From Granulicella sp. S156 (lineage in GTDB: Bacteria > Acidobacteriota > Terriglobia > Terriglobales > Acidobacteriaceae), in contig NZ_LMUH01000025.1 in NCBI RefSeq assembly GCF_009766105.1, forward strand, positions 501,190 through 565,189: DNA of 64,000 nt. Reading direction: 5' to 3'. This document shows, piece after piece, positions 1-64,000 of the stretch (position 1 is its first letter; every line of letters starts with the position of its first letter). The translations under genes and the position numbers were made by a program. The notes beneath the pieces are model-generated. The model made no database searches. It was not told the origin of the DNA and saw only the letters and a program-made list of their open reading frames with translations.

Positions 1-47
1 CAATGGCAAACTGCTGAATTACACAAATATGAGGTGGGTGATACACG

Positions 48-1460
48 ATGAGCAACACTATTCGAATTGCTGTGGTTGGTTCTGGATATGTCGGCCTGGT
101 AGCGGCCGTTTGCTTCGCGGAGATGGGACATAGCGTTGTATGCGTCGATAATGACCAACAAAAGGTCGACGCATTGCAGGGCGGAGATTGCCCGATCCAT
201 GAGGAACATCTGCCTGCGTTGCTCGAACGTTATAGAAACTCTAAAGTGCGTTTTACAAACGATCTGGCCGAAGCCACACGCGGAGCCGAGGCAATCTTCA
301 TCGCAGTCGGAACGCCACAAAGCGGTTCGGGCGTTGCCGATCTTTCCTATGTTGAAGCGGTAGCTAGCGAAATTGCGCGGTCGCTGACGACCTACACGGT
401 CATCGTCGAAAAAAGTACAGTCCCCGTATACACGAATGAGTGGATACGCAGAGTGATGGAGCGCAATGGCGTCGCGCAGCATCTGTTCGACGTTGTCTCA
501 AACCCAGAGTTCCTGAGAGAAGGAACAGCAGTCCGTGATTTCCTCCATCCTGATCGAATCGTAGTCGGAACCGACAGTGAACGCGCCGCTGCAGTGCTAT
601 CGAAGATTTACGAACCACTGACGACTGGCAGCTACTATGAGCAGCCTTCTGCGATTGATGGCTTCTGCACCTCTCATGAGCCACCGCCACTGCTGCTCAC
701 TTCAACGAAGAGTGCAGAGATCATCAAGCATGCCTCAAACGCCTTTCTCGCATTGAAGATATCGTTCATCAATGCTGTATCAAACCTATGTGAGGCGGCA
801 AATGCCGATGTCGAGCAGGTCGCGAGAGGAATGGGAATGGATAGCCGGATCGGCCCCCGGTTCCTAAGTCCCGGTATAGGTTACGGCGGATCCTGTTTTC
901 CCAAAGACGTCGCCGCCTTCCGATGCGTAGCAGAGCAACTTGGAGTCGATTTTGCTCTGTTGGCTGAGGTAGAAAACATCAATAAAGACCAAAAGATACG
1001 TTTCCTAAACAAGGTGCGTTCAGCGCTGTGGACCCTCCGAGGCAAAAAGCTCGGGGTGCTCGGACTCGCGTTCAAAGGTGGAACGGATGACATACGTGAA
1101 TCACCGGCAATAGAAATCGTCCAGATGTTGATTGCTGAAGGCTGCCCGATTAAGGTGTTCGACCCTGCTGCGATGGAACGCGCGGAACAGGTACTGCCCT
1201 CCAGTTCAAGTCTGCAATACGTATCCGATGCATACGCAGCCTCCAAAGATGTGGATGCTTTGCTGATTCTCACGGATTGGTCGGAGTTCGCCCGTCTTGA
1301 CCTGCAGCGTCTCAACAGACTGATGCGCTATCCCATCGTTATAGATGGTCGTAATCTCTATGATCCCGAGTTGATGATAGAAAATGGCATCACGTATTTC
1401 AGTGTAGGCCGCCCCACAAAGCACCACGTGCATGAGTTCGCAGCCGCAGGGGCCAACTGA
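48..1460 (+). CDS. ugd: UDP-glucose 6-dehydrogenase
   Basis: Cytoplasmic NAD-dependent enzyme that oxidises UDP-glucose to UDP-glucuronate, a sugar donor and the substrate of the next gene. The 470 residues fit the family. The Rossmann motif GSGYVG lies at residues 11-16, the family block NPEFLREG starts at residue 152, and the nucleophilic cysteine is C283 inside GYGGSCFPKD. A purine-rich GAGGTGG sits 11 bases before the ATG. It is the first gene of a rightward set (ugd, uxs, glycosyltransferase, flippase), which places it in exopolysaccharide precursor supply together with galU at the other end of the locus. Identification is firm; the role in this EPS is inferred from context. Confidence 0.96.
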   Translation: MSNTIRIAVVGSGYVGLVAAVCFAEMGHSVVCVDNDQQKVDALQGGDCPIHEEHLPALLERYRNSKVRFTNDLAEATRGAEAIFIAVGTPQSGSGVADLSYVEAVASEIARSLTTYTVIVEKSTVPVYTNEWIRRVMERNGVAQHLFDVVSNPEFLREGTAVRDFLHPDRIVVGTDSERAAAVLSKIYEPLTTGSYYEQPSAIDGFCTSHEPPPLLLTSTKSAEIIKHASNAFLALKISFINAVSNLCEAANADVEQVARGMGMDSRIGPRFLSPGIGYGGSCFPKDVAAFRCVAEQLGVDFALLAEVENINKDQKIRFLNKVRSALWTLRGKKLGVLGLAFKGGTDDIRESPAIEIVQMLIAEGCPIKVFDPAAMERAEQVLPSSSSLQYVSDAYAASKDVDALLILTDWSEFARLDLQRLNRLMRYPIVIDGRNLYDPELMIENGITYFSVGRPTKHHVHEFAAAGAN

Positions 1461-1578
1461 CATAACGTCTAAGTACCGAAGTAGTTGCAAATGAACGCTC
1501 CTGTCCTTTCTCGGTCAGAATGCATTATCTCGACATTTTGAGATCCACGTCATCAAGCTCACTCACCAGGGGGTGGAT

Positions 1579-2538
1579 ATGAACTCCAGCAGAATCCTCG
1601 TTACTGGCGCAGCAGGTTTTCTTGGTTCTCACTTGTGCGATTCCCTGCTCAACGAAGGCAATCGTGTAGTCGGTGTGGACAACCTCAGCACGGGTAGCGA
1701 AACCAACCTGGCTCATCTTTCCAGAGAGTCAAGGTTTGAGTTCGTTCAGCAGGACATCTGTCAGCCTTTCGACGTTGGTGCAGTGGATTTTGTATTCAAC
1801 TTCGCTTCGCCGGCAAGCCCTGTAGACTACGCACGGCTTGGAATTGAGACCTTGCTGGTAGGTTCAGCAGGAACGCTGAATACGCTCGAGATTGCAAGAC
1901 GGCATAATGCAGGATATCTTCACGCATCAACTTCCGAGTGCTATGGAGATCCTGAAGTCCATCCTCAGTCGGAAACCTACTGGGGCAACGTCAATCCGAT
2001 TGGACCTCGCTCCGTCTATGACGAGGCCAAGAGATTTTCCGAAGCGACAGTAATGGCTTTTCACCGCTACCACAGCGTAAACACGCATCTCGTACGAATC
2101 TTCAATACGTATGGTCCAAGACTGCAAATCAATGACGGCAGGGTGATTTCGAATCTGATGTCACAAGCTCTCGCCGGAGAACCGTTGACTATATATGGCG
2201 ATGGGTCACAGACCCGTAGTTTCTGCTATGTCTCGGACTTGATTGAAGGTATTCTCGCACTGGCGGATTCAGACGAGCACCTCCCGGTAAATATAGGCAA
2301 TCCCGACGAATGGACCATTCTGGAGTGCGCAGAAGAGATCCTGAAGGTCACCGGCGTCAGCGGCAATATTGTCTTCAAACCACTTCCACAGGATGATCCA
2401 ACACGCCGCAGGCCAGATATCCGCAAAGCAAAGGCTCTTCTTGGATGGCAGCCAAAGGTGAAGTTGCGTCAGGGCCTTGAGCTGTCGTTGGAGTACTTTG
2501 AGGGTTGCGTGGATAAGCGTCTGGTTCTGAACTCGTAA
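1579..2538 (+). CDS. UDP-glucuronate decarboxylase (UDP-xylose synthase, UXS family)
   Basis: Extended short-chain dehydrogenase/epimerase that converts UDP-glucuronate to UDP-xylose. The NAD-binding GAAGFLG motif is near the N terminus and the catalytic pair is Y147/K151 in SVYDEAKRF. The block [17 protein letters not shown] followed by [11 protein letters not shown] is typical of UXS rather than of dTDP-glucose dehydratases. I start at ATG 1579 because AGGGGG at 1568-1573 is well placed for it; a GTG at 1573 would overlap that Shine-Dalgarno. The product has 319 residues. It takes the product of the upstream ugd, and its stop shares one base with the next start (TAATG), indicating translational coupling. 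An arnA-like or 4-epimerase activity is less likely. Confidence 0.9.
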
Positions 2539-3665
2539 TGTCGATAGTCGCTTATCATCTCCTAACCGAGGCCGAGCCCTTCTCAGAATTTCATGGAGGC
2601 GCGATCTCACGTTGGGCTGCGAATGTCCTTCGCAATAAAAAAGCGTCAGTTGTCGTTTGCCCCTCCGCCGACACCACCTGGAAGTTTCCTACGGAGACCG
2701 TCCTCACTCTTCCAGCTCTGGCTCGCTATCGTCGCATTCGACGCCACCTTTTACGGCTTCCCTGGAGCCTCCATTCTGCCGTAATCCAGCATACCTTCCG
2801 CCCGATGCTGAAGCGTCTGAAGAGCGGTGACATCGTGTGGATTCACAATCGGCCGGACTTCGCAATCGCACTCACCCCACATGTTCATCGTGCCGGCGGC
2901 AGAGTAGTTCTCCATCTCCATAACTCGCACTTGGCCGAGTGGCCTGAAACTCTGACGCGGCGGGTCTGCGTCGATAGACTCGTCTTCGTAAGCGAGTTCT
3001 TATTGGAGCAAGCACGAAATAGGTTCCCGTCTCTCGGGGTCTCGTCCGTGCTCTACAACGGAGCCGACGAATCAATCTTCTATCCTTCTCCTCATCGCAA
3101 AGAAGAGCCAAAGATACCTACCGTTCTCTTCGCTGGCCGCCTCGTTCAAGACAAAGGCGTTCATATTCTGACAGAAGCCATGAAGCTTCTCGCTCAACAG
3201 AACATTGCACTCAAAGCACACATAGTCGGATCTTCCAGCTTCGGTGATAACCGAGAGACTGACTATATTAATCACCTCAAAAGAAATGCTCCGCCAAATG
3301 TAACCTTTCTTCCCTATCGCTCTGGAACCGCGCTGGGCGACCTATTTCGAGAAGCCGACATATTCTGCTCCCCTTCGATATGGGACGAGCCATTCGGTCT
3401 CGTCAACGTCGAGGCATTCGCATCCGCTTTGCCGGTCATCAGTACGCGTGGCGGCGGAGCCTCAGAGATCTTTGCAGACGGCGGCGGCATCCTCGTGGAG
3501 CGTGGATCTGCGGAGCAGCTCGCCGGCGCCTTACGCCAGCTGGCGGAAGATACAAAGCTTCGGTCCGCTCTGGGCCAACAGGGTTACACCGTGTTTCGCA
3601 ACCGTTTCACCTGGTCCGTAGCTCGCACTCAGGTTCAGGACATCTATCGGAGCCTCTCTGCATGA
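2538..3665 (+). CDS. Glycosyltransferase, GT4 family (GT-B fold)
   Basis: Cytoplasmic retaining glycosyltransferase of 375 residues, probably extending the lipid-linked EPS repeat unit. The C-terminal nucleotide-sugar domain shows FAGRLVQDKGVHIL and the E-x7-E pair E284/E292 within EPFGLVNVE, followed by a Gly-rich GGGASEI stretch, as in GT4 enzymes. The N-terminal acceptor domain is divergent. The start codon overlaps the uxs stop by one base and its own stop overlaps the flippase start by four (ATGA), so all three are likely translated from one mRNA. Donor and acceptor sugars cannot be read from sequence; coupling to uxs makes UDP-xylose or UDP-glucuronate reasonable candidates, as inference only. 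Confidence 0.9.
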   Translation: MSIVAYHLLTEAEPFSEFHGGAISRWAANVLRNKKASVVVCPSADTTWKFPTETVLTLPALARYRRIRRHLLRLPWSLHSAVIQHTFRPMLKRLKSGDIVWIHNRPDFAIALTPHVHRAGGRVVLHLHNSHLAEWPETLTRRVCVDRLVFVSEFLLEQARNRFPSLGVSSVLYNGADESIFYPSPHRKEEPKIPTVLFAGRLVQDKGVHILTEAMKLLAQQNIALKAHIVGSSSFGDNRETDYINHLKRNAPPNVTFLPYRSGTALGDLFREADIFCSPSIWDEPFGLVNVEAFASALPVISTRGGGASEIFADGGGILVERGSAEQLAGALRQLAEDTKLRSALGQQGYTVFRNRFTWSVARTQVQDIYRSLSA

Positions 3666-4945
3666 TCCAGCATCAAATCAAACGAATTCGCCAAAGCACT
3701 CTCGCCCGCAACTCCTTCTGGATGTTCGCAGGCCAGGGTTTATCCTTCGTTATCCAAGCGTTATACTTCATCTTTCTTGCGCGTCTTCTCAATCCCACGC
3801 AGTATGGCGTTCTGGCGGGTGCCGTTGCCCTTGTCACCGTTGTCAGTCAATACAGCACCATGGGATCAGGCCTAATTCTGATCCGGTACGTTAGCCAGGA
3901 CCATGAACGATTTCCCGAATACTGGGGTAATGTGCTGATGTCGACCGTGGTGTACGGCTCCCTCATCGTGCTCGCATTGCACTTCACCGGACACTGGCTC
4001 ATCGGCGCGGAGAGTGCCTCACTGCTAACGCTCATCGCCTTCTCAGATTGCATCTGCGGACAGTTGACGACATGTGCCGCCCAGGCGTTTCAGTCTTTCG
4101 AGCATATGCGTCCCACCGCCACCCTCAACATGCTAGTCAACTTATTTCGACTCGTCCTGGTCTGCTCGATGCTTTTCGTCATGCATCATGCTGTAGCCAT
4201 GCAATGGGCCGTGGCCATGCTTGTCGTTTCTATTTGCGCATCATCCGCTGCAGTTACCATCGTTACGCGCCGCTTCGGCTGGCCACGCTTCCAGCCAAGA
4301 CTCCTTTTGGCGCGCGGCGTGGAAGGGTTCATCTTTGCCATCTCAGGCTCAACGACCTCAGCCTACAATGACTTCGACAAGGTTATGCTCGGCCACTACG
4401 GCATGACAGTCGCAAATGGCATTTACTCGATGGCATATCGTGTCATCAACATAGCAACGATGCCCATCCAGTCGATTGAGGCAGCTGCCTTCCCTCGTTT
4501 CTTTCGCGAAGGAGCCAAAGGTGTTGCCGCAGTCCAACCCCTCGCGGTAAAAATCCTGAAGCGTACAGTTCTACTCGGCCTCGCAGCTGCTATTGGCGCA
4601 TTTCTGTTCGCACCTGTTATTCCAGTTCTCATTGGCAAAGGCTTTAAACCAAGTGTGAGCGCGTTGCGCTGGCTCTGTTTGATTCCGGTCTTCCGTAGCT
4701 TCCACTTGTGCGCTGGCGACGCGATCGCCGGTGTGGGGCAGCAGAAGTTTCGCCTGGGCTGCCAACTCTTCGCAGCCGGATTCAACATTGCCCTGAACGT
4801 GTATCTGATTCCACGTTATTCGTGGTGGGGCGCGGCAATTTCCAGTCTGCTGACAGATGGAAGTCTCGCTATTCTTACCTGGTCTGTGCTCTTCTGGTTA
4901 CGCCGTCGCGAACGTGTCGCTGCTCTCACAACACAACTCGCGTAA
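3662..4945 (+). CDS. Polysaccharide flippase (Wzx/MATE-like, Polysacc_synt family)
   Basis: Inner-membrane protein of 427 residues expected to flip undecaprenyl-linked oligosaccharide units to the periplasm. It is built of about 12 hydrophobic segments; the N terminus ARNSFWMFAGQGLSFVIQAL and the following LARLLNPTQYGVLAGA stretch are typical of this family. The open frame runs back to 3380, but that extension lies inside the upstream glycosyltransferase in another frame. ATG 3662 gives the 4-base ATGA overlap with the preceding stop and a normal family N terminus. It closes the rightward operon; the next gene converges on it only 36 bp away. With the ligase/polymerase and Wza/Wzc-type proteins it completes a Wzx/Wzy-dependent export route. 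Confidence 0.88.
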   Translation: MIQHQIKRIRQSTLARNSFWMFAGQGLSFVIQALYFIFLARLLNPTQYGVLAGAVALVTVVSQYSTMGSGLILIRYVSQDHERFPEYWGNVLMSTVVYGSLIVLALHFTGHWLIGAESASLLTLIAFSDCICGQLTTCAAQAFQSFEHMRPTATLNMLVNLFRLVLVCSMLFVMHHAVAMQWAVAMLVVSICASSAAVTIVTRRFGWPRFQPRLLLARGVEGFIFAISGSTTSAYNDFDKVMLGHYGMTVANGIYSMAYRVINIATMPIQSIEAAAFPRFFREGAKGVAAVQPLAVKILKRTVLLGLAAAIGAFLFAPVIPVLIGKGFKPSVSALRWLCLIPVFRSFHLCAGDAIAGVGQQKFRLGCQLFAAGFNIALNVYLIPRYSWWGAAISSLLTDGSLAILTWSVLFWLRRRERVAALTTQLA

Positions 4946-4981
4946 GCCCACGCCATGGGAATTAGCATACATTTTGCCTAA

Positions 4982-6367
4982 TTAGACAGCATGTACCGCC
5001 GACAAAACCGGCTTCGTAATCTGCCTTATGCCCGGCGATTGCAAGCGCATTCGTTCCAGCTTCAAGCCCACACAAGCAATCAAGAACATCATTGATCCAA
5101 GATGCCTCGGCTCGAAAAGAAAGCTCTCGTCCATGTTGTAAATGAGAGTAAGGATGACGATCGCCAGGTACCACTCCACCGCCTGGAGCTGTTCATTGTC
5201 ACGTGAGCGCAAGAGACAACGCACCCCATCACGAAATGCAAAGCCGAAGAGTAGCAACACGATAACCAAACCTCCGACACCGACTTCGAGCATCACATCG
5301 AGAAATCCATTCTGCGCCTGTGCCAAAGCCCACGTTACCGTGAGAATGATGCGATAGGACTCTCCCTTGAAGCCAAGCCAAAACGCCTGATATCCATAGC
5401 CAACCAGCGGCCGTTTAGCTATCGATCCTGCCACCGCATCCCATATCTCAGTGCGGCCGGTCAGCGTCGCGTCTTTTCCGAGCAGCCTGAACAGGAAATC
5501 GGGTTGTAATAGGATCACCGCGATTACTGCAGCAAAGGCCACAAACAGCAAAATGAAGGCGACGAAATAGTCCTTCTTCCTAAAACCACGCACTGTCTTC
5601 AGGGTCACCGCATAGGCAATATAAACCGCAGTCAACATATAACCTGTTGCCGCATGCGAAAAAGCAATTGCTACTAGGCAGAAGAAGATCTGCGAAAAAC
5701 GTAGTGATCTAAAAAACTTGGTACGGGGGCGGTATGAAACCGCCACTGTTAGAAAAAATAGCCCCATGTTGCCAAGATAATTTTTAGCGCTGAAGATACC
5801 TTTCCATGCACTGGAGTGACCACCCAGCAAATCACGGCCGTACTGCGGTAGAGCTAGGGCAAACAGAATACTAGCCACGATTGTTCCTGTTCCCAGAACA
5901 AGAAATAGTTCAAGGACCTCATTAATCGTGTATCGAGACATTATGTAGAAGACAAGTAGAATGCCCCCCAGCAGCACTATGCCAGAACTGAGGGTTCGCG
6001 TGAATTGTTGCGATACAGGAGAGAGAAGGAACACAAGAATCGGAAAAAGGATCACCAGCTTCATCTGAAGTCCGAGCCGACAAACCGACCGATGCTGCCG
6101 AATAACGAAAAACATACAACTGCCAAAGATCAGCACATTGTTAAGGCGGTCCCAAAGAGGTGACCCACCCGTCGAAACCGCTCGCATAGCGACCCCGCTG
6201 TTCGTAAACGGCGAGACGCCATCAAGCGCAAAGTAAAGTAGCGGTAGTAAAAGCCCCCAAGTCGAAGCACGGCTCCAGAAACTGCTCGCGCCTTCTGCGG
6301 TGCGCACGGTTCTTTTTGCACTATCGTCGACGACCGTAGCTAGTCTCAGAACTTGGGAGGTTGCCAA
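4982..6367 (-). CDS. O-antigen ligase/polymerase family membrane protein (Wzy_C)
   Basis: Polytopic inner-membrane protein (461 residues, roughly 11 segments) of the O-antigen ligase superfamily, here most likely the Wzy-type polymerase that joins EPS repeat units in the periplasm. The central region containing GHSSAWKGIFSAKNYLGNMG and the later GRTEIWDAVAGSIAKRPLVG stretch match the conserved periplasmic-loop region. Translation appears to begin at a TTG (6365-6367): AGGAG lies six bases upstream and no in-frame ATG gives a better N terminus. It is last in the leftward transcript, 26 bp after the export protein. Ligase and polymerase functions cannot be separated by sequence; the EPS context favours polymerase. 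Confidence 0.85.
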   Translation of the reverse strand: MATSQVLRLATVVDDSAKRTVRTAEGASSFWSRASTWGLLLPLLYFALDGVSPFTNSGVAMRAVSTGGSPLWDRLNNVLIFGSCMFFVIRQHRSVCRLGLQMKLVILFPILVFLLSPVSQQFTRTLSSGIVLLGGILLVFYIMSRYTINEVLELFLVLGTGTIVASILFALALPQYGRDLLGGHSSAWKGIFSAKNYLGNMGLFFLTVAVSYRPRTKFFRSLRFSQIFFCLVAIAFSHAATGYMLTAVYIAYAVTLKTVRGFRKKDYFVAFILLFVAFAAVIAVILLQPDFLFRLLGKDATLTGRTEIWDAVAGSIAKRPLVGYGYQAFWLGFKGESYRIILTVTWALAQAQNGFLDVMLEVGVGGLVIVLLLFGFAFRDGVRCLLRSRDNEQLQAVEWYLAIVILTLIYNMDESFLFEPRHLGSMMFLIACVGLKLERMRLQSPGIRQITKPVLSAVHAV

Positions 6368-6393
6368 AAAAACTCCTAATCTACTGGGTACGT

Positions 6394-7284
6394 CTAGTGT
6401 ATGTAGATGGCCGCGGACGTGGCCGAAGCCAAAATCGATGAACCATTCACCATAACGTTGCGCAAAGCACTGAAAGGCACATACACCACGTCGTCTGGCA
6501 ATAGGGCTATATCTTTCGTTTTGCCTTTCTCCATCGCGCCCACCGGCAGGTCGATCTGTTCCACGCCTGTCGGAGTTTTGCGAACAAGCTTCGATCTACC
6601 AACCGCTGCCGTATGGTTCGCGTAACCTGCGAGCGCAATCGCTTGTAGTACAGTCATCTTCGAGTCGTTGGTATTGATGGGGTAACCGCCAGGCTTTGAA
6701 ACGTCGCCGAGCACATATACAACTGCAGCTTCGGGCACAATTACCGTATCACCGGGGTAAACCATGGGATCTTCTTGTAGCGCTGTTCCGGCAACGTTGG
6801 AATAGTAGTACTGTACCTTCTGGTTTGGATCGCCATACCGCTCAATCGTGATATGACGATCCGCAATAGCCGTCAATCCCCCGGCCAGCGCGAGCACATC
6901 AATCACCTTCCGGCGCGTGTCAATCTCATACGGCCCTGGTTTCAATACCTGTCCCATTACGGAAACGTTCTGGGTAGCGTATTCGTCCACGCGTATTGTT
7001 ACCTGAGGGTGCACCATAATGCCTGCAGCAATAAGTCGATGCTCGATCTCATTGGCTGCGTCGCCAGGAGTCATGCCGGCAACCTTTACATTTCCGAGAA
7101 AGCTCAGCGGAAGATCGCCAGAATCTGTCACACGAGCACGCTGCTCCATCTCTGGCGTATCGTAGACCTGAATGTGGAGAATATCGCCGTGGCCAATCAG
7201 CAGGCTTTCCTTTTGGGCCAGCATGCTTGTCCCAATGCTGAAAATAAAGACCAGTAGAATGCCAATTAATTTGGGGTTCTTCAT
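6394..7284 (-). CDS. Polysaccharide export protein, Wza-like (Poly_export/SLBB)
   Basis: Secreted or outer-membrane-associated protein of 296 residues forming the export channel for EPS. An N-terminal signal (GILLVFIFSIGTSMLAQ) precedes a Poly_export domain (about residues 28-110, with DILHIQVYDTPEME and SGDLPLSFLGNV) and two SLBB-type domains (about 112-185 and 190-280). No cysteine is present at the expected cleavage site, so unlike classical Wza it does not look like a lipoprotein. Its ATG directly follows the TAG stop of the tyrosine-kinase gene (stop 7285-7287, start 7282-7284), indicating tight coupling of the two export components. Length is shorter than E. coli Wza (about 380), common in other phyla. 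Confidence 0.9.
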   Translation of the reverse strand: MKNPKLIGILLVFIFSIGTSMLAQKESLLIGHGDILHIQVYDTPEMEQRARVTDSGDLPLSFLGNVKVAGMTPGDAANEIEHRLIAAGIMVHPQVTIRVDEYATQNVSVMGQVLKPGPYEIDTRRKVIDVLALAGGLTAIADRHITIERYGDPNQKVQYYYSNVAGTALQEDPMVYPGDTVIVPEAAVVYVLGDVSKPGGYPINTNDSKMTVLQAIALAGYANHTAAVGRSKLVRKTPTGVEQIDLPVGAMEKGKTKDIALLPDDVVYVPFSALRNVMVNGSSILASATSAAIYIH

Positions 7285-9579
7285 CTATGCCCTCACAGAC
7301 TTTCTTCCGATATATTCGTAAAACACATGTCCCGCAGCAGGCTGCTCACGCACCCCGTTGACCAGGACATTAATCTTGCGATCGCTCTCCGAATGCACCG
7401 CCTCCAGCATCTGATAACTCTTCTCGAGTGCCAAGAGAGGCGTCTTTTGATGCCGGGCAATGAGCAGGACCGAATCAACGAACGAACTCAGAACGACCGA
7501 GTCCGTCACCGGTAGTACAGGGGGAGCATCAAGAAGGACCAAATCATACTGTGACTCCCAAACCTTCAATAGATTCGCCATCTGATCTGATGACAGCAGT
7601 TCTGAAGGATAAGGTGGCGTAGGTCCTGCCGGCATAAGATCGAGTCCTGGAACGGCGGACACCGGGATCATCGCAGAAGCGCCATGATCATTTGAAAGTC
7701 CAGCCAACACTGTGCTCAACCCAGCCTTCGGGTCCAGCAGCAGGTCCTTATGCAACCGCGCCTTGCGCAGATCTGCATCGCATAGCAACACTCGCTTCCC
7801 TTGCTGTGCAAAGAGGATTGCAAGGTTCCAGCTTATGTAGCTTTTGCCCTCTCCTGCCAAAGGGCTTGTCACTAGGACCGACCGTGGAGGCGCCCCGTGC
7901 CGGGAGAGCATCAGAGAGGTTCGGAGCGAGCGAAGTGACTCCACAAAGATGGAGCGTGGGCTGTCAAGGACTGGCAGCAATATAAGTGGATAGTTCGCTA
8001 TCGTATTTGAAGGTAGAGCTGCACGCTCATTCTGATAGGGCAGGACACAGAGCGGTGTGGCACCCAACTCCCGAGTAATCTCCCGCACATCCTGAATCTT
8101 AATGTCAGTCACATCACGCAGCAGCGCCACAGCAGCACCCACAAACAATCCTGCTACGATTGATCCGAACAAATAGAGCAGAGCAACCGGTTTTGCCGGC
8201 TTATCGGTCGGCCGCCCCGCATCAACGATAGTTATGTTCGTTGAACGTAAGCCCGCCAGCAGTCCCGACTCTTTGAGCCGTCGCAAAAGATCGTCATAGA
8301 GCGTGCGGGTTTGGTCGGCTTCCTGCCGCGCCATCTGGACTTCAATAGTCCTGTTGTTGAGTGTCTCAGCCTGCCCCTTAGCCGCGTCGTAATCTTTGCG
8401 CGTATTCTCCTCTGTCTGCTGCGCGACGATAAAGTCATTGTGAGCGCGTCCAGCAACTCGATCCACCTCTGCTCGAATCGCTCCTTGTACCGCTTCCAAA
8501 TTGCCGCGAGTCTCGGCAATTTTCGGATAGTTAGGTCCAAACTTTGCGGACATCTCTTGCAACTGTCCTTGAAGAGTCGCTTCCTGTAATCGCAGATTCT
8601 GTATGAGTGTCAGTGAACTGCCGATGCCGGAGGATGAGCTCGCTAAAATCGTATTTCCGCTCAACCCCGAGATCAGCTCGGGATTACCCGTCTTGGCAAC
8701 ATCGTAAATTGCGCCTTTCAAAATGCGATTTTGCTCTGCCTGAGCCACCGCCTGAGTAGCTATCTGCAGCTTGTCGAGCGTCGGGCTATAAACTTGATCT
8801 TTACCCTGTTGATCGACTTCACCCAGAGCATAGACTCCGGATCCTTGCCGCAGCTTGACGACTTTCGCTTGCAATTCCTGAGTTTGCGCTCGCAGATCCG
8901 CAAGTTGCCCATTCAACCATGACGACACCTGCGTTGTCGCGTCATAGCGTGTCTGAAATCCTGTCTCAATGAGCCCTTGAAGCATATGGTTCACGACTGC
9001 TGCTGCCAGTTGTGGATCGGGGCTTAGGTACTCCACATCGATGAGACGCGTCCCGTCAACAACCTTCACCGTCATCTTCTTATGAAAGATCTTCAGAACC
9101 TGTACTCGGCGATGGGGAGAGTCATCAAGCGACGCGCCTTTGGGGTCGGGCCTCCCTTTTGGACTTATTAGCCCGAACACCCAACTAATCGGACTCCACT
9201 TCTCCTTATAATCTTCCGTTTGTTCAAGGTGGAGTTCATTGATCACACGCAGCGCCAGCGAGTCCGACTCCAGGATCTTCGCTTGCGTCTGAAGAATCAT
9301 ATTCTCTTCAAGAGCATCGGAGGGAGTGTCCGTAGTATCCGTCTGTAAACCGAGCGAGGTTCCGGAGTCTTTTTGGACCTGGATCTCTCCAACGGACTTA
9401 TAGCGACGAGTTGTGATCATGAGAAGAAGAATGGCGAGCAGAAAACACACTCCTACGCTGCCATAAATAATCCTGCGGCGGCGCCACAGCATCATCCATA
9501 TTTCGCGAAGCGTGAGTTCGGGTGACGATGAACCCGCTGCAATAACAACACCTGGGGAATGGAGCGCGATCTTATCCAA
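7285..9579 (-). CDS. Wzc-type chain-length regulator / BY-kinase fusion
   Basis: Inner-membrane EPS co-polymerase fused to a cytoplasmic bacterial tyrosine kinase (764 residues). An N-terminal Wzz domain with TM segment (VCFLLAILLLMI), a long periplasmic coiled region and a second TM (ALLYLFGSIVAGLFVGAAV) precede the kinase. Walker A is GEGKS (about 576-580), the Walker A' aspartates are in LLCDADLRK (about 601-603) and Walker B is LLDAPP (D about 684). Classical BY-kinases end in a tyrosine cluster; here only two tyrosines, about residues 754 and 756 in FYEYIG, lie in the last 20 residues. It would control EPS length together with the adjacent Wza-like and Wzy-like proteins. Confidence 0.92.
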   Translation of the reverse strand: MDKIALHSPGVVIAAGSSSPELTLREIWMMLWRRRRIIYGSVGVCFLLAILLLMITTRRYKSVGEIQVQKDSGTSLGLQTDTTDTPSDALEENMILQTQAKILESDSLALRVINELHLEQTEDYKEKWSPISWVFGLISPKGRPDPKGASLDDSPHRRVQVLKIFHKKMTVKVVDGTRLIDVEYLSPDPQLAAAVVNHMLQGLIETGFQTRYDATTQVSSWLNGQLADLRAQTQELQAKVVKLRQGSGVYALGEVDQQGKDQVYSPTLDKLQIATQAVAQAEQNRILKGAIYDVAKTGNPELISGLSGNTILASSSSGIGSSLTLIQNLRLQEATLQGQLQEMSAKFGPNYPKIAETRGNLEAVQGAIRAEVDRVAGRAHNDFIVAQQTEENTRKDYDAAKGQAETLNNRTIEVQMARQEADQTRTLYDDLLRRLKESGLLAGLRSTNITIVDAGRPTDKPAKPVALLYLFGSIVAGLFVGAAVALLRDVTDIKIQDVREITRELGATPLCVLPYQNERAALPSNTIANYPLILLPVLDSPRSIFVESLRSLRTSLMLSRHGAPPRSVLVTSPLAGEGKSYISWNLAILFAQQGKRVLLCDADLRKARLHKDLLLDPKAGLSTVLAGLSNDHGASAMIPVSAVPGLDLMPAGPTPPYPSELLSSDQMANLLKVWESQYDLVLLDAPPVLPVTDSVVLSSFVDSVLLIARHQKTPLLALEKSYQMLEAVHSESDRKINVLVNGVREQPAAGHVFYEYIGRKSVRA

Positions 9580-9766
9580 ATGAGCCTTCCTTATAGGGTG
9601 AATCTAGAGGTTGGTAGCAGGAAGCTTTGAGCCAAGGTTGAGGGATAAGGCTTCGATTGTTTTCATGAACTTCATCTTTATCCAATATTTACAAGAATCT
9701 ATCGTTAGATAGCTATGTTTCATCACCACAACCAGTAATACGAGATATAGGTGGAGTACTAGACTT

Positions 9767-10918
9767 TCAAACTGGCCTGCTAAGAACCCTGGCAAAACGG
9801 TCTTTCAATCGTAAGAATGGCGATTCGACCCAACGATAGGATGCAAACGCTAGAATAAGTGTCAGGACAAACCCGACTGCTTTTGATGCAAGCAGTGCCG
9901 TACCCGAAACTGGATGAAGAATGCTCTTCGCAAGCAGCAGACCTACGAGATGAAGTAGATAGAGGCCGTAACTAACTTTCCCCAGCTGCACGATCCAGGC
10001 GCCTGTGAATAATTTACTGCGGGTATAGAGGCAACCGTACAGCATTGCACCTGCGGCAAGCGAGATGATCAGACGTCCCGGAACCTCTCGCATACTGATC
10101 GGACCAGGCTGATCAGTCAACCATGCCGACGAGACGATCCATCCCACAATACCGCCGCTCACTAACAGCAGTCGCGCGGTAGCCGTCAGCTTCGGCAGCT
10201 GATCAGCGAACAGCGCTATCAGAATGCCCAGAGCCATCGAGTCACACCGTGCCGTGCTTCCGTAGTAGATGTAACCTCCACTAACACCCGCGAGCACAAA
10301 ACCGATACGAAATGCCGTCGCAAGCAAAAACATGACTATCGCCGATATAATCAGGCCGCGACGCTCAAGCTTCTTCACAAGCAGTGGCCAGATCAGATAA
10401 AACTGCTCCTCAATCGAAACCGTCCACAAGGGAAAAACGATCGACTCAGGGCGTCCGAAGACCGCGTGCACCCAGTTGCCGACGAAAAGAAGATAGCCTG
10501 CGACGTAATACCACTGCAGCTTCTGGTTCACCATCGTGTGCGACAGCACGATGCCTATTCCAATCACAAGGAAATACAGCGGCCAGATGCGCAGGATTCT
10601 CCGTATATAAAAGGACTTGAGTGCAATATCACCCGTCTCCTCCCGTTCCCTCAATAAAAGTGAGGTAATCAGAAACGCGCTCAGAGCGAAGAACAGATCA
10701 ACTCCCGCAGCACCCGCCTTGACGATCCCACCCCATAGCCACGGCATCGGCAGATGAAGGCCGTGATAGAAAGACGCCTCAAACGGTAGCGTGTGACACA
10801 CAAAGACACCCAGGAACGCAAAAAACCGTAGGCCATCCAGCTCCGGCTGGTAGAAACGGCGCGAAACCAGCGCCTTCACTGGTGCAACTTCGCTTAGAAC
10901 TTCTGCTGAGACACTCAC
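9767..10918 (-). CDS. Acyltransferase 3 family membrane protein (OafA-like)
   Basis: Integral membrane O-acyltransferase of 383 residues with about ten hydrophobic segments. The N terminus YQPELDGLRFFAFLGVFVCH holds the family's RxxR/H-type entry motif, and FYIRRILRIWPLYFLVI with SIEEQFYLIWPLL are the diagnostic internal motifs (catalytic histidine in VCHT). In this locus it probably adds acetyl or a similar acyl group to an EPS sugar. It starts three bases after the stop of the upstream glycosyltransferase gene, so it belongs to the same transcript. The 187 bp between its stop and the kinase gene contain no convincing gene and may hold a secondary promoter. Acyl donor and target sugar are unknown. 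Confidence 0.9.
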   Translation of the reverse strand: MSVSAEVLSEVAPVKALVSRRFYQPELDGLRFFAFLGVFVCHTLPFEASFYHGLHLPMPWLWGGIVKAGAAGVDLFFALSAFLITSLLLREREETGDIALKSFYIRRILRIWPLYFLVIGIGIVLSHTMVNQKLQWYYVAGYLLFVGNWVHAVFGRPESIVFPLWTVSIEEQFYLIWPLLVKKLERRGLIISAIVMFLLATAFRIGFVLAGVSGGYIYYGSTARCDSMALGILIALFADQLPKLTATARLLLVSGGIVGWIVSSAWLTDQPGPISMREVPGRLIISLAAGAMLYGCLYTRSKLFTGAWIVQLGKVSYGLYLLHLVGLLLAKSILHPVSGTALLASKAVGFVLTLILAFASYRWVESPFLRLKDRFARVLSRPV

Positions 10919-10921
10919 AGT

Positions 10922-12211
10922 CTAGGCTCCTTCCGTCGCACTTGCGTTAGATCTATCTATTGGCAACTCATATGGGGAAACTTGTTGCCTTCGTTGAAAA
11001 GTAGAGTTATGCATCCTGTCGATAGAAGCGCAAACCACAGCAGAACTTACCGCACGCTGCTCGATCTGCACCCTGCGTGACGAGAGCACATCGTCGAAAA
11101 CATCTTCCAGGCGCTGCGTCTGCCGTGCCAGGTTGAATTGTTCCAAAACGCGTCTCCGCCCGGCGAGACTAAAACGTTGCCAGAGTTCATCGTTCCCTAT
11201 CAGCGTGAGGATCGCCTCTGCGAGTGCCTGTTGGTCACTCTCTGCAACTAGCAGTCCTGTCTGCCCATCCTTCACGGCCTCAGGTATCCCCCCACTTCGT
11301 GTACTGACAACCGGAAGTCCCATGGCCTGCGCCTCGATAAACACAATGCCAAAACCCTCCGCATCACCCGAAGCCGCGACCATGCTCGGGGCGCAGAAAA
11401 CTTTCGCCCGGGCCATCCATTCCTGCACCACGGTGCTTGGCTGCGCCCCCAAAAATCGGCAGCGTACATGCCGAGCAGCAACCAGTGCCTCACAGTCCGC
11501 GCGCAGCGGACCATCTCCGATGACCACCAATTCGGCATCGGCGCAGCGACGTTGCACCTCAACCATCGCTTCAATGAGACGGTCGCAGCCTTTCTTCTCC
11601 ACCAGGCGTCCTACAAACAAAACAACCGGTTCTCGCTGTCCCGTCGAAGGTGGCACGAACCGCTCCACATCCACTCCAATGAAGTGAACGATCGTGCGGT
11701 CCGCCGGATATCCGCGCTCAATCGCTCGTCCACGCACGTACTCCGAACATGCGACGAAGAGTGCACCTTCTTTCTGCAGCCCCGTGCGCCCCTTCAGATA
11801 CTCACGCCCAAGCCGCGTTGCACCGAGCGCCTCATCGCTCATCGTCACGTCATAGCCGTGCAATGCAGTCACAAGCGGTACTCCAAGCTGCTTCGCAAGC
11901 CGCATAGCCGCATAGCCATCCAGGGCGAAATGGGCATAGACAAGCCGTGGCGACTGCCCCTTCAGCTGCGCAATCTCATCTTTGGTTGAACCGAAGTATC
12001 GGAAGCGCAGCTCTCTCAATCTTCCCAGCCGCCCACCGTCATCAGCCGTCCAGCTCTTGCTCTCAGGCACTTCCAGGCCAGCCACTCTACGCCAGCCGAC
12101 GAAGTACGCTTCAAAACGACGCATCGCCGCTGCTTGTGTCGCGATAAACGTCTCAGACCGCGGCAGCAACTGAATGCGGAAAACAACGACTCCTTCTCTC
12201 AGACCGATCAT
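10922..12211 (-). CDS. Glycosyltransferase, GT4 family
   Basis: GT-B type glycosyltransferase of 429 residues. Donor-domain hallmarks are VLFVGRLVEKKGCDRLIEAM and the E-x7-E region GFGIVFIEAQAMGLPVVST, followed by GGIPEAV; the N-terminal domain has SETFIATQ and LHGYDVT, common in GT4 enzymes that extend O-antigen or EPS units. Its start overlaps the stop of the next upstream glycosyltransferase by four bases, and it ends three bases before the acyltransferase start. The last 50 residues are polar and unlike the family core, probably a disordered tail. The transferred sugar cannot be assigned. Confidence 0.9.
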   Translation of the reverse strand: MIGLREGVVVFRIQLLPRSETFIATQAAAMRRFEAYFVGWRRVAGLEVPESKSWTADDGGRLGRLRELRFRYFGSTKDEIAQLKGQSPRLVYAHFALDGYAAMRLAKQLGVPLVTALHGYDVTMSDEALGATRLGREYLKGRTGLQKEGALFVACSEYVRGRAIERGYPADRTIVHFIGVDVERFVPPSTGQREPVVLFVGRLVEKKGCDRLIEAMVEVQRRCADAELVVIGDGPLRADCEALVAARHVRCRFLGAQPSTVVQEWMARAKVFCAPSMVAASGDAEGFGIVFIEAQAMGLPVVSTRSGGIPEAVKDGQTGLLVAESDQQALAEAILTLIGNDELWQRFSLAGRRRVLEQFNLARQTQRLEDVFDDVLSSRRVQIEQRAVSSAVVCASIDRMHNSTFQRRQQVSPYELPIDRSNASATEGA

Positions 12212-13332
12212 GCGGCAATTCCTCCGATCTTCAGCACCTGGCGGTAAAGCTGCTCATACTGTGGTGCGATTTCGCTCCACGAAAACCGGCGTGTCGCCGC
12301 ACGCGCCGCCTCTCCCATAGCTGCGGTGTCTTCCGGGGACATCATCAACACACGCTCTATAGATGCCGCAAGCTCCGTCGCATCGACGTCCGTCAGAAAG
12401 CCGCTCACTCCACTTTCAATCACATCTGGATGCGCACCTACCGCGGTCACCACAGGCACCGTCGCTGCGCTCATTGCTTCTATCGTCGACAGTCCAAACC
12501 CTTCATACGATGAAGCCGACACAAACATCTGAGCCCGCTCCAATAAGCGGTACAACTCTTCGCGGCTGGTTGCGCCATGGAAGCGCACGCGGCCACCTAA
12601 CCCGAGCTCAACAGCGCGGTGCTCAAGCGAGGTACGCAGCCCAGAGTAATCCGCTCCCACCCACTCCAATCGCATCTGCGGATATCGATCCTTCAACGAA
12701 GCCATCGCCTCCAACACCTTGTGAACGCGCTTGTTCTCGGCCAGTCGCGAGATGCCCAATATCACGCCAGGTTCCACCTTCTTCTTCAGGCTCCAAAAGC
12801 GATCTATGTTGGCACCGTTCTCAATAAGGCGGATGCGCTGCCGCGGCACGATCTCCTCAAACTTTTCACGATCCTGCTGGCTCACGCACACCACTGCGCC
12901 CACACCACCCAGCGACATGCGCGTAACGGTGCTAAAGTACATCTGCTTGAAACGGCTTGCCCATTGCGTGTGGAAGATGCCTCCGTGCGTACTGACCACC
13001 AGGGGGATGCGGTGCAGCAAACGCAACAAGCTCAGATAATCCACGAAGAAGTCGATGGCATGAATATGCACCAGGTCGTAACCGCGAATCTCCGCGAGCG
13101 CTGCTGGAGCCACCGGATAACGTTTAGGCCCCCAGTGACGCATGCGCCGCACCGTCAACCCTGCCTCGATGGATCTCGCAGGAGCACTCGTTCCAGTTGC
13201 AAACAATGATCGAAGTGTCGCCACCCGCACGGTGTGCCCCTTTTGCTGCAAGGCACAGCTCAGCCCCTCCACCACGCTCTCTATTCCTCCCTCGGAAGGA
13301 AGAAACTGTCGCGTTAGTTGAAGTATCTTCAT
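12208..13332 (-). CDS. Glycosyltransferase, GT4 family
   Basis: Second GT-B transferase of the leftward set, 374 residues from the chosen start. The N terminus MKILQLTRQFLPSEGGIE is the classic GT4 opening with its glycine loop; ILGISRLAENKRVHKVLEAM and the E-x7-E segment EGFGLSTIEAMSAATVPV mark the donor domain. The frame is open upstream to 13416, but those 28 residues overlap the previous gene and are Pro/Ala-rich; ATG 13332 gives an ATGA overlap with the upstream stop. Four-base overlaps on both sides show a tightly coupled run of three glycosyltransferases. Substrate is unknown. Confidence 0.9.
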   Translation of the reverse strand: MKILQLTRQFLPSEGGIESVVEGLSCALQQKGHTVRVATLRSLFATGTSAPARSIEAGLTVRRMRHWGPKRYPVAPAALAEIRGYDLVHIHAIDFFVDYLSLLRLLHRIPLVVSTHGGIFHTQWASRFKQMYFSTVTRMSLGGVGAVVCVSQQDREKFEEIVPRQRIRLIENGANIDRFWSLKKKVEPGVILGISRLAENKRVHKVLEAMASLKDRYPQMRLEWVGADYSGLRTSLEHRAVELGLGGRVRFHGATSREELYRLLERAQMFVSASSYEGFGLSTIEAMSAATVPVVTAVGAHPDVIESGVSGFLTDVDATELAASIERVLMMSPEDTAAMGEAARAATRRFSWSEIAPQYEQLYRQVLKIGGIAA

Positions 13333-14285
13333 CGTGAGTGCACCAAGGGGCGTAGCGCCGGCCGTCGTGCTATCCAGTCCCGCAGGTAGCGGCGACGGCG
13401 ACGGGGCAGCACCCACATCGCTAAGAAAATCGCATAGTCGCGGAGCGAAGCCTTGCCATGGCGCAAAACTTCAAAAAGCAGCATAGGAAAGGCACGCCAC
13501 TCTCCTTGCTCTGAAGCCTCTGGGGCTATTTGATGAAGGACAAACCCCGTCAGCGCGCGGGGCGTAAAGAGGTGCCGGTCGCTGCGTACCCAGGCCAGAG
13601 AGTACCTCCAATTCGCCTTGCTGCTCACAGAGGCGCGTTCCTCCTCGATATAGTGAATAGCCATGACCTCATTCACAAATACGGCTTCGGCCCCTGGCAA
13701 CCGCCCTACACGCAGCAGCCATTCCGTATCCTGATGCTTCAACTGACCGCTCTTAAAAGGCTGACCTAGCATGAGCGAGCGACGCACAAAGAACGTCGAT
13801 GTCTGGATCGACCCTTCGCCGCGCGAAAGCGTACGGCGCGCCAAAAGATACTCGCAAATCGGCTCCCCCGGCTCCGGCATACGACGAGGCCACACATAGT
13901 CGTTACCCGGCGTGCGAGCGATAATCTTGCAGGTACCGATTACCACCGGCGCCGTCGATGCCGCAACTGCCTCAAGCTGTGCTTCGAGCTTACCCGGCAG
14001 CCATTCATCGTCATCATCGAGAAATGCAATCCATTTTCCCGAAGCCTCGGCCACCCCGCGATTACGCGCGTCGGATCCGCCAACACTCACTGGCAACGCG
14101 ATCACACGTACACGACCGTCTTCTCGTGCCAACGTCTCAAGCGCATGCTCCGTGGCCAGGTCCTGTCCGTCGATAACAACCACCGCCTCAATCTCTCGCA
14201 GCGTCTGCGCCAGCACACTGCGCACCGCGCGTAGCAAAAGCTCTGGTCGTCCACGCGTTGGGATTACGGCCGACACAAGAACCAT
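13329..14285 (-). CDS. Glycosyltransferase, GT2 family (GT-A fold)
   Basis: Inverting family 2 glycosyltransferase, 318 residues. It opens with VSAVIPTRGRPELLLRAVRS and contains SDARNRGVAEASGKWIAFLD followed by a DDDE acidic run (the DxD metal/nucleotide site). A strong AAGGAGG lies seven bases before the ATG. It heads a run of three overlapping glycosyltransferase genes. The C-terminal part has few long hydrophobic stretches, so it is a soluble or peripheral enzyme rather than a processive synthase. It probably adds one sugar to the lipid-linked EPS unit; the sugar cannot be inferred. Confidence 0.92.
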   Translation of the reverse strand: MVLVSAVIPTRGRPELLLRAVRSVLAQTLREIEAVVVIDGQDLATEHALETLAREDGRVRVIALPVSVGGSDARNRGVAEASGKWIAFLDDDDEWLPGKLEAQLEAVAASTAPVVIGTCKIIARTPGNDYVWPRRMPEPGEPICEYLLARRTLSRGEGSIQTSTFFVRRSLMLGQPFKSGQLKHQDTEWLLRVGRLPGAEAVFVNEVMAIHYIEEERASVSSKANWRYSLAWVRSDRHLFTPRALTGFVLHQIAPEASEQGEWRAFPMLLFEVLRHGKASLRDYAIFLAMWVLPRRRRRYLRDWIARRPALRPLVHSR

Positions 14286-14356
14286 GGCTCAACCTCCTTC
14301 AGACTTTGGCTTGCAAAAATTAAATCGCGTTCGGACGTTCACAAACGCAGGACAAA

Positions 14357-15463
14357 TCACGCACGTCGAGGCGCTGCCTCAAGCGCTTCAGCGATCGCGT
14401 AGTACGCGGGCTTAGGCTGACAATTTGCATCGAAAGGAAGTGGACGCACAGGCAAGCCGTCCTTGCGTGGACGGTATCCGGAGATCCATGTGAAGGAATC
14501 TGAAAGTCCCCATGTAATGACCCCCCTAACCGCAGGCTGCCGTAAGCTGGCGGTTAGAAATTTTCTATAGAGATCCGCAATTGCCTTGTCGCGTGCACCG
14601 ACATCTACGGGAAGACTCGTATCCTGAATGTCCAGCTCCGTGATGAAGATCTTCATTCCCCGTTTCGCCAGCTCGCCAAGAAACACCTCGTAACTCGCGT
14701 CTCCCAGCACATTTGCCTGATCGCTTCGCAGATGAGCCTCTAGGCCAATCCCATGAATCGGAACTCCCCGTGCCAGCAGCCCGTCAAGCTGACTGAGCAT
14801 TGCTTTCCGTTTCGCATCGCCAAAACCATTGGATACTTCGAGATAGTTTTCGTTCCAAACCAGAAGAGCCTTCGGGTCGGCTGCGGCTGTCGCGCGGAAT
14901 GCCTGTTCGATATAGTCGACGCCGATGTCCTGCAGCCAGGGGCTGGCCCGCAGACCATCCGGACGTTGACTGCCCGGATCAAGCGCCTCATTCACCACGT
15001 CCCAGGAATAAAGCTTTCCTGCGAAGTGTCCAGCGACTGCATGAATATGATCCAGCATCATAGTCTTGGCAGTTTCCGGTGAGATCTTCTGTTTCACCCA
15101 TGCGGGCAGAGAATCATGCCACACCAGCGTATGCCCACGCACCTTGATGCGATTAGCCGCACAGAACGCCACAAACTGATCGGCATTACTAAAATCGTAT
15201 TCACCTGCTTGGTGGCTCAACGAGTCCCACTTCATGTGCAACTCTGGCGTTGCAATATCGCACTGCGATAAAAACAGCTCTTTATAGGCTGGCGACTGAT
15301 TGAAGTACTTCAGCGCGAGGCATGAGCCAAACATCAATCTCTTCTGATCAGCCAGCTCCTTCAGAGGGGCCACCGCAGCCTGCGCCCTGGCCTCCAACGA
15401 AGCCCACCCCGCCATCGCGGACACGCCCAGCACTTTAACAAAATCTCTGCGATTCATTCCCAT
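14357..15463 (-). CDS. Tat-exported GH10 endo-beta-1,4-xylanase
   Basis: Retaining family 10 glycosidase, 368 residues from ATG 15463, which has AGGAG five bases upstream; the open frame extends further but without support. The N terminus carries a twin-arginine signal (NRRDFVKVLGVSAMAGW). The GH10 signature residues are present: HTLVWH at 111-116, acid/base E159 in WDVVNE and nucleophile E276 in ITELDIQ. GH10 enzymes cut beta-1,4-xylan chains. The gene sits between the glycosyltransferases and wecG-like genes of a locus that also makes UDP-xylose, so a role in processing the cell's own EPS is at least as likely as plant xylan degradation. No carbohydrate-binding module is present. Confidence 0.92.
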   Translation of the reverse strand: MGMNRRDFVKVLGVSAMAGWASLEARAQAAVAPLKELADQKRLMFGSCLALKYFNQSPAYKELFLSQCDIATPELHMKWDSLSHQAGEYDFSNADQFVAFCAANRIKVRGHTLVWHDSLPAWVKQKISPETAKTMMLDHIHAVAGHFAGKLYSWDVVNEALDPGSQRPDGLRASPWLQDIGVDYIEQAFRATAAADPKALLVWNENYLEVSNGFGDAKRKAMLSQLDGLLARGVPIHGIGLEAHLRSDQANVLGDASYEVFLGELAKRGMKIFITELDIQDTSLPVDVGARDKAIADLYRKFLTASLRQPAVRGVITWGLSDSFTWISGYRPRKDGLPVRPLPFDANCQPKPAYYAIAEALEAAPRRA

Positions 15464-15601
15464 GGTGTCTCCTGTAGAGCTCGCCGCATATCGCAGAATC
15501 ATCCTCTCCTTGGTTTGAACGTATCCATGACCTTCCACCCGAGACAGAGCCAATCAGTCTTTCGCAGAGCGGTCTCAGAGCCACGCCTTTAGAATCCTTC
15601 C

Positions 15602-16510
15602 CTACGCCTCTCCTGACACCCTGGCGTTCAGCCTTCCCCCTTTGCGTACAAAATCCATCGCCAGCAGCATCACAACGTACCAAGGCTCTATCAGATACCG
15701 ACCGAAGAGCCGGCGTGGCTCACTTACCAGCCGGAAAGCCCACTCCAATCCCAGCCGCCCCGCCCAGCGCGGTGGCGTCGGCACCGCACCGGCGACGTAA
15801 TCGATAGCTGCGCCATTCGAAGCCAAAATCACATGCGTATCGAGGCGAGCAAAGTTTTCCAGAGTCCAGAACTCCTGCCGAGGCATTCCCATCCCTACCA
15901 TCAAAAGATCGGGCTTGTAGGCATTGATCCGTTGCACCACTGCTTCATTCTCGGAACTACCCGGACGAGCATCGAAGTATCCGTTGCTTACTTCGATCTG
16001 CAATCCGGGGTACATTCTGCGTAACTCTGCAGCGCCCTTTTCTGCAACGCCATCCGGCGAACCAAGATTGAACACACGCCACCGCTTCCGAGCAGCCATC
16101 TCCATCAGAGGATGCATCCAGTCCGCCAGCGTCACTCTCTGTTCGCGCTCCAGAGCATAGCCGTAAAGCTTTCCCAGTGCGATGAGCGGCATTCCATCAA
16201 TGAATGTCCAATGTGCGTTCTTATAGAACTCGCGCAGTCTCGGCTTCCGATGAAACAAATACACGCTATGCAGATTATGGTTTGTGATAATCCACTTCCT
16301 GCGCTCTAAAACGCCTTGCTCGACCACCGCCGTCAGTTCCGGTGATGACATGGGATTCAGGGTTAATCCCAAAAAGGAAATTTCACGGCTGCCCGCCTGC
16401 CGCACAGACTGAGCAGGACCGGAACTCTCGTGATTGTTTCCCTGTACTTCGGCCCGCCTACTGCTGCCACTTACACTGGGAAGTTCGGATAGAGTGTCAT
16501 ATCTATGCAT
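15602..16510 (-). CDS. Glycosyltransferase, WecG/TagA/CpsF family (GT26)
   Basis: Family 26 transferase of 302 residues. After a variable N terminus the conserved block is FLGLTLNPMSS, WIITNHNLHSVY, FIDGMPLIALGKLYG, then WRVFNLGSPDGVAEKGAAEL and LLMVGMGMPRQEFW, all typical of WecG/TagA/GumM-like enzymes that act early in assembly of lipid-linked repeat units. I use ATG 16510; the frame stays open to a TTG at 16531 but that has no better ribosome site. It is separated from the GH10 gene by about 140 bp and from galU by about 200 bp. No initiating phosphoglycosyltransferase (WbaP/WecA type) is visible in the window, so the priming step must be encoded elsewhere. Confidence 0.9.
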   Translation of the reverse strand: MHRYDTLSELPSVSGSSRRAEVQGNNHESSGPAQSVRQAGSREISFLGLTLNPMSSPELTAVVEQGVLERRKWIITNHNLHSVYLFHRKPRLREFYKNAHWTFIDGMPLIALGKLYGYALEREQRVTLADWMHPLMEMAARKRWRVFNLGSPDGVAEKGAAELRRMYPGLQIEVSNGYFDARPGSSENEAVVQRINAYKPDLLMVGMGMPRQEFWTLENFARLDTHVILASNGAAIDYVAGAVPTPPRWAGRLGLEWAFRLVSEPRRLFGRYLIEPWYVVMLLAMDFVRKGGRLNARVSGEA

Positions 16511-16554
16511 AATGGCAAGGACTCTGGACAACAGCCTAGGTCAGGCCCACCGAT

Positions 16555-16594
16555 CCGACAATGAAGAGAATCACCTGAACCGTACTTCTCATAT
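16555..16594. repeat. 40-bp repeated element, copy 1 (upstream of the GT26 gene)
   Basis: The 40 bases here match 17966-18005 at about 33 positions, starting with 16 identical bases (CCGACAATGAAGAGAA). This copy lies 45-84 bp upstream of the GT26 start codon. No coding function is seen; a shared regulatory sequence of the EPS locus is one explanation. Confidence 0.5.
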
Positions 16595-16716
16595 GGACAA
16601 AGTCCGCACATGCACCAAACATGAACCCATAAAATCAGGGCTTTCCACCTAAACCAAATGGTATGTACGACTTAGAACCTCACACATCTAGCCATTGATG
16701 GGAATGCTCCTAAACA

Positions 16717-17664
16717 TTAAACAGTTGCCATCTCAACATTCTTCTCATGCCCTCGTGGCAGCGCGAACAGTGTCTGGTCAGACTCCGAAAACTGCTGCGT
16801 CATCAGCCATTCACGGAACTTCGGTCCGAGTTCATTGTGCTTTAGCGCGAACTCGACGGTTGCCTTCAGGAACCCGAGTTTGTCGCCCGCATCGTGACGC
16901 TTGCCCTCGTAGCTGAAGCCGTAGACCTTCTCATACTGCAGCAGTGCCTTGATGGCGTCGGTAAGCTGCAATTCGCCGCCCGCACCGGGCTTGGTCTTCT
17001 CGATCATCTCGAAGATGCGCGGCGTAAGAATGTAGCGACCGATGATCGCGTTCAGGCTCGGGGCGTCTTCGGGCTTCGGCTTTTCGACCATATTCTTCAC
17101 ATCGAGCAACTGCGGATTCTTCAGGTCAGTTATGCAGTCCAGGCAACCGTAGTGACTGATCGCTTCGCGCTCCACAACCTCTGAGCCCAGGATGGAGGAC
17201 TGAGTTTCGTGGAAGGCCTCCACCATCTGTTTCATGCACGGAACGCTGGAATCCACGATGTCATCGGGAAGGATTACAGCAAAGGGCTCATCGCCGACAA
17301 GGTACTTGGCCTGCAGTACGGCATGGCCCAGACCCAGCGGCTCAGGCTGCCGCGTGTAGACAATGCGGGCGAGTTTTGTCACCGACTGCGCGATCTCCAG
17401 TAATGCCGGCCGGTGGCGCGCCGTCAGCGAGGCCTCCAGCTCCGGCGATTTGTCGAAGTGGTCTTCCATCGTCGCCTTATTGCGTCCGGTAACGATAATG
17501 ATCTCAGTGCACCCAGCGGCAACCGCCTCTTCCACGGCGTACTGGATCAGGGGCTTGTCGACCAGCGGCAGCATCTCTTTGGGAGTTGCTTTAGTGGCGG
17601 GAAGAAATCGAGTACCCATGCCTGCCGCCGGAATCACAGCCTTGCGGATTTTCAGAAAAGCCAT
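16717..17664 (-). CDS. galU: UTP-glucose-1-phosphate uridylyltransferase
   Basis: Makes UDP-glucose from glucose-1-phosphate and UTP, the precursor of the ugd/uxs pathway. 315 residues, normal for GalU. The nucleotide-binding motif is AVIPAAGMGTRFLPATKATP at residues 9-28, followed by KEMLPLVDKPLIQY; later VEKPKPEDAPS and the GRYILTP segment also fit. GGAGG precedes the ATG by four bases. It is the most upstream gene of the leftward EPS set, so its promoter probably lies in the gene-free stretch 17665-18541. Supplying UDP-glucose here while ugd and uxs sit at the opposite end closes a complete route to UDP-glucuronate and UDP-xylose within the locus. Confidence 0.95.
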   Translation of the reverse strand: MAFLKIRKAVIPAAGMGTRFLPATKATPKEMLPLVDKPLIQYAVEEAVAAGCTEIIIVTGRNKATMEDHFDKSPELEASLTARHRPALLEIAQSVTKLARIVYTRQPEPLGLGHAVLQAKYLVGDEPFAVILPDDIVDSSVPCMKQMVEAFHETQSSILGSEVVEREAISHYGCLDCITDLKNPQLLDVKNMVEKPKPEDAPSLNAIIGRYILTPRIFEMIEKTKPGAGGELQLTDAIKALLQYEKVYGFSYEGKRHDAGDKLGFLKATVEFALKHNELGPKFREWLMTQQFSESDQTLFALPRGHEKNVEMATV

Positions 17665-17965
17665 CTATCCTCCAATCTATTCATTTCAAGCTCACAGAAC
17701 TTTATGGTTCTGCCCTTCATTAAGCCCTTGCAGCGCCAAAACATTCAGCTCCGACAATGACTTAGGTTGTATAGCCATCCCACCCCAAAAACCTCTCCAT
17801 CGATTCCTACCATCCAGAAGTAAAAGGATTCGAATTGAACTGACTAGCTTTGGGCGCATCGTTCTCGTAGCTGTTGTTTATGTGGCGAAGAGTAGACATA
17901 GATTCGTATGCCCACATGGCTTTGAATTGGGCTTTCGAGCACGATATTAGGTTCAACGAATATTC

Positions 17966-18005
17966 CCGACAATGAAGAGAAATACTGGAACCGGACTTCC
18001 TATAT
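17966..18005. repeat. 40-bp repeated element, copy 2 (upstream of galU)
   Basis: Partner of 16555-16594 in the same orientation, with the first 16 bases identical and about 33 of 40 matching overall. It lies about 300 bp upstream of the galU start codon. Confidence 0.5.
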
Positions 18006-18180
18006 CAGTCAGTGGGGTCCTGGCTTATGTCAAGGAGTAACAATGATTACTCACAGCTAACGCACTTTCAGCATGTTCATCAACCAATGCCGAAAACGAT
18101 CTAGAAGTCTTAGCACTAAAGTCCTATATGCCGTTCGCAAAAATCCTCATAGGATGAATGGAATGCAATTTTCTATACCA

Positions 18181-18224
18181 ATTCAATGATCCTGGCGTGT
18201 GTTACACAGCAAAAATCATTGAAT
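18181..18224. promoter_or_regulatory. Nested palindromes, candidate operator
   Basis: A perfect 10-bp inverted repeat, ATTCAATGAT (18181-18190) and ATCATTGAAT (18215-18224), encloses a perfect 11-bp palindrome TGTGTTACACA (18198-18208). The arrangement is more typical of paired protein-binding sites than of a terminator, since no T-run follows. It lies about 320 bp before the GH79 start. Confidence 0.45.
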
Positions 18225-18541
18225 CGATATAGTTGAAGTCTGCTAGCGGTAAAGGTTTTCTTCGTGGCAAGCGATAGCATCTGATGCCCTCTATGCGCCA
18301 AAAACGCTCTAAGAAACATCCATATTGTTGTCTAACCCGCGGGACGCAGACTTCCCTAACAAAAGCCACACAGCTTCACTCCGATTCGTAGCCGACGCTC
18401 CAAACAATTAGTTCAGAAGCGTGCCAGATAATGCGACAAGCAACACACGATAGTGAATTACTATGCCTTTCCGCCTCTGGCGCCCAGGCATGTTTTCAGA
18501 TAGGTTGAGGAGAAATATGTGCATTTTTGGCCTGAGGGAGA

Positions 18542-20104
18542 GTGACCTTGTCGAAGTCTGAGACCAATTTCATATTCGATGTGGTACGCAGACTGGCCCC
18601 CATCCGCAGCCTTCCAACAACGTCACGCAGGACGCTTTTGGGCGGGCTGGGCGCCACGATGGCGCTTCCTCTACTTCCCGCGATCACGCTGCTTGAGAGC
18701 GCCTCCACGGTGACAGCCGAAGCCGAAACGACTCCCCAGTCAGTGCCGATCAGGCCGCAACCGGTGCCGACGGCTGTGCAGACGGTGGCGACTGCCCAGA
18801 TCTCGACTACGGCAACGAGTGTACTGCCGAACTACTTCATGGGCCTTTCCTACGAGAAAGGCGACTTCGTGACAGAGCTGCTGTTCACAGGAAGTAACTT
18901 GCAGCTTGCCGGGCTATTTAACCGGCTGGGAAATGGAGTGCTGCGCATTGGGGGCAACTCCGTCGACACGACGGTGTGGAACGCAAATGGCGAAGGCAAT
19001 ACGGCCGGCCAGGTCGCTCCTGCTGATATAGAGAACCTTGCCCAGTTTATGGCGCTGACGAACTGGAAGCTGCTGTACGCGCTCAATCTAGCTACGTCGA
19101 CGCCGGCGTTAGCTGCCGCTGAGGCAGCGTATGTCCAGTCAGTGCTGGGGAACGTGCTGCTTGGTTTCGAGATTGGCAATGAGCCGGATGAGTATGGGCT
19201 CAGCTACTTTCCGACAGGTTGGAATCTGACTGCGTTTGAAACGCTGTGGGAGCAGTTCCGCTCGGCGATTGTTGAGGCAGTTCCGGCTGCAGTGATCACA
19301 GGCCCAGCTACAGCGGGAAATATAACGACGTGGACGGCTCCATTTGTGATGGGACCGAATGGCGGGCAGATCGCAGTATTGACGCAGCATTACTATCGCG
19401 GAAATGGCCACTCGGTGAATGCGACGGTGGCGAATCTGGTGTCGGCGGATAACACGATTGTGGCAGACTGTGTGGCACTGAAGTCGTCGGTGGCAGGAGT
19501 GAAGATTCCGTTTCGCTTTGCGGAGACGAACTCATACCTGTACGGCGGGTCTCCCGGTGTAAGCAATGCGTATGCCTCGGCGCTCTGGGCAATCGACCAC
19601 CTGTTTCACATTGCGTATGGCGGAGGCAGCGGCGTAAACATGCAGGGCGGCGACGATGCCTACTACACGCCGATTGAAAACGACAACTCTGTAATTGTGC
19701 AGGCGCAGCCGGAGTACTACGGACTGCTGTTCTTTTCGCTGGCGGGACAAGGAGAACTGCTGCCGACGAAGTTTTCGGTGGCAAATTTCAACGCGACGAT
19801 CTATGCGGTGCGGACGGCAACCGGTGGCTTGAATATCGTGATGGTAAATAAAGAAGTGTTTCAGAGCCTGAAGATCACGATCGACTGCAACCAACAGGTG
19901 AACGCAGCGGATTTGATTGAACTGCAAGGAAGTTCGCTGAGCGCGACTTCCGGACAGACGATCCAGGGCTACTCCGTGACGGTGGATGGGTCGTTTATTC
20001 CAGGGCCAACTTCTGGCTTGCCGTATGCTCCGGAGAATATCTCTTCTTCGTGGGTCACGTGCTATGTGCCGGCAATTTCGGCGGTGCTGTTGCGGGTGTC
20101 GTAA
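18542..20104 (+). CDS. GH79 beta-glucuronidase, Tat-exported (AcGH79-like)
   Basis: Secreted retaining beta-glucuronidase of about 520 residues. The N terminus has a twin-arginine type signal (SRRTLLGGLGATMALPLLP, from residue 29) then a Thr/Pro/Gln-rich linker. The catalytic core shows acid/base E214 in GNEPDE and nucleophile E328 in RFAETNSY. Their 114-residue spacing equals that recalled for the Acidobacterium capsulatum GH79 enzyme. A C-terminal beta-domain follows. GTG 18542 is the first possible start, but GGGAG is too close to it; TTG 18548 has better spacing. A 14-codon frame with its own AGGAG overlaps the start (18517-18561). Proximity to EPS genes making UDP-glucuronate suggests action on glucuronate side groups of that polymer. 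Confidence 0.88.
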   Translation: MTLSKSETNFIFDVVRRLAPIRSLPTTSRRTLLGGLGATMALPLLPAITLLESASTVTAEAETTPQSVPIRPQPVPTAVQTVATAQISTTATSVLPNYFMGLSYEKGDFVTELLFTGSNLQLAGLFNRLGNGVLRIGGNSVDTTVWNANGEGNTAGQVAPADIENLAQFMALTNWKLLYALNLATSTPALAAAEAAYVQSVLGNVLLGFEIGNEPDEYGLSYFPTGWNLTAFETLWEQFRSAIVEAVPAAVITGPATAGNITTWTAPFVMGPNGGQIAVLTQHYYRGNGHSVNATVANLVSADNTIVADCVALKSSVAGVKIPFRFAETNSYLYGGSPGVSNAYASALWAIDHLFHIAYGGGSGVNMQGGDDAYYTPIENDNSVIVQAQPEYYGLLFFSLAGQGELLPTKFSVANFNATIYAVRTATGGLNIVMVNKEVFQSLKITIDCNQQVNAADLIELQGSSLSATSGQTIQGYSVTVDGSFIPGPTSGLPYAPENISSSWVTCYVPAISAVLLRVS

Positions 20105-20133
20105 AGCAGACTGTGCGGCGCTGAATAAAAATT

Positions 20134-20156
20134 TGCGAAGAGGTGGGATCTTCGCA
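20134..20156 (+). terminator. Hairpin after GH79 gene, possible terminator
   Basis: Perfect 8-bp stem TGCGAAGA/TCTTCGCA with a 7-nt loop, 30 bp after the stop codon. No T-run follows, so factor-independent termination is doubtful. Confidence 0.4.
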
Positions 20157-20240
20157 GGGCTCTCTCGCCCCCTATATCAACGATCTGGCGCTGACGGCGC
20201 TCACGTCTAGGGGCGCTGGTGCTCACAAGCATAGGTGCCT

Positions 20241-20541
20241 GCTCTTCCCTAACGTGATACAGCCCATCTGGCGGTCGCCTTCATTCGCGCCTGCAGAGAT
20301 GCCGGAGTGTCAGATTTTCTCTACCTGATCTTCGCCAACACTACAGCGGCGTTCTCAGAATGAACAGTGTAGATCTCCCCCTGCAAAGCTACTCGGTCAC
20401 TCAGACCCGCACATGACCGACCACTACACCCACAACAGCCGTTCCGGTTGGACGCGGCCAAGCGTCTTGACCCTTTCCTCACGCTGGCGCCCCTCGGACT
20501 CAGCTCCTGAATCAAGCCAGCGGGTCAATCAAATCTGAGCT
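20241..20541 (+). pseudogene. Degraded tyrosine recombinase (phage-type integrase), C-terminal part
   Basis: No intact frame exists, but consecutive pieces in shifted frames read like the catalytic C terminus of a tyrosine recombinase. The first is AVAFIRACRDAGVSDF from about 20271. Next, in a second frame from about 20323, comes DLRQHYSGVLRMNSVDLPL (box I, normally HDLRH; the box I His is lost). Last, in a third frame from about 20376, comes AKLLGHSDPHMTDHYTH with the LGH box and the HYTH segment that carries the nucleophilic tyrosine. The third frame runs on to a stop at about 20541. Two frameshifts make it a pseudogene. It marks a former mobile-element boundary between the EPS region and the alpha-glucan region. 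Basis: motif reading by eye, no search run. Confidence 0.65.
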
Positions 20542-20972
20542 AAAAGCGGTATCTGCGGGGTGGAGGTGGGCGCCTTCCTGCTGAAACACGATGTAGCTCT
20601 GAGTAAGTACAACAGCGAGCGGGCTGAAACTCCCTTGATTGCGGAATCTCATAGCGGTGAACCGGAAATAGAATGGCGACCAACCGCCTCATTCGACAGT
20701 GCTTATACGGCAAGGAAAAAACCATCCTCAAATAAGGAAAAATCAATTGCCTAAAACCTCGTCCTCGCGAGAGGGTTCTCGCCGACCGTAGAGCGAGGTT
20801 GTACCGGAACGTCTGCGAGGCAGATCGGAACATCCGACTATCGTCTCCCCGGCCTGATGTGCAAGTGCCAGAACCGTGGACAGCCAGGTTCAGCAACAAC
20901 TGTGTTGCGAGGCCTAGGCGTAGATGCCCCATTCGTTAATCGATCCATAACAGTTGAAGTTTGAGAGGCGAG
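20542..20972. other. Gap before GH87-like gene, no gene seen
   Basis: After the integrase remnant, about 430 bp have no supported coding sequence; the long leftward open frame at 20540-20932 has an Arg/Pro-rich composition unlike real proteins here. The promoter of the following secreted hydrolase is expected in it but no convincing -35/-10 pair was recognised. Confidence 0.5.
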
Positions 20973-23900
20973 ATGAACCTGTCCAAGATGATCGTCAGAA
21001 TCATTCAGTACCTTCGCGCAAGAGACAAGGAACGCGTCGATGCCGTTCAGCGCACGAGATATCTTTCGACACGGCTCGGATTCGCTTTGCTGACAGCCAT
21101 GTGCATTGCAAGCCCATCGACCTTGATGATGGCGCAAACAGCCGGCTCTCCAATACCCCTGGTCGATTTCAATGCCGCGACCAGTTCCGGAGTCCAGACC
21201 AATGGAAAGGTTCTCGGACCGGGCCTCTACTTTGGCCAACTAGCCATGGAGGCAGAAGGGCGTCAAGCTGTCATCATGGTAGGGCAGGCGCAATATGTGT
21301 CGTTCACGCTGACCTCGCCAGCCAACGCAATCACAGTACACTACGCAATTCCAGATGCCCCGGCAGGAAACGGGCTCACGGAGCCTCTCAGTCTTTATGT
21401 CAACAATCAATTCACAACTTCGTTGTCGTTGACTTCGGCCTATAGCTGGCTGTATGGCGCCTACCCATACAGCAAGACACCGACTATCGGAACCGATCGT
21501 ACACAGGCGCCGCACGATTTCTACAACGATGTACGCTACATGTTCTCGTCTACTCTGCCCAAAGGAACAGTGGTCAAGCTTCAGGTTGATTCAGGCGACA
21601 ATGCTCCGTGGTACATCATCAACACCGCAGACTTCGAAACCGTGCCGTCGGCCATTGCTCAGCCGGCCAACTCCATTAACGTCACGCAGGCTCCGTATAA
21701 CGCAGACGACACTGGTGGCAACGACGTAACGTCTGCGCTGCAGAGCGCTATAAACGCTGGGTCTTCCTCTGGACAAATCATCTATTTGCCAACGGGAACC
21801 TACAAAGTTTCCTCTCCTCTTTCGGTCAACAATGTGACCGTCGAGGGTGCCGGCGAGTGGTACACAATGCTCACAGGAAGCGACGTCGGGTTTACAGGTA
21901 ACGAAAATCCGACCAGCACTAATGTGAATATTTCCAATCTCGCCCTCTTTGATAACGCAACAATACGAGATAACAGCACTAGTGCGGATACTGGGTTCAA
22001 CGGCGGCTTCAGCAACTCAATGATCTCCGATGTCTGGATCCAAAACGAAAAGTCCGGCATGTTCGTGCTCGGACCAACCACCGGGCTTACCCTGAACGGT
22101 CTGCGGATCATGGATTTGAAGGCTGACGGTATCAATTTCTGGGCTCAGGATGGCGCGATCACCAACTCAACAATCGAGAACAGCTACATCCGCAACTCTC
22201 AGGACGACAGCATCGCCCTGTTTGCACAGCCCTACGCCGACACAGGAATTACCGTAAATCAGAACACGGTCATCTCCCCCGGCCTGGCAAATGCCATCGC
22301 TGTGTATGGCTCCGGAAGCGGTGACATGATCACGAATAACCTGCTGATGGATCCAGTCCAGGCAGGCAGTTGTATTAATGACGGATTGCGGTTTAGCGCA
22401 ATCGCCAATAGCGGCACACTGACCATCCAGGGCAATACGCTTCAACAGTGCGGCATGTTTGATCCCGGCTTTTTCTTCGGATGGGGAGCGATCTGGTTCT
22501 ACCCGGAGGACGGCAACATCGCCGCGACGGAAAACATCAGCAACAACACGATTGAAGATAGCCCTTATTCGGCCTATATGTTCCTGGGACCCAATTCCAC
22601 GACTGGCGTCAACATCAGCAACGACACCATCACGAATGTCGGAACATACGTCGTTCACACGCAAGGTGATGGTGCTGCCTCCATCTCCAGTACCTCGGCA
22701 AGCGGAGTAACGGATGGAGGCTATCTTAACCTTGGCTGCTCCTGGAGCTTCAATCTCACTACGGAAAGCGACACAGGATGGTCTTCGTCTTCTGAAAACT
22801 GCAATATCCCTGCGGCGAATCCGCTGTGGGTGTATCCGGATGTAGCCACATTCCAGACGACGCAGGGCGCTACTGTTACCCAGAAGATTGCTGTCTACAA
22901 CGCGTCCTACCAGACGACAACGCTTGGTGCTATCACGGCGTCGAGCGGCTTTACGGTCTCTGCCGATGCCAGCAATCCGTGCGGCAGCTCGCTGCAGGGC
23001 GCTGTGAATGGTGGATCAAGCGAGCCGGGTTACTGCCTTGTCGATGTCACTTTCGGTGCATCTGCATCAGGAATTACAACAGGCACGCTTACCATCCCCA
23101 GCAGTGCACCAAACAGTCCAGCAGCTATCATGCTCGTCGGCAGCACCGGAGGAAACTCCATCGCCTCCACCCCCACAGTCACTCCCACCAGCCTCTCCTT
23201 CGGCAACATCCCAGTAGGAACAACTTCAACCGCACTGACCGTAACTCTGAGCAATCCGATTGGAGCTGCGGCTACGTCCGTCAGCATCGTGGCGAGCAAC
23301 AGCTTCTCTGAAACGAACAACTGCGGCAGCACATTGGCAGCCGGCGCTTCATGCACGATCTCCGTGACCTTTACTGCGCCATCCGTTGGGGTGGTGTCCG
23401 GCGTATTGTCCATCACCAACAGCGAGACCAGTTCCCCGCTCACCGTCCCTCTCTCCGGCACCGGCACAAGTGCGCCAACAGCCCCCACGGGATTGAGCGC
23501 AGCTCCGGCGGGAAGCGGTGTCATTGCGCTCTCGTGGACTGCGAGTACTGGTACGGCCCCGATCACCTATAACGTGTATCGCGGCACGGCATCGGGCGGC
23601 GAAAGCACAACGCCTATCACGACGGGCGTGAATGCGACCACGTATGCAGATACGAGCGTCAGCCCCGGATCGACCTACTACTACAAGATCTCCGCAACCA
23701 ATTCCATTGGTTCCAGCGGCACATCCGCAGAGGCATCCGCGACTGCTGAGAGCGCAGTTGTGCAGATCGATGCGGGTGGCGGAGCAACAGGCACCTTTGC
23801 TGCCGACGAGTACTTCAGCACGGGGACCGAATTCACAACGTCATCGACGGTAAGCACTGCCGATGTAATCAACCCTGCTCCCGAAGCGGTATACCAATCC

Positions 23901-25724
23901 GTCCGGTGGGCGCCATCCTTTACCTACACAGTCCCCGGCCTTAGCGCAGGCGCAAGCTATACAGTGAGGCTGCACTTCGCAGAATTGAGTTTTTCGGGGG
24001 CTGGAGAGCGCGTCTTCAACGTCGCCATCAACGGCACTACCGTGCTGAACAATTTCGACGTCTTCGCTGCGTCCGGCGGTGAGAACGTTGCCCTCGTTGA
24101 ACAGTTCAACACAACCGCAACCAGTTCCGGCAACATCGTCATCAGCTTCACGCAAGGGACTGCCGATAATCCCGACATTGCAGGCATCGAAGTCCTGAGC
24201 GCGGGTAGCGTCACCAGGACCGCGCCCTCGGTTCCAGCCGGACTGAGCGCATCTTCGGGCAATGCCTCCGTGGCTCTTACGTGGTCGGCCAGCACAGGCA
24301 CGGCGCCGATCACCTACAACGTCTATCGCGGAACCTCATCGGGCGGTGAAAGCACAACGCCCATTGCAACAAGCATCTCTTCCACCAGCTATACCGACAG
24401 CGGACTGACCAACGGAACCACCTATTACTACAAGGTGTCGTCAACCAATTCGGTTGCCACTAGTGCACAATCCGCAGAGGCATCAGCCAAACCCCAATCA
24501 ACCAGTACGGCACCCAGTGTTCCTGCGGGCTTGACGGCAGCAGCCGGCAACACCTCTGTAGCACTCTCCTGGTCCGCCAGCACAGGCACGACGCCGATCA
24601 CCTACAACGTTTATCGCGGAACCTCATCGGGCGGTGAAAGCACAACACCCATTGCAACAAGCGTCTCTTCCACGAGCTATACCGACAGCGGACTGACCAA
24701 CGGAACCACCTATTACTACAAGGTGTCATCAACTAATTCAGTCACAACAAGCGCGCAATCAGCAGAGGCATCGGCTACCCCGACAGTAGCCAGCAATGCA
24801 TTGGTGCAAATCAACGCGGGCGGCGCGGCGGTTTCGCCATTCATTGCTGATACGGACTTCAATAACGGCAATGTGTCCTCCACGACAACAGCAGTCAGCA
24901 CTGCCGGAATAACGAACGCCGCGCCGCAGGCCGTCTATCAGTCTGTGCGGTGGGCTCCCGCATTTACCTACATCGTGCCCGGACTCACCCCTGGGTCAAG
25001 CTATACGGTACGCCTGCATTTCGCAGAGCTCACTTTCGCAGCATCCGGAGAGCGCATCTTCAACGTCGCGATCAACGGAACCACCGTCCTGAACAACTTC
25101 GATATCTATGCAATCGCGGGCGCCCAATATAAGGCGGTCGTCGAGCAGTTCACAGCAACCGCCGATGCTCTGGGGCAGATCACCATCAGCTTTACGCAGG
25201 GTTCGGCAGACAATCCCGAAGTCGCAGGCATTGAAATCCTGGGATCAGGCACTCTCGGCCAATCCTTATCGGATGTGCTCGAAATTGATGCGGGCAGCGG
25301 CACCGCGATATCGCCCTTTGTCGCGGATGAGGACTTCAACACCGGCAACGAGTGCAGTAGCAGTGCTACGATCACGACCACCAACACTTCCACACCTGCG
25401 CCGGCAGCCGTCTATCAAACGTGTCGCTGGGCCTCGTCGTTCACGTATACGATTCCCGGCCTTTCCGCAGGCGCGACGTACGCAGTGCGTCTGCACTTTG
25501 CAGAGCTGACCTTCAGCGGTGCGGGAGAGCGCGCGTTCAATGTAGCAATCAATGGCACCGCTGAGCTCAACAACTTCGATATTTACGCGACGAGTGGAGC
25601 AGCAAATCAGGCCATCACAGAGCAGTTCGATGCGGCTGCAAGCAGTGCAGGCCAAATTGTCATTGCCTTCACCGCGGGCTCTGCCGACAACCCCGAGGTA
25701 AATGGAATCGAGGTTCTCCAATAG
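20973..25724 (+). CDS. Very large secreted GH87-like alpha-glucanase with FN3 and malectin modules
   Basis: Exported multidomain protein of 1583 residues from ATG 20973 (GAGAGG four bases upstream; a TTG at 20961 is less likely). A long n-region and hydrophobic core end near LMMAQT (signal). Residues about 50-210 match the domain that opens mycodextranases (GPGLYFGQLAMEAEGRQAV, GAYPYSK, HDFYNDVRYMF). Residues 215-575 form a Pectate_lyase_3-type beta-helix with D385 in ADGINF and D411/D412 in NSQDDSIAL, matching the catalytic Asp trio of GH87. Then come two anchor-like beta domains (600-830), FN3 (834-925), malectin (928-1078), FN3 (1081-1176), FN3 (1179-1271) and two malectins (1277-1427, 1435-1583). 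Probable role: cleavage of alpha-1,3/1,4-glucan; the activity is inferred. Confidence 0.8.
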   Translation: MNLSKMIVRIIQYLRARDKERVDAVQRTRYLSTRLGFALLTAMCIASPSTLMMAQTAGSPIPLVDFNAATSSGVQTNGKVLGPGLYFGQLAMEAEGRQAVIMVGQAQYVSFTLTSPANAITVHYAIPDAPAGNGLTEPLSLYVNNQFTTSLSLTSAYSWLYGAYPYSKTPTIGTDRTQAPHDFYNDVRYMFSSTLPKGTVVKLQVDSGDNAPWYIINTADFETVPSAIAQPANSINVTQAPYNADDTGGNDVTSALQSAINAGSSSGQIIYLPTGTYKVSSPLSVNNVTVEGAGEWYTMLTGSDVGFTGNENPTSTNVNISNLALFDNATIRDNSTSADTGFNGGFSNSMISDVWIQNEKSGMFVLGPTTGLTLNGLRIMDLKADGINFWAQDGAITNSTIENSYIRNSQDDSIALFAQPYADTGITVNQNTVISPGLANAIAVYGSGSGDMITNNLLMDPVQAGSCINDGLRFSAIANSGTLTIQGNTLQQCGMFDPGFFFGWGAIWFYPEDGNIAATENISNNTIEDSPYSAYMFLGPNSTTGVNISNDTITNVGTYVVHTQGDGAASISSTSASGVTDGGYLNLGCSWSFNLTTESDTGWSSSSENCNIPAANPLWVYPDVATFQTTQGATVTQKIAVYNASYQTTTLGAITASSGFTVSADASNPCGSSLQGAVNGGSSEPGYCLVDVTFGASASGITTGTLTIPSSAPNSPAAIMLVGSTGGNSIASTPTVTPTSLSFGNIPVGTTSTALTVTLSNPIGAAATSVSIVASNSFSETNNCGSTLAAGASCTISVTFTAPSVGVVSGVLSITNSETSSPLTVPLSGTGTSAPTAPTGLSAAPAGSGVIALSWTASTGTAPITYNVYRGTASGGESTTPITTGVNATTYADTSVSPGSTYYYKISATNSIGSSGTSAEASATAESAVVQIDAGGGATGTFAADEYFSTGTEFTTSSTVSTADVINPAPEAVYQSVRWAPSFTYTVPGLSAGASYTVRLHFAELSFSGAGERVFNVAINGTTVLNNFDVFAASGGENVALVEQFNTTATSSGNIVISFTQGTADNPDIAGIEVLSAGSVTRTAPSVPAGLSASSGNASVALTWSASTGTAPITYNVYRGTSSGGESTTPIATSISSTSYTDSGLTNGTTYYYKVSSTNSVATSAQSAEASAKPQSTSTAPSVPAGLTAAAGNTSVALSWSASTGTTPITYNVYRGTSSGGESTTPIATSVSSTSYTDSGLTNGTTYYYKVSSTNSVTTSAQSAEASATPTVASNALVQINAGGAAVSPFIADTDFNNGNVSSTTTAVSTAGITNAAPQAVYQSVRWAPAFTYIVPGLTPGSSYTVRLHFAELTFAASGERIFNVAINGTTVLNNFDIYAIAGAQYKAVVEQFTATADALGQITISFTQGSADNPEVAGIEILGSGTLGQSLSDVLEIDAGSGTAISPFVADEDFNTGNECSSSATITTTNTSTPAPAAVYQTCRWASSFTYTIPGLSAGATYAVRLHFAELTFSGAGERAFNVAINGTAELNNFDIYATSGAANQAITEQFDAAASSAGQIVIAFTAGSADNPEVNGIEVLQ
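24220..24800 (+). repeat. Tandem FN3 coding duplication
   Basis: Two adjacent fibronectin-III modules of the GH87-like gene are close copies at DNA level with a period of about 294 bp; for example TCATCGGGCGGTGAAAGCAC occurs at both 24330 and 24624, and a diverged third copy lies near 23590. This is a recent in-gene duplication. Confidence 0.85.
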
Positions 25725-25738
25725 TTCTTGAATAAGAG

Positions 25739-25765
25739 CCGGGGCTCGGCGATGCCGAGCCCCGG
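25739..25765 (+). terminator. Strong GC hairpin after the GH87-like gene
   Basis: A perfect 12-bp stem CCGGGGCTCGGC/GCCGAGCCCCGG with loop GAT begins 14 bp after the stop codon. Stability and position fit a transcript end, although no T-run follows on either strand. Confidence 0.6.
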
Positions 25766-25822
25766 ATAGCCAAAGAACTGTAGCGCTTCTGACTGAATAG
25801 AATCAACGCAATGCCATCCCAC

Positions 25823-25858
25823 AAATCTAGAAATCATGGGAGACCCATCTCTAGATTT
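25823..25858. repeat. Two-part hairpin between convergent genes
   Basis: Outer arms AAATCTAGA/TCTAGATTT (9 bp) enclose inner arms ATGGG/CCCAT (5 bp) around AGA. A further CCCATTC/GAATGGG hairpin follows at 25918-25934. They lie between the convergent GH87-like and regulator genes and may end the leftward transcript or be REP-like elements. Confidence 0.5.
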
Positions 25859-25976
25859 CTCTGATTACCCCGTACCCACGAGAGCGCATTTATGTCATTC
25901 GCACCCGATACACCCCACCCATTCAAAGAATGGGACATTATGTCCGCTGACGCAGCCCACATGCTTTGCAATTCCG

Positions 25977-28190
25977 TCAGTGATCCAGGTCGAGGCTATA
26001 GAGATTACTGGTGCCCACCCTCGGCAGGATGAGCGGTTCGTTGTTCGGGGTCAGACCGGAGAAGAAGTAGTTCTCTGCATCCTTCAGCCGGGTGTCGGAG
26101 AGATCGGCGATCACCTGCGCTTCCCCTGTCGGCATGCTGATGCGAAGAATCGGCTGTTCGTCGGCCAGGAATGCATGGACATAAAGTGCCTTGCTGTCCC
26201 GGCTCCAAACTGGATCGGCGGCACTGGTCTCAGCCAACAGACTCCAGGTGCGAGTATGCCAGTTGTAAAGCATCACTTTCCTCTGATCGAGGGATAAGGC
26301 TGCGATCCATTGCCCGTCCGGGGACCATCTTGGACTGAACAACCCCTCGGACCCTGGGAGCACTTCTATCTTCCCGCTCTGTACGTCGAGCAGATAGATT
26401 TCGCGTGGCCCAGCCTCTTTCCCCATCAGGTCAGGTTCCCGACCAAATACGATCTGCTTCCCGTCAGGAGACCAAGTTGGATCCGCAGCATTGTGATTTT
26501 CGTTGAGCAGTGGCGTAAGCTGGCTGCCGGTCGCGCTTTCGAGATAAATGGACCACGGATGCCCTCGTCTTCTCGCCATCAGTGCGAGCCTGGTCCCATC
26601 AGGAGACCAGTGCGCTGCAAACACCTCGTACTCGGGCGGCGCCAGCTGCAGTCGATCAGAACCGTCCCAGGCATGGGCTCTCCAGAGTCCTCCGTCAGAA
26701 TCAGTCCATACAATCGACGAGCCATCAGGTGAGTATTCGACTCGCGTCGCACCCCGCAGGAAGGATCGTTCCGGAAGGAAAGCATGTTGTTTTTGATCAA
26801 ATCGCTGCAATTCATTCGATACATCCGATCCTAAAAAGAAGATCCGGCGTCCTGAGCGCGCAGCAATGGGGGAGAAATAATGAATAGGCCCTTGCGTCAG
26901 ACGTTCGAGCCGCGAGCGTCCGAAAGAATGGCTGAGCTCCCACAGATCGCTCCCATGCTCCCGATAAGCCTGAAACACATAGCTCTTACCATCGGGGGTC
27001 CAGACTCCGCAGCACATAGGGCTGTGATCGCTGCCGAATCCTGGCAGAGCATGTGCGCTGCTGGAGCCGCTCGCCATCTCCCAAAGAGAACTGGTGTGCG
27101 TCATCGGATCCATCATCGTGAACCGTAGCAGCTTTCCATCCGGCGACCAGCGGGGCCAGAACGCTCTTCCAGGCAGAGTGCTGAGACGGATCGACTCGCC
27201 GTCTGACATGCGAACCAGAGAAAGATCATTCCCAGAGGCGTAAAGAATACTCGCACCGTCCGGCATCCACGTGGCAGCATGGGCCAGAATGTTTCCCACT
27301 CGAAAGGCACTTCCGCCTGCAGTGGGGGCTATCCACAAAGGCTGTTCAGTCGCCGAAGTGAGACGGCTCAGAAGCAGTAACTTACTGCCATCTCTTGAGA
27401 CATCGGCAATCGACACTGGTGCCAGTTCCTGGGGGAGCGGCACAGGACGGAGATCGCCGGTACCGATAGGAATAGCCGCCAGTTGTGGTTTGCCGTTGAC
27501 GCGCGCCGTGGCAAAGATAGAGGCGCCGTCCGTGGCCAGACTCGGTAAATTCTCCTGATTTGGAGGCCCCTCCGAGATAGGACTGTCATCTGTGATCTGA
27601 TCGATCTCCGGACTTGCCGGTGCGGATTGGCGTGCCAGGAGCCATATAAGAAGAATGAATTGCCCCAAAATGACCGCAAATAGCGCGACTACGCGATATC
27701 TCGAAGACCGGGTTTCGGGAATCAAAGGCAAGCCGGTCCGCTGAGGCATAGCGGATTCTTCAACGGGACGAGTAACTACTGCGGAGTCCTCATCCGTCTC
27801 TGACAGACGGTCACCCATGTTGGTTGTGGGTAGAAGGCTGCGCGCGGGGCCCGTGAGGGTCGTGACTGTTGCGACAAACCGATATCCCCGCTTCGGGAGC
27901 GTCTCTATGTACCTTGGGCTTTCTGCCGAATCACCCAGTGCATCCCGAATTTTGTTGATCGCTCCGGCAATGGCACGTTCGAAATCGACGTTTGTATCCT
28001 TGCCCCACAGTCTGTCCTGAAGCTCTTCCTTGGATACCACTTCGCCGGGCTTCTCGAGCAAAGTGCAAAGGACCTTAAAGGGTTGTGCCGGCAAATGGAT
28101 CCGCAGGCTGCCCTTCCACAGTTCTCCCGATTGCAGATCCGCCTCGAAGCGCCCAAAGGCAATACGATTTGTCTCCTGGAGAACCGCCAC
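25977..28190 (-). CDS. Membrane transcription regulator: winged helix + TM + periplasmic beta-propeller
   Basis: CadC-like one-component regulator of 737 residues from GTG 28190, chosen because AAAAGGA precedes it by six bases; an upstream TTG at 28229 is possible. Residues about 10-108 are an OmpR/ToxR-type winged helix (FKVLCTLLEKPGEVVSKEEL, then YIETLPKRGYRFVA), residues 166-186 a single TM helix, and the remainder a TolB/PD40-type propeller with repeated WSPDG motifs (RWSPDGKLLRF, WSPDGKQIVFG, RWSPDGQWIAALS). This architecture is common in acidobacteria; the propeller presumably senses an extracytoplasmic signal. It sits between a GH87-like gene and a divergent TonB receptor/GH13 pair, which it may control. 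Confidence 0.88.
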   Translation of the reverse strand: MAVLQETNRIAFGRFEADLQSGELWKGSLRIHLPAQPFKVLCTLLEKPGEVVSKEELQDRLWGKDTNVDFERAIAGAINKIRDALGDSAESPRYIETLPKRGYRFVATVTTLTGPARSLLPTTNMGDRLSETDEDSAVVTRPVEESAMPQRTGLPLIPETRSSRYRVVALFAVILGQFILLIWLLARQSAPASPEIDQITDDSPISEGPPNQENLPSLATDGASIFATARVNGKPQLAAIPIGTGDLRPVPLPQELAPVSIADVSRDGSKLLLLSRLTSATEQPLWIAPTAGGSAFRVGNILAHAATWMPDGASILYASGNDLSLVRMSDGESIRLSTLPGRAFWPRWSPDGKLLRFTMMDPMTHTSSLWEMASGSSSAHALPGFGSDHSPMCCGVWTPDGKSYVFQAYREHGSDLWELSHSFGRSRLERLTQGPIHYFSPIAARSGRRIFFLGSDVSNELQRFDQKQHAFLPERSFLRGATRVEYSPDGSSIVWTDSDGGLWRAHAWDGSDRLQLAPPEYEVFAAHWSPDGTRLALMARRRGHPWSIYLESATGSQLTPLLNENHNAADPTWSPDGKQIVFGREPDLMGKEAGPREIYLLDVQSGKIEVLPGSEGLFSPRWSPDGQWIAALSLDQRKVMLYNWHTRTWSLLAETSAADPVWSRDSKALYVHAFLADEQPILRISMPTGEAQVIADLSDTRLKDAENYFFSGLTPNNEPLILPRVGTSNLYSLDLDH

Positions 28191-28238
28191 AGTGAATCCT
28201 TTTTCAGCGAGCAAACTGGGAACGCTCAATCACGCGCC

Positions 28239-28267
28239 AGTATAAACGTAATTGTTAATACCCTCAA
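28239..28267 (-). promoter_or_regulatory. Promoter of the propeller regulator gene
   Basis: On the minus strand TTGAGG (28262-28267) and TATACT (28239-28244) are separated by 17 bp, a good sigma-70-type pair. The expected start point is near 28232, giving a leader of about 40 nt to GTG 28190, or almost none if TTG 28229 is used. Confidence 0.55.
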
Positions 28268-28425
28268 TCTAGGAGGCTTAGGCATCAATAAAAAATCAAG
28301 ACACAAAGAGGGCGAAATCCATTGCTTCAAACCACCCCAGGGGTCGAGCGTCTCAATCGTCCTCCCGGTAGTGGGTATTACGCGCCTGCAAAAAGCAACA
28401 AGCCGGAGGCAGAGAGGCCAAAAAG

Positions 28426-31400
28426 ATGAGTACACAATCAGAAGAGGGTTCAATTCTCAGAACCACCCTGCGGACCGCGAAGACCTGGGCGATTATGCTG
28501 ATTTTCGCCAGTGCGTTTGTTCTCCAGGCTCGCGGGCAGTCAGAATCAGGAGGAGTGGTAGGCACCGTTACCGATCAAACAGGAGCCGTGGTGCCACAGG
28601 CGACCCTCACTCTCACCAATATCGCAAATGGTCTTGTTCTCACCACAAAAGCAAACAGTGCAGGAGAGCTGAATCTTCCTGCTGTGCCCCGTGGTGACTA
28701 CTCGGCAAAGATCGCGGCTGCAGGATTCGAATCCCAGACCCAGGCGATCACGATCACCGTGACTCAGGTGCAGACCCTTCTCTTCAAGCTTGCGCCAGGG
28801 GCAATCACAAGCAGCGTCACCGTGACGAGCGCCGCAGCCCTTGTGAATACCACGAATGCGACGCTCGGAGAAACCATGGAGTCGAAGCAAATCGAGCAGT
28901 TACCGCTCAACGGTCGCAACTCTTTGAATCTTGCACTCCTCACACCAGGTGTGACCCAGGGCGCTTACACGGAAAATGGCCAGGACACGGTCAACCGGTT
29001 CAGCGATTCGGGCGGCGGAGCGATTTCAGTCAACGGAACGCGCGCACAGGCGAACAACTTCATCATGGACGGCGCAGACAACAACGACGGCCTGCAGAAC
29101 ATCATTATGTTCTTCCCGCCCGTGGATGCCACCGAAGAATTCAAGGTCGCGACAAGTATCGCCCCGGCGCAATTTGGGCGTGCTGGCGGCGCGGTGGAAG
29201 TCAGCTCGATCAAGTCCGGCACCAATCAGATCCACGGCTCCGCCTTCGAGTTCTATCGGAGCGGAAAGTGGGCAGCCAACCCCAACTATCAGTTCCTGGA
29301 CGCGACCGCGACACCAGCCCTTCCCTACCGTCACGAACAGTTCGGCGGCTCCGCGGGAGGGCCAATCATCAAGAACAAGCTGTTTCTATTCGGCGACTAC
29401 CAGGGCACTCGCATCGGATCTCCGGATGGCACGCATTACGACACTGTACCCACTGCCCTGATGCGGCAGGGTAATTTCTCCGAGCTGCTCACCACCGGCC
29501 TTGCGACCGGAGACTACACCTACTTCCCCATTTGCGTGCCCAACTCCGGTTCGATGAACAGCAATATTGCCCAAACCAGCAAGGGGCAAATCTACGATCC
29601 ACAGACGTGCGCACCGTTCTCCGGCAACATCCTTCCTGCGGGCCGCTTGAATCCCGCCGCGGTGAACTATCTAAACGCGTTTCCATCACCAACCCGTACC
29701 GATCGTATTCTGAACAACTTCCTCGTGAACAACAGCTCGACCTCCAACTACAACACCTTTGACACGCGTCTCGATTGGAACCGGACTCCCCAGGATCTTT
29801 ATTTCTTCCGCTTCTCCTACGATAACTCCACCTCGGACAATCAATCGGAGCTCCCACAGCAGGCGGGATACCCCCTTCTCTCGGCCAACGGCAGCAAGAA
29901 CTACACTCATGCCCGAGGCTATGTCCTGGGATATACGCACACGTTCTCGCCGACCTTCGTAAACGACGCGCGTATTGCGTACAACCGCGACAATTATGGA
30001 TACGAGCCAGGAAATTTCGGCGTCGATACCGGAGGCCAGCTTGGCATCAAGAACACCGACCTCGGCGTCTCCGACAGCGGCGGACCGCTTATCGGGGGTA
30101 ACGGGACCGAAATCGAATACACGGGGGATTACGGTCTGTTCGCCGTTCCACAAAACACGTATGAGGTGACCGATACCGTCACTCTCAATCGAGGCAAACA
30201 TTCGCTCAATATAGGCGGTACATGGTTGCGCCGTCAGGTGTCCTTCTTCCGCCCAATCTGCGGTCTCGGATGCTTCTTCATCGGCGGCAACGGGTCGGAT
30301 TTCACAGGCTATGAGATCTCCGAACTGCTGGTCGGAGGGGTGGACAACTATGGCATTGGCACTCAGACAGGATATTTCGCCGAAATCAGCCAGGAGAACG
30401 CGCTTTTTGCGAACGATGACTGGCGCGTAACCCCGCGGCTCACTTTGAATCTCGGTCTTCGCTGGGATCTCCTGCAGTGGCCCGTGGAGATGCACGACAA
30501 GCAGGCCGCGTTCGATGTATCCACTGGCACGATCCTTCTCGCAGGACAAAACGGTGTGCCAAGAAGCATCGTCAACCAGGATTACGGAGACTTCGCTCCA
30601 CGCGTCGGGTTCGCTTACGATCTTCGCGGAGACGGGAAAAGCTCCTTGCATGGCGGTTACGGGATCTTCTACTTCCCCGATTACGGAGGCATCAGCAACC
30701 AACTCGGACAGCAGATTCCTTACGGAGGAGACGGGACCTATTTCTCGTTTAGTGGTTATTGCCTGACCTTTACTGGCCAGACAGCCACGCAGGGAACGCC
30801 CTACACATGCCCTGGATATTCAAGTGGAACGGCCGCGAGTAAACAACTGCCCCAACCGGGGTTTCCAGGGTTCAATCCATCTTCTCCACCCTATGGCATG
30901 AGCGGATTGGCCGTCGACCAAAACAACGAGCATAGCCGGCAGCAGGAGTGGAACCTCGAGCTGGAGCAGCAGATTGGATCACGAAATGTCGTTCGGGTTG
31001 CATATGTTGGAGCACACGCAGATCGGCTTTCAACCTACTATCCCTACAACAACTACACCATTGGCCAAACGACAAAGCCATTCCCGAACTTTGGTTCGAT
31101 CACGCTGAATCAATATAACGGGGAGTCTAACTACAACGGGCTTCAACTCCATGCAGAGCACCACAGCACCACCTTCACAGCGACGGCCTCGTATGCCTGG
31201 TCCCATGCGCTGGATGACTCGGTGAGTGCGTATGGTGGCACGCCAACGACATTGATGCTTTACTACAACCGGCCGTCCAATTACGGGAACTCTACATACG
31301 ACGAGCGGCACATCTTCAGTTCATCCTTTGTGTATAACCTTCCCTTCGGCCAAGGCCAAAGATTTAGCGGGAGGGCCTCAAAGCCGCTCGACCTTTTGAT

Positions 31401-31869
31401 TGGTGGATGGCAGATAAACAACATTGTCCTGCTCTCAACCGGTCAACCCGTGGATCTCAGTGCAGCAGGCAGTGCATCACCTGGCAATCGGCCTGACCTG
31501 ATCAAACCGATCAAATATCCGAAGAGTATCAGCGGCTACTGGTTCGACCCATCGTCGTTCTCCAGCAATATTCCAACGGTTCAAGCAACCGATGGAACCG
31601 GAAACTATGTCTTCTCGCGGATCGGCACATTAGGGCGGAACCAGGTATATGGACCGGGGTTCCGGACACTCAATCTGGGCCTGCAAAAGAACATCCATAT
31701 TGCGGAAGGAAAGCAGCTCGAACTGCATGGCGACGCTTTCAATCTGTTCAATACGCCGAGTTTCGCAAACCCCAACAACAGTCAGGGCAGCCCATCGCTC
31801 TTCGGCAAGATCACGGGCCTCCATGGCGAGGTCCGGCAGATCCAGATCGCGGCGCGTCTGGTCTTCTAG
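28426..31869 (+). CDS. TonB-dependent receptor with carboxypeptidase-regulatory domain (Oar-like)
   Basis: Outer-membrane receptor of 1147 residues. The signal peptide (hydrophobic IMLIFASAFVLQARGQ) is followed by a CarboxypepD_reg-like beta-sandwich (about 42-125: GGVVGTVTDQTGAVVPQATL, YSAKIAAAGFES). A plug (about 145-260, with QIEQLPLNGRNSLNLALLTP and NNFIMDGADNNDG) comes next, then a long beta-barrel ending in a C-terminal phenylalanine, as expected for BamA-dependent insertion. Many acidobacterial receptors share this build; the substrate is usually unknown. It is divergent from the propeller regulator and followed by a GH13 enzyme 97 bp later, so uptake of oligosaccharides made by the neighbouring alpha-glucanases is the natural hypothesis. 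No SusD-like partner is present. Confidence 0.92.
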   Translation: MSTQSEEGSILRTTLRTAKTWAIMLIFASAFVLQARGQSESGGVVGTVTDQTGAVVPQATLTLTNIANGLVLTTKANSAGELNLPAVPRGDYSAKIAAAGFESQTQAITITVTQVQTLLFKLAPGAITSSVTVTSAAALVNTTNATLGETMESKQIEQLPLNGRNSLNLALLTPGVTQGAYTENGQDTVNRFSDSGGGAISVNGTRAQANNFIMDGADNNDGLQNIIMFFPPVDATEEFKVATSIAPAQFGRAGGAVEVSSIKSGTNQIHGSAFEFYRSGKWAANPNYQFLDATATPALPYRHEQFGGSAGGPIIKNKLFLFGDYQGTRIGSPDGTHYDTVPTALMRQGNFSELLTTGLATGDYTYFPICVPNSGSMNSNIAQTSKGQIYDPQTCAPFSGNILPAGRLNPAAVNYLNAFPSPTRTDRILNNFLVNNSSTSNYNTFDTRLDWNRTPQDLYFFRFSYDNSTSDNQSELPQQAGYPLLSANGSKNYTHARGYVLGYTHTFSPTFVNDARIAYNRDNYGYEPGNFGVDTGGQLGIKNTDLGVSDSGGPLIGGNGTEIEYTGDYGLFAVPQNTYEVTDTVTLNRGKHSLNIGGTWLRRQVSFFRPICGLGCFFIGGNGSDFTGYEISELLVGGVDNYGIGTQTGYFAEISQENALFANDDWRVTPRLTLNLGLRWDLLQWPVEMHDKQAAFDVSTGTILLAGQNGVPRSIVNQDYGDFAPRVGFAYDLRGDGKSSLHGGYGIFYFPDYGGISNQLGQQIPYGGDGTYFSFSGYCLTFTGQTATQGTPYTCPGYSSGTAASKQLPQPGFPGFNPSSPPYGMSGLAVDQNNEHSRQQEWNLELEQQIGSRNVVRVAYVGAHADRLSTYYPYNNYTIGQTTKPFPNFGSITLNQYNGESNYNGLQLHAEHHSTTFTATASYAWSHALDDSVSAYGGTPTTLMLYYNRPSNYGNSTYDERHIFSSSFVYNLPFGQGQRFSGRASKPLDLLIGGWQINNIVLLSTGQPVDLSAAGSASPGNRPDLIKPIKYPKSISGYWFDPSSFSSNIPTVQATDGTGNYVFSRIGTLGRNQVYGPGFRTLNLGLQKNIHIAEGKQLELHGDAFNLFNTPSFANPNNSQGSPSLFGKITGLHGEVRQIQIAARLVF

Positions 31870-31965
31870 CCTGCATGACAAGGCCGGTTCTTCGATTCGC
31901 TCATAGAGGAACCGGCTTGCTTTGTGCTCTCGACACAAAACAACCTGAAAGGAATTTCTGCTGAG

Positions 31966-33339
31966 ATGAGAGCATACTTTCGTGCGTTTCCAAGGATGGT
32001 TGCCGCCGTAGCATTGGCCAGTTCTTTTCTCGGTATGGCGCAGGACGCGCCCAACCCTATCCAGGCTCGTTCCACTCCTGCGTGGCTGCGTTCCGGCTTG
32101 ATTTATGAGGTGTTTCCTCGATCCTTTTCCCCCGAAGGAAATCTGGAGGGCGTCACAGCAGGACTTGATCGTCTGAAGGCTCTTGGCGTGACCATTGTCT
32201 GGCTCATGCCGATTCATCCTGTCGGACAAGAGCGAAAACTCGGAACGAACGGAAGTCCGTACGCGGTCCGCGACTATTATGCGATTGCTCCTTATTACGG
32301 CACGAAGGAGGACCTTCATCGGTTGGTAAACGAAGCCCATCGGCGTGGCATGAAGGTAATCATGGATATGGTCGCGGATCACACCGCATTCGACAGCGTC
32401 ATGATGAAACATCCGGATTTTTACCAGCACGAGAAGAATGGAAAGCTTGTCTCACCAAATGGCTGGACAGACGTAGCCGCTCTCGACTACACAAATCCGG
32501 CCCTGCGCCGATACATGATGGATGTGCTTGACTACTGGGTGAAAGACTTCGGCATAGATGGATATCGCTGCGACGCAGCGGGTATGGTTCCAACAGACTT
32601 CTGGGAGGAGGCACGAGCTGAACTGGACCGCATTCGTCCTGACATTCTCATGCTGGCCGAGGCGTCGAAGCCGGAGTTGATGCAGAAGGCCTTCGATATC
32701 GACTACGCATGGCCCCTGCTGTTCAAACTGGACGAGGTGATCGAGCACGGAGTGCCGGCAACTGAGTTGCGTGCGACGATCGACCAGCAACGCGCAATAT
32801 TTCCTAAAGACTCTCTTCACATGATGATCTCTGATGATCACGACGAGCAGCGCGCGTTAGTGCGCTACGGATCCGCTGGAGCGTTGGCCGCTTCAGCGTT
32901 GATGTTTACGCTCAATGGCGTTCCCTTGCTCTACAACGGCATGGAAGCTGCGGATGTTACTCCGTCGTCAGGCCCTGCCCTATTCGAATCTCTCAAAATA
33001 TACTGGCCATCTGGAGAGTTGAGCCCCGAAGTTAAACGGTTTTATGAATTCATAATCCCTTTCCGAGAACAACACCAGGTCCTGCGTGAAGGCGAGCTTC
33101 GGTGGGTTCACAATTCGGACGAGCAGCATGTTCTCAGCTACGAACGGCACTCTGCCGGCGAAGACATACTCGTGGTGATCAATTTTTCGAACACCCCGTT
33201 TCGCGGCACAGTCGAAGCTGGCGGCAGCTCATGGAAAGAGGTTAACGCCCCAACTCCTCCCAACGAACCTGCGGCACTCCCCGCTTTAAGCCTTGAGCCT
33301 TTTGGATTCCGCATCTTTGAAAGCAAGTCGACGCCCTGA
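31966..33339 (+). CDS. Secreted GH13 alpha-amylase-family enzyme
   Basis: Family 13 (beta/alpha)8 enzyme of 457 residues from ATG 31966, giving a signal peptide RMVAAVALASSFLGMAQ; the frame is open to GTG 31924. Catalytic residues are nucleophile D203 in DGYRCDAA, acid/base E232 in MLAEAS and stabiliser D293 in SDDHDE (usually NHD, so the preceding Asn is replaced). The N-terminal sequence LIYEVFPRSFSPEGNL and the small C-terminal beta-domain fit amylase, maltogenic or oligo-glucosidase subfamilies; exact specificity is unclear. It is probably co-transcribed with the TonB receptor and cleaves alpha-glucan in the periplasm or outside. Confidence 0.88.
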   Translation: MRAYFRAFPRMVAAVALASSFLGMAQDAPNPIQARSTPAWLRSGLIYEVFPRSFSPEGNLEGVTAGLDRLKALGVTIVWLMPIHPVGQERKLGTNGSPYAVRDYYAIAPYYGTKEDLHRLVNEAHRRGMKVIMDMVADHTAFDSVMMKHPDFYQHEKNGKLVSPNGWTDVAALDYTNPALRRYMMDVLDYWVKDFGIDGYRCDAAGMVPTDFWEEARAELDRIRPDILMLAEASKPELMQKAFDIDYAWPLLFKLDEVIEHGVPATELRATIDQQRAIFPKDSLHMMISDDHDEQRALVRYGSAGALAASALMFTLNGVPLLYNGMEAADVTPSSGPALFESLKIYWPSGELSPEVKRFYEFIIPFREQHQVLREGELRWVHNSDEQHVLSYERHSAGEDILVVINFSNTPFRGTVEAGGSSWKEVNAPTPPNEPAALPALSLEPFGFRIFESKSTP

Positions 33340-33503
33340 TCGACTGCCACCGCATGGTATCGGCTGACCGCCTCATGCTTCTGCAACACAACCGTAGCCA
33401 AGCCCAGATGCCTGCCAAGCGAGAGGCACAACGAATGATTGTTGCAAGGATGCGGCCCAGGTCATTGTCATGAGCTAAAAGACACTAAGTTGTTGAAAGA
33501 AAA

Positions 33504-33551
33504 TGGCGTCCCCGACGACATTCGAACCGTATTACCGCCGTGAAAGAACGG
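33504..33551 (-). other. Decayed 3' fragment of tRNA-Glu (att-site-like scar)
   Basis: The sequence matches the 3' half of the intact tRNA-Glu at 40836-40910 in the same orientation. It starts at the encoded CCA end, keeps the full acceptor 3' strand and most of the T arm, and runs into the anticodon stem (ACCGCCGTGAAAG shared). About six substitutions and one deletion separate them, and similarity fades past 33551. Flanking CTAAGTT occurs outside both copies. Integrases that use tRNA 3' ends leave exactly this kind of partial copy at the distal edge of an inserted element. Confidence 0.75.
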
Positions 33552-33626
33552 AAGTAAACCACAACTGCAAGGCAACGCTGAGAAGCAGAGTGCATCGGTA
33601 GACCTCTAAGAAACAGCAACAAACAG

Positions 33627-33682
33627 CTTTCATGCTCCACAAGCGTCCACGACGAGCGAGGAGCGTCTGTGGAGCACGAAAG
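33627..33682. repeat. Large imperfect inverted repeat
   Basis: Arms of about 20 nt pair with one mismatch and a small bulge: CTTTCATGCTCCACA (33627-33641) against TGTGGAGCACGAAAG (33668-33682), continuing inward with GCGTCC/GGAGCGTC. It lies between the tRNA scar and a nuclease remnant. No T-run is present; origin unknown. Confidence 0.6.
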
Positions 33683-33692
33683 ACAGGTGGTT

Positions 33693-33841
33693 TTCTTCCG
33701 TATTGACCTCGTTTTCGTCCATCGCCGTTTGCGATGTCTGGTCATCATTGACCTCAAGGTGGGCACTTTCGGATATCTGCAGGATTTTTACACGACAGAT
33801 CACACATTCATCTTGATCGGGATGCCGCGTAGAGCGAGATA
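33693..33841 (+). pseudogene. Remnant of a YhcG/DUF1016-type PD-(D/E)XK nuclease
   Basis: The frame reads FFRIDLVFVHRRLRCLVIID followed by LKVGTF and then decays to a TAG near 33841. This matches the nuclease core of the YhcG/DUF1016 family, with the metal-binding D of FRIDLVF and the D-x-K of IIDLKVG. Upstream residues EHERQVV resemble the preceding family segment, but the rest of the protein (normally over 300 residues) is missing. YhcG-like proteins are typical mobile accessory cargo, which supports the view of this spot as an island edge. Identification is by recall of the family motif. Confidence 0.6.
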
Positions 33842-34071
33842 GGGCGGCTCAGCCAGGGATGCTGCCAGGAGACTCGTATAATACATCCTCAATCAGCGCC
33901 GCTCCAACATCCTCATCTTATAGATTCAAAGCTACTTAAGCACTCGATACCCGTTGAGGCTTCTCAGTTCCGAGTCAACTGTATGATTCTGCGATTGCTC
34001 GCACTCTCTTCTAGTCAGCAGCTCTTTTTTCGACGAGAGCCACGGCGTGGTGAGGGCGCGCTAGGAGAAAC
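33842..34071 (+). promoter_or_regulatory. Upstream region of the first GH3 gene
   Basis: About 230 bp without a gene. TATAAT at 33877-33882 is a perfect -10 hexamer, without a convincing -35 at 16-18 bp. AGGAG lies four bases before the GH3 ATG at 34072. The remaining gap 33340-33503 after the GH13 gene shows nothing recognisable. Confidence 0.4.
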
Positions 34072-36393
34072 ATGCAGATTCGTAAGCGCGATTCCAGCCG
34101 TCTTCTCATTACTCTCGCAGCTATTGCACTCTTCTTTACCGCCCGCTGCCTTGTAGCGAAAGCGCAAACCAGCCCGTTCAGCATCGAGGCAAAACAGAAG
34201 GCCGAGACTCTCTTAAAACGGATGACGCTGGATGAGAAGCTAGGCCAACTCAATGAATCATCTGGACTAGTGATGCCCGGAATTGCAACAGAGAAGCCAG
34301 ACGATCTCATCGAGAAAGGTGGCGTAGGCTCGATCCTCTGGCAGATGGATGTCAAGGAGATTAACCGTCTGCAGCACATCGCTGTCGAAAAATCCCGCCT
34401 GCATATTCCAATTCTCTTTGGCTTCGACGTGATCCACGGATACCGCACAGTATTTCCGGTGCCGCTGGCGATGGCATCTTCCTGGGACCCATCGGTCGAG
34501 GAGCAGGCACAGCATCTCGCTGCCCAGGATGCACGTGCTGCGGGCATTGAATGGACATTTACGCCAATGGTTGACATAGCACGGGACGCTAGATGGGGAC
34601 GCATCGTGGAAGGTGCCGGAGAAGATCCAGTTCTCGGCTCTGCCATGGCGCAGGCTCAGGTCCGTGGATTTCAAGGGACAAGAATCGGACCGAGCAGTGT
34701 GTTGGTATGTGTGAAGCATTTTGCAGGGTATGGTGCGGCGGATGGCGGACGTGACTATGACTCGTCGTATGTTCCAGAAGAGCTGCTGCAGAATGTTTAC
34801 CTGAAGCCCTTTCATGCAGCGGTCGAGGCAGGAGCAGGTGGCTTTATGAGTGCGTACATGGACTTGAACGACGTTCCCGCAAGCGGAAACCATTGGCTCC
34901 TGACTGACGTGCTGCGCAAGGACTGGGGTTTCCAGGGCATCGTGCTCTCTGACGCTTTTGCTGTAAAGAGTCTTGTGACACATGGTTACGCGCGGGACGA
35001 GGAGGATGCGGCCTACAAGGCCATTAGTGCTGGCCTGAACATGGATATGGCGAGTCTGACGTATACACACAATCTCCTGAAAGTGGTGAAAGAGGGCAAG
35101 GTCAGCGAGGCCTACATCGACCAGATGGTACTGCCGATTCTGGAAGCCAAATATGATCTTGGGCTCTTCGACCAGCCCTACGTCGATGAGTCTAAGGTCG
35201 ACACCGTTCTGAATAGGCCGGAAGGTCTGGCCCTGGAACGCAAGCTGGCGGGGCGGTCTATGGTATTGCTTCGCAACGAGAGGCGTGTACTTCCACTGTC
35301 CAGGGAACTAAAGAAGGTCGCTGTAATTGGCCCGTTGGCCGACGCTACCCAAGATGTTGAGGGTGGATGGACAGTGGAAGGCCTATTCGGGCATGGTTCC
35401 AAGAGCCATCCAGTTACGGTCCTTAACGGAATCAAGAACAAGCTTGCCGCCGATGCCCAAGTCACCCTTGTCACAGGCGCTCAACTATCCAAGGTGTACC
35501 CCGGCATGTTGGACCAGGTTACCGGCACGAAACTGACTCCACCACCTACTCCGCAAGAAACAGCCGAGTGGATAGCGAAGGCTAAGGCTGCAGCTGAAAA
35601 TGCCGATGTGGTCGTGGCTGTCTTAGGCGAGATGGCCAATATGAGCGGTGAAGCGGCATCACGAGCTACGCTCAACCTGCCGGGTATTCAGGAACAGATG
35701 CTGGAAGCCGTGGTTGCCACGGGCAAACCCGTTGTGCTCGTCCTTGAAAATGGACGTCCGCTCGACATCAGCTGGGCATCCGAGCACGTCCCTGCGATCC
35801 TCGAGGCCTGGTATCCGGGAACCGAGGGCGGCAATGCCGTTGCGGATGTGCTCTTTGGAGATGTGAACCCAGGTGGAAAGCTACCGGTGAGCTGGCCGCG
35901 CGAGGCGGGCGCGGAACCACTTTATTACAACCACAATCTGACGCACGATCCCGAGGACCATCCTGGTTTCAAATCCCGCTACTGGGACATCGCTTCAAAG
36001 CCCCTCTATCCCTTTGGCTATGGTCTTAGCTATTCCACATTCAAATTCGACAACCTGAGACTCAGCAAAAACACCATGAGTGTCAGTGACACGAATGAAG
36101 TCAGTGTGGACGTCACAAACACTGCGTCTGTGCCGGGTGATGCCGTCGCGGAGATCTATATTCATCAGCGCTTCGGTTCGGCCTCTCGCCCCGTCCGCGA
36201 ACTCAAAGGCTTTGAGCGCATTGCGCTTCGGCCAGGGGAAACCAAAACCCTCAAATTTCCTTTGGGAACGGATCAACTCCATTATTGGAATCCCCAGTCG
36301 AAAGGCTGGGTCGTGGAGCCAACCGAGTTTGACGTGTGGGCCGGAGATGATTCAACGGCAAGCCTCCACGCGGAATTCACAACCACTCAGTAA
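34072..36393 (+). CDS. Secreted GH3 beta-glucosidase (BglX-like)
   Basis: Family 3 glycosidase of 773 residues with a Sec signal (LLITLAAIALFFTARCLVAKA). The N-terminal TIM-barrel shows LTLDEKLGQ-like MTLDEKLGQL, the KHFAGYGAADGGRDYDSSYV substrate segment and nucleophile D294 in GIVLSDAF. The (alpha/beta)6 domain follows with VVVAVLGEMANMSGEAASR, and a C-terminal FN3-like domain contains PLYPFGYGLSYSTF and PVRELKGFERI. It closely follows the BglX domain plan and would hydrolyse beta-glucosides or beta-xylosides in the periplasm. It begins the block bounded by the tRNA scar and is followed 105 bp later by an acyltransferase gene. Confidence 0.93.
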   Translation: MQIRKRDSSRLLITLAAIALFFTARCLVAKAQTSPFSIEAKQKAETLLKRMTLDEKLGQLNESSGLVMPGIATEKPDDLIEKGGVGSILWQMDVKEINRLQHIAVEKSRLHIPILFGFDVIHGYRTVFPVPLAMASSWDPSVEEQAQHLAAQDARAAGIEWTFTPMVDIARDARWGRIVEGAGEDPVLGSAMAQAQVRGFQGTRIGPSSVLVCVKHFAGYGAADGGRDYDSSYVPEELLQNVYLKPFHAAVEAGAGGFMSAYMDLNDVPASGNHWLLTDVLRKDWGFQGIVLSDAFAVKSLVTHGYARDEEDAAYKAISAGLNMDMASLTYTHNLLKVVKEGKVSEAYIDQMVLPILEAKYDLGLFDQPYVDESKVDTVLNRPEGLALERKLAGRSMVLLRNERRVLPLSRELKKVAVIGPLADATQDVEGGWTVEGLFGHGSKSHPVTVLNGIKNKLAADAQVTLVTGAQLSKVYPGMLDQVTGTKLTPPPTPQETAEWIAKAKAAAENADVVVAVLGEMANMSGEAASRATLNLPGIQEQMLEAVVATGKPVVLVLENGRPLDISWASEHVPAILEAWYPGTEGGNAVADVLFGDVNPGGKLPVSWPREAGAEPLYYNHNLTHDPEDHPGFKSRYWDIASKPLYPFGYGLSYSTFKFDNLRLSKNTMSVSDTNEVSVDVTNTASVPGDAVAEIYIHQRFGSASRPVRELKGFERIALRPGETKTLKFPLGTDQLHYWNPQSKGWVVEPTEFDVWAGDDSTASLHAEFTTTQ

Positions 36394-36498
36394 GACTCAG
36401 GCTCGGTGCAGAACCGGAACAGCGGCCCCAGCAGCGATGCTGCACGAGGCAGCGGCCGACCCACATCGACGGGCGCCGGGTGTCAGGAGAAATTTTGG

Positions 36499-37638
36499 AT
36501 GAGCAATGTATCAACGGTAGATAGGACGAATCACATAGTCCGACCTGATCGCACTAATAGCGGCAAAGTACATTTCGAGGTTCTGGATGGCTTGCGGGGA
36601 AGCGCCGCATTTCTTGTCGTCGCATTTCACATCATCGGTATTCCGCTTGGATTCAACAACGCAAAGAACCTCTTGCACCATGCTTATCTGGCGGTCGATT
36701 TCTTCTTTGGTCTCTCTGGATTTGTCATTGGATACGCGTACGACGATCGATGGTCGCGGATGACCACGCTTCAGTTCTTCAAATTGAGACTTATACGCCT
36801 TCATCCACTTGTCATTCTGGGAGCCACAATGGGATTGGCAAGCTATCTGCTCGATCCCTACGGGAAACATCTGCAACAGACTCCCCTTGTCACGTTGCTG
36901 TTGGCTTACCTGGCATCGGTGCTCCTGGTGCCGTCGCCAACTGTCCAGAACAGGATTGGCGAAACTCACACTCTGAATAGTCCATCGTGGTCTTTGACGC
37001 AGGAGTACCTCGCAAACATTGGATACGCGTTGGTGCTTCGCCGCCTCCGCACCAACACACTCGCGATCATTGCGGTACTTGGTGGCGCAGTTCTCTTGTG
37101 GCAGGCAATTCAGAGAGGCTCGCTCGATGCAGGGTGGGGCTACAGCAACTTCTGGATGGCCCCGGTCAGACTGATCTATCCATTTGTGACTGGGCTCTGG
37201 CTGTATCGAGTGCACGACCGCTTACCACGGATCAGGCTGGGATTTTTGCCTCTCACCCTTGTTCTCCTGGCGGCTTTCATGATGCCTATTCTTCCGACTG
37301 TTGGTTCCTTTTCGTGCAATGGCTTGTACGACGCACTGTGCGTCCTCCTGGTGTTTCCCGCAATCATCATGGCGGGCGCGCATTCGGACGCAGGCGTAGG
37401 GTTAATCGGCCTCTGCAAGGCCAGTGGCAGGCTGTCTTATCCGCTTTACATGACACACTACCCATTCATGTATATCTACGCCAATTGGGTAGAAACGACG
37501 CATCCAGCTCGGGCGGCCCAACGAGAAGTTGCCCTGCTACTTGCTCCGTTCGTACTTTTCTTCGCGTGGCTTGCGGTGAAGTTCTTTGATGAACCGATCC
37601 GTGCGAAGCTTCGCCTTTCGGGTGCTCCTAAGAAATGA
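36499..37638 (+). CDS. Acyltransferase 3 family membrane protein
   Basis: Membrane O-acyltransferase of 379 residues from ATG 36499 (AGGAG ten bases upstream); the frame opens further to 36406 but that part is low-complexity. The N-terminal FEVLDGLRGSAAFLVVAFHI carries the catalytic-region arginine and histidine, and LRLIRLHPLVILGATMG plus SPSWSLTQEYLANIGYAL match the family's internal motifs. About ten membrane segments. It lies between two GH3 genes in the island-like segment and is distinct from the EPS acyltransferase at 9767. Acceptor unknown. Confidence 0.9.
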   Translation: MSNVSTVDRTNHIVRPDRTNSGKVHFEVLDGLRGSAAFLVVAFHIIGIPLGFNNAKNLLHHAYLAVDFFFGLSGFVIGYAYDDRWSRMTTLQFFKLRLIRLHPLVILGATMGLASYLLDPYGKHLQQTPLVTLLLAYLASVLLVPSPTVQNRIGETHTLNSPSWSLTQEYLANIGYALVLRRLRTNTLAIIAVLGGAVLLWQAIQRGSLDAGWGYSNFWMAPVRLIYPFVTGLWLYRVHDRLPRIRLGFLPLTLVLLAAFMMPILPTVGSFSCNGLYDALCVLLVFPAIIMAGAHSDAGVGLIGLCKASGRLSYPLYMTHYPFMYIYANWVETTHPARAAQREVALLLAPFVLFFAWLAVKFFDEPIRAKLRLSGAPKK

Positions 37639-37683
37639 CGTTTCGGATGCTCACAAAAATTATTGCACTCCCTCCGACGCAGA

Positions 37684-39867
37684 TCACCGCTCCTTCAGGC
37701 GTATGTCTCGAGATGAGGCGCCAACGTAGACAACGGCATCGGGAATAACGCGCCAATCGTTTGCCGACGTGTCCCAGATACTCTGCGTCCTGGGTGAAAT
37801 TACGATGTTCACCTTTTGGGCCTCGCCTGGATTTAATTGGATCTTGCTCCAGTCGCCCAATCGCAGAGGAGGTTCCCCCGCGTAATCAATTCCCAGATAA
37901 ACCTGCGGGACTTCGGCACCTGCAACGGTCCCATCGTTCTTGACCGAGAACGACACATGAAGAGTGCGATCTGTATCGCGCTTTACAGAGAGGTCCGAAT
38001 ATGTGAAGTGGGTATAGGACAATCCATAGCCAAACTCAAAGAGCGGTGCAATTTTCTTGGCGTCGTACCATCGATAGCCCATATTCAGTTTTTCGGAGTA
38101 GACAGGGTCCTTGGAAAGGACGCCCGTGTCGCCCCAGGTTGGCGTATCTTCGTTCCGCAGAGGAAACGTAAACGGTAGCTTGCCGGAGGGATCCACCTTG
38201 CCAAACAAGACATTGGCGAGTGCTTTGCCTCCCGCTTCGCCGGGATACCATGCCTCGATGATCGCCGCGACCTTATCCTTCCAGGGCATCAGAATCGGAT
38301 TACCACTCTCGATCACCACGATCGTATGCGGATTCGCGGTTGCGACTGCATCTACGAGTTCGTTTTGGTTCGATGGATTCTGCAAGCTGAGAGTCTTCAA
38401 GTCTCCGAAATCTTCTCCTGCGGGCTGTGCAACTACGACAATTGCAACATCCGACTCGCGCGCCAGTGCGACCGCGTCGGCGATTTCGCCCGGACTATAG
38501 GCTCGAAACGGGGCTTGCTCGTCTCGGACTCCAGAAAACTTGACTTCGCTCTGCGGCGACAATTCTTGAATCGCCTTTGTAAGGGGAACGGGAATCTTCA
38601 ACCATGGATTTCGCCACCACCCGCAACCATTGTGGTCGACGAATTCCAGGCCTTCGCACCCTTGGAACGAACCCGTCACCGGATGCATCGTGTCCCCAGA
38701 TCCACCTCCCGACATCACAGCTACGTCTGCGTGAGAACCTATGACTGCAATACGCTTCAGCCTTGATGGTGGCAGAGGAAGCTGCTGGCGGTCGTTCTTG
38801 AGCAACACGATCGATTGTTCCTCTGCGGACTGCGCGAGCTTCCGCGCCGCATCGAAATCGATTTTTTCGCCGCCTCGAGGTGGGTCGTCCATAACTCCGG
38901 AGGCAATCATCGCGTAGAGTTTGCGACGCACCATATCGTCGATCCGATCTTGAGTGACGTCATGGTTGGCCAAGGCAAATAGAACTGGGACGCGCGCGAA
39001 ATAAGAGGGGCCTGCGTCGCTTCCTTCTTCCTCATCGAGGCCGGCATTGATCGCTTTTGCCGTAGTGTGAGTCGCACCCCAATCCGACTGTATCTGTCCC
39101 AAAAAGTGCCACTGCGTCTTCAGGATGTCGGTCAGAAGCACCGAATTCTCGCACGCATACTCCCCGTTCAACCGGTTATAGCTGCACATCACACTTGCTG
39201 GCTGGCCCTCTTCAACTGCGATCTCAAAGGGCAATAGATAGAGCTCTCGCAGGGTGCGCTCGTCGATCAGGCTGTTTCCACCCATGCGATTGGTTTCCTG
39301 TTCGTTCCCCGCAAAGTGCTTGATCGAAGCCATCACATTCTGGCCCTGCGTCCCCTTGGTGCGTTGCGCCAGCAATTCCCCCGCCAGGAGCGGATCTTCT
39401 CCTAAGTATTCGAATGATCTGCCTCCTCGTGACTCTCTTGCGAGATTGGTACCTCCACCAAGCCCCATTGCGAATCCCTGAGCGCGCAGTTGAATTGCAA
39501 TCTCTTTTCCGTAGTCATACGACAACTGTCTGTCCCAACTGGCAGCTAGCGCAATCGTCGCGGGAAAGGTCGAACTGGACTGAGTGGCGCTGCCTGAACC
39601 CGTAGCCGAATCCGCGATATTGACATCGGGAATATGTAGCCTGCTTACGCCCTCGATGTAGCCGCCCCCACCGCCTGGATCGGCATTGGACGGATACTTC
39701 GAAAGAATGAACTGAAGTTTCTCGTCGAGCGTCAATTTCTTCACAAGGTCATTGGCTCGCTGCCAGGCGGGGCCGTTTGGCGTTGCACTCTTCTGGGCCT
39801 TGACCGGCGGAGAAACGAGAAAAGTCGTAACCAAAAACACTGCGATCCACACGCGATTCGATTGCAT
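37684..39867 (-). CDS. Secreted GH3 beta-glucosidase
   Basis: Second family 3 glycosidase, 727 residues from ATG 39867, supported by AAGGA five bases upstream and a compact Sec signal (MQSNRVWIAVFLVTTFLVSP). The frame stays open to 40128 but that extension is Arg/Ser-rich and has no signal. The barrel carries NMGGGTNLARESRGGRSFE-like sequence and the nucleophile in IQSDWGATH. The second domain has VAIVVVAQPAGEDFGDLKTL and the third the usual FEFGYGLSYTHF. It differs strongly from the other GH3 (IQSDWGA versus VLSDAFA type), so it is not a recent duplicate and likely has a different substrate. It converges on the acyltransferase gene, 45 bp apart. Confidence 0.92.
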   Translation of the reverse strand: MQSNRVWIAVFLVTTFLVSPPVKAQKSATPNGPAWQRANDLVKKLTLDEKLQFILSKYPSNADPGGGGGYIEGVSRLHIPDVNIADSATGSGSATQSSSTFPATIALAASWDRQLSYDYGKEIAIQLRAQGFAMGLGGGTNLARESRGGRSFEYLGEDPLLAGELLAQRTKGTQGQNVMASIKHFAGNEQETNRMGGNSLIDERTLRELYLLPFEIAVEEGQPASVMCSYNRLNGEYACENSVLLTDILKTQWHFLGQIQSDWGATHTTAKAINAGLDEEEGSDAGPSYFARVPVLFALANHDVTQDRIDDMVRRKLYAMIASGVMDDPPRGGEKIDFDAARKLAQSAEEQSIVLLKNDRQQLPLPPSRLKRIAVIGSHADVAVMSGGGSGDTMHPVTGSFQGCEGLEFVDHNGCGWWRNPWLKIPVPLTKAIQELSPQSEVKFSGVRDEQAPFRAYSPGEIADAVALARESDVAIVVVAQPAGEDFGDLKTLSLQNPSNQNELVDAVATANPHTIVVIESGNPILMPWKDKVAAIIEAWYPGEAGGKALANVLFGKVDPSGKLPFTFPLRNEDTPTWGDTGVLSKDPVYSEKLNMGYRWYDAKKIAPLFEFGYGLSYTHFTYSDLSVKRDTDRTLHVSFSVKNDGTVAGAEVPQVYLGIDYAGEPPLRLGDWSKIQLNPGEAQKVNIVISPRTQSIWDTSANDWRVIPDAVVYVGASSRDIRLKER

Positions 39868-40256
39868 ATCGTTCCTTAGCATTCTCATTACACTTTCTTC
39901 AAGATCAAGACTCAGGCTCTTTCGTCCGCACCTACCGTCGCTGGGGCATGAAGCAGAACGTGATCGAACCCTTGCTCGCAATGCACTTTTCGTGACTGCA
40001 TAGTTCTCCTGCGCCATCACCATCGACCACTGTACGCGCCGGTGTAACTTTCGATAAGCACCATCGCGTATCGAGCGGCGTCCTCTTGGAAATATCTTGT
40101 TATGACAATCACTTACGCCTGCAGTCAATGCCTGTACAGAAGGCTGTATGGTACATGGCGCCCTCGCTAATAAATACGCGCAAGCGCATCATCACCGCTT
40201 AGCTCGCTCGCCAAAGCCATCTCGCTCCAGCTTGCGTGTAGGAAGGATTTGCGAAC
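39868..40256. other. Gap upstream of second GH3 gene, no gene seen
   Basis: About 390 bp without a supported gene. It should contain the leftward promoter of the GH3 gene; no clear -35/-10 pair was identified. The in-frame extension of the GH3 frame crosses it but does not look like protein. Confidence 0.5.
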
Positions 40257-40375
40257 AACCTGCATACTCGCGCTAATAGCCTGGGGGGGCTGAGTACAGC
40301 CAAAGCCAAGCCTCTAGTCGCGCAGACTAGACAGACGGAACGGCTGCCCATTGAGATGGGCAGCCGTTTTCGTTT
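40257..40375 (+). ncRNA. Candidate structured small RNA ending in a terminator
   Basis: Three successive hairpins on the plus strand: GGCTG/CAGCC with an AGTA loop (40288-40301), TCTAGTC/GACTAGA (40313-40331) and a 13-bp terminator stem (40339-40368) with a T-run. The stretch lies between two leftward genes and no rightward gene precedes it within 2 kb, so the terminator needs its own transcript. It matches no riboswitch or RNA family I recognise. The 5' end is a guess. Confidence 0.35.
40339..40375 (+). terminator. Strong rho-independent terminator
   Basis: AACGGCTGCCCAT/ATGGGCAGCCGTT stem with TGAG loop (40339-40368), the last arm running into TTTTCGTTT. Orientation is rightward by the T-run. 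It lies 35 bp beyond the 3' end of the leftward small gene at 40403 but is oriented against it. Confidence 0.75.
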
Positions 40376-40402
40376 GCGCGATATATGGGCATATCCGGAT
40401 TG

Positions 40403-40657
40403 CTAGTAGTCCATGATGCCCCTAGCCGGAATCAGGCGTGGGCCGCCTTCATCCTGCCGCGTGGAACGCTCAACCAATGTCATCTTGTCAGGTGTTGCCA
40501 TGTTGAGCTTACTGGCATCTCGCCCAAGCATGAGATCGTAACGGCTCGGCGGCTGCCCTACTGCTCCAAATGAACCTTTGACTGTCCAGAGTCCATCCTG
40601 GCCCTCAACCTTCACTATGTCGTTCCCTTGGTAAACGAAATCAATCAGCTCGCTCAT
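40403..40657 (-). CDS. Small hypothetical protein (84 aa)
   Basis: Soluble protein of 84 residues without recognised family, signal or membrane segment. GAGGA lies about nine bases before the ATG, and composition (FVYQGNDIVKVEGQDGLWTV, GQPPSRYDLML) is protein-like, with a beta-rich SH3-like feel. It stands alone just downstream of the 3' end of tRNA-Glu inside the putative island, the usual position of accessory cargo. Function unknown; the 178 bp up to the tRNA hold nothing else recognisable. Confidence 0.6.
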   Translation of the reverse strand: MSELIDFVYQGNDIVKVEGQDGLWTVKGSFGAVGQPPSRYDLMLGRDASKLNMATPDKMTLVERSTRQDEGGPRLIPARGIMDY

Positions 40658-40835
40658 GCACTTGTTCCTCGAAGCGGTATTAGCCCTTACCCCTGTCGAA
40701 AATATGTTCGCGCACTGCGGGATGGGGCACGAGTTCTTATCCGGCGACCCTCGGGGTGGTGGGGAGCTTATGACGCACCAGTGACGTACAGCACACTGCT
40801 AGCAGCGGCTCTAAGTTCTAAATTATTGATTTGAT

Positions 40836-40910
40836 TGGCGTCCCCGACGGGATTCGAACCCGTGTTACCGCCGTGAAAGGGCGGTGTCCTAACCGCTGGA
40901 CGACGGGGAC
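40836..40910 (-). tRNA. tRNA-Glu (anticodon UUC), CCA encoded
   Basis: On the minus strand the acceptor GTCCCCG/CGGGGAC, D arm, anticodon stem CCGCC/GGCGG with loop CTTTCAC (anticodon TTC), and T arm CGGG-TTCGAAT-CCCG fold correctly; the discriminator is G and CCA is genomically encoded (75 nt). A partial, decayed copy of its 3' half lies at 33504-33551. Confidence 0.97.
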
Positions 40911-41009
40911 GCATGCATTGCGAGACTTCGCTCTGCTCAGTTCTTCTTAAGGCTAACAACACCTGGAGGCAAAGGCAAGTCGCGCGCGCGGTTCCTGCGA
41001 GGAAAACAC

Positions 41010-42179
41010 CTAGCGCAAACGCGCTGCGGCGAAGCTCGACCGCACTTTACGGCGAACATTGGCATACTGCAGCAGAATGAAGTTGTCGGTCATACCCGCG
41101 ATGTAATCGGCCACCACCCGCGCCAATCCTTCGCTTTCGACCTCCGCAAAGTACGCCTCGGGTAGCTCTTCCGGCTCATTCACCCAGAAGTCGAAGAGCT
41201 CCGTCACCACCTCGGCAGCCTTCGAGTGCTCCAGCTCGAGCTCTGGACACGTATACAGTGTGTCGTAAAGATATCGCTTCTCTTCCAGCCGCTCCGCCTC
41301 CGCCTGTGGCGAGAAGACCGCCAGCCGGTGCTCGCAGTTGCGAATCTCCGGCAACGACCGCGCGCCGATGGCGGCAACATTCTCGCGCGTCGTGCGGATC
41401 AGGTCCAGCACCAGCGTCTTCTGCATCGCCTGTAGTGCGTCGTGGAAGATGTACTTCTCCTGCGCCTCAGGATGCGCCTGTTGCACAGTCGCATAACTTC
41501 TCCGCAGTATGCTGACATGGTCGCGAATGTGCCGCACGTCGAGCAATCCAGACTCCACGCCATCATCCAGGTCAGCGGTCAGGTAGGCAATCTCGTCCGC
41601 AAGGTCGATGATCTGCGCCTCGAGCGGCGGCCGCTGGCTTAGGAAGTACTCCGCCAGGTCCGGGTGCACCCCCTCGCTGTAGTCGCGCGAGTGCTTGATG
41701 ATCCCTTCGCGTGTCCCCAGCGTGAGATTCAGACCGCGATGCCCCGCATACCGCTGCTCGAATCGTTCAACGATACGCAGCGCATGCAGGTTATGGTCAA
41801 AGCGAAGCCCATGCCGCTTGAGGCACTCGTCCAGCGCACGTTCTCCGGCATGCCCAAACGGCGGGTGCCCAATGTCATGAACCAGCGCGAGCGTCTCCGC
41901 CAGATCGACGTTGAGCCCCAAAGCACCGGCCACCTGCCGCGCCACCTGCGCGACCTCTATGGTGTGGGTCAGTCGGCTGCGAAAGTGGTCCGAGGCGCGG
42001 CTGGTAAAGACCTGCGTCTTCCCTGCCAGGCGGCGAAACGCGCGCGCCTGCACAATGCGGTCCCGATCGCGCTCGAACGGCTTGCGGTCGTCGCTGGCAG
42101 GAGCCGGAAACGCACGCACCGATAACTGCGTTTCAATCTCTCCGAAAACGCCACAGGAATGCAGGTTGGACACCATCAC
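41010..42179 (-). CDS. dgt: dGTP triphosphohydrolase-like HD protein
   Basis: HD-superfamily dNTP triphosphohydrolase of 389 residues, hydrolysing dNTPs to deoxynucleosides and tripolyphosphate. The metal ligands are visible: His in SRLTHTIEVAQVAR, the HD pair in LVHDIGHPPFGHAGE and the distal Asp in DLADEIAYLTADLDDG. The N-terminal DRDRIVQARAFRRLAGKTQV block is typical of the dGTPase-like protein family (shorter than E. coli Dgt at 505 residues). It probably ends the run begun by the TetR gene 70 bp upstream or is transcribed alone. Cytoplasmic. Confidence 0.92.
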   Translation of the reverse strand: MMVSNLHSCGVFGEIETQLSVRAFPAPASDDRKPFERDRDRIVQARAFRRLAGKTQVFTSRASDHFRSRLTHTIEVAQVARQVAGALGLNVDLAETLALVHDIGHPPFGHAGERALDECLKRHGLRFDHNLHALRIVERFEQRYAGHRGLNLTLGTREGIIKHSRDYSEGVHPDLAEYFLSQRPPLEAQIIDLADEIAYLTADLDDGVESGLLDVRHIRDHVSILRRSYATVQQAHPEAQEKYIFHDALQAMQKTLVLDLIRTTRENVAAIGARSLPEIRNCEHRLAVFSPQAEAERLEEKRYLYDTLYTCPELELEHSKAAEVVTELFDFWVNEPEELPEAYFAEVESEGLARVVADYIAGMTDNFILLQYANVRRKVRSSFAAARLR

Positions 42180-42249
42180 TTATGAGTGTAGAGCAGAGGT
42201 CAAGCGACTGTTGCAAAACCTAAGCCCGTAGCGATTGGGAGGATGCCGC

Positions 42250-42900
42250 TCACTTCTTGAAAAGATACGAGGAGAGCATTAGCTTCAGTTCAGCGATTAC
42301 CTTCAACCGCTCTTCCACCGACTTCTGCTTGAACGCAAACTCAATGAGCCGCTCTCCGGTCTCCGCCGCCATCTTCAGCTTGATGTCCAGAGCAGAACGA
42401 TCTTTTGCATGCAGGGACTTCAGCATGAACTTCTTGAGAATGTTCACCCCGGCTGAATCAGGCAAGCTGTGCGCGGCTCTTGTCGTCTGACTGATATGCC
42501 CGCCAAACGCAATGGCCCGGAAGTCAGGCCTCTGTTCCAGAAAAGCGACAAAATGGTCGATCAGCCCACTGACAAAATCAGGGCCGCTGAAAGCGCCCAG
42601 ACTGATAAGAACCAGAACAGCCGATCTCTGGAAGGCCTCCACATGTCTAACGGCAATCGCATCGATGATGGCCTGCTTGTCTGGGAAAAACCGATAGAGG
42701 GCGCCCACCGATAATCCGGCTTCCGCAGCAATCGCGTTCGTTGTGATCTCCTTGGCGCCACCGGACACTAAAAGCCGCGACGTTGCTTCCAAAATATCCT
42801 CAACCGTCTGCTGACTCCTCCCCTGAAGGGGAACGCGTCGAGACAGGCGTTCCATCAACGGACGTCGAGCAACGGTCTCCTTCGTGGATGCCATGTGCAC
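42250..42900 (-). CDS. TetR-family transcriptional regulator
   Basis: Repressor-type regulator of 216 residues. The N-terminal DNA-binding domain covers about residues 28-75, with ILEATSRLLVSGGAKEITTN, then IAAEAGLSVGALYRFFPDKQ (recognition helix). The ligand domain is divergent. The gene is divergent from hpnH with only 72 bp between start codons, and a 26-bp operator-like palindrome lies in that gap, so it likely represses itself and hpnH. A ligand related to membrane lipids or solvents is plausible but not shown. ATG 42894 is an alternative start. Confidence 0.9.
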   Translation of the reverse strand: MHMASTKETVARRPLMERLSRRVPLQGRSQQTVEDILEATSRLLVSGGAKEITTNAIAAEAGLSVGALYRFFPDKQAIIDAIAVRHVEAFQRSAVLVLISLGAFSGPDFVSGLIDHFVAFLEQRPDFRAIAFGGHISQTTRAAHSLPDSAGVNILKKFMLKSLHAKDRSALDIKLKMAAETGERLIEFAFKQKSVEERLKVIAELKLMLSSYLFKK

Positions 42901-42916
42901 AGAATATCGGACAGAA

Positions 42917-42942
42917 ACACGAACACGAGCTCACGTTCGTGT
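42917..42942. promoter_or_regulatory. Operator-like palindrome between tetR and hpnH
   Basis: Arms ACACGAAC (42917-42924) and GTTCGTGT (42935-42942) are perfect inverted repeats around a centre containing the palindrome GAGCTC. Size and symmetry suit a TetR dimer site, and it ends 31 bp before the hpnH start and begins 17 bp before the tetR start, so occupancy would block both promoters. Confidence 0.65.
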
Positions 42943-42972
42943 ATGCTCTTCAAAGATTCATCCGGAGGCTTC

Positions 42973-44085
<1,113 letters not shown>

Positions 44086-44363
44086 ACCCACCCCAACACC
44101 TGTCATTTCGACCGACCAACGGGAGCGGAGAAACCCCTTGATGCAGAGCGCGATGCAAATGTTTGTGGCGCGCTTTGCGTCTAGAAACCCCTGTATTTCG
44201 CAGATGTTTGTATTTCCGAAGAAGCCACGGGCACACCAAAGGGTGCGCCTTCACTCCACCTCGCTGCCGAACGCCGGAGTGAAGGCGCAGCCGCAACTAC
44301 TGAATTGCGCTCTTTCGGTGCGACAAAAAAAGCTAGCGAGTCACAGGCCTACCCCGTGCGCAA

Positions 44364-46472
44364 CTACTTCCCGGGACCAACGCCTGCATGCGCCAGCTTG
44401 ACACGAGCGCCTTCGAGCTTATGCTGCACCTTCTCAACATCTGCAGGATCGGCCTCAGGCGCCAGCGACGTGGCATACTGCGCCAGCGACTTCTGCCACT
44501 CGGCCACGGCCTGCTGCAGCTTGCCGGTCTTGGCATAGATCTCTGCAAGGTGATCGAGCACGGTTGGATCATTGCCTGTCCGAGCAGCCGCCTTCTGCTC
44601 ATAGTCTTCCGCAAGGGTGTACTGCCCCTGCTTGTAATAGCCCCACGCCAGTGAATCCAGATAAGCGCCATTCTGCGGATCGTAGGATACTGCCTTTTTC
44701 AGCATGGCAACCGCTTCGTCCAGCCGAATGCCGCGGTCCACCAGCATGTATCCATAGTCGTTCTGGATAGCTGCACTCTGGGGATCGATTGCCAGACCTT
44801 TGCGGTACTCCGACTCCGCCTCATCGAACATCTTCTGCTTATCCGCAACGTTGGCCTTGTACGAGTACAGAAACACCTTATCTTCGGGCTTTGCAGAAAG
44901 GGTATCTACCTTATCCAGCGCCAGCGACGCTTCCTTCCAACGCTTCGCCCGGGAATTGATATCGGCGATCGTGAAATAGACCACGCGGTCTTCCGGAGTG
45001 CCATTCGGCTTACCGCTCAACTGAGCATTGGCCAGTTTGATAGCCTCGTCCAGTTTGCCCGCATCCCCCAACTGGCTGGCGTAGGTCAACTGAACGTCAC
45101 GGTTGTTTGGCAGCGCCTTGGCCGCATCGGCGGCCGTATGCAGAGCGTCAGCCCATCGATGGGCGTCACGATACGCCTGGATGATGCCATCTGCCGAGCG
45201 CGCCTGGAGATCATCGCTCCCCAACGCCGCCATCAGCTTGTAGGTCTCCACCGCATCCTGCGTCCTGTTGGCCTCACGGTAGACATAGGCGAGGCGCTCG
45301 AGGCATAGAACACGATTGCCTCGCGACTGCTCGTCATACTTGCCGTCTGTCGGCTCCGTCAAAGCCAGCATGTCTTTGAAGCTCTTGATAGCCTCGTCAT
45401 AGCGCCCGAGGGCGTCGTATACCAGCCCCTCGTTATAGTCGAGCTCCATGTTGTTCGAAACCAGCGCACCGGCCTTCTTCAGCGTGGCCAGTGCCTGGTC
45501 ATAGTGCCCTTGCTGGCGCTGAATATCGGCCTCGCGAATAAGCGACTGCGCATCCTGCGGATCGGAGCTGATGATGTCCGCGAAGATCTTTGCCGCGGCA
45601 TCGGTCTCTCCGGCGGCGATCAGAGCGTTCGCCAATCCACGCTTCGCATCGACATTGTCCGGGTCCTGGTCGAGCGCGAGCTTATAGGCATCCACCGCCT
45701 TCTTCGGCTGCTTCAGCTGGTCGTAGATCCCTGCCAGCGCAAAGTCCATGCGAGCGCTGCGGTCATCCTCCGGCACATCGGCAATCACCTTCGCCGCATG
45801 CTCCGGATCGCCCTGCTCCGTGTACAGCCGGGCCATGCTCAGCACAACTTCTTCAGAGGTTCCATCGATCTGTTGCGCAGCCTTGAACTGCTCTTCCGCC
45901 TTGGCCGAATCGTGGTTCAGACCATAGAGCTGTCCCAGCAGCAGACGAGTCTCCAGATCATTCGGCTTGAGCTCCGCGATCTTCTGGTACTCCTTGATCG
46001 CCAACTGCAGCATGTCGTTGGATTGCGGCCCCTGGCCGTCGCCCAGCGAGCGCAGATAGACCCGTCCCAAAAGCATGTGAGCATCCGCATCGTCAGGATG
46101 CTTGTCCACCTGCTCCTGCGCAGCCGTAACGGCTTCGCGAATCCGCCCCAGCTTGAAATAGAGGTTAGACAAGCCGTCCTGCAGCAAACGTGAGCCAGGA
46201 TCGGCGTCGAGCGCGAGCTTGTACTGCTCAATGGCCTGTGTGGCGAGATCCTGCCGCCCACCGCTGGAGGCCTCATCTTCATAAATCTTCGCCAAACCAT
46301 AGTGGTAGTACGAAGCAGATCGGTCGAACGCGTCAGGAGCAGCTGGGGCCGGGACAGGGGCAACCGTCTTCGCGGTTGCATTCTGCGCAAGCATACGGCC
46401 GGAGCCAGCGAACGAGAGAAGGACTACGGTGCAGCAGAGAGGCAAAAGTGAAGTACGTAAAACTGGGCTCAT
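44364..46472 (-). CDS. Secreted TPR-repeat protein
   Basis: Exported protein of 702 residues made almost entirely of tetratricopeptide repeats. A Sec signal (TVVLLSFAGSGRMLAQ) is followed by a short Ala/Pro linker and then at least 14 TPR-like pairs, for example SLIREADIQRQQGHYDQALA, YNEGLVYDALGRYDEAIKSF and LAWGYYKQGQYTLAEDYEQK. AGGAC precedes the ATG. TPR superhelices act as protein-binding scaffolds; partners are unknown, and no catalytic domain is seen. It converges on hpnH and is followed upstream by purH with a repeat between them. Confidence 0.88.
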   Translation of the reverse strand: MSPVLRTSLLPLCCTVVLLSFAGSGRMLAQNATAKTVAPVPAPAAPDAFDRSASYYHYGLAKIYEDEASSGGRQDLATQAIEQYKLALDADPGSRLLQDGLSNLYFKLGRIREAVTAAQEQVDKHPDDADAHMLLGRVYLRSLGDGQGPQSNDMLQLAIKEYQKIAELKPNDLETRLLLGQLYGLNHDSAKAEEQFKAAQQIDGTSEEVVLSMARLYTEQGDPEHAAKVIADVPEDDRSARMDFALAGIYDQLKQPKKAVDAYKLALDQDPDNVDAKRGLANALIAAGETDAAAKIFADIISSDPQDAQSLIREADIQRQQGHYDQALATLKKAGALVSNNMELDYNEGLVYDALGRYDEAIKSFKDMLALTEPTDGKYDEQSRGNRVLCLERLAYVYREANRTQDAVETYKLMAALGSDDLQARSADGIIQAYRDAHRWADALHTAADAAKALPNNRDVQLTYASQLGDAGKLDEAIKLANAQLSGKPNGTPEDRVVYFTIADINSRAKRWKEASLALDKVDTLSAKPEDKVFLYSYKANVADKQKMFDEAESEYRKGLAIDPQSAAIQNDYGYMLVDRGIRLDEAVAMLKKAVSYDPQNGAYLDSLAWGYYKQGQYTLAEDYEQKAAARTGNDPTVLDHLAEIYAKTGKLQQAVAEWQKSLAQYATSLAPEADPADVEKVQHKLEGARVKLAHAGVGPGK

Positions 46473-46616
46473 GGGCAGGTCCTGTTAAAACACTCGTTCT
46501 AATTCCTTAGACGGCACTGTACAGGGTTTGGATGCTGATTGCCATGCCTTCCGCCGAAATCCGCCTAAAACTCAAGGGTTTCGAGGATGCACGCAAAACA
46601 AAATCTTAATATTCAG

Positions 46617-46689
46617 AGATTTCGCGGAGGTCAGCACGGATACCGTGGCGACCTCCGCGAAACCTCCGCGCCCTCTGCGTTAAAGGCTT
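46617..46689. repeat. Dispersed palindromic repeat, copy A (partial)
   Basis: Contains ACCTCCGCG-CCCTCTGCGTTAAAGGC, the core of the repeat family found at 49386, 50101, 52905, 54504 and 55391. It abuts the 3' end of purH and has its own internal TTTCGCGGAGGT/ACCTCCGCGAAA inverted repeat. Confidence 0.65.
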
Positions 46690-48270
46690 TTACCCATGCC
46701 GGAAGTGCCGCATCCCCGTAAAGACCATCGCCAACCCCAGCCGGTCTGCCGCGGCAATGACCTCAGGGTCACGCACCGAGCCACCTGGCTGAATGATGGC
46801 CGTAGCCCCCGACTCCGCAATCAACTCCAGGCCGTCCGGAAAGGGGAAAAAGGCGTCCGAAGCAGCAACCGTTCCCTTGAGAGGCAAGGCCGCCTTCATC
46901 GCGCCAAATTTCGCGGCAGCCACTCGACTCATCTGCCCCGCGCCCACGCCGACGGTCTGCCCAAAGCCTCCATCGAACCGCGCATAGACGATAGCGTTCG
47001 ACTTCACGTGCTTGCACACGCGCCACGCGAAGAGCAGCGTCGTGATCTCCTCCGCCGTCGGCTCGCGCTTGGTGACAACCTTCAATTGCTCTGCCTGCAC
47101 CATTGCCGTGTCTTCGTCCTGAACCAGATAACCGCCTGAAATCTGCTTGATCATGCGCGACGGCGTCGCCGGCTTAATCCGCAGCACGCGCAGATTCTTC
47201 TTCGCTCCCAGCGCCGCCAAGGCCTCGGGAGTGAACTCCGGCGCCACCACCGCCTCGACGAACAGCTTGGCAATCTCCGCCGCAGCCTCCCCATCGACAG
47301 TACGGTTGATGCCGATGACGCCCCCGAAGGCCGACTCAGGATCGGCAGCCAGCGCTCGCAGATAGGCCTCCGCCACCGTCGTTCCCTGCCCCACGCCGCA
47401 CGGGTTCGTATGTTTGATAATCGCCACCGCGCAGGCCTCGAACTCGCTCACCAGCGACCAGCAGGCGTCGAGGTCGACGAGGTTGTTGTAGCTGAGTTCC
47501 TTGCCATGCAGTTGCTCCGCACCGGCAATCCCCAGGCCCGAGCCGTCCACATAGAGCGCCGCGCTCTGGTGCGGATTCTCGCCGTACCGCAGCGTCGCCT
47601 GCCGAGGAGCAATGACGCGCAGGGTCACCGGCAACTCACTCATCTTTTCGAGCTTCTCCTCAGGACTATCCGGCAGCGCCTCCAGCGTCGTGGCAATCGC
47701 CGCATCGTAGGCCGCGGTGGTAGCAAAGGCCTTACGGGACAACTGCCAGCGCGTCTTCAGGCTCAATTTGCCTTCGTTGGCCTTCAACTCCTCGGTCAGC
47801 GCGGCATAATTCTCCACGCTCGAAACCACCGCAACATCCTCAAAGTTCTTCGCCGCCGAACGCAGCATCGACGGGCCTCCGATATCGATGTTCTCGATGA
47901 TCTCTTCGAGCTTCACGCCTTCGCGCGCCGCGGTCTTCTCAAACGCGTACAGGTTCACCACCACCATGTCGATGGGCCCGATGCCGTGCTTCTCCACCGC
48001 GCTCACATGCGCCGGATCCCCGCGGCGATGCAGAATGCCGCCGTGTACCACCGGATGCAGGGTCTTCACTCGGCCATCCAGCATCTCGGGAAATCCCGTC
48101 AGCTCGGCCACATCGCGCACGTCAAGGCCCGCGTCGCGCAGCGCCTTAGAGGTGCCGCCCGTCGAAACCAGTTCCACGCCAAATCCAGCCAGCGTGCGTG
48201 CAAACTCTACCAAACCCGTTTTGTCCGTAACCGACAGCAGGGCACGTCGTACAACTTTCCAGTCACTCAT
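46690..48270 (-). CDS. purH: Bifunctional AICAR formyltransferase / IMP cyclohydrolase
   Basis: Catalyses the last two steps of IMP synthesis. From ATG 48270 the product has 526 residues, close to the usual 525-530; the open frame extends to 48366 without support. The N-terminal cyclohydrolase domain ([48 protein letters not shown]) is followed by the formyltransferase domain with [10 protein letters not shown] (catalytic K-H pair), [12 protein letters not shown] and [10 protein letters not shown]. No ribosome site precedes the ATG, but TAGAAT ends ten bases upstream on the coding strand, consistent with a leaderless mRNA. Divergent from murQ. Confidence 0.96.
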
Positions 48271-48280
48271 GTCGTCCATC

Positions 48281-48286
48281 ATTCTA
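48281..48286 (-). promoter_or_regulatory. -10-like TAGAAT before purH
   Basis: TAGAAT lies ten bases upstream of the purH ATG with no Shine-Dalgarno between; transcription would begin at or close to the start codon. No good -35 hexamer is visible. Confidence 0.4.
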
Positions 48287-48387
48287 AATGGCGCGCGTGA
48301 TAGAGTTTGACCACAGCCCAGAGAAGCCAGCTCTACACGCTTTGATTTAGAATGCGAAAGCATCATAAGTCAAAAGTTACATACATT

Positions 48388-49365
48388 ATGTCCTCGTTTC
48401 CGTCGCTCACTATCGAGAAGCCGCTCATTATCGAGAAGCCAATGCAACGCACTCCCGCAGACCTCCAGAGCCTAACGACGGAGAAGCCCAACGATGCGTC
48501 TACAGGCCTCGACACCAAATCCGCCATTGAAATCGCACGTATCATCAACCACGATGACACCCGGGTCGCTGCAGCCGTAAAGAAGGCTCTGCCCGAAATC
48601 GCGATCGTCATCGATATCGTTGCCCGCTCGCTCCGCGACGGCGGCCGCCTCATCTACGTCGGCGCCGGCTCCTCGGGCCGTATCGCCGCCCTGGACGCCT
48701 CCGAGTGCCCGCCCACGTTTTCCACAGCTCCCTCGCAGGTGCAGTACATCATGGCCGGCGGCCCCAAAGCCCTCGCCAGCGCTTCGGACGTCAACGAAGA
48801 CTCCCCCGAACTGGGCCAGCGCGACATCGCCCGCCGCCGCCCCACGCGCAAGGACATCGTCATCGGCGTCTCGGCCTCAGGCCGTACCCCTTACGTCATC
48901 GGCGCAACCGAGTACGCCCGCTCACGCGGCGCCAAGACCGCAGCCGTCACCTGCAATCCCGACTCCGACCTCTCGCAGGTCGCCGACGTCACCATCTGTG
49001 CCGAGGTCGGCCCTGAGATCGTCTCCGGCTCGACCCGCATGAAAGCCTCCTCCGCGCAGAAAATGATCCTGAACATGATCACCACCGGCGCGATGACCCG
49101 GCTCGGCTATGTATACGACAACCTGATGGTGAACGTGCACATGAAGAACGCCAAGCTGGTCGAACGCGGCATCCGCGTCCTGATGAAGCTCTGCGACATC
49201 GACCGCGAAACCGCGATCCGCACCATCAAGTCCGCGGGCAAATCGATTCCCATCGCCGTCGTCATGCTCAAGGCCAACGTCGACAAGATGGAAGCTGTCC
49301 GCCGCCTGCAGAAGTCCGACGGCAACGTCCGCCTCGCCATCGACGACTCCCGCCTCGAACTCTAA
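48388..49365 (+). CDS. murQ: N-acetylmuramic acid 6-phosphate etherase
   Basis: Cleaves the lactyl ether of MurNAc-6-phosphate to GlcNAc-6-phosphate during cell-wall recycling. SIS-domain protein of 325 residues from ATG 48388. Motifs: TGLDTKSAIEIARIINHDD, GAGSSGRIAALDASECPPTF (catalytic Glu in SECPP), VSASGRTPYV and GSTRMKASSAQKMILNM, as in MurQ. The N terminus is odd: a near-perfect 18-bp tandem duplication gives TIEKPLIIEKP, followed later by TTEKP, the normal start of the family (LTEKRN). The real start could therefore lie within this repeat. No ribosome site is visible. Cytoplasmic. Confidence 0.93.
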   Translation: MSSFPSLTIEKPLIIEKPMQRTPADLQSLTTEKPNDASTGLDTKSAIEIARIINHDDTRVAAAVKKALPEIAIVIDIVARSLRDGGRLIYVGAGSSGRIAALDASECPPTFSTAPSQVQYIMAGGPKALASASDVNEDSPELGQRDIARRRPTRKDIVIGVSASGRTPYVIGATEYARSRGAKTAAVTCNPDSDLSQVADVTICAEVGPEIVSGSTRMKASSAQKMILNMITTGAMTRLGYVYDNLMVNVHMKNAKLVERGIRVLMKLCDIDRETAIRTIKSAGKSIPIAVVMLKANVDKMEAVRRLQKSDGNVRLAIDDSRLEL

Positions 49366-49385
49366 CTGCGATAACAATCGAGAAC

Positions 49386-49560
49386 AAGCAACAGCCTTGA
49401 CGCAAAGTCTGCGGAGGAAACGCGCCAAGTTTCGCCACGGTCTCCGTCGCGACCTTTGCGTTCTTCCTCCGCGCCCTCTGCGTCAAGGCTGTTGCCGTTG
49501 CTTGTTCTTCTGCTTGCTCTTTCCCGCTCTAGTTAGGGATCAGCAACAACAAAGACTGCT
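49386..49560. repeat. Dispersed palindromic repeat, copy B (full)
   Basis: Left arm CAAGCAACAGCCTTGACGCA (49387-49406, continuing to 49420) pairs with right arm 49465-49504, making a long cruciform/hairpin with a loop of about 45 nt. Bases 49426-49511 are identical to 50144-50229 (86 bp). A tail with GATCAGCAACAACAAAGACT follows (49539-49558). Confidence 0.85.
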
Positions 49561-49596
49561 CACACTAGCTGTAAAATCGCGATACTCTCCTTTCTC

Positions 49597-50094
49597 ATGG
49601 CCGCCATAAATCCCCTTCGCTCGATTCGCATCTGGCTCGTGATCTTTATCATCGGTCTCGTCCTCAGCGGTGTGACCGCCTTCCCTCTTCAGTCCGAGCT
49701 ATCGCTGCTCGTCCACCTCTCTGCCAATCTTCATCTAGCGGACCACGCACCCGTCCTCAACCAATGGTTGATCACCGTGCATACCGCACTCACGGACGAA
49801 AACGCCCGCTACCCGTTCCTCGCCTACGGCACGGACTGGCTGGCCTTCGCGCACATCGTCCTGGCCATCGCCTTCATCGGCCCACTGCTGGACCCAGTGC
49901 GCAACAAGTGGGTCATCACCTTCGGCCTGATCGCCTGCGCAGGCGTCATCCCACTAGCCCTGATCGCCGGCCCACTCAGGGGGATTCCGTTCTACTGGAG
50001 ACTCATCGATTGCAGCTTCGGCATCTTCGGCTGCATTCCACTATGGATTGTCCATCGCAAAATCACACGTCTTGAAGTCCAGGCGACTCACTAA
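49597..50094 (+). CDS. Hypothetical membrane protein (165 aa)
   Basis: Small integral membrane protein with four predicted helices: about residues 11-30 (IWLVIFIIGLVLSGVTAF), 83-100 (LAFAHIVLAIAFIGPLL), 105-125 (WVITFGLIACAGVIPLALIA) and 133-152. No family name is recognised, although the compact form suggests a conserved hypothetical rather than a random frame. It is flanked on both sides by nearly identical palindromic repeats (copies B and C). GATACT lies ten bases before the ATG and no ribosome site is seen, so a leaderless transcript is possible. Confidence 0.75.
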   Translation: MAAINPLRSIRIWLVIFIIGLVLSGVTAFPLQSELSLLVHLSANLHLADHAPVLNQWLITVHTALTDENARYPFLAYGTDWLAFAHIVLAIAFIGPLLDPVRNKWVITFGLIACAGVIPLALIAGPLRGIPFYWRLIDCSFGIFGCIPLWIVHRKITRLEVQATH

Positions 50095-50100
50095 TGCTAG

Positions 50101-50236
50101 GAAGAAGCAACGGCCTTGACGCAAAGCCCGCAGAGGAAACGCTCCAAGTTTCGCCACGGTCTCCGTCGCGACCTTTGCGTTCTTCCTCCGCGCCCTCTGC
50201 GTCAAGGCTGTTGCCGTTGCTTGTTCTTCCCCCGCA
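50101..50236. repeat. Dispersed palindromic repeat, copy C (full)
   Basis: Same architecture as copy B: left arm AAGCAACGGCCTTGACGCAA, central TTTCGCCACGG segment and right arm TTCCTCCGCG to GTTGCTTG. 86 bp are identical to copy B. Its end touches the stop codon of the permease gene. Confidence 0.85.
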
Positions 50237-52789
50237 CTAGTCCGCGCGCAGAGCAGTTACCGGTTCTACGCTCGCTGCGCGCTGTGCCGGAATGAAGCTC
50301 GCAATCAATGCACTTAGAAGCAGGATGGCTGTCGCACTACCCAGCGCCGCAAGGTCGACTTCTCCCACTTCATACAGGCTCGAATGCAGCATGCGACCAG
50401 CAACAAAGGACATCGTTAGCCCCAATGCCAGCCCAATCGTCACCTGCGCGAAGGCCGAGCGCAGCACCAGCATAACCACATTGAGCCGCGTTGCTCCTAC
50501 GGCTATACGCACACCGATCTCGACTGTGCGTCGTGTGACCGCGTACGCCATCACGCCATAGAGACCAATCGACGCCAGCAGGATGGCAAGGCTGCCAAAG
50601 AGTGTGCTCAACTCGGCCACCGTTCGCTGCTGGTCGTAGTGCACATCGATCTGCTGCTGCAGCGGATGCATATCGATGATGGCGAAGTTAGGATCGACCT
50701 CTGCGAAGACCCGCCGGATCTGCGGTTCCAGCCGGCCCATGTCGCCATCGATCCACAACTGTGCGCCGCCAATGAAGTGCGCCCACTTCTCGTTTTCCTT
50801 CAGCGCACTATCGGTGTAGTGAATACTCTGCGAGAGCGCGCCGAAGACCATGGGATCGGCCGGCAGTGCAGGGTCGGCGTATTTTGCATCGCGTGCCACA
50901 CCCACAATCTCAAAACTGTCACTGTAGGCCGGCAGGTTGAAACCGAAGTGGCGGCCGATGGCATCTCCGTTCGGGAAAAACCTGCGCACGAAGGCCTGGT
51001 TCACCACCGCAACAGGACGCGTGTCTTCCTGGTCAGAAAGCAGGACGCCGCGGCCCTCCACAAGCGGCTGACCGATGGTTGCAAAGTAATCGGGTCCCAC
51101 GCGGTCGTATTGCACATGGTGCGCACTATCGCTCGGTGGCACGCCCTCGCCTGGTTTCACGACGTATTCAACCCACTGACCGTCCATAGGGCTGTCGAGA
51201 GCCACGCTCGCACTGCGGACTCCGGGCAGTGCCTCCAGCCGTACCTTCAGTTCTCGATAAAGCCTGTCGAGATCGGCAACCGTGTACTTCGCCAGAGGTG
51301 GCTCAATGGTCACGATCTCGCGATTCTCCGTGTGAAAGCCGAAGTCCTGATGACGCAGGTTATAGATACTGTGCGTGAGCATGCCCGCCACGGCCACCAG
51401 CACAAGCGAAATCGCCGTCTGCACGACGACCATCGTCCTCTGCGGCCGCCCTGCGCCGCCGCCGCTCATCGTACGGCCGGCTCCACGCATCGAAACCATC
51501 GGGTCCGTCCGCGAAGCCAGCCACGCAGGCACCATCCCTGCAATCAGGCCGGTAACAATCGATAGCGCCACGCAGAAGCCCAGCACAGGAAGCGATGGCG
51601 AAACATGCACCGGAACGACCACGGCATGACGAAAGGCCAAGCGCACAATAAGCCCCTCACCTACCCATGCAATCGCCACCCCGAGCACGCCGCCCATGAC
51701 TGAGAGCAGCAGGCTTTCAAGAAACGATTGCTGCAGAATCCGCCCCTTCGACGCTCCCAACGCACGTTGCAATGCCGTCTGCCGGCGCCGCACCATGCCT
51801 CGCGCCAGGAGTAGATTCGCGACATTGGCGCAGCCAACCAACAGCACCGCCGCGCAGATGCCCAGCAGGATACGAAGGCTGCTGCGATAAGAATCGCGCA
51901 TCTCGCCAATGCCCTGTCCGCCGGGACCAAGACGAATGGCCTGCCGCGAAAGCTGGTCCTTAAGCTGTAACTGGAACTGCGGCGGCAGCGCGCCTTCGCT
52001 TGGGAGCCAGTGCTGCAGGTCAGCGGTCAGGCGCTCGGCCACGCCTGCCGTTGTCGCACCCGGTTTCAACCGGCCGATCATGCGTAGCCACGCCATCGAG
52101 GGCACATCGTTGTAGGGAGCCTCGGCATCGGTCAGATATTCGGTCGAGAGAGGTACCCACAGGTCCATGGGATTGCTGGTGAGCGTGTCCCCGAAGAAGC
52201 CGGGCGGCGCCACGCCGACGATCGTGAAGGGAAAGGTCTCAATCTGGAAGGTCGCACCGATGATCTTCGGATCACCTCCATAATTCTGCTGCCAGGTGCG
52301 ATAGCTCATCACAGCCACTGCCGGAGCACCTCGCCTGTCGTCTTCAGAGTTAAGCATGCGTCCAGCGACCGGGTTCACGCCAAGCGTCTGAAAGTAGTTA
52401 CCGCTCACGTACTCGCCCATCAGTGCCCGCGCCTGTGCACGATCCGTACCGTAGCGCACGCTCAACACGCCCGGCTGCGCCTGAAAGGCCGCAACCTGAT
52501 CGAACTCCGGCTGCGCGGTCCGCGCCAGTTCCTTGTAGAGCTTGTACGAATAGAGGTCCCAGTCTTCCTGCAGGCCATTCGTCAGGCAGCACGACTTGCC
52601 GATGCCGATCTGGTAGAGGCGTGAAGGATCGGTCACGGGCAACGACTTCAGCATGACGGTGTCAATCAGCGAGAAGATGGCCGTGCATGCACCAATGCCA
52701 AGCGCAAGCGTGAGTACCACCGTCACCGTAAACATAGGGGCAAACTTCAACCGCCGCAGGGCATAACGAAGATCAAGCAGAAATGTCAT
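50237..52789 (-). CDS. ADOP-type ABC permease (MacB_PCD/FtsX, duplicated)
   Basis: Inner-membrane permease of 850 residues from ATG 52789, preceded by GGAAGG at eight bases; the frame opens to 52852. The domain order is the duplicated form: TM1 (TVTVVLTLALGIGACTAIFS), MacB periplasmic core, FtsX domain with three TMs (LRILLGICAAVLLVGCANVA; GCANVANLLLAR signature), a second periplasmic core after a TM near SLVLVAVAGMLTHS, and a final FtsX domain (LSTLFGSLAILLASIGLYGV). This matches acidobacterial duplicated orphan permeases, which lack an adjacent ATPase; none is encoded here. Substrate unknown; family members relate to macrolide/lipoprotein exporters. Confidence 0.92.
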   Translation of the reverse strand: MTFLLDLRYALRRLKFAPMFTVTVVLTLALGIGACTAIFSLIDTVMLKSLPVTDPSRLYQIGIGKSCCLTNGLQEDWDLYSYKLYKELARTAQPEFDQVAAFQAQPGVLSVRYGTDRAQARALMGEYVSGNYFQTLGVNPVAGRMLNSEDDRRGAPAVAVMSYRTWQQNYGGDPKIIGATFQIETFPFTIVGVAPPGFFGDTLTSNPMDLWVPLSTEYLTDAEAPYNDVPSMAWLRMIGRLKPGATTAGVAERLTADLQHWLPSEGALPPQFQLQLKDQLSRQAIRLGPGGQGIGEMRDSYRSSLRILLGICAAVLLVGCANVANLLLARGMVRRRQTALQRALGASKGRILQQSFLESLLLSVMGGVLGVAIAWVGEGLIVRLAFRHAVVVPVHVSPSLPVLGFCVALSIVTGLIAGMVPAWLASRTDPMVSMRGAGRTMSGGGAGRPQRTMVVVQTAISLVLVAVAGMLTHSIYNLRHQDFGFHTENREIVTIEPPLAKYTVADLDRLYRELKVRLEALPGVRSASVALDSPMDGQWVEYVVKPGEGVPPSDSAHHVQYDRVGPDYFATIGQPLVEGRGVLLSDQEDTRPVAVVNQAFVRRFFPNGDAIGRHFGFNLPAYSDSFEIVGVARDAKYADPALPADPMVFGALSQSIHYTDSALKENEKWAHFIGGAQLWIDGDMGRLEPQIRRVFAEVDPNFAIIDMHPLQQQIDVHYDQQRTVAELSTLFGSLAILLASIGLYGVMAYAVTRRTVEIGVRIAVGATRLNVVMLVLRSAFAQVTIGLALGLTMSFVAGRMLHSSLYEVGEVDLAALGSATAILLLSALIASFIPAQRAASVEPVTALRAD

Positions 52790-52904
52790 CCGAAGAGCCT
52801 TCCAGGCATAACAGGATGGATTCTTTATATAGTCCCCCTGCCAGAGAAACAAACCGAATCAGTACGCGAGCCGCGTCTAAACCTCATATAGCGCACCCCG
52901 CACA

Positions 52905-53030
52905 TTTCGCCACGGTCTCCGTCGCGACCTTTGTGTTCTTCCTCCGCGCCCTCTGCGTCAAGGCTGTTGCCGTTGCTTGTTATTCCCCTGCACCACTTCG
53001 AGATCAGCAGCAACTACGCTCCCTCAAACC
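52905..53030. repeat. Dispersed palindromic repeat, copy D (right half plus tail)
   Basis: Shares TTTCGCCACGGTCTCCGTCG and the rest of the central and right-arm sequence with copies B and C (one change, TTTGTG for TTTGCG), then the tail GATCAGCAGCAACTACGCTC (53002-53021) shared with copy E. The left arm is missing. Confidence 0.8.
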
Positions 53031-53066
53031 GGTCTGTATGATCGATTCGGACGCCCTTTGCAAGAG

Positions 53067-54455
53067 ATGGAGAGGAAGAGGTTATTGAGACGCCGCATCG
53101 CATACCCAAGCCAGAAACGGCTTCGAATGACGCACCTTGTTTCATGTGCAGTGCTGATTCTCATGGGCTCGAATCCAGTGGTAAGTCTGTTCGCACAGTC
53201 TGTGCCCGGCCACCAGGAAAAAGCTTCCAAAGAACAGGTGCGCGAAGTGCTTTCTTCGCCGAGCATGCAGGGACTTTATGCGCGAACCTATTGGAGCCTC
53301 AAGGAGCGCAGGCAGAGTGATGGGTTTTTACCTGAATCCCTGACAGGCGCTTATCAGGGAATGTTTCCTCGAACTGTCGGTGCTTATGCACTTCTGATGA
53401 CCGAAACCAGGCAGTATGAAGCAGCTGAACAAAGCGTTGCCTGCGTGCTCACAGCACTCCGGCAGAACGATGACACGCGGGTACCTCGTGTCATTGGAAA
53501 ACATGGTTCAGCCTATTACATAGAAGACGACGAAGCACAGATTGATGGACAGGCACAACTGATCCTTGGCTGGGCGCGGCTTGCGCTGGCTCGTGGTCGC
53601 ACTCCGTTTGAAGATCGCACCTGGAAGCAGGTGAGCGATCTTTTGTCGTCAGGCACGGACCGCCCGTATTTACAGTACGGACAATTTCCCTCTCAGAATG
53701 GGTTGGTGCGCAATGTCGCCTTTGAGCATTCTCGGGAAGGGCGGTTCTGGGACACGTGGGACCTGCTCACCCAAAGTTTTATGGGCGCGGCATTGCATGA
53801 CATGGTGCTCATCGCGAAGAGGCGCGGCGAAACAGAAGCTGCCGCGGTGTGGCAGAAGCGCCTCGACATCTTGAGCGGCGGCATGATGAAGAGCCTTACA
53901 ACAGAGCGCAATGGCCAGGAGACCTATCTCGAAATGCGGCTACCGAACTCTGCGGCTGGCGTGCCTTACATGGGAATGGGGTGGGTCGTGCTCTCACCTC
54001 TCGCTGCTGGCTGGACTCCGGACGTGCAAGTGCTGAGCAATACCGTCTCAGCGCTGGAGAGGACAAACCTCAAGACGACTCATGGTCAGGTGTGGATGCC
54101 CACGGACGGATATGCTGATGGCACATTCTCGAATGAGATCATCGGCAAAGGTCAGGCATGGGAGATGGAATATGCGCGGACGCATGATGAATGGACACGA
54201 GTCACGCAGATACTGAATCTCATCAATACTGTGAATGCGCCGTCTCTCTACATGGAGGGAGCTTGGCTTGAGAACTCGTCCTACCATCTCTCGCAACGCT
54301 TATCCGATTCCGACTTGCCTGGCCTGGAACACGCCACGTGGAAAGTCAAGGATGCTGGGAATGGGGAACAGGACACATGGTTCTGCTGGGAGATGGCGCG
54401 TTTGAGACAGCAGTTCGGACTTCCAGTAGAGCCGCCCCAGCCACCGGCAAATTGA
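53067..54455 (+). CDS. Exported protein, possible six-hairpin glycosidase-like
   Basis: Exported protein of 462 residues from ATG 53067. The open frame reaches back to 52977, into repeat copy D, so a downstream start is preferred; ATG 53127 is another option. A basic n-region (RKRLLRRRIAYPSQKRLR) precedes a hydrophobic stretch (SCAVLILMGSNPVVSLFAQ). The body is helical with regularly spaced aromatic motifs (LYARTYWSLKERRQSDG, YYIEDDEAQIDGQAQLILGW, RFWDTWDLLTQSFMGAALHD, AWEMEYARTHDEWTRV), resembling an (alpha/alpha)6 toroid of glycoside hydrolases. The acidic EDDEAQID segment could be catalytic. I do not recognise a family. It stands alone between repeat copies D and E. Confidence 0.7.
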   Translation: MERKRLLRRRIAYPSQKRLRMTHLVSCAVLILMGSNPVVSLFAQSVPGHQEKASKEQVREVLSSPSMQGLYARTYWSLKERRQSDGFLPESLTGAYQGMFPRTVGAYALLMTETRQYEAAEQSVACVLTALRQNDDTRVPRVIGKHGSAYYIEDDEAQIDGQAQLILGWARLALARGRTPFEDRTWKQVSDLLSSGTDRPYLQYGQFPSQNGLVRNVAFEHSREGRFWDTWDLLTQSFMGAALHDMVLIAKRRGETEAAAVWQKRLDILSGGMMKSLTTERNGQETYLEMRLPNSAAGVPYMGMGWVVLSPLAAGWTPDVQVLSNTVSALERTNLKTTHGQVWMPTDGYADGTFSNEIIGKGQAWEMEYARTHDEWTRVTQILNLINTVNAPSLYMEGAWLENSSYHLSQRLSDSDLPGLEHATWKVKDAGNGEQDTWFCWEMARLRQQFGLPVEPPQPPAN

Positions 54456-54885
54456 ACGAGCAACTCACATTCTCGCCAGTTATCCGTGCAGAACGAACGG
54501 CCCTCAATGATTTCTGTAACGCCCTCGTTTCGCCACAGAACCCTCTGCGACCTTTGCGTTCTTCCTCTGCGCCCTCTGCGTCAAGGCAGTTGCTTGTTCT
54601 TCCCCTGCACTACTTCAGGATCAGCAGCAACTACGCTCCTTTTCATCTGATCTTTTGCGGAAAGCTAAATGGAGCGTAGAAGCTCAAACGGCCACGGGTA
54701 CAAGCCCCAAAGGGGCGATATATACCAGCCCAGCGTGGTGACGTAGAGCGCGTGTCACAAATCTTTGCATCACGCTCTGCATCAAGGGTGGAGGCGGATC
54801 CGGGCTACCCTGTACGATTGCTCACATGCATCAGCCGGCCATCGACCACGATGAACAGGTGGCAAGGAACGAATCCCCGGGAGTG
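54456..54885. other. Repeat-filled gap
   Basis: Contains repeat copy E (54504-54640) and a GGGTACAAGCCCCAAAGGGG stretch (54697-54716) that can form a short CCCC/GGGG hairpin. The last part (54805-54885) is an in-frame continuation of the leftward small gene beyond its TAG. Confidence 0.5.
54504..54640. repeat. Dispersed palindromic repeat, copy E
   Basis: Begins with CAATGATTTCTGTAACGCCC, shared with copy F, then CTCGTTTCGCCACAGAA, GCGACCTTTGCGTTCTTCCT and GCCCTCTGCGTCAAGGC, and ends with the GATCAGCAGCAACTACGCTC tail shared with copy D. Confidence 0.8.
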
Positions 54886-55176
54886 CTATCGTGAAAGCGA
54901 ACGCCATGCAAGCACCTTGCCATCGATGACGTCCACCTCCACAAATGGCACAGGACGGAGCGTTCCCAGAGCTATGACATAAACAAGACGGAAGCCTGCC
55001 TTCCGATTCCCTGGCTCCAGCGCCCGCCACTCCAGACGGATGCTCACCGGCTCGCGGAATCCGCGTCCGTTCGCTTCCGCATACTGCCGCACACGCTCGA
55101 TCGCCTCCGCCTCCGTGAGCATGTGCTCAGGGTGGTCCCTCGTCTGCCATCGGCGCCACAGCTCCCCCAGCTTCAT
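54886..55176 (-). CDS. Small hypothetical protein (96 aa), PepSY-like character
   Basis: Soluble protein of 96 residues. The helix AEAIERVRQYAEANGRGF followed by a strand EPVSIRLEWRALE and a closing VEVDVIDGKVLAWRSLSR resembles PepSY-type folds, but I cannot assign a family. Its ATG directly follows an in-frame stop (TGA, 55177-55179) of an upstream frame that itself reads protein-like for about 50 codons without a start. After the TAG at 54886 the frame continues for 26 codons (for example HLFIVVDGRLMHVSNRTG) to another TAG, so the original gene may have been longer. Function unknown. Confidence 0.5.
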   Translation of the reverse strand: MKLGELWRRWQTRDHPEHMLTEAEAIERVRQYAEANGRGFREPVSIRLEWRALEPGNRKAGFRLVYVIALGTLRPVPFVEVDVIDGKVLAWRSLSR

Positions 55177-55390
55177 TCAATTGCCCATCTCGATCTTCAT
55201 GAACTGCTGCGAGTCCAGTTCCGACGTAATGGCTGTGCCATGTGTCACGCTCCGTGCGGAAAGAATACCGTACAGCCTCGACGAGGAGAAGACACCAAAC
55301 GGAATTTTAACGACGCTGAGGCCTGGCTGAGAGCCTGTCCGTTAGGTGCGAGCACCCAGTAGACGTGATGATGCTTCATAACACCGTCCG
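55177..55390 (-). other. Possible decayed small gene upstream of the 96-aa gene
   Basis: Two leftward frames read like pieces of one protein. The first starts at ATG 55379 (MKHHHVYWVLAPNGQALSQA) and stops at 55245. The second, a shifted frame, contains KIPFGVFSSSRLYGILSARS and ends at TGA 55177. A frameshift near 55310 would join them. No family is recognised and no good ribosome site is present, so this is tentative. Confidence 0.3.
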
Positions 55391-55535
55391 TCAATGATTT
55401 TCGTAACACCCTCGTTTCGCCACAGAACTCTCCGCGACCTTTGCGTTCCTCCTCCTCGCCCTCTGCGTCAAGACTTTTGCCGTTGCTTGTCCTTCCCGCT
55501 CTACTTAGAGATCAGCAACAGCAAAGACTGACCGC
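55391..55535. repeat. Dispersed palindromic repeat, copy F (overlaps isoamylase 3' end)
   Basis: Shares TCAATGATTTTCGTAACACC with copy E, then CTCGTTTCGCCACAGAA, GCGACCTTTGCGTTCCTCCT and CCCTCTGCGTCAAG. The tail GATCAGCAACAGCAAAGACT (55510-55529) is the last coding part of the isoamylase gene and matches the tail of copy B in all but one base. Confidence 0.8.
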
Positions 55536-57819
55536 ACTGCCCATACGTAGTTCCCGCTCCACCAAGCAATGTCTCGTTCCCCGGTGTGACAAACGTATTA
55601 GGACCGTCATTCCAATCGCACGTGTCTGTCACCCGATACCAGTTCGTGCCGGTAGGTGGAGCCGGCAAGGTAAAGGTGACGCTGCCCGACCACCCGTTAT
55701 AAGCGATATACATCGAGTTGGCATCGCTGAAAGAAGAACCATCGATCGTATACGCGATCGCATAGTTGCTGGTGTTGTCCCAGTAGCTGGTAGTAGCCAC
55801 CGCTCCGCTCGGCTCGTACCAGACGACCTGGCTGGAGCTATACCAGGTCACCGGGCGAAGCGCCGGATGCGCCTTGCGGAAGGCAATGATCCGCTGCGCA
55901 TAGTTGTAGAAGTTCGACTGGTCGGTACTCCAGCTATAGTTCAACCAGTTAGCGGTCGAGTCGAGGTCATAGGCATTGTTGTTGCACTGCAGCGACCGCA
56001 GATACTCGTCGCCTCCCTGCATCAGTGGCGTTCCAGCCGACAACATCTCGAAGGCCATCCCGGTCCGGGCAGCACGGCGTTGATCTTCTGCAGCCCCTCC
56101 CTGGTCCCAGCTATAGTTCGTGGTCGTTCCACCGTCGGACGGCCCATAGGGCCACGCCTGCGTGTTGTTCGAACCATTGCAGGAGTACACGTCATTCAAC
56201 GTCAAGCCATCGTGTACATCGATAAAGTTCGTCGAGTTCCACGGCGAGCGGCCGCTGGCCTGGAACAGGTTGGAGGAACCGGCGAAGTCCGTCGCGTCCT
56301 GGCTGATGGAGCTCGCCGAACTGGTGCCAAGCTCGTTCTGCGCCTCGCGCATCGTGTCCCGAAACACGCCGTTCCACTCCGACCAGCCCACAGGAAATCC
56401 GCCCAGCTGATACGAGTTGCCCCCAATCGCCCAGGGCTCGGCAAAGAGATCGAGTCCGCTGCCACCTCCCGCCGGGCGCACCGTGAACTCGCGCAGGATG
56501 CGATTGATCGCGACGTTCGAATCCGATGCGTCGAAGTTGTATCCCCCATTCGGGCAGTTGGGAGCAGCGCTCTCGTATGCTCCATTCAGGCAGCTATTGC
56601 CCAGCACCGAGGCCAGATCGAAACGAAAGCCATCGACCCCCATGGTGTTCTTCCAATATGAAAGAGAATCGACGATCAGGTTCTGGGCGACCGTGTTGTA
56701 GGTGTTGTAATTCGCGCCAATTCCGGTGTTGTCGTAGAAATACTGATTCCCTGATGTGAGTTCGTAGTAGGTGGTGTTGTCCAGGCCGCGCAGGGAGTAG
56801 ATGCTCGCCGTGGTGGGGTCGGTGCTGGTCCAGGTGCCGCCCTCGGCGGTGTGGTTGTAGACCACATCGATGTAAACCTTGATCCCCGCATTATGGAACG
56901 CCAGCACCATCGCCTGGAACTCAGCCGTAGGCCCGCCCGACGCTTTGTTATAGGCATAGCGGCGGTCCGGAGCAAAGTAGTCCTCGGTCATGTATCCCCA
57001 GTAGTTCTGGTCCGCATCCGAGTTCGGGATCACGTCGTTCTCATCGTTCTGAGTCTCCTGAATGGGCTCGAACTCAACGGCAGTAACACCGAGACTCGCA
57101 AGATAGCTCGCCTTCAGTCCGGCGCCATAGTACGTGCCCTGATAGGCGGTCGCGGTGTTCGGATCCTGCTTGGTCAAGCCGCGAACATTCACCTCGTACA
57201 GGACATCGTCCTTCTGCGCACGCGTCGGGTTGGTGCCGGTGCTTTGACTGCTGGCCGGCAGCACGATGCCCTTGGAGTTGTACGTACCGCTATCCATCGT
57301 CCGGTACAGCGACCCCGACGCGAAGATGTCGCCATTCTGGTTCGAGGCATTGAGCGGGTCCTGGCTGATCTCCTGCGCATAGGGGTCCAGCAGCAGCTTA
57401 TTCGGATTGAAGCGGTTGCCATTGGCATCCACATCCGAGAGGAAGCCAGCCGAAGATCCCTTGGTCCAAACAGCGCTATACGGCCAGTTCGGTCCCCAGG
57501 CGCGATAGCCGTAATAGACCGTCCCGGTAATCCCTGCGGACTGAATGGCCGAAACCGGAACCGTCACCGCCCAGACACCACTTCCAGCCGGACTCAGCAC
57601 ATAGGTCGCGGACTCCTGAACGCCATACCCGGCCGAATAGAGGTAGAGCACCATGCGGGTGGCCTGAGAAGAGTAGACCCGAAAGCTAATCTCGGTATTT
57701 TGCGCGGTGTACGTCGCCCCGAGGCTCATGCTGTTAATGGCCGCATGGGCCGGAGCCACTACGGCAGCAAAGGCAGCACCTGCCAGCACTAGCGTCGCGA
57801 GGATCTTCGAATATCTCAT
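55501..57819 (-). CDS. Secreted isoamylase (GH13, CBM48)
   Basis: Debranching enzyme (772 residues) that hydrolyses alpha-1,6 branches of glycogen or amylopectin. A Sec signal (ILATLVLAGAAFAAVVAPAHA) is followed by the mature start INSMSLGATYTAQNTEI, a CBM48-like N-terminal domain and the GH13 barrel. The nucleophile is in GVDGFRFDLASVLGN, the acid/base in LFAEPWAIGG and the stabiliser in FIDVHDGLTLNDV. Long stretches, including the end YGQCGQSLLLLISK, appear nearly identical to the Pseudomonas amyloderamosa isoamylase as I recall it, suggesting horizontal transfer. It is monocistronic; repeat copy F abuts and overlaps its 3' end. Likely works with the GH87-like and GH13 enzymes on external alpha-glucan. 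Confidence 0.94.
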   Translation of the reverse strand: MRYSKILATLVLAGAAFAAVVAPAHAAINSMSLGATYTAQNTEISFRVYSSQATRMVLYLYSAGYGVQESATYVLSPAGSGVWAVTVPVSAIQSAGITGTVYYGYRAWGPNWPYSAVWTKGSSAGFLSDVDANGNRFNPNKLLLDPYAQEISQDPLNASNQNGDIFASGSLYRTMDSGTYNSKGIVLPASSQSTGTNPTRAQKDDVLYEVNVRGLTKQDPNTATAYQGTYYGAGLKASYLASLGVTAVEFEPIQETQNDENDVIPNSDADQNYWGYMTEDYFAPDRRYAYNKASGGPTAEFQAMVLAFHNAGIKVYIDVVYNHTAEGGTWTSTDPTTASIYSLRGLDNTTYYELTSGNQYFYDNTGIGANYNTYNTVAQNLIVDSLSYWKNTMGVDGFRFDLASVLGNSCLNGAYESAAPNCPNGGYNFDASDSNVAINRILREFTVRPAGGGSGLDLFAEPWAIGGNSYQLGGFPVGWSEWNGVFRDTMREAQNELGTSSASSISQDATDFAGSSNLFQASGRSPWNSTNFIDVHDGLTLNDVYSCNGSNNTQAWPYGPSDGGTTTNYSWDQGGAAEDQRRAARTGMAFEMLSAGTPLMQGGDEYLRSLQCNNNAYDLDSTANWLNYSWSTDQSNFYNYAQRIIAFRKAHPALRPVTWYSSSQVVWYEPSGAVATTSYWDNTSNYAIAYTIDGSSFSDANSMYIAYNGWSGSVTFTLPAPPTGTNWYRVTDTCDWNDGPNTFVTPGNETLLGGAGTTYGQCGQSLLLLISK

Positions 57820-58255
57820 GGTCGACCGTCTCCATCCTGAAAATTCTCAGCCCCTGGCGTCACGCCAGCGCACAACGGTAGAGGGCTTTGAACTACGCCG
57901 CGCACTCTCGAAGAACTCCCCTCATCAGCGCAATCCTTTTGCCCTCCTTTACGGATCAAATTTTCAACCACAGCCAACTCATTCCAAATCAATAAATTAC
58001 ACGCAACACATCATCCAGCAAATAACAGAGGAACTCTAGAATTTAGCAAGTTTAGAACCCGCCATAAGCATGGAGAACGACTAAGAATCCTAGATATCTT
58101 CTCGTCTCTGTTCTCTGATCTCTGTTTCCTGATCTCTCAACTCAAATGTCTGTTTTTACGGCAGTCTCCAACAGTTCGCGACATTTCGCTCCAGATGTGT
58201 TTATTCCAACAGCAAGCGGCGAGCACCTCCCCGGCGCCGCATTAAGGAGTTCTCG
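57820..58255. promoter_or_regulatory. Divergent intergenic region isoamylase / Spy-like
   Basis: About 435 bp, AT-rich in the middle (57940-58080), expected to hold both divergent promoters. Two 14-bp tandem units TCTCTGTTCTCTGA and TCTCTGTTTCCTGA lie at 58105-58132, with the start of a third. No gene is seen. Confidence 0.5.
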
Positions 58256-58690
58256 ATGAAACGCACAATCCTTCCCGCAGCACTCGCCCTCGTCCTCGCC
58301 GGCTCAGTAGCCTTTGCCCAGCAGACCCAGACGACCCCGGCTCCCGACGCCCAGCAGCCCGCGGCAGCCGCACCAGAACATCATCATCGCCACCCCAGCC
58401 CGGAGCGCGAAACCGCACACCTCACCAAGCAGCTCAACCTCACCACCGACCAGGCCGCGAAAGTAGAGCCCATCCTGGCCGACCGCGATCAGAAGATGGC
58501 AGCCCTGTGGTCGAACACCGCGCTTGCTCAGCAGGACAAGCACCAGCAGATGCGCGCCATCCATGAGAGCACCCAGCAGCAGATCGACGCCGTCCTCACC
58601 CCCGACCAGGTCCAGCAGTTGAAGGCCATGCACCACGGGCACCGTGGAAACGGTCAGGAGCAGCCTCCTACGCCTCCTCCAGCTGCATAA
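58256..58690 (+). CDS. Periplasmic Spy/CpxP-like (LTxxQ-type) protein
   Basis: Small exported helical protein of 144 residues. Signal peptide PAALALVLAGSVAFAQQ, a Gln/Pro/Ala spacer, a His-rich patch (EHHHRHPS) and then helices with LTKQLNLTTDQAAKVEPILA and VLTPDQVQQLKAMHHGHRG, the repeated LTxxQ-type motif of Spy/CpxP chaperone-like proteins. The His clusters at both ends could bind metal. AAGGAG lies six bases before the ATG. A strong terminator follows 18 bp after the stop, so it is transcribed alone. Role: envelope stress or folding support, inferred from the family. Confidence 0.85.
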   Translation: MKRTILPAALALVLAGSVAFAQQTQTTPAPDAQQPAAAAPEHHHRHPSPERETAHLTKQLNLTTDQAAKVEPILADRDQKMAALWSNTALAQQDKHQQMRAIHESTQQQIDAVLTPDQVQQLKAMHHGHRGNGQEQPPTPPPAA

Positions 58691-58707
58691 CTTTTACCAG
58701 CATCACG

Positions 58708-58747
58708 GGGTCTTCGCGAGTTCATCTCGCGAAGACCCTTACTTTTT
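58708..58747 (+). terminator. Rho-independent terminator of the Spy-like gene
   Basis: A perfect 13-bp stem GGGTCTTCGCGAG/CTCGCGAAGACCC with loop TTCAT, followed by TTACTTTTT. It lies inside the 5' extension of the next open frame and so argues for that gene starting downstream. Confidence 0.9.
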
Positions 58748-58756
58748 AACCTGTCG

Positions 58757-58762
58757 TACCAT
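58757..58762 (+). promoter_or_regulatory. -10-like TACCAT before GT-C-like gene
   Basis: TACCAT ends seven bases before GTG 58770, just downstream of a strong terminator, with no Shine-Dalgarno between: a leaderless start is likely. Confidence 0.35.
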
Positions 58763-58769
58763 TCAGACT

Positions 58770-60320
58770 GTGCCTAAACCTTCCAGGCAGTGGTTGAATC
58801 GAAGTGACGCAGTATGGCTGACACTTTGGCTGGCAGCGACTCTTCTAGAGTGCCTAAGACTCTCCTGGGGACGACAGTTCTGGAGTGATGAGATCTTTGG
58901 CTGGGTGATGGCCCGTGATCCCTCTCTGCGGCATATGTTTGCCGCATGGCGACTGGGTGCCGACGGCGGCGGCATCTTCTATTACCTGACGGTACGCGCC
59001 TGGATGGATGTCTTTGGCGATTCGGCGCTGGCCCTGCGAATGTTCACAGCTTTCTGTATGGGTGTGGCACTCGCTCTAACCTGGGTGACATCGCGAAGAT
59101 GGTACCGGCTCGAAGTGGTTGCAGTTTCTCTGCCTTTCTGTTGGTTCACGGCACATTCCATGCTGCGGCAGATGATGGTTGGAAGGTTCTATGGCCTATT
59201 GATGGCGGCAGTAGCAGGCGCTGTCCTCTGCTACTGCGTAACAGCTGAGGAAGTATCGCTCAGTCTGCCGAAGTTAGGGGCCGTCTTTGCAGCACATTGC
59301 TTTCTGGTCGGGGTACATCCTTTTGGCCTGCTCTACAGCGCCGCAGTAATCGCCGCAATGATCGCATCGGACGTCTTCCAGCGGCGCTGGAGGCCCTGGC
59401 TCTATAGTGCCGCGATAGCGGGTTGGTGGATACTTTGGCCATCACGAGCGGCTATGTCCGCTTCGGCAGCGGTAGGTAAACCACATTTTTGGACAACCAC
59501 ACCCGTGCTCGGAGACCTGTGCGATGCCCTGGCCTTCTGGACAGATGAGATCCAATGGCTGGGGCTATTTATTCTCTTCTGCATCGCCGTACGGTGGTTC
59601 ATCATCCGACGCACGAAAAGACCTACTCAGATGGAGACCGTCGATTCGCCGGCCTTAGTGATCGGAATTGCCCTGGTAGCTGTGATTCCTGCGCTTTGGA
59701 TCGTCTCTCTCCATGGAACGTCCTATTTTGTCGACCGTTATTTATTGCCGACGATCATAGGCGCCGCTTTGCTGTTGTGCGCTGCGCTGGAGCGGCTCGT
59801 TCCAGCGCAGCGCCCCGCATGGCTCTCGTGGTCGGTCGGGTGCGCTGTGCTCGCCACAGCCGCCGGTACAGTGTGGGGAGCCGTATGGGACATGCCCAAC
59901 TTCTACAAGGTCCCTCCGCATTCCTATACGAGCAGAATGGCTTCCCTGTTGCCTCGTAATGTTCCAGTCGTGGTGGAGCGTGTGGATATCTTTGCCGAAA
60001 GTATCGTCGCGGAGCCGGAGATCTCGCTGAATTATCTGCTCGACTGGGAGACAGTCCTATCACCGAAGAGCCTGCGAGGCGAGGTCTCCGGCTATCACGA
60101 GATGAAGAACTGGCAGATTTCAGGCTATTATGCGAGCGCCATTCAACCTTCGGAGCAGTTTCTGGCCCAACAACGGGAGTTTTGGGTCGTTAGCGACCCC
60201 TCGGAGCTTTGGTTCGCACACAGAGTGCAGAACAACCCAGCCTTTACGGTGGAGCGGGTGGGTGAGTTTCGCCGGGAATCGGATGTCGAAACGATTTGGC
60301 ATGTTCGCCGCAAAGATTAA
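58770..60320 (+). CDS. Multispanning membrane protein, GT-C glycosyltransferase-like
   Basis: Integral membrane protein of 516 residues from GTG 58770; the open frame reaches 58644 but crosses a terminator. About ten helices are followed by a soluble C-terminal domain. An acidic pair in the first outer loop (QFWSDEIFGWVMARDPSLRH) matches the catalytic-loop layout of GT-C enzymes such as ArnT or PMT, which use polyprenyl-phosphate sugars. Later loops contain SYFVDRYLLPTIIGAALLLC. No family was identified with certainty; it could glycosylate lipids or proteins at the periplasmic face. Monocistronic, 68 bp before murA. Confidence 0.7.
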   Translation: MPKPSRQWLNRSDAVWLTLWLAATLLECLRLSWGRQFWSDEIFGWVMARDPSLRHMFAAWRLGADGGGIFYYLTVRAWMDVFGDSALALRMFTAFCMGVALALTWVTSRRWYRLEVVAVSLPFCWFTAHSMLRQMMVGRFYGLLMAAVAGAVLCYCVTAEEVSLSLPKLGAVFAAHCFLVGVHPFGLLYSAAVIAAMIASDVFQRRWRPWLYSAAIAGWWILWPSRAAMSASAAVGKPHFWTTTPVLGDLCDALAFWTDEIQWLGLFILFCIAVRWFIIRRTKRPTQMETVDSPALVIGIALVAVIPALWIVSLHGTSYFVDRYLLPTIIGAALLLCAALERLVPAQRPAWLSWSVGCAVLATAAGTVWGAVWDMPNFYKVPPHSYTSRMASLLPRNVPVVVERVDIFAESIVAEPEISLNYLLDWETVLSPKSLRGEVSGYHEMKNWQISGYYASAIQPSEQFLAQQREFWVVSDPSELWFAHRVQNNPAFTVERVGEFRRESDVETIWHVRRKD

Positions 60321-60376
60321 CCGCTCAGGCCGTCCCGTATCCACCTCAGCACCCCCCTTTCCTCTTAACCCTTTCG

Positions 60377-60382
60377 TAAACT
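60377..60382 (+). promoter_or_regulatory. -10-like TAAACT before murA
   Basis: TAAACT ends six bases before the murA ATG; no ribosome binding site is present. This matches the leaderless pattern of the neighbouring genes. Confidence 0.35.
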
Positions 60383-60388
60383 GTGACG

Positions 60389-61669
60389 ATGGACAAGTTT
60401 GTTATCCGTGGCGGCAACCCTCTACTCGGCACCATCAAAATCTCCGGCGCGAAAAACTCCGCGCTCCCCTGCATGGCTGCCGCCATCCTCACCGAAGACG
60501 AGGTCATCCTCGAAAACATCCCTCAGGTACAGGACATCGAGACCGAGCGCAAGCTGCTCGTGAGCATGGGTGCAGAGGTCGAACTCGGCTATGGGCGCGC
60601 GCAGCACCGTACGTCGATCAGGTGTGCTGTACTCTCCGACCCCGTCGCCAAATATGAGATCGTCAAGACCATGCGAGCGAGTTCGCTCGTGCTCGGTCCG
60701 CTCATCGCGCGTACCGGCATGGCCCGCGTCGCCATGCCCGGCGGCTGTGCCATCGGTGGACGCCCCATCGACCTGCATATCAAAGGCCTCGAAGCCATGG
60801 GAGCAACCATCACCCAGGAGCACGGCTACCTCGAAGCCCGCGCCGAGAGGCTGAAGGGCGCACACATCGTCTTCGACAAGATCACCGTCACCGGCACCGA
60901 AGACCTGCTGATGGCCGCTGCGCTCGCAGAAGGCGAATCACTCTTCGAGAACTGCGCAAGAGAACCGGAAGTCACCGACCTGGTAGCCCTGCTGAACGCA
61001 ATGGGCGCACAGATTGAAGGTGCTGGCACCTCGACCATCCGCATCAAGGGGGTAGCGAAGCTCCATGGCGCCCGGCACCGCATCAACCCTGATCGCATCG
61101 AGGCCGGAACCTTTCTCATCGCCGGGGCAATCACCGGAGGAGATCTCAACATCGATTGTTGCAACCCCGAGCACCTTGGTGCGCTGCTCGGAAAGCTGGA
61201 GCAGTGCGGCGTCAAACTCGACGTCGGCAAAGAGAATGTGCGCGTTCACTCCGGAGGCAAGCTCCAGGCCGCCGATATTTCGACAGAAGAGTACCCCGGC
61301 TTCCCTACCGATATGCAAGCTCAGTTCATGACACTGCTCACGCAGGCCGAAGGCACCTCCGTCGTTACAGAGAACATCTTCGAAAATCGCTTCATGCACG
61401 TCGGCGAACTCAACCGCATGGGCGCAAATATCTCGGTCAGCGGTCGCACAGCCACGATCCGTGGCGGAGCCCAATTGCAATCCGCTGCCGTGATGTGCTC
61501 AGACCTCCGTGCTTCAGCCGCACTCGTACTGGCAGCGCTGGTAGCCGACGGAGAGTCCATCCTCGACCGCGTTTACCACATGGACCGCGGCTATGAGCAC
61601 ATGGAAGAGAAGCTCCGCGGCGTCGGAGCGCAGATACGCCGCATGGGCGACGTCTTCGGCAAAAAATAA
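60389..61669 (+). CDS. murA: UDP-N-acetylglucosamine 1-carboxyvinyltransferase
   Basis: First committed enzyme of peptidoglycan synthesis: transfers enolpyruvate from PEP to UDP-GlcNAc. 426 residues from ATG 60389, giving the canonical start [12 protein letters not shown]; a GTG at 60383 is in frame. K22 lies in KNSALP and the catalytic, fosfomycin-sensitive cysteine is C120 in [14 protein letters not shown]. Later [13 protein letters not shown] and [15 protein letters not shown] are typical. No ribosome site, so translation may be leaderless. A hairpin directly after the stop probably terminates it. Cytoplasmic. Confidence 0.97.
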
Positions 61670-61673
61670 CCAT

Positions 61674-61699
61674 AGCTATGGGCCACACGGCCCATAGCT
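61674..61699. terminator. Hairpin after murA
   Basis: A perfect 11-bp stem AGCTATGGGCC/GGCCCATAGCT with an ACAC loop starts five bases after the murA stop. The adjacent AAAAAAT tract would give a T-run on the minus strand, so classical termination is better for leftward transcripts, but the stem may still end the murA mRNA. Confidence 0.5.
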
Positions 61700-61742
61700 C
61701 GCTCTATCCCCCAGAGAAGCCGTTCTACACGCGCCAACCGCC

Positions 61743-61748
61743 TATAAT
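61743..61748 (+). promoter_or_regulatory. Consensus -10 box TATAAT, leaderless start
   Basis: A perfect TATAAT ends seven bases upstream of ATG 61756. Transcription would start at or next to the A of the ATG. It also decides the start of the following gene, whose open frame runs back to 61678 over the murA terminator. Confidence 0.65.
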
Positions 61749-61755
61749 CGACTCA

Positions 61756-63354
61756 ATGCGGTCCTTGTCGAAGCCTTTCGCCCTGATCCTCGCTCTTACG
61801 GCGATCTTCGCCTCCATCACCACTCCAGCGCATGCGCAAGAAGCCGGCGGTCGCGTCGTCCTCGTCCTGCCCTTCGACAATCGCTCCGGCAACCCGTCCC
61901 TCAACTGGATCGGCGACTCCTTCCCGGACACCCTCGACAAACGCCTCAATTCAGCCGGCTTTCTCACCATCTCGCGCGACGACCGCGCCTATGCGCTGGA
62001 CCATCTAGGACTGCCGCCGGGTTTCAAGCCCTCCCGCGCGACCACGATCAAGATCGCCCAGCAACTCGACGCCAACTACGTGATCGTCGGCACCTACAAC
62101 GTCGTGAAGGACACCATCTCCATCCAGGCACGGGTGCTCTCCATTGATGCCCTCACCCTCACGGCTCCAATCGAAGATGGCTCCCCACTCAACCGTCTCT
62201 TCGACGCCGAAAACGCCATCGCCTGGAAGATCGCACGCTCTCTCGATCCGCACTTCAATGTGGCTGAAAGCACATTCGTCACCGCACCCGGTGCCGTTCC
62301 CCTGCCAGCCTTCGAGAACTACATCCGCGGAACCAACGCTGCGGCCTCCGACGAACGCATCAAGCGCCTGCAAGCCGCCGTTACGATCGTGCCCGACTAC
62401 ACAGCCGCGCTGCTGGCTCTCGGCAAAGAGCAATACGCCACGCGCGACTTCGCTTCTGCGGCAACGACTCTCGCAAAGGTCCCTGCCGGCGACCGCCTTG
62501 CCCTCGAAGCCAACTTTTATCTCGGGCTTGCGCGCTTCAACTCCGCCAACTACGCCGGCGCGGAGCAAGCCTTCTCCTTCATTGCCGCGCGCCTCCCATT
62601 GCCGGAAGTGGTCAACGATCAAGCTGTATCTCTAAGCCGTCAGGGCAAAGATGGCGCGGGCCTCTTCCAGCGTGCATCCACAGCCGATCCCTCCGATGAG
62701 GACTACCACTACAACCTCGCCATTGCGCTCTTTCGCCGCGGAGATACCGCTGCCGCGCTCAAAGAAGCCGACGCTGCCCTGAAACTCAAATCCAACGACA
62801 ACGAAGCCGGATCTCTCCGCGCTCACCTCAGTATCGTCTCCCCTGGAACAAAACTCACTGACAGCGTTACGAACTCCTTTAGTCCAGTCGAACGCGTCCG
62901 TCGGAACTACTCGGAGGCCAGCTTCCGCCAAGCGGCCTTCCAGCTCGACCAGATGCGCGCGGTGCGCATGGCCACACTTCCACCCCCTCAACAGGCGACT
63001 GAATATACAAAACTTGGCAAGGATTACTTAAGCCAGGGACTGCTGCCAGAGGCAGAGGGAGAGTTCCAATCCGCGCTCACCGCCGACCCTAATAACGCCG
63101 CAGCCCACGCCGGTCTTGCCCAGGTTCGTGAATCCAGCGGCGACCCAACAGAAGCCCGCGATGAAGCTCACAAATCCCTCAAGATCCAACCGAACGCCAC
63201 CGCTTACCTGGTTCTCGCACGGCTCGATCTTGCCGACAAACTTCTAGCCGCCTGCGCTGACGATGTGTCTCGTGCCCTGAGCCTCGAACCCTCCAATACT
63301 GCCGCCCAGGCCCTGCGCCAGAATCTTCAGCAGCGCGGCCAGTCTGTGCCGTAA
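61756..63354 (+). CDS. Exported TPR protein with FlgO/TolB-N-like domain
   Basis: Exported protein of 532 residues from ATG 61756. A Sec signal (FALILALTAIFASITTPAHA) is followed by an alpha/beta domain at about residues 28-180 (RVVLVLPFDNRSGNPSLNWI, DSFPDTLDKRLNSAGF, LDANYVIVGTYNVVKDTISI). This type occurs in FlgO-like and TolB-N-like proteins and in adenylate-cyclase-linked TPR proteins. TPR units fill the rest, for example LALGKEQYATRDFASAATTL and LGKDYLSQGLLPEAEGEFQS. Partners are unknown; a scaffold role in the periplasm is inferred. Leaderless start suggested by the TATAAT at 61743. Confidence 0.85.
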   Translation: MRSLSKPFALILALTAIFASITTPAHAQEAGGRVVLVLPFDNRSGNPSLNWIGDSFPDTLDKRLNSAGFLTISRDDRAYALDHLGLPPGFKPSRATTIKIAQQLDANYVIVGTYNVVKDTISIQARVLSIDALTLTAPIEDGSPLNRLFDAENAIAWKIARSLDPHFNVAESTFVTAPGAVPLPAFENYIRGTNAAASDERIKRLQAAVTIVPDYTAALLALGKEQYATRDFASAATTLAKVPAGDRLALEANFYLGLARFNSANYAGAEQAFSFIAARLPLPEVVNDQAVSLSRQGKDGAGLFQRASTADPSDEDYHYNLAIALFRRGDTAAALKEADAALKLKSNDNEAGSLRAHLSIVSPGTKLTDSVTNSFSPVERVRRNYSEASFRQAAFQLDQMRAVRMATLPPPQQATEYTKLGKDYLSQGLLPEAEGEFQSALTADPNNAAAHAGLAQVRESSGDPTEARDEAHKSLKIQPNATAYLVLARLDLADKLLAACADDVSRALSLEPSNTAAQALRQNLQQRGQSVP

Positions 63355-63426
63355 GCGCTGCTTCTCCAGCCCGCAAACATCTGACCTCTCACCCCCTTTG
63401 CACAAAAGCGGTGAGTCGAAGGAGAA

Positions 63427-63927
63427 ATGGAGAGATCGATGTATTTTGTTTGTACTGCCCTTGAAATCATCCCTTCCCTCCATCTCTCCCCGGATGCTGC
63501 TGTCCTTTGCCTCACACTCGGCCTGTTACTTATCTATCTGGAACTTAACCGGCCCGGTTTGATTGTTCCCGGTGCAATCGGCCTTTTGATCGTCCTGCTG
63601 GCTATTGCGGTGCTCCTGCCGTTGCCTCTGAGCCCTATTGGGGTTGTTCTTATAGCTGCGGCAGCAGGCCTGCTGCTGCTCGGCCTTACGCGTCAAACCC
63701 CTCTATTGCTTGCGGTTACAGCAACCCTCGCATTGATTTTCGGGTTCTTGCATCTCGTCGGAAGAGCTGACAGTCCCCAAGTCCATGCCCTCACTGCTAC
63801 GGGGTGCGGTCTCGTCCTGGGAGCAGGAACCTCACTTCTTACCCATCTGGCCCGCCGCGCCCGTGCCAACAAGGGTTTAGACTTAGAACGAGCGCGCACC
63901 TCGCGCCCCGGAGTCCTCAAGTCTTGA
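63427..63927 (+). CDS. NfeD-like membrane protein
   Basis: Integral membrane protein of 166 residues with four to five helices. The segment LIYLELNRPGLIVPGAIGLL followed by a run of hydrophobic residues matches the membrane part of NfeD proteins (LEI..PG.G..G.IGL). The soluble OB-fold found at the C terminus of full NfeD is replaced by a basic tail (LARRARANKGLDLERARTSR). Its TGA overlaps the TTG start of the next gene (TTGA), so the two are coupled. NfeD-family proteins are usually paired with a membrane serine protease or stomatin. ATG 63442 is an alternative start. Confidence 0.65.
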   Translation: MERSMYFVCTALEIIPSLHLSPDAAVLCLTLGLLLIYLELNRPGLIVPGAIGLLIVLLAIAVLLPLPLSPIGVVLIAAAAGLLLLGLTRQTPLLLAVTATLALIFGFLHLVGRADSPQVHALTATGCGLVLGAGTSLLTHLARRARANKGLDLERARTSRPGVLKS

Positions 63928-64000
63928 TTCGCAAAGTCTCGCTCTTCCTCGCCGCAGCCTTATTTGCCTCTACGTTCGGCAGCGCCGGCGCCCAGCAGGT
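63924..64000 (+). CDS. Exported protein, 5' end only (runs off the window)
   Basis: From TTG 63924 the frame encodes IRKVSLFLAAALFASTFGSA followed by GAQQ, a clear Sec signal peptide with an Ala-rich cleavage site, then the window ends. The start overlaps the stop of the NfeD-like gene by three bases. In NfeD operons the partner is often a ClpP-like membrane protease or another envelope protein; only 25 residues are visible, so no family can be given. Confidence 0.7.
   Translation, partial: MIRKVSLFLAAALFASTFGSAGAQQ

Follow-up and report, generated by a model that had tools for sequence, protein, structure and literature searches.

The question raised by this locus is whether the glycoside hydrolases encoded in and beside a set of exopolysaccharide (EPS) genes act on the polymer of their own locus. 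The window, meaning the whole stretch of DNA that was analyzed, comprises 64,000 nucleotides of the soil bacterium Granulicella sp. S156 (contig NZ_LMUH01000025.1). A preliminary description had proposed that a xylan- or glucuronoxylan-like EPS is built here from locally made UDP-xylose and trimmed by a GH10 xylanase and a GH79 β-glucuronidase. Its inventory of precursor, export and sugar-transfer genes was confirmed. The route from glucose-1-P to UDP-xylose is encoded by galU (16717..17664, minus strand; TIGR01099, 354 bits, cut-off 326.8), the UDP-glucose 6-dehydrogenase gene ugd (48..1460, plus strand; PF03721/PF00984/PF03720; TIGR03026, 440 bits) and the UDP-glucuronate decarboxylase (UDP-xylose synthase) gene uxs (1573..2538, plus strand).

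The export genes encode a Wzx flippase (3677..4945, plus strand; PF01943, 107 bits), a Wzy-type polymerase of the Wzy_C / O-antigen ligase family (4982..6367, minus strand; PF04932, 43.6 bits), a Wza-type outer-membrane export protein (6394..7284, minus strand; PF02563, 65 bits) and a Wzc-type co-polymerase / tyrosine kinase (7285..9579, minus strand; PF02706 and PF13614; TIGR01007, 125 bits, over its cut-off). All four exceeded the Pfam cut-offs in a profile search of the window proteins. A priming transferase gene (PF02397) lies about 2.5-4 kb to the left of the window, outside the 64-kb stretch, and when it is counted the Wzx/Wzy-dependent set of Wzx, Wzy, co-polymerase, export protein and priming transferase is present. 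The five sugar-transfer genes encode three GT4 glycosyltransferases, GT4a (2538..3665, plus strand; PF00534, 125 bits), GT4b (10922..12211, minus strand; PF00534, 136 bits) and GT4c (12208..13416, minus strand; PF00534, 115 bits), one GT2 glycosyltransferase (13329..14285, minus strand; PF00535, 104 bits) and one WecG-type (WecG/TagA/CpsF) glycosyltransferase (15602..16531, minus strand; PF03808, 167 bits). A membrane acyltransferase is encoded at 9767..10918 on the minus strand (PF01757, 99 bits).

The GH10 gene (14357..15463, minus strand; its start is one of two Met codons) stands within this operon, on the same strand as its neighbors and with gaps of 71 and 48 bp. Its product matched PF00331 with 291 bits against a cut-off of 22.1. 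The catalytic pair was located at E157/E274 when numbered from MNRRDF; the E159/E276 reported earlier is correct for the same pair, as it counts from the Met that lies two codons upstream. Both glutamates were invariant across 136 GH10 sequences. Two arginines precede a hydrophobic stretch in the GH10 as well as in the GH79 protein; the GH10 enzyme thus has a Tat-type signal, which suggests that it is exported by Tat. A Tat-like signal was present in 61 of 66 EPS-linked GH10 proteins and also in 47 of 70 non-EPS ones. The predicted structure (mean pLDDT 92) adopts a (β/α)8 fold, and in a Foldseek search with this model the closest folds were GH10 xylanases, with TM-scores by query length of 0.79-0.82 for the first six matches. 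Thermotoga XynB (1vbr/3niy) and Cellulomonas Cex (2exo) share the fold and the catalytic residues with the window enzyme. They differ from it in sequence (about 32-35% identity), in gene context, which here is that of EPS synthesis, and in the -2 subsite. A Glu-Asn-Lys set in this subsite is the mark of canonical GH10 xylanase specificity; in the window enzyme the Glu and Lys are retained and the Asn is replaced by Leu, leaving the canonical set incomplete.

The placement of the GH10 gene is conserved. In the sister species Granulicella sp. dw_53, the nine-gene block wecG-GH10-GT2-GT4c-GT4b-acyltransferase-wzc-wza-wzy is kept with 74-87% identity, and galU is not beside it. The wecG-type gene was a recurrent neighbor of GH10. 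In a set of 101 relatives, a GH10 gene lay within 5 kb of wecG six times, versus 0.12 expected (P = 4e-9), and five such pairs remained when the window was left out (P = 1.8e-7). Of the 80 best GH10 loci in a scan of GTDB, 49 were EPS-like; wecG came within 2.5 kb of GH10 in 40 loci, and in 28 the distance was no more than 300 bp. For the cyanobacterial loci among these best 80, wecG lay within 2.5 kb in 29 of 38. A separate cyanobacterial draw, for which GH10 genes were picked by the family model and not ranked by similarity (n = 23), placed 11 in EPS-type clusters and 9 within 2.5 kb of wecG. The placement of GH10 beside wecG therefore recurs across phyla, mostly in cyanobacteria, far above chance. 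Most GH10 genes recovered from the relatives (27 of 32) were outside EPS loci. EPS loci found through wzx and lacking GH10 (L081-L087, ten chosen proteins typed) gave no general rule; GH125 and GH1 genes were found beside wzx in one of them (L085).

In the GH10 tree, the window sequence was placed together with nine further EPS-linked GH10s (SH-aLRT 92), which come from other genera and phyla, and the two other GH10 paralogues of the genome fell into a separate group of 29, in which 27 were not EPS-linked. Synteny in the sister species, recurrence and phylogeny thus bore out the proposal that the GH10 is an EPS-locus enzyme, and conserved placement in a biosynthetic cluster, one of the two marks of an EPS-biosynthetic hydrolase, was found for it; the other would be action on the polymer of its own cluster.

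The same could not be said of the GH79-type enzyme (18542..20104, plus strand). Searches of both profile sets gave no Pfam or NCBIfam match, and the family was assigned by similarity to solved GH79 enzymes (5bwi, 281 bits; 7pr9, 279 bits; the Acidobacterium capsulatum β-glucuronidase 5g0m, 221 bits). The catalytic E214 and E328 are intact and both lie in conserved motifs, as the preliminary description had it. The gene is outside the operon, divergent from galU with 877 bp between them. No GH79 homologue was found in the genome of dw_53, which keeps the EPS block, and the stretches around all seven fetched GH79 relatives contained no relative of wzx, wzy, wza, wzc or wecG. The typed neighbors of one of them (L092) were an α-galactosidase and a TonB-plug protein. 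On these grounds the role of a dedicated EPS-trimming enzyme was rejected for GH79, which probably does not belong to the EPS machinery, and a separate, catabolic-looking neighborhood formed with the genes to its right is the best explanation. The outcome that the preliminary description had itself named as speaking against its proposal, homologues scattered away from such loci in related genomes, was seen for GH79 only. Three of the stretches with a GH79 relative (L089, L091 and L092) carry a galU relative of 77-80% identity about 6-8 kb from it, again without EPS genes, and we read this proximity as an old chromosomal neighborhood and not as evidence of EPS function.

The UDP-xylose genes were also separable from the block. 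The uxs product matched solved UXS1-type UDP-glucuronate decarboxylases with 345-348 bits, versus 131 bits for the next enzyme, indicating a real UXS. In dw_53 and in two further genomes (G019 and G027), the ugd-uxs pair is located elsewhere, unlinked to the block, and the view that these genes are part of the unit was not upheld. Apart from the window copy, stretches L034-L180 contained a uxs relative above 40% identity only in L112 (52%) and as a cut ORF in L108 (48%), and UDP-xylose genes were rejected as a conserved companion of GH10. Hence, of the original proposal, the tie of GH10 to the EPS locus stands, and GH79 and ugd-uxs as parts of the unit do not.

These results bear on the proposal that the polymer of this locus is a xylan- or glucuronoxylan-like EPS which GH10 and GH79 trim jointly. 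Such a polymer is favored by the true UXS and the ugd gene beside the locus, and by a UXS match of at least 50% identity in 11 of 15 genomes with an EPS-linked GH10. In older reports, Nostoc commune is described as having an EPS-associated xylanohydrolase and 4-linked xylose in its EPS. Xylose makes up 41.8 mol%, and glucuronate 8.1%, of the EPS of Granulicella sp. WH15 (PMC5259719), so xylose-rich EPS exists in Granulicella, which does not assign xylose to the window locus. WH15 and 5B5, whose EPS has xylose as a major sugar and glucuronate present, share the genus name with the sister locus, but the available passages on them (PMC5259719) give no gene assignment and no linkage positions indicating β-1,4-xylan. 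Against the proposal stand, besides the loss of the -2-subsite Asn, the missing or unlinked GH79 and the unlinked ugd-uxs pair, the EPS-linked GH10s of Rheinheimera and Mariprofundus, which occur without a UXS-grade match. Promonan of Sphingomonas sp. LM7, whose cluster includes a GH10, consists of glucose, glucuronate and galactose, with xylose not reported in the available text (PMC11340318). A xylan-like polymer from the window locus is unproven, and the proposal as a whole, such a polymer trimmed by both enzymes, is judged unlikely. Xylan need not be the substrate of the GH10, for which a mixed β-1,4 backbone containing glucose, glucuronate and/or xylose is more likely. Binding-site positions varied among the EPS-linked GH10s. 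Raw counts favored an association between the -2-subsite change and EPS linkage, whereas a tree-aware paired test did not support it, and the altered subsite was therefore rejected as proof of a new substrate and kept as a lead only.

GH10 is a retaining family, and this mechanism, together with the intact catalytic residues and the varied binding sites, would also suit an enzyme acting mainly as a transglycosylase, which would transfer EPS chains to a different acceptor, and so anchor or cross-link them, in preference to hydrolyzing them. However, nothing found pointed to an acceptor and no sequence feature tells the two activities apart, and we consider this role quite unlikely. That the GH10 is an ordinary plant-biomass xylanase standing in an EPS operon by chance is more improbable still: a catabolic-looking GH10-GH79-receptor set, with an outer-membrane receptor gene adjoining the GH10 paralogue, is present elsewhere in the same genome (C22) and the majority of GH10 genes in relatives lie outside EPS loci, but the C22 copy falls in a different GH10 group, the recurrence beside wecG is far above chance in cyanobacteria and other phyla, and Pfam typing of the genes at 48-17664 found neither an outer-membrane receptor nor a second hydrolase family.

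We consider it probable, taking both parts jointly, that this is a Wzx/Wzy-dependent EPS locus with its own GH10 enzyme, and that the enzyme is an exported endo-β-1,4-glycanase which trims or clears the EPS of that locus. It would leave the cytoplasm by Tat for the periplasm or cell surface and would cut internal β-1,4 bonds in the polymer. Such cutting may set a limit on chain length, remove polymer that has stalled or make the matrix looser, and the adjacency of the two genes suggests that the bond cut may be one formed by the WecG-type transferase. We know of no activity for any EPS-linked GH10 found in this analysis. PslG, PelA and PgaB are EPS-biosynthetic hydrolases whose genes lie in the cluster for the polymer on which they act, an arrangement proposed here for the window GH10 as well; according to the passages available, these belong to different enzyme families, act on different polymers and are experimentally proven, whereas the window GH10 is known from sequence. 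Promonan provides a published precedent for the GH10-in-EPS-cluster architecture, and was the sole report of a GH10 in a Wzx/Wzy cluster found in a search of open-access literature in which subscription journals were mostly absent. In common with the window, its cluster has Wzx/Wzy, prmH for a WecG-type transferase, prmO for an acyltransferase and prmN for a GH10; it differs in an additional GH16 and in having GT2 transferases, as far as the available text describes it (PMC11340318); the likeness noted is one of cluster architecture. Counting against trimming of its own EPS, besides the many GH10 genes of relatives outside EPS loci and the Tat-like signals common in non-EPS GH10s, the available text records that deletion of prmN left colony form and EPS production unchanged, although it tabulates two transposon insertions in the gene (PMC11340318).

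The same GH10-EPS pairing in distant bacteria, mostly cyanobacteria, implies that some "plant xylanase" genes probably trim the polysaccharide of their own cell. We lean towards the wider view that wecG-adjacent GH10s are widespread, largely unrecognized EPS-biosynthetic hydrolases. They would occur in Cyanobacteriota, Acidobacteriota, Pseudomonadota and Thermodesulfobacteriota, would have been recruited on more than one occasion and would be adapted to mixed β-1,4 EPS backbones, not to plant xylan. If so, many xylanase annotations in these phyla would be wrong on function, and GH10, a family commonly read as evidence of plant-biomass breakdown, would need rereading in cyanobacteria and part of Acidobacteriota. 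A concrete test would then be available in the form of a set of exported enzymes and, for each of them, the polymer of its own operon. The EPS-linked GH10s bear on chain-length control in Wzx/Wzy systems or on the clearance of stalled polymer, and they could serve as tools for cutting and analyzing EPS of unknown chemistry.

The genes named in the preliminary description were confirmed at the locus. In the left part of the window, ugd, uxs, a GT4 gene and wzx on the (+) strand run towards an opposing (-) strand set of wzy, wza, wzc, an acyltransferase gene, two GT4 genes, a GT2 gene, GH10 (14357..15463), wecG (15602..16531) and galU. The UDP-xylose synthase (uxs) is genuine, and a priming transferase gene lies ~2.5-4 kb beyond the left window edge. 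Since GH10 is separated by 71 bp from GT2 and by 48 bp from wecG on one strand, it is very probably cotranscribed with both. A LuxR-family regulator gene (L055:19192-19977, +) stops just short of the left window edge, directly upstream of ugd and on the same strand. Adjoining GH79 (18542..20104, +), positions 20961-25724 (+) encode a protein of 1587 aa, likely secreted and carbohydrate-active, that combines an alpha-1,3-glucanase D1-like part with three malectin and three fn3 stretches.

The top match of the GTDB scan was Granulicella sp. dw_53 (GH10 identity 79%), in which nine genes keep their order, wecG-GH10-GT2-GT4c-GT4b-acylT-wzc-wza-wzy, with 74-87% identity to the window. Relatives of galU, GH79, ugd and uxs were not found in its 21-kb stretch. 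The dw_53 ugd-uxs pair (75% and 81%) is on a different contig from the GH10 block, and in two other genomes, G019 and G027, the pair adjoins another wzc/wza locus; a search of the dw_53 genome for GH79 scored 15 candidates and found no match at E 0.001. Because all three genomes keep ugd-uxs elsewhere and dw_53 is without a GH79 match, the conserved unit is the GH10-containing block, with the precursor genes and GH79 outside it. GH79 matches were found in 46 of 101 relative genomes, and at the seven places examined among the nearest relatives (L088-L094), BLAST with the window proteins found no relatives of wzx, wzy, wza, wzc or wecG; genes for an alpha-galactosidase and a TonB-plug protein come next in L092. 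The proposal of a xylan- or glucuronoxylan-like EPS with GH10 and GH79 as dedicated trimming enzymes is thus supported in part: GH10, which is in the conserved block and recurs beside wecG, is retained as an enzyme of the EPS locus, and GH79 and ugd-uxs are rejected as parts of the unit. Another hydrolase pairing beside a flippase was seen in G027 (L085:9337-13718), where a GH125 and then a GH1 gene directly follow wzx.

GH10 matches were present in 33 of the 101 relatives; of the 48 rows, one is the window itself, 43 are other places, and four are second fragments of genes already counted. Surroundings were examined at 33 of the 43 places, ten weaker ones being left out, and the GH10 ORF was recovered in 32 of these stretches (none in L073). 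Five of the 32 were in polysaccharide loci (L037, L045 and L046 from the same genus, L063 and L071 from the same family) and 27 were outside. Among 68 wecG genes, six GH10-wecG pairs within 5 kb were observed versus 0.12 expected under independent positions (P 4e-9; five pairs and P 1.8e-7 without the window; gene counts transcribed by hand). The same-family loci L063:5097-12916 (G037) and L071:3555-10689 (G033) carry sulfotransferase genes alongside wecG, GT4 and GH10 (L063 has two; in L071 one was typed, as was a Wzy-type protein), which suggests sulfated polysaccharides in Acidobacteriota. According to PMC8205485, reports of such polysaccharides among bacteria come mainly from cyanobacteria.

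A seven-sequence GH10 alignment served as query for the GTDB scan, which gave at least 576 relatives; the best 80 were kept. Loci were called EPS-like when the stretch held at least two of wzx, wzy, wza, wzc and wecG, or wecG within 2.5 kb, using profiles built in this analysis. This applied to 49 of the best 80, the labels of L141, L142 and L165 being weak (markers distant, or without wecG); in L137 the chosen ORF is not the GH10 itself. Pfam bore out the wecG (5/5) and Wzx/Wzy (4/4) labels checked, and an unlabelled ORF of L174, guessed to be Wzy, matched no Pfam family. Of the best 80 loci, 40 had wecG within 2.5 kb, and in 28 it was no more than 300 bp away. The 40 comprised 29/38 Cyanobacteriota, 7/18 Pseudomonadota, 2/20 Acidobacteriota, 1/1 Thermodesulfobacteriota, 1/1 unplaced genome and 0/1 in each of two further phyla. 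Because this set was picked by similarity, 194 cyanobacterial genomes were also drawn, with GH10 identified by family model and not ranked by similarity. Matches occurred in 19 genomes (18 above cut-off) at 25 places; among the 23 examined (two marginal ones omitted), 11 were EPS-like and nine had wecG within 2.5 kb, or 10/22 and 8/22 without Nostoc sp. T09, the centre of the draw, itself picked for its EPS-linked GH10. In four of four Bradyrhizobium loci (L162, L163, L171, L173) GH10 and wecG are divergent and 97-179 bp apart; thus, the pairing persists even without a shared operon. The recurrent wecG-GH10 pairing across phyla is the stronger point of the analysis, and searches of open-access literature brought up a single published example of GH10 within a Wzx/Wzy cluster.

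On a GH10 tree of 135 proteins (duplicate of L109 removed), the EPS label required 20 changes versus about 45 when shuffled. The window and dw_53 enzymes grouped with sequences from Rheinheimera (two), Bradyrhizobium (four) and metagenomes (two), all ten EPS-linked (SH-aLRT 92, a quick method without bootstrap; node not starred); a smaller 33-row tree left the window's position unresolved. The genome's two other GH10s were in a 29-row group (98), 27 of them non-EPS. One lies in a row on one strand with a GH79 paralogue and an OMP_b-brl_4 receptor-type gene (L041:9400-15640, contig C22); this arrangement, within the same genome, looks like a catabolic counterpart. Since the window enzyme and the paralogues fall in separate groups, one paralogue being beside a GH79 paralogue and a receptor gene, both kinds of GH10 appear to be present in one genome.

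The predicted GH10 structure (mean pLDDT 92) matched GH10 xylanases (first six TM 0.79-0.82 by query length), and the catalytic Glu pair was invariant in 136/136 sequences. In the -2 subsite of GH10, an Asn pairs with Glu and Lys; by alignment to Thermotoga XynB, this Asn is Leu in the window enzyme. Asn was found in 17/59 EPS-linked versus 48/65 other sequences with a residue at the position, and a Tyr near the subsite was retained in 20/66 versus 52/70, contrasts that rest on few independent events and that a paired test on the tree did not support. A twin-arginine signal (crude pattern) was seen in 61/66 EPS-linked versus 47/70 other GH10s. The Anabaena PCC 7120 exoproteome list of PMC4390845 includes the endo-1,4-beta-xylanase Alr4448.

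According to PMC11340318, promonan is made by a Wzx/Wzy cluster that includes GH10, an acyltransferase and WecG, and WecG-family enzymes add the second sugar onto a lipid-linked first sugar. Glucose makes up 60% of promonan, glucuronate 24% and galactose 17%, with 4-linked glucose and glucuronate predominating and xylose not reported; GH10 deletion caused no visible change, yet the gene received two transposon hits. UXS-grade matches (≥50%) were found in 11 of 15 genomes with EPS-linked GH10, and not in G012 (74% complete), Rheinheimera, Mariprofundus or a Roseomonas MAG. In favour of xylose, the EPS of Granulicella WH15 contains 41.8 mol% of this sugar, according to PMC5259719. We conclude that GH10 probably acts on a beta-1,4 backbone of its own locus's EPS, with xylose among the possible sugars.
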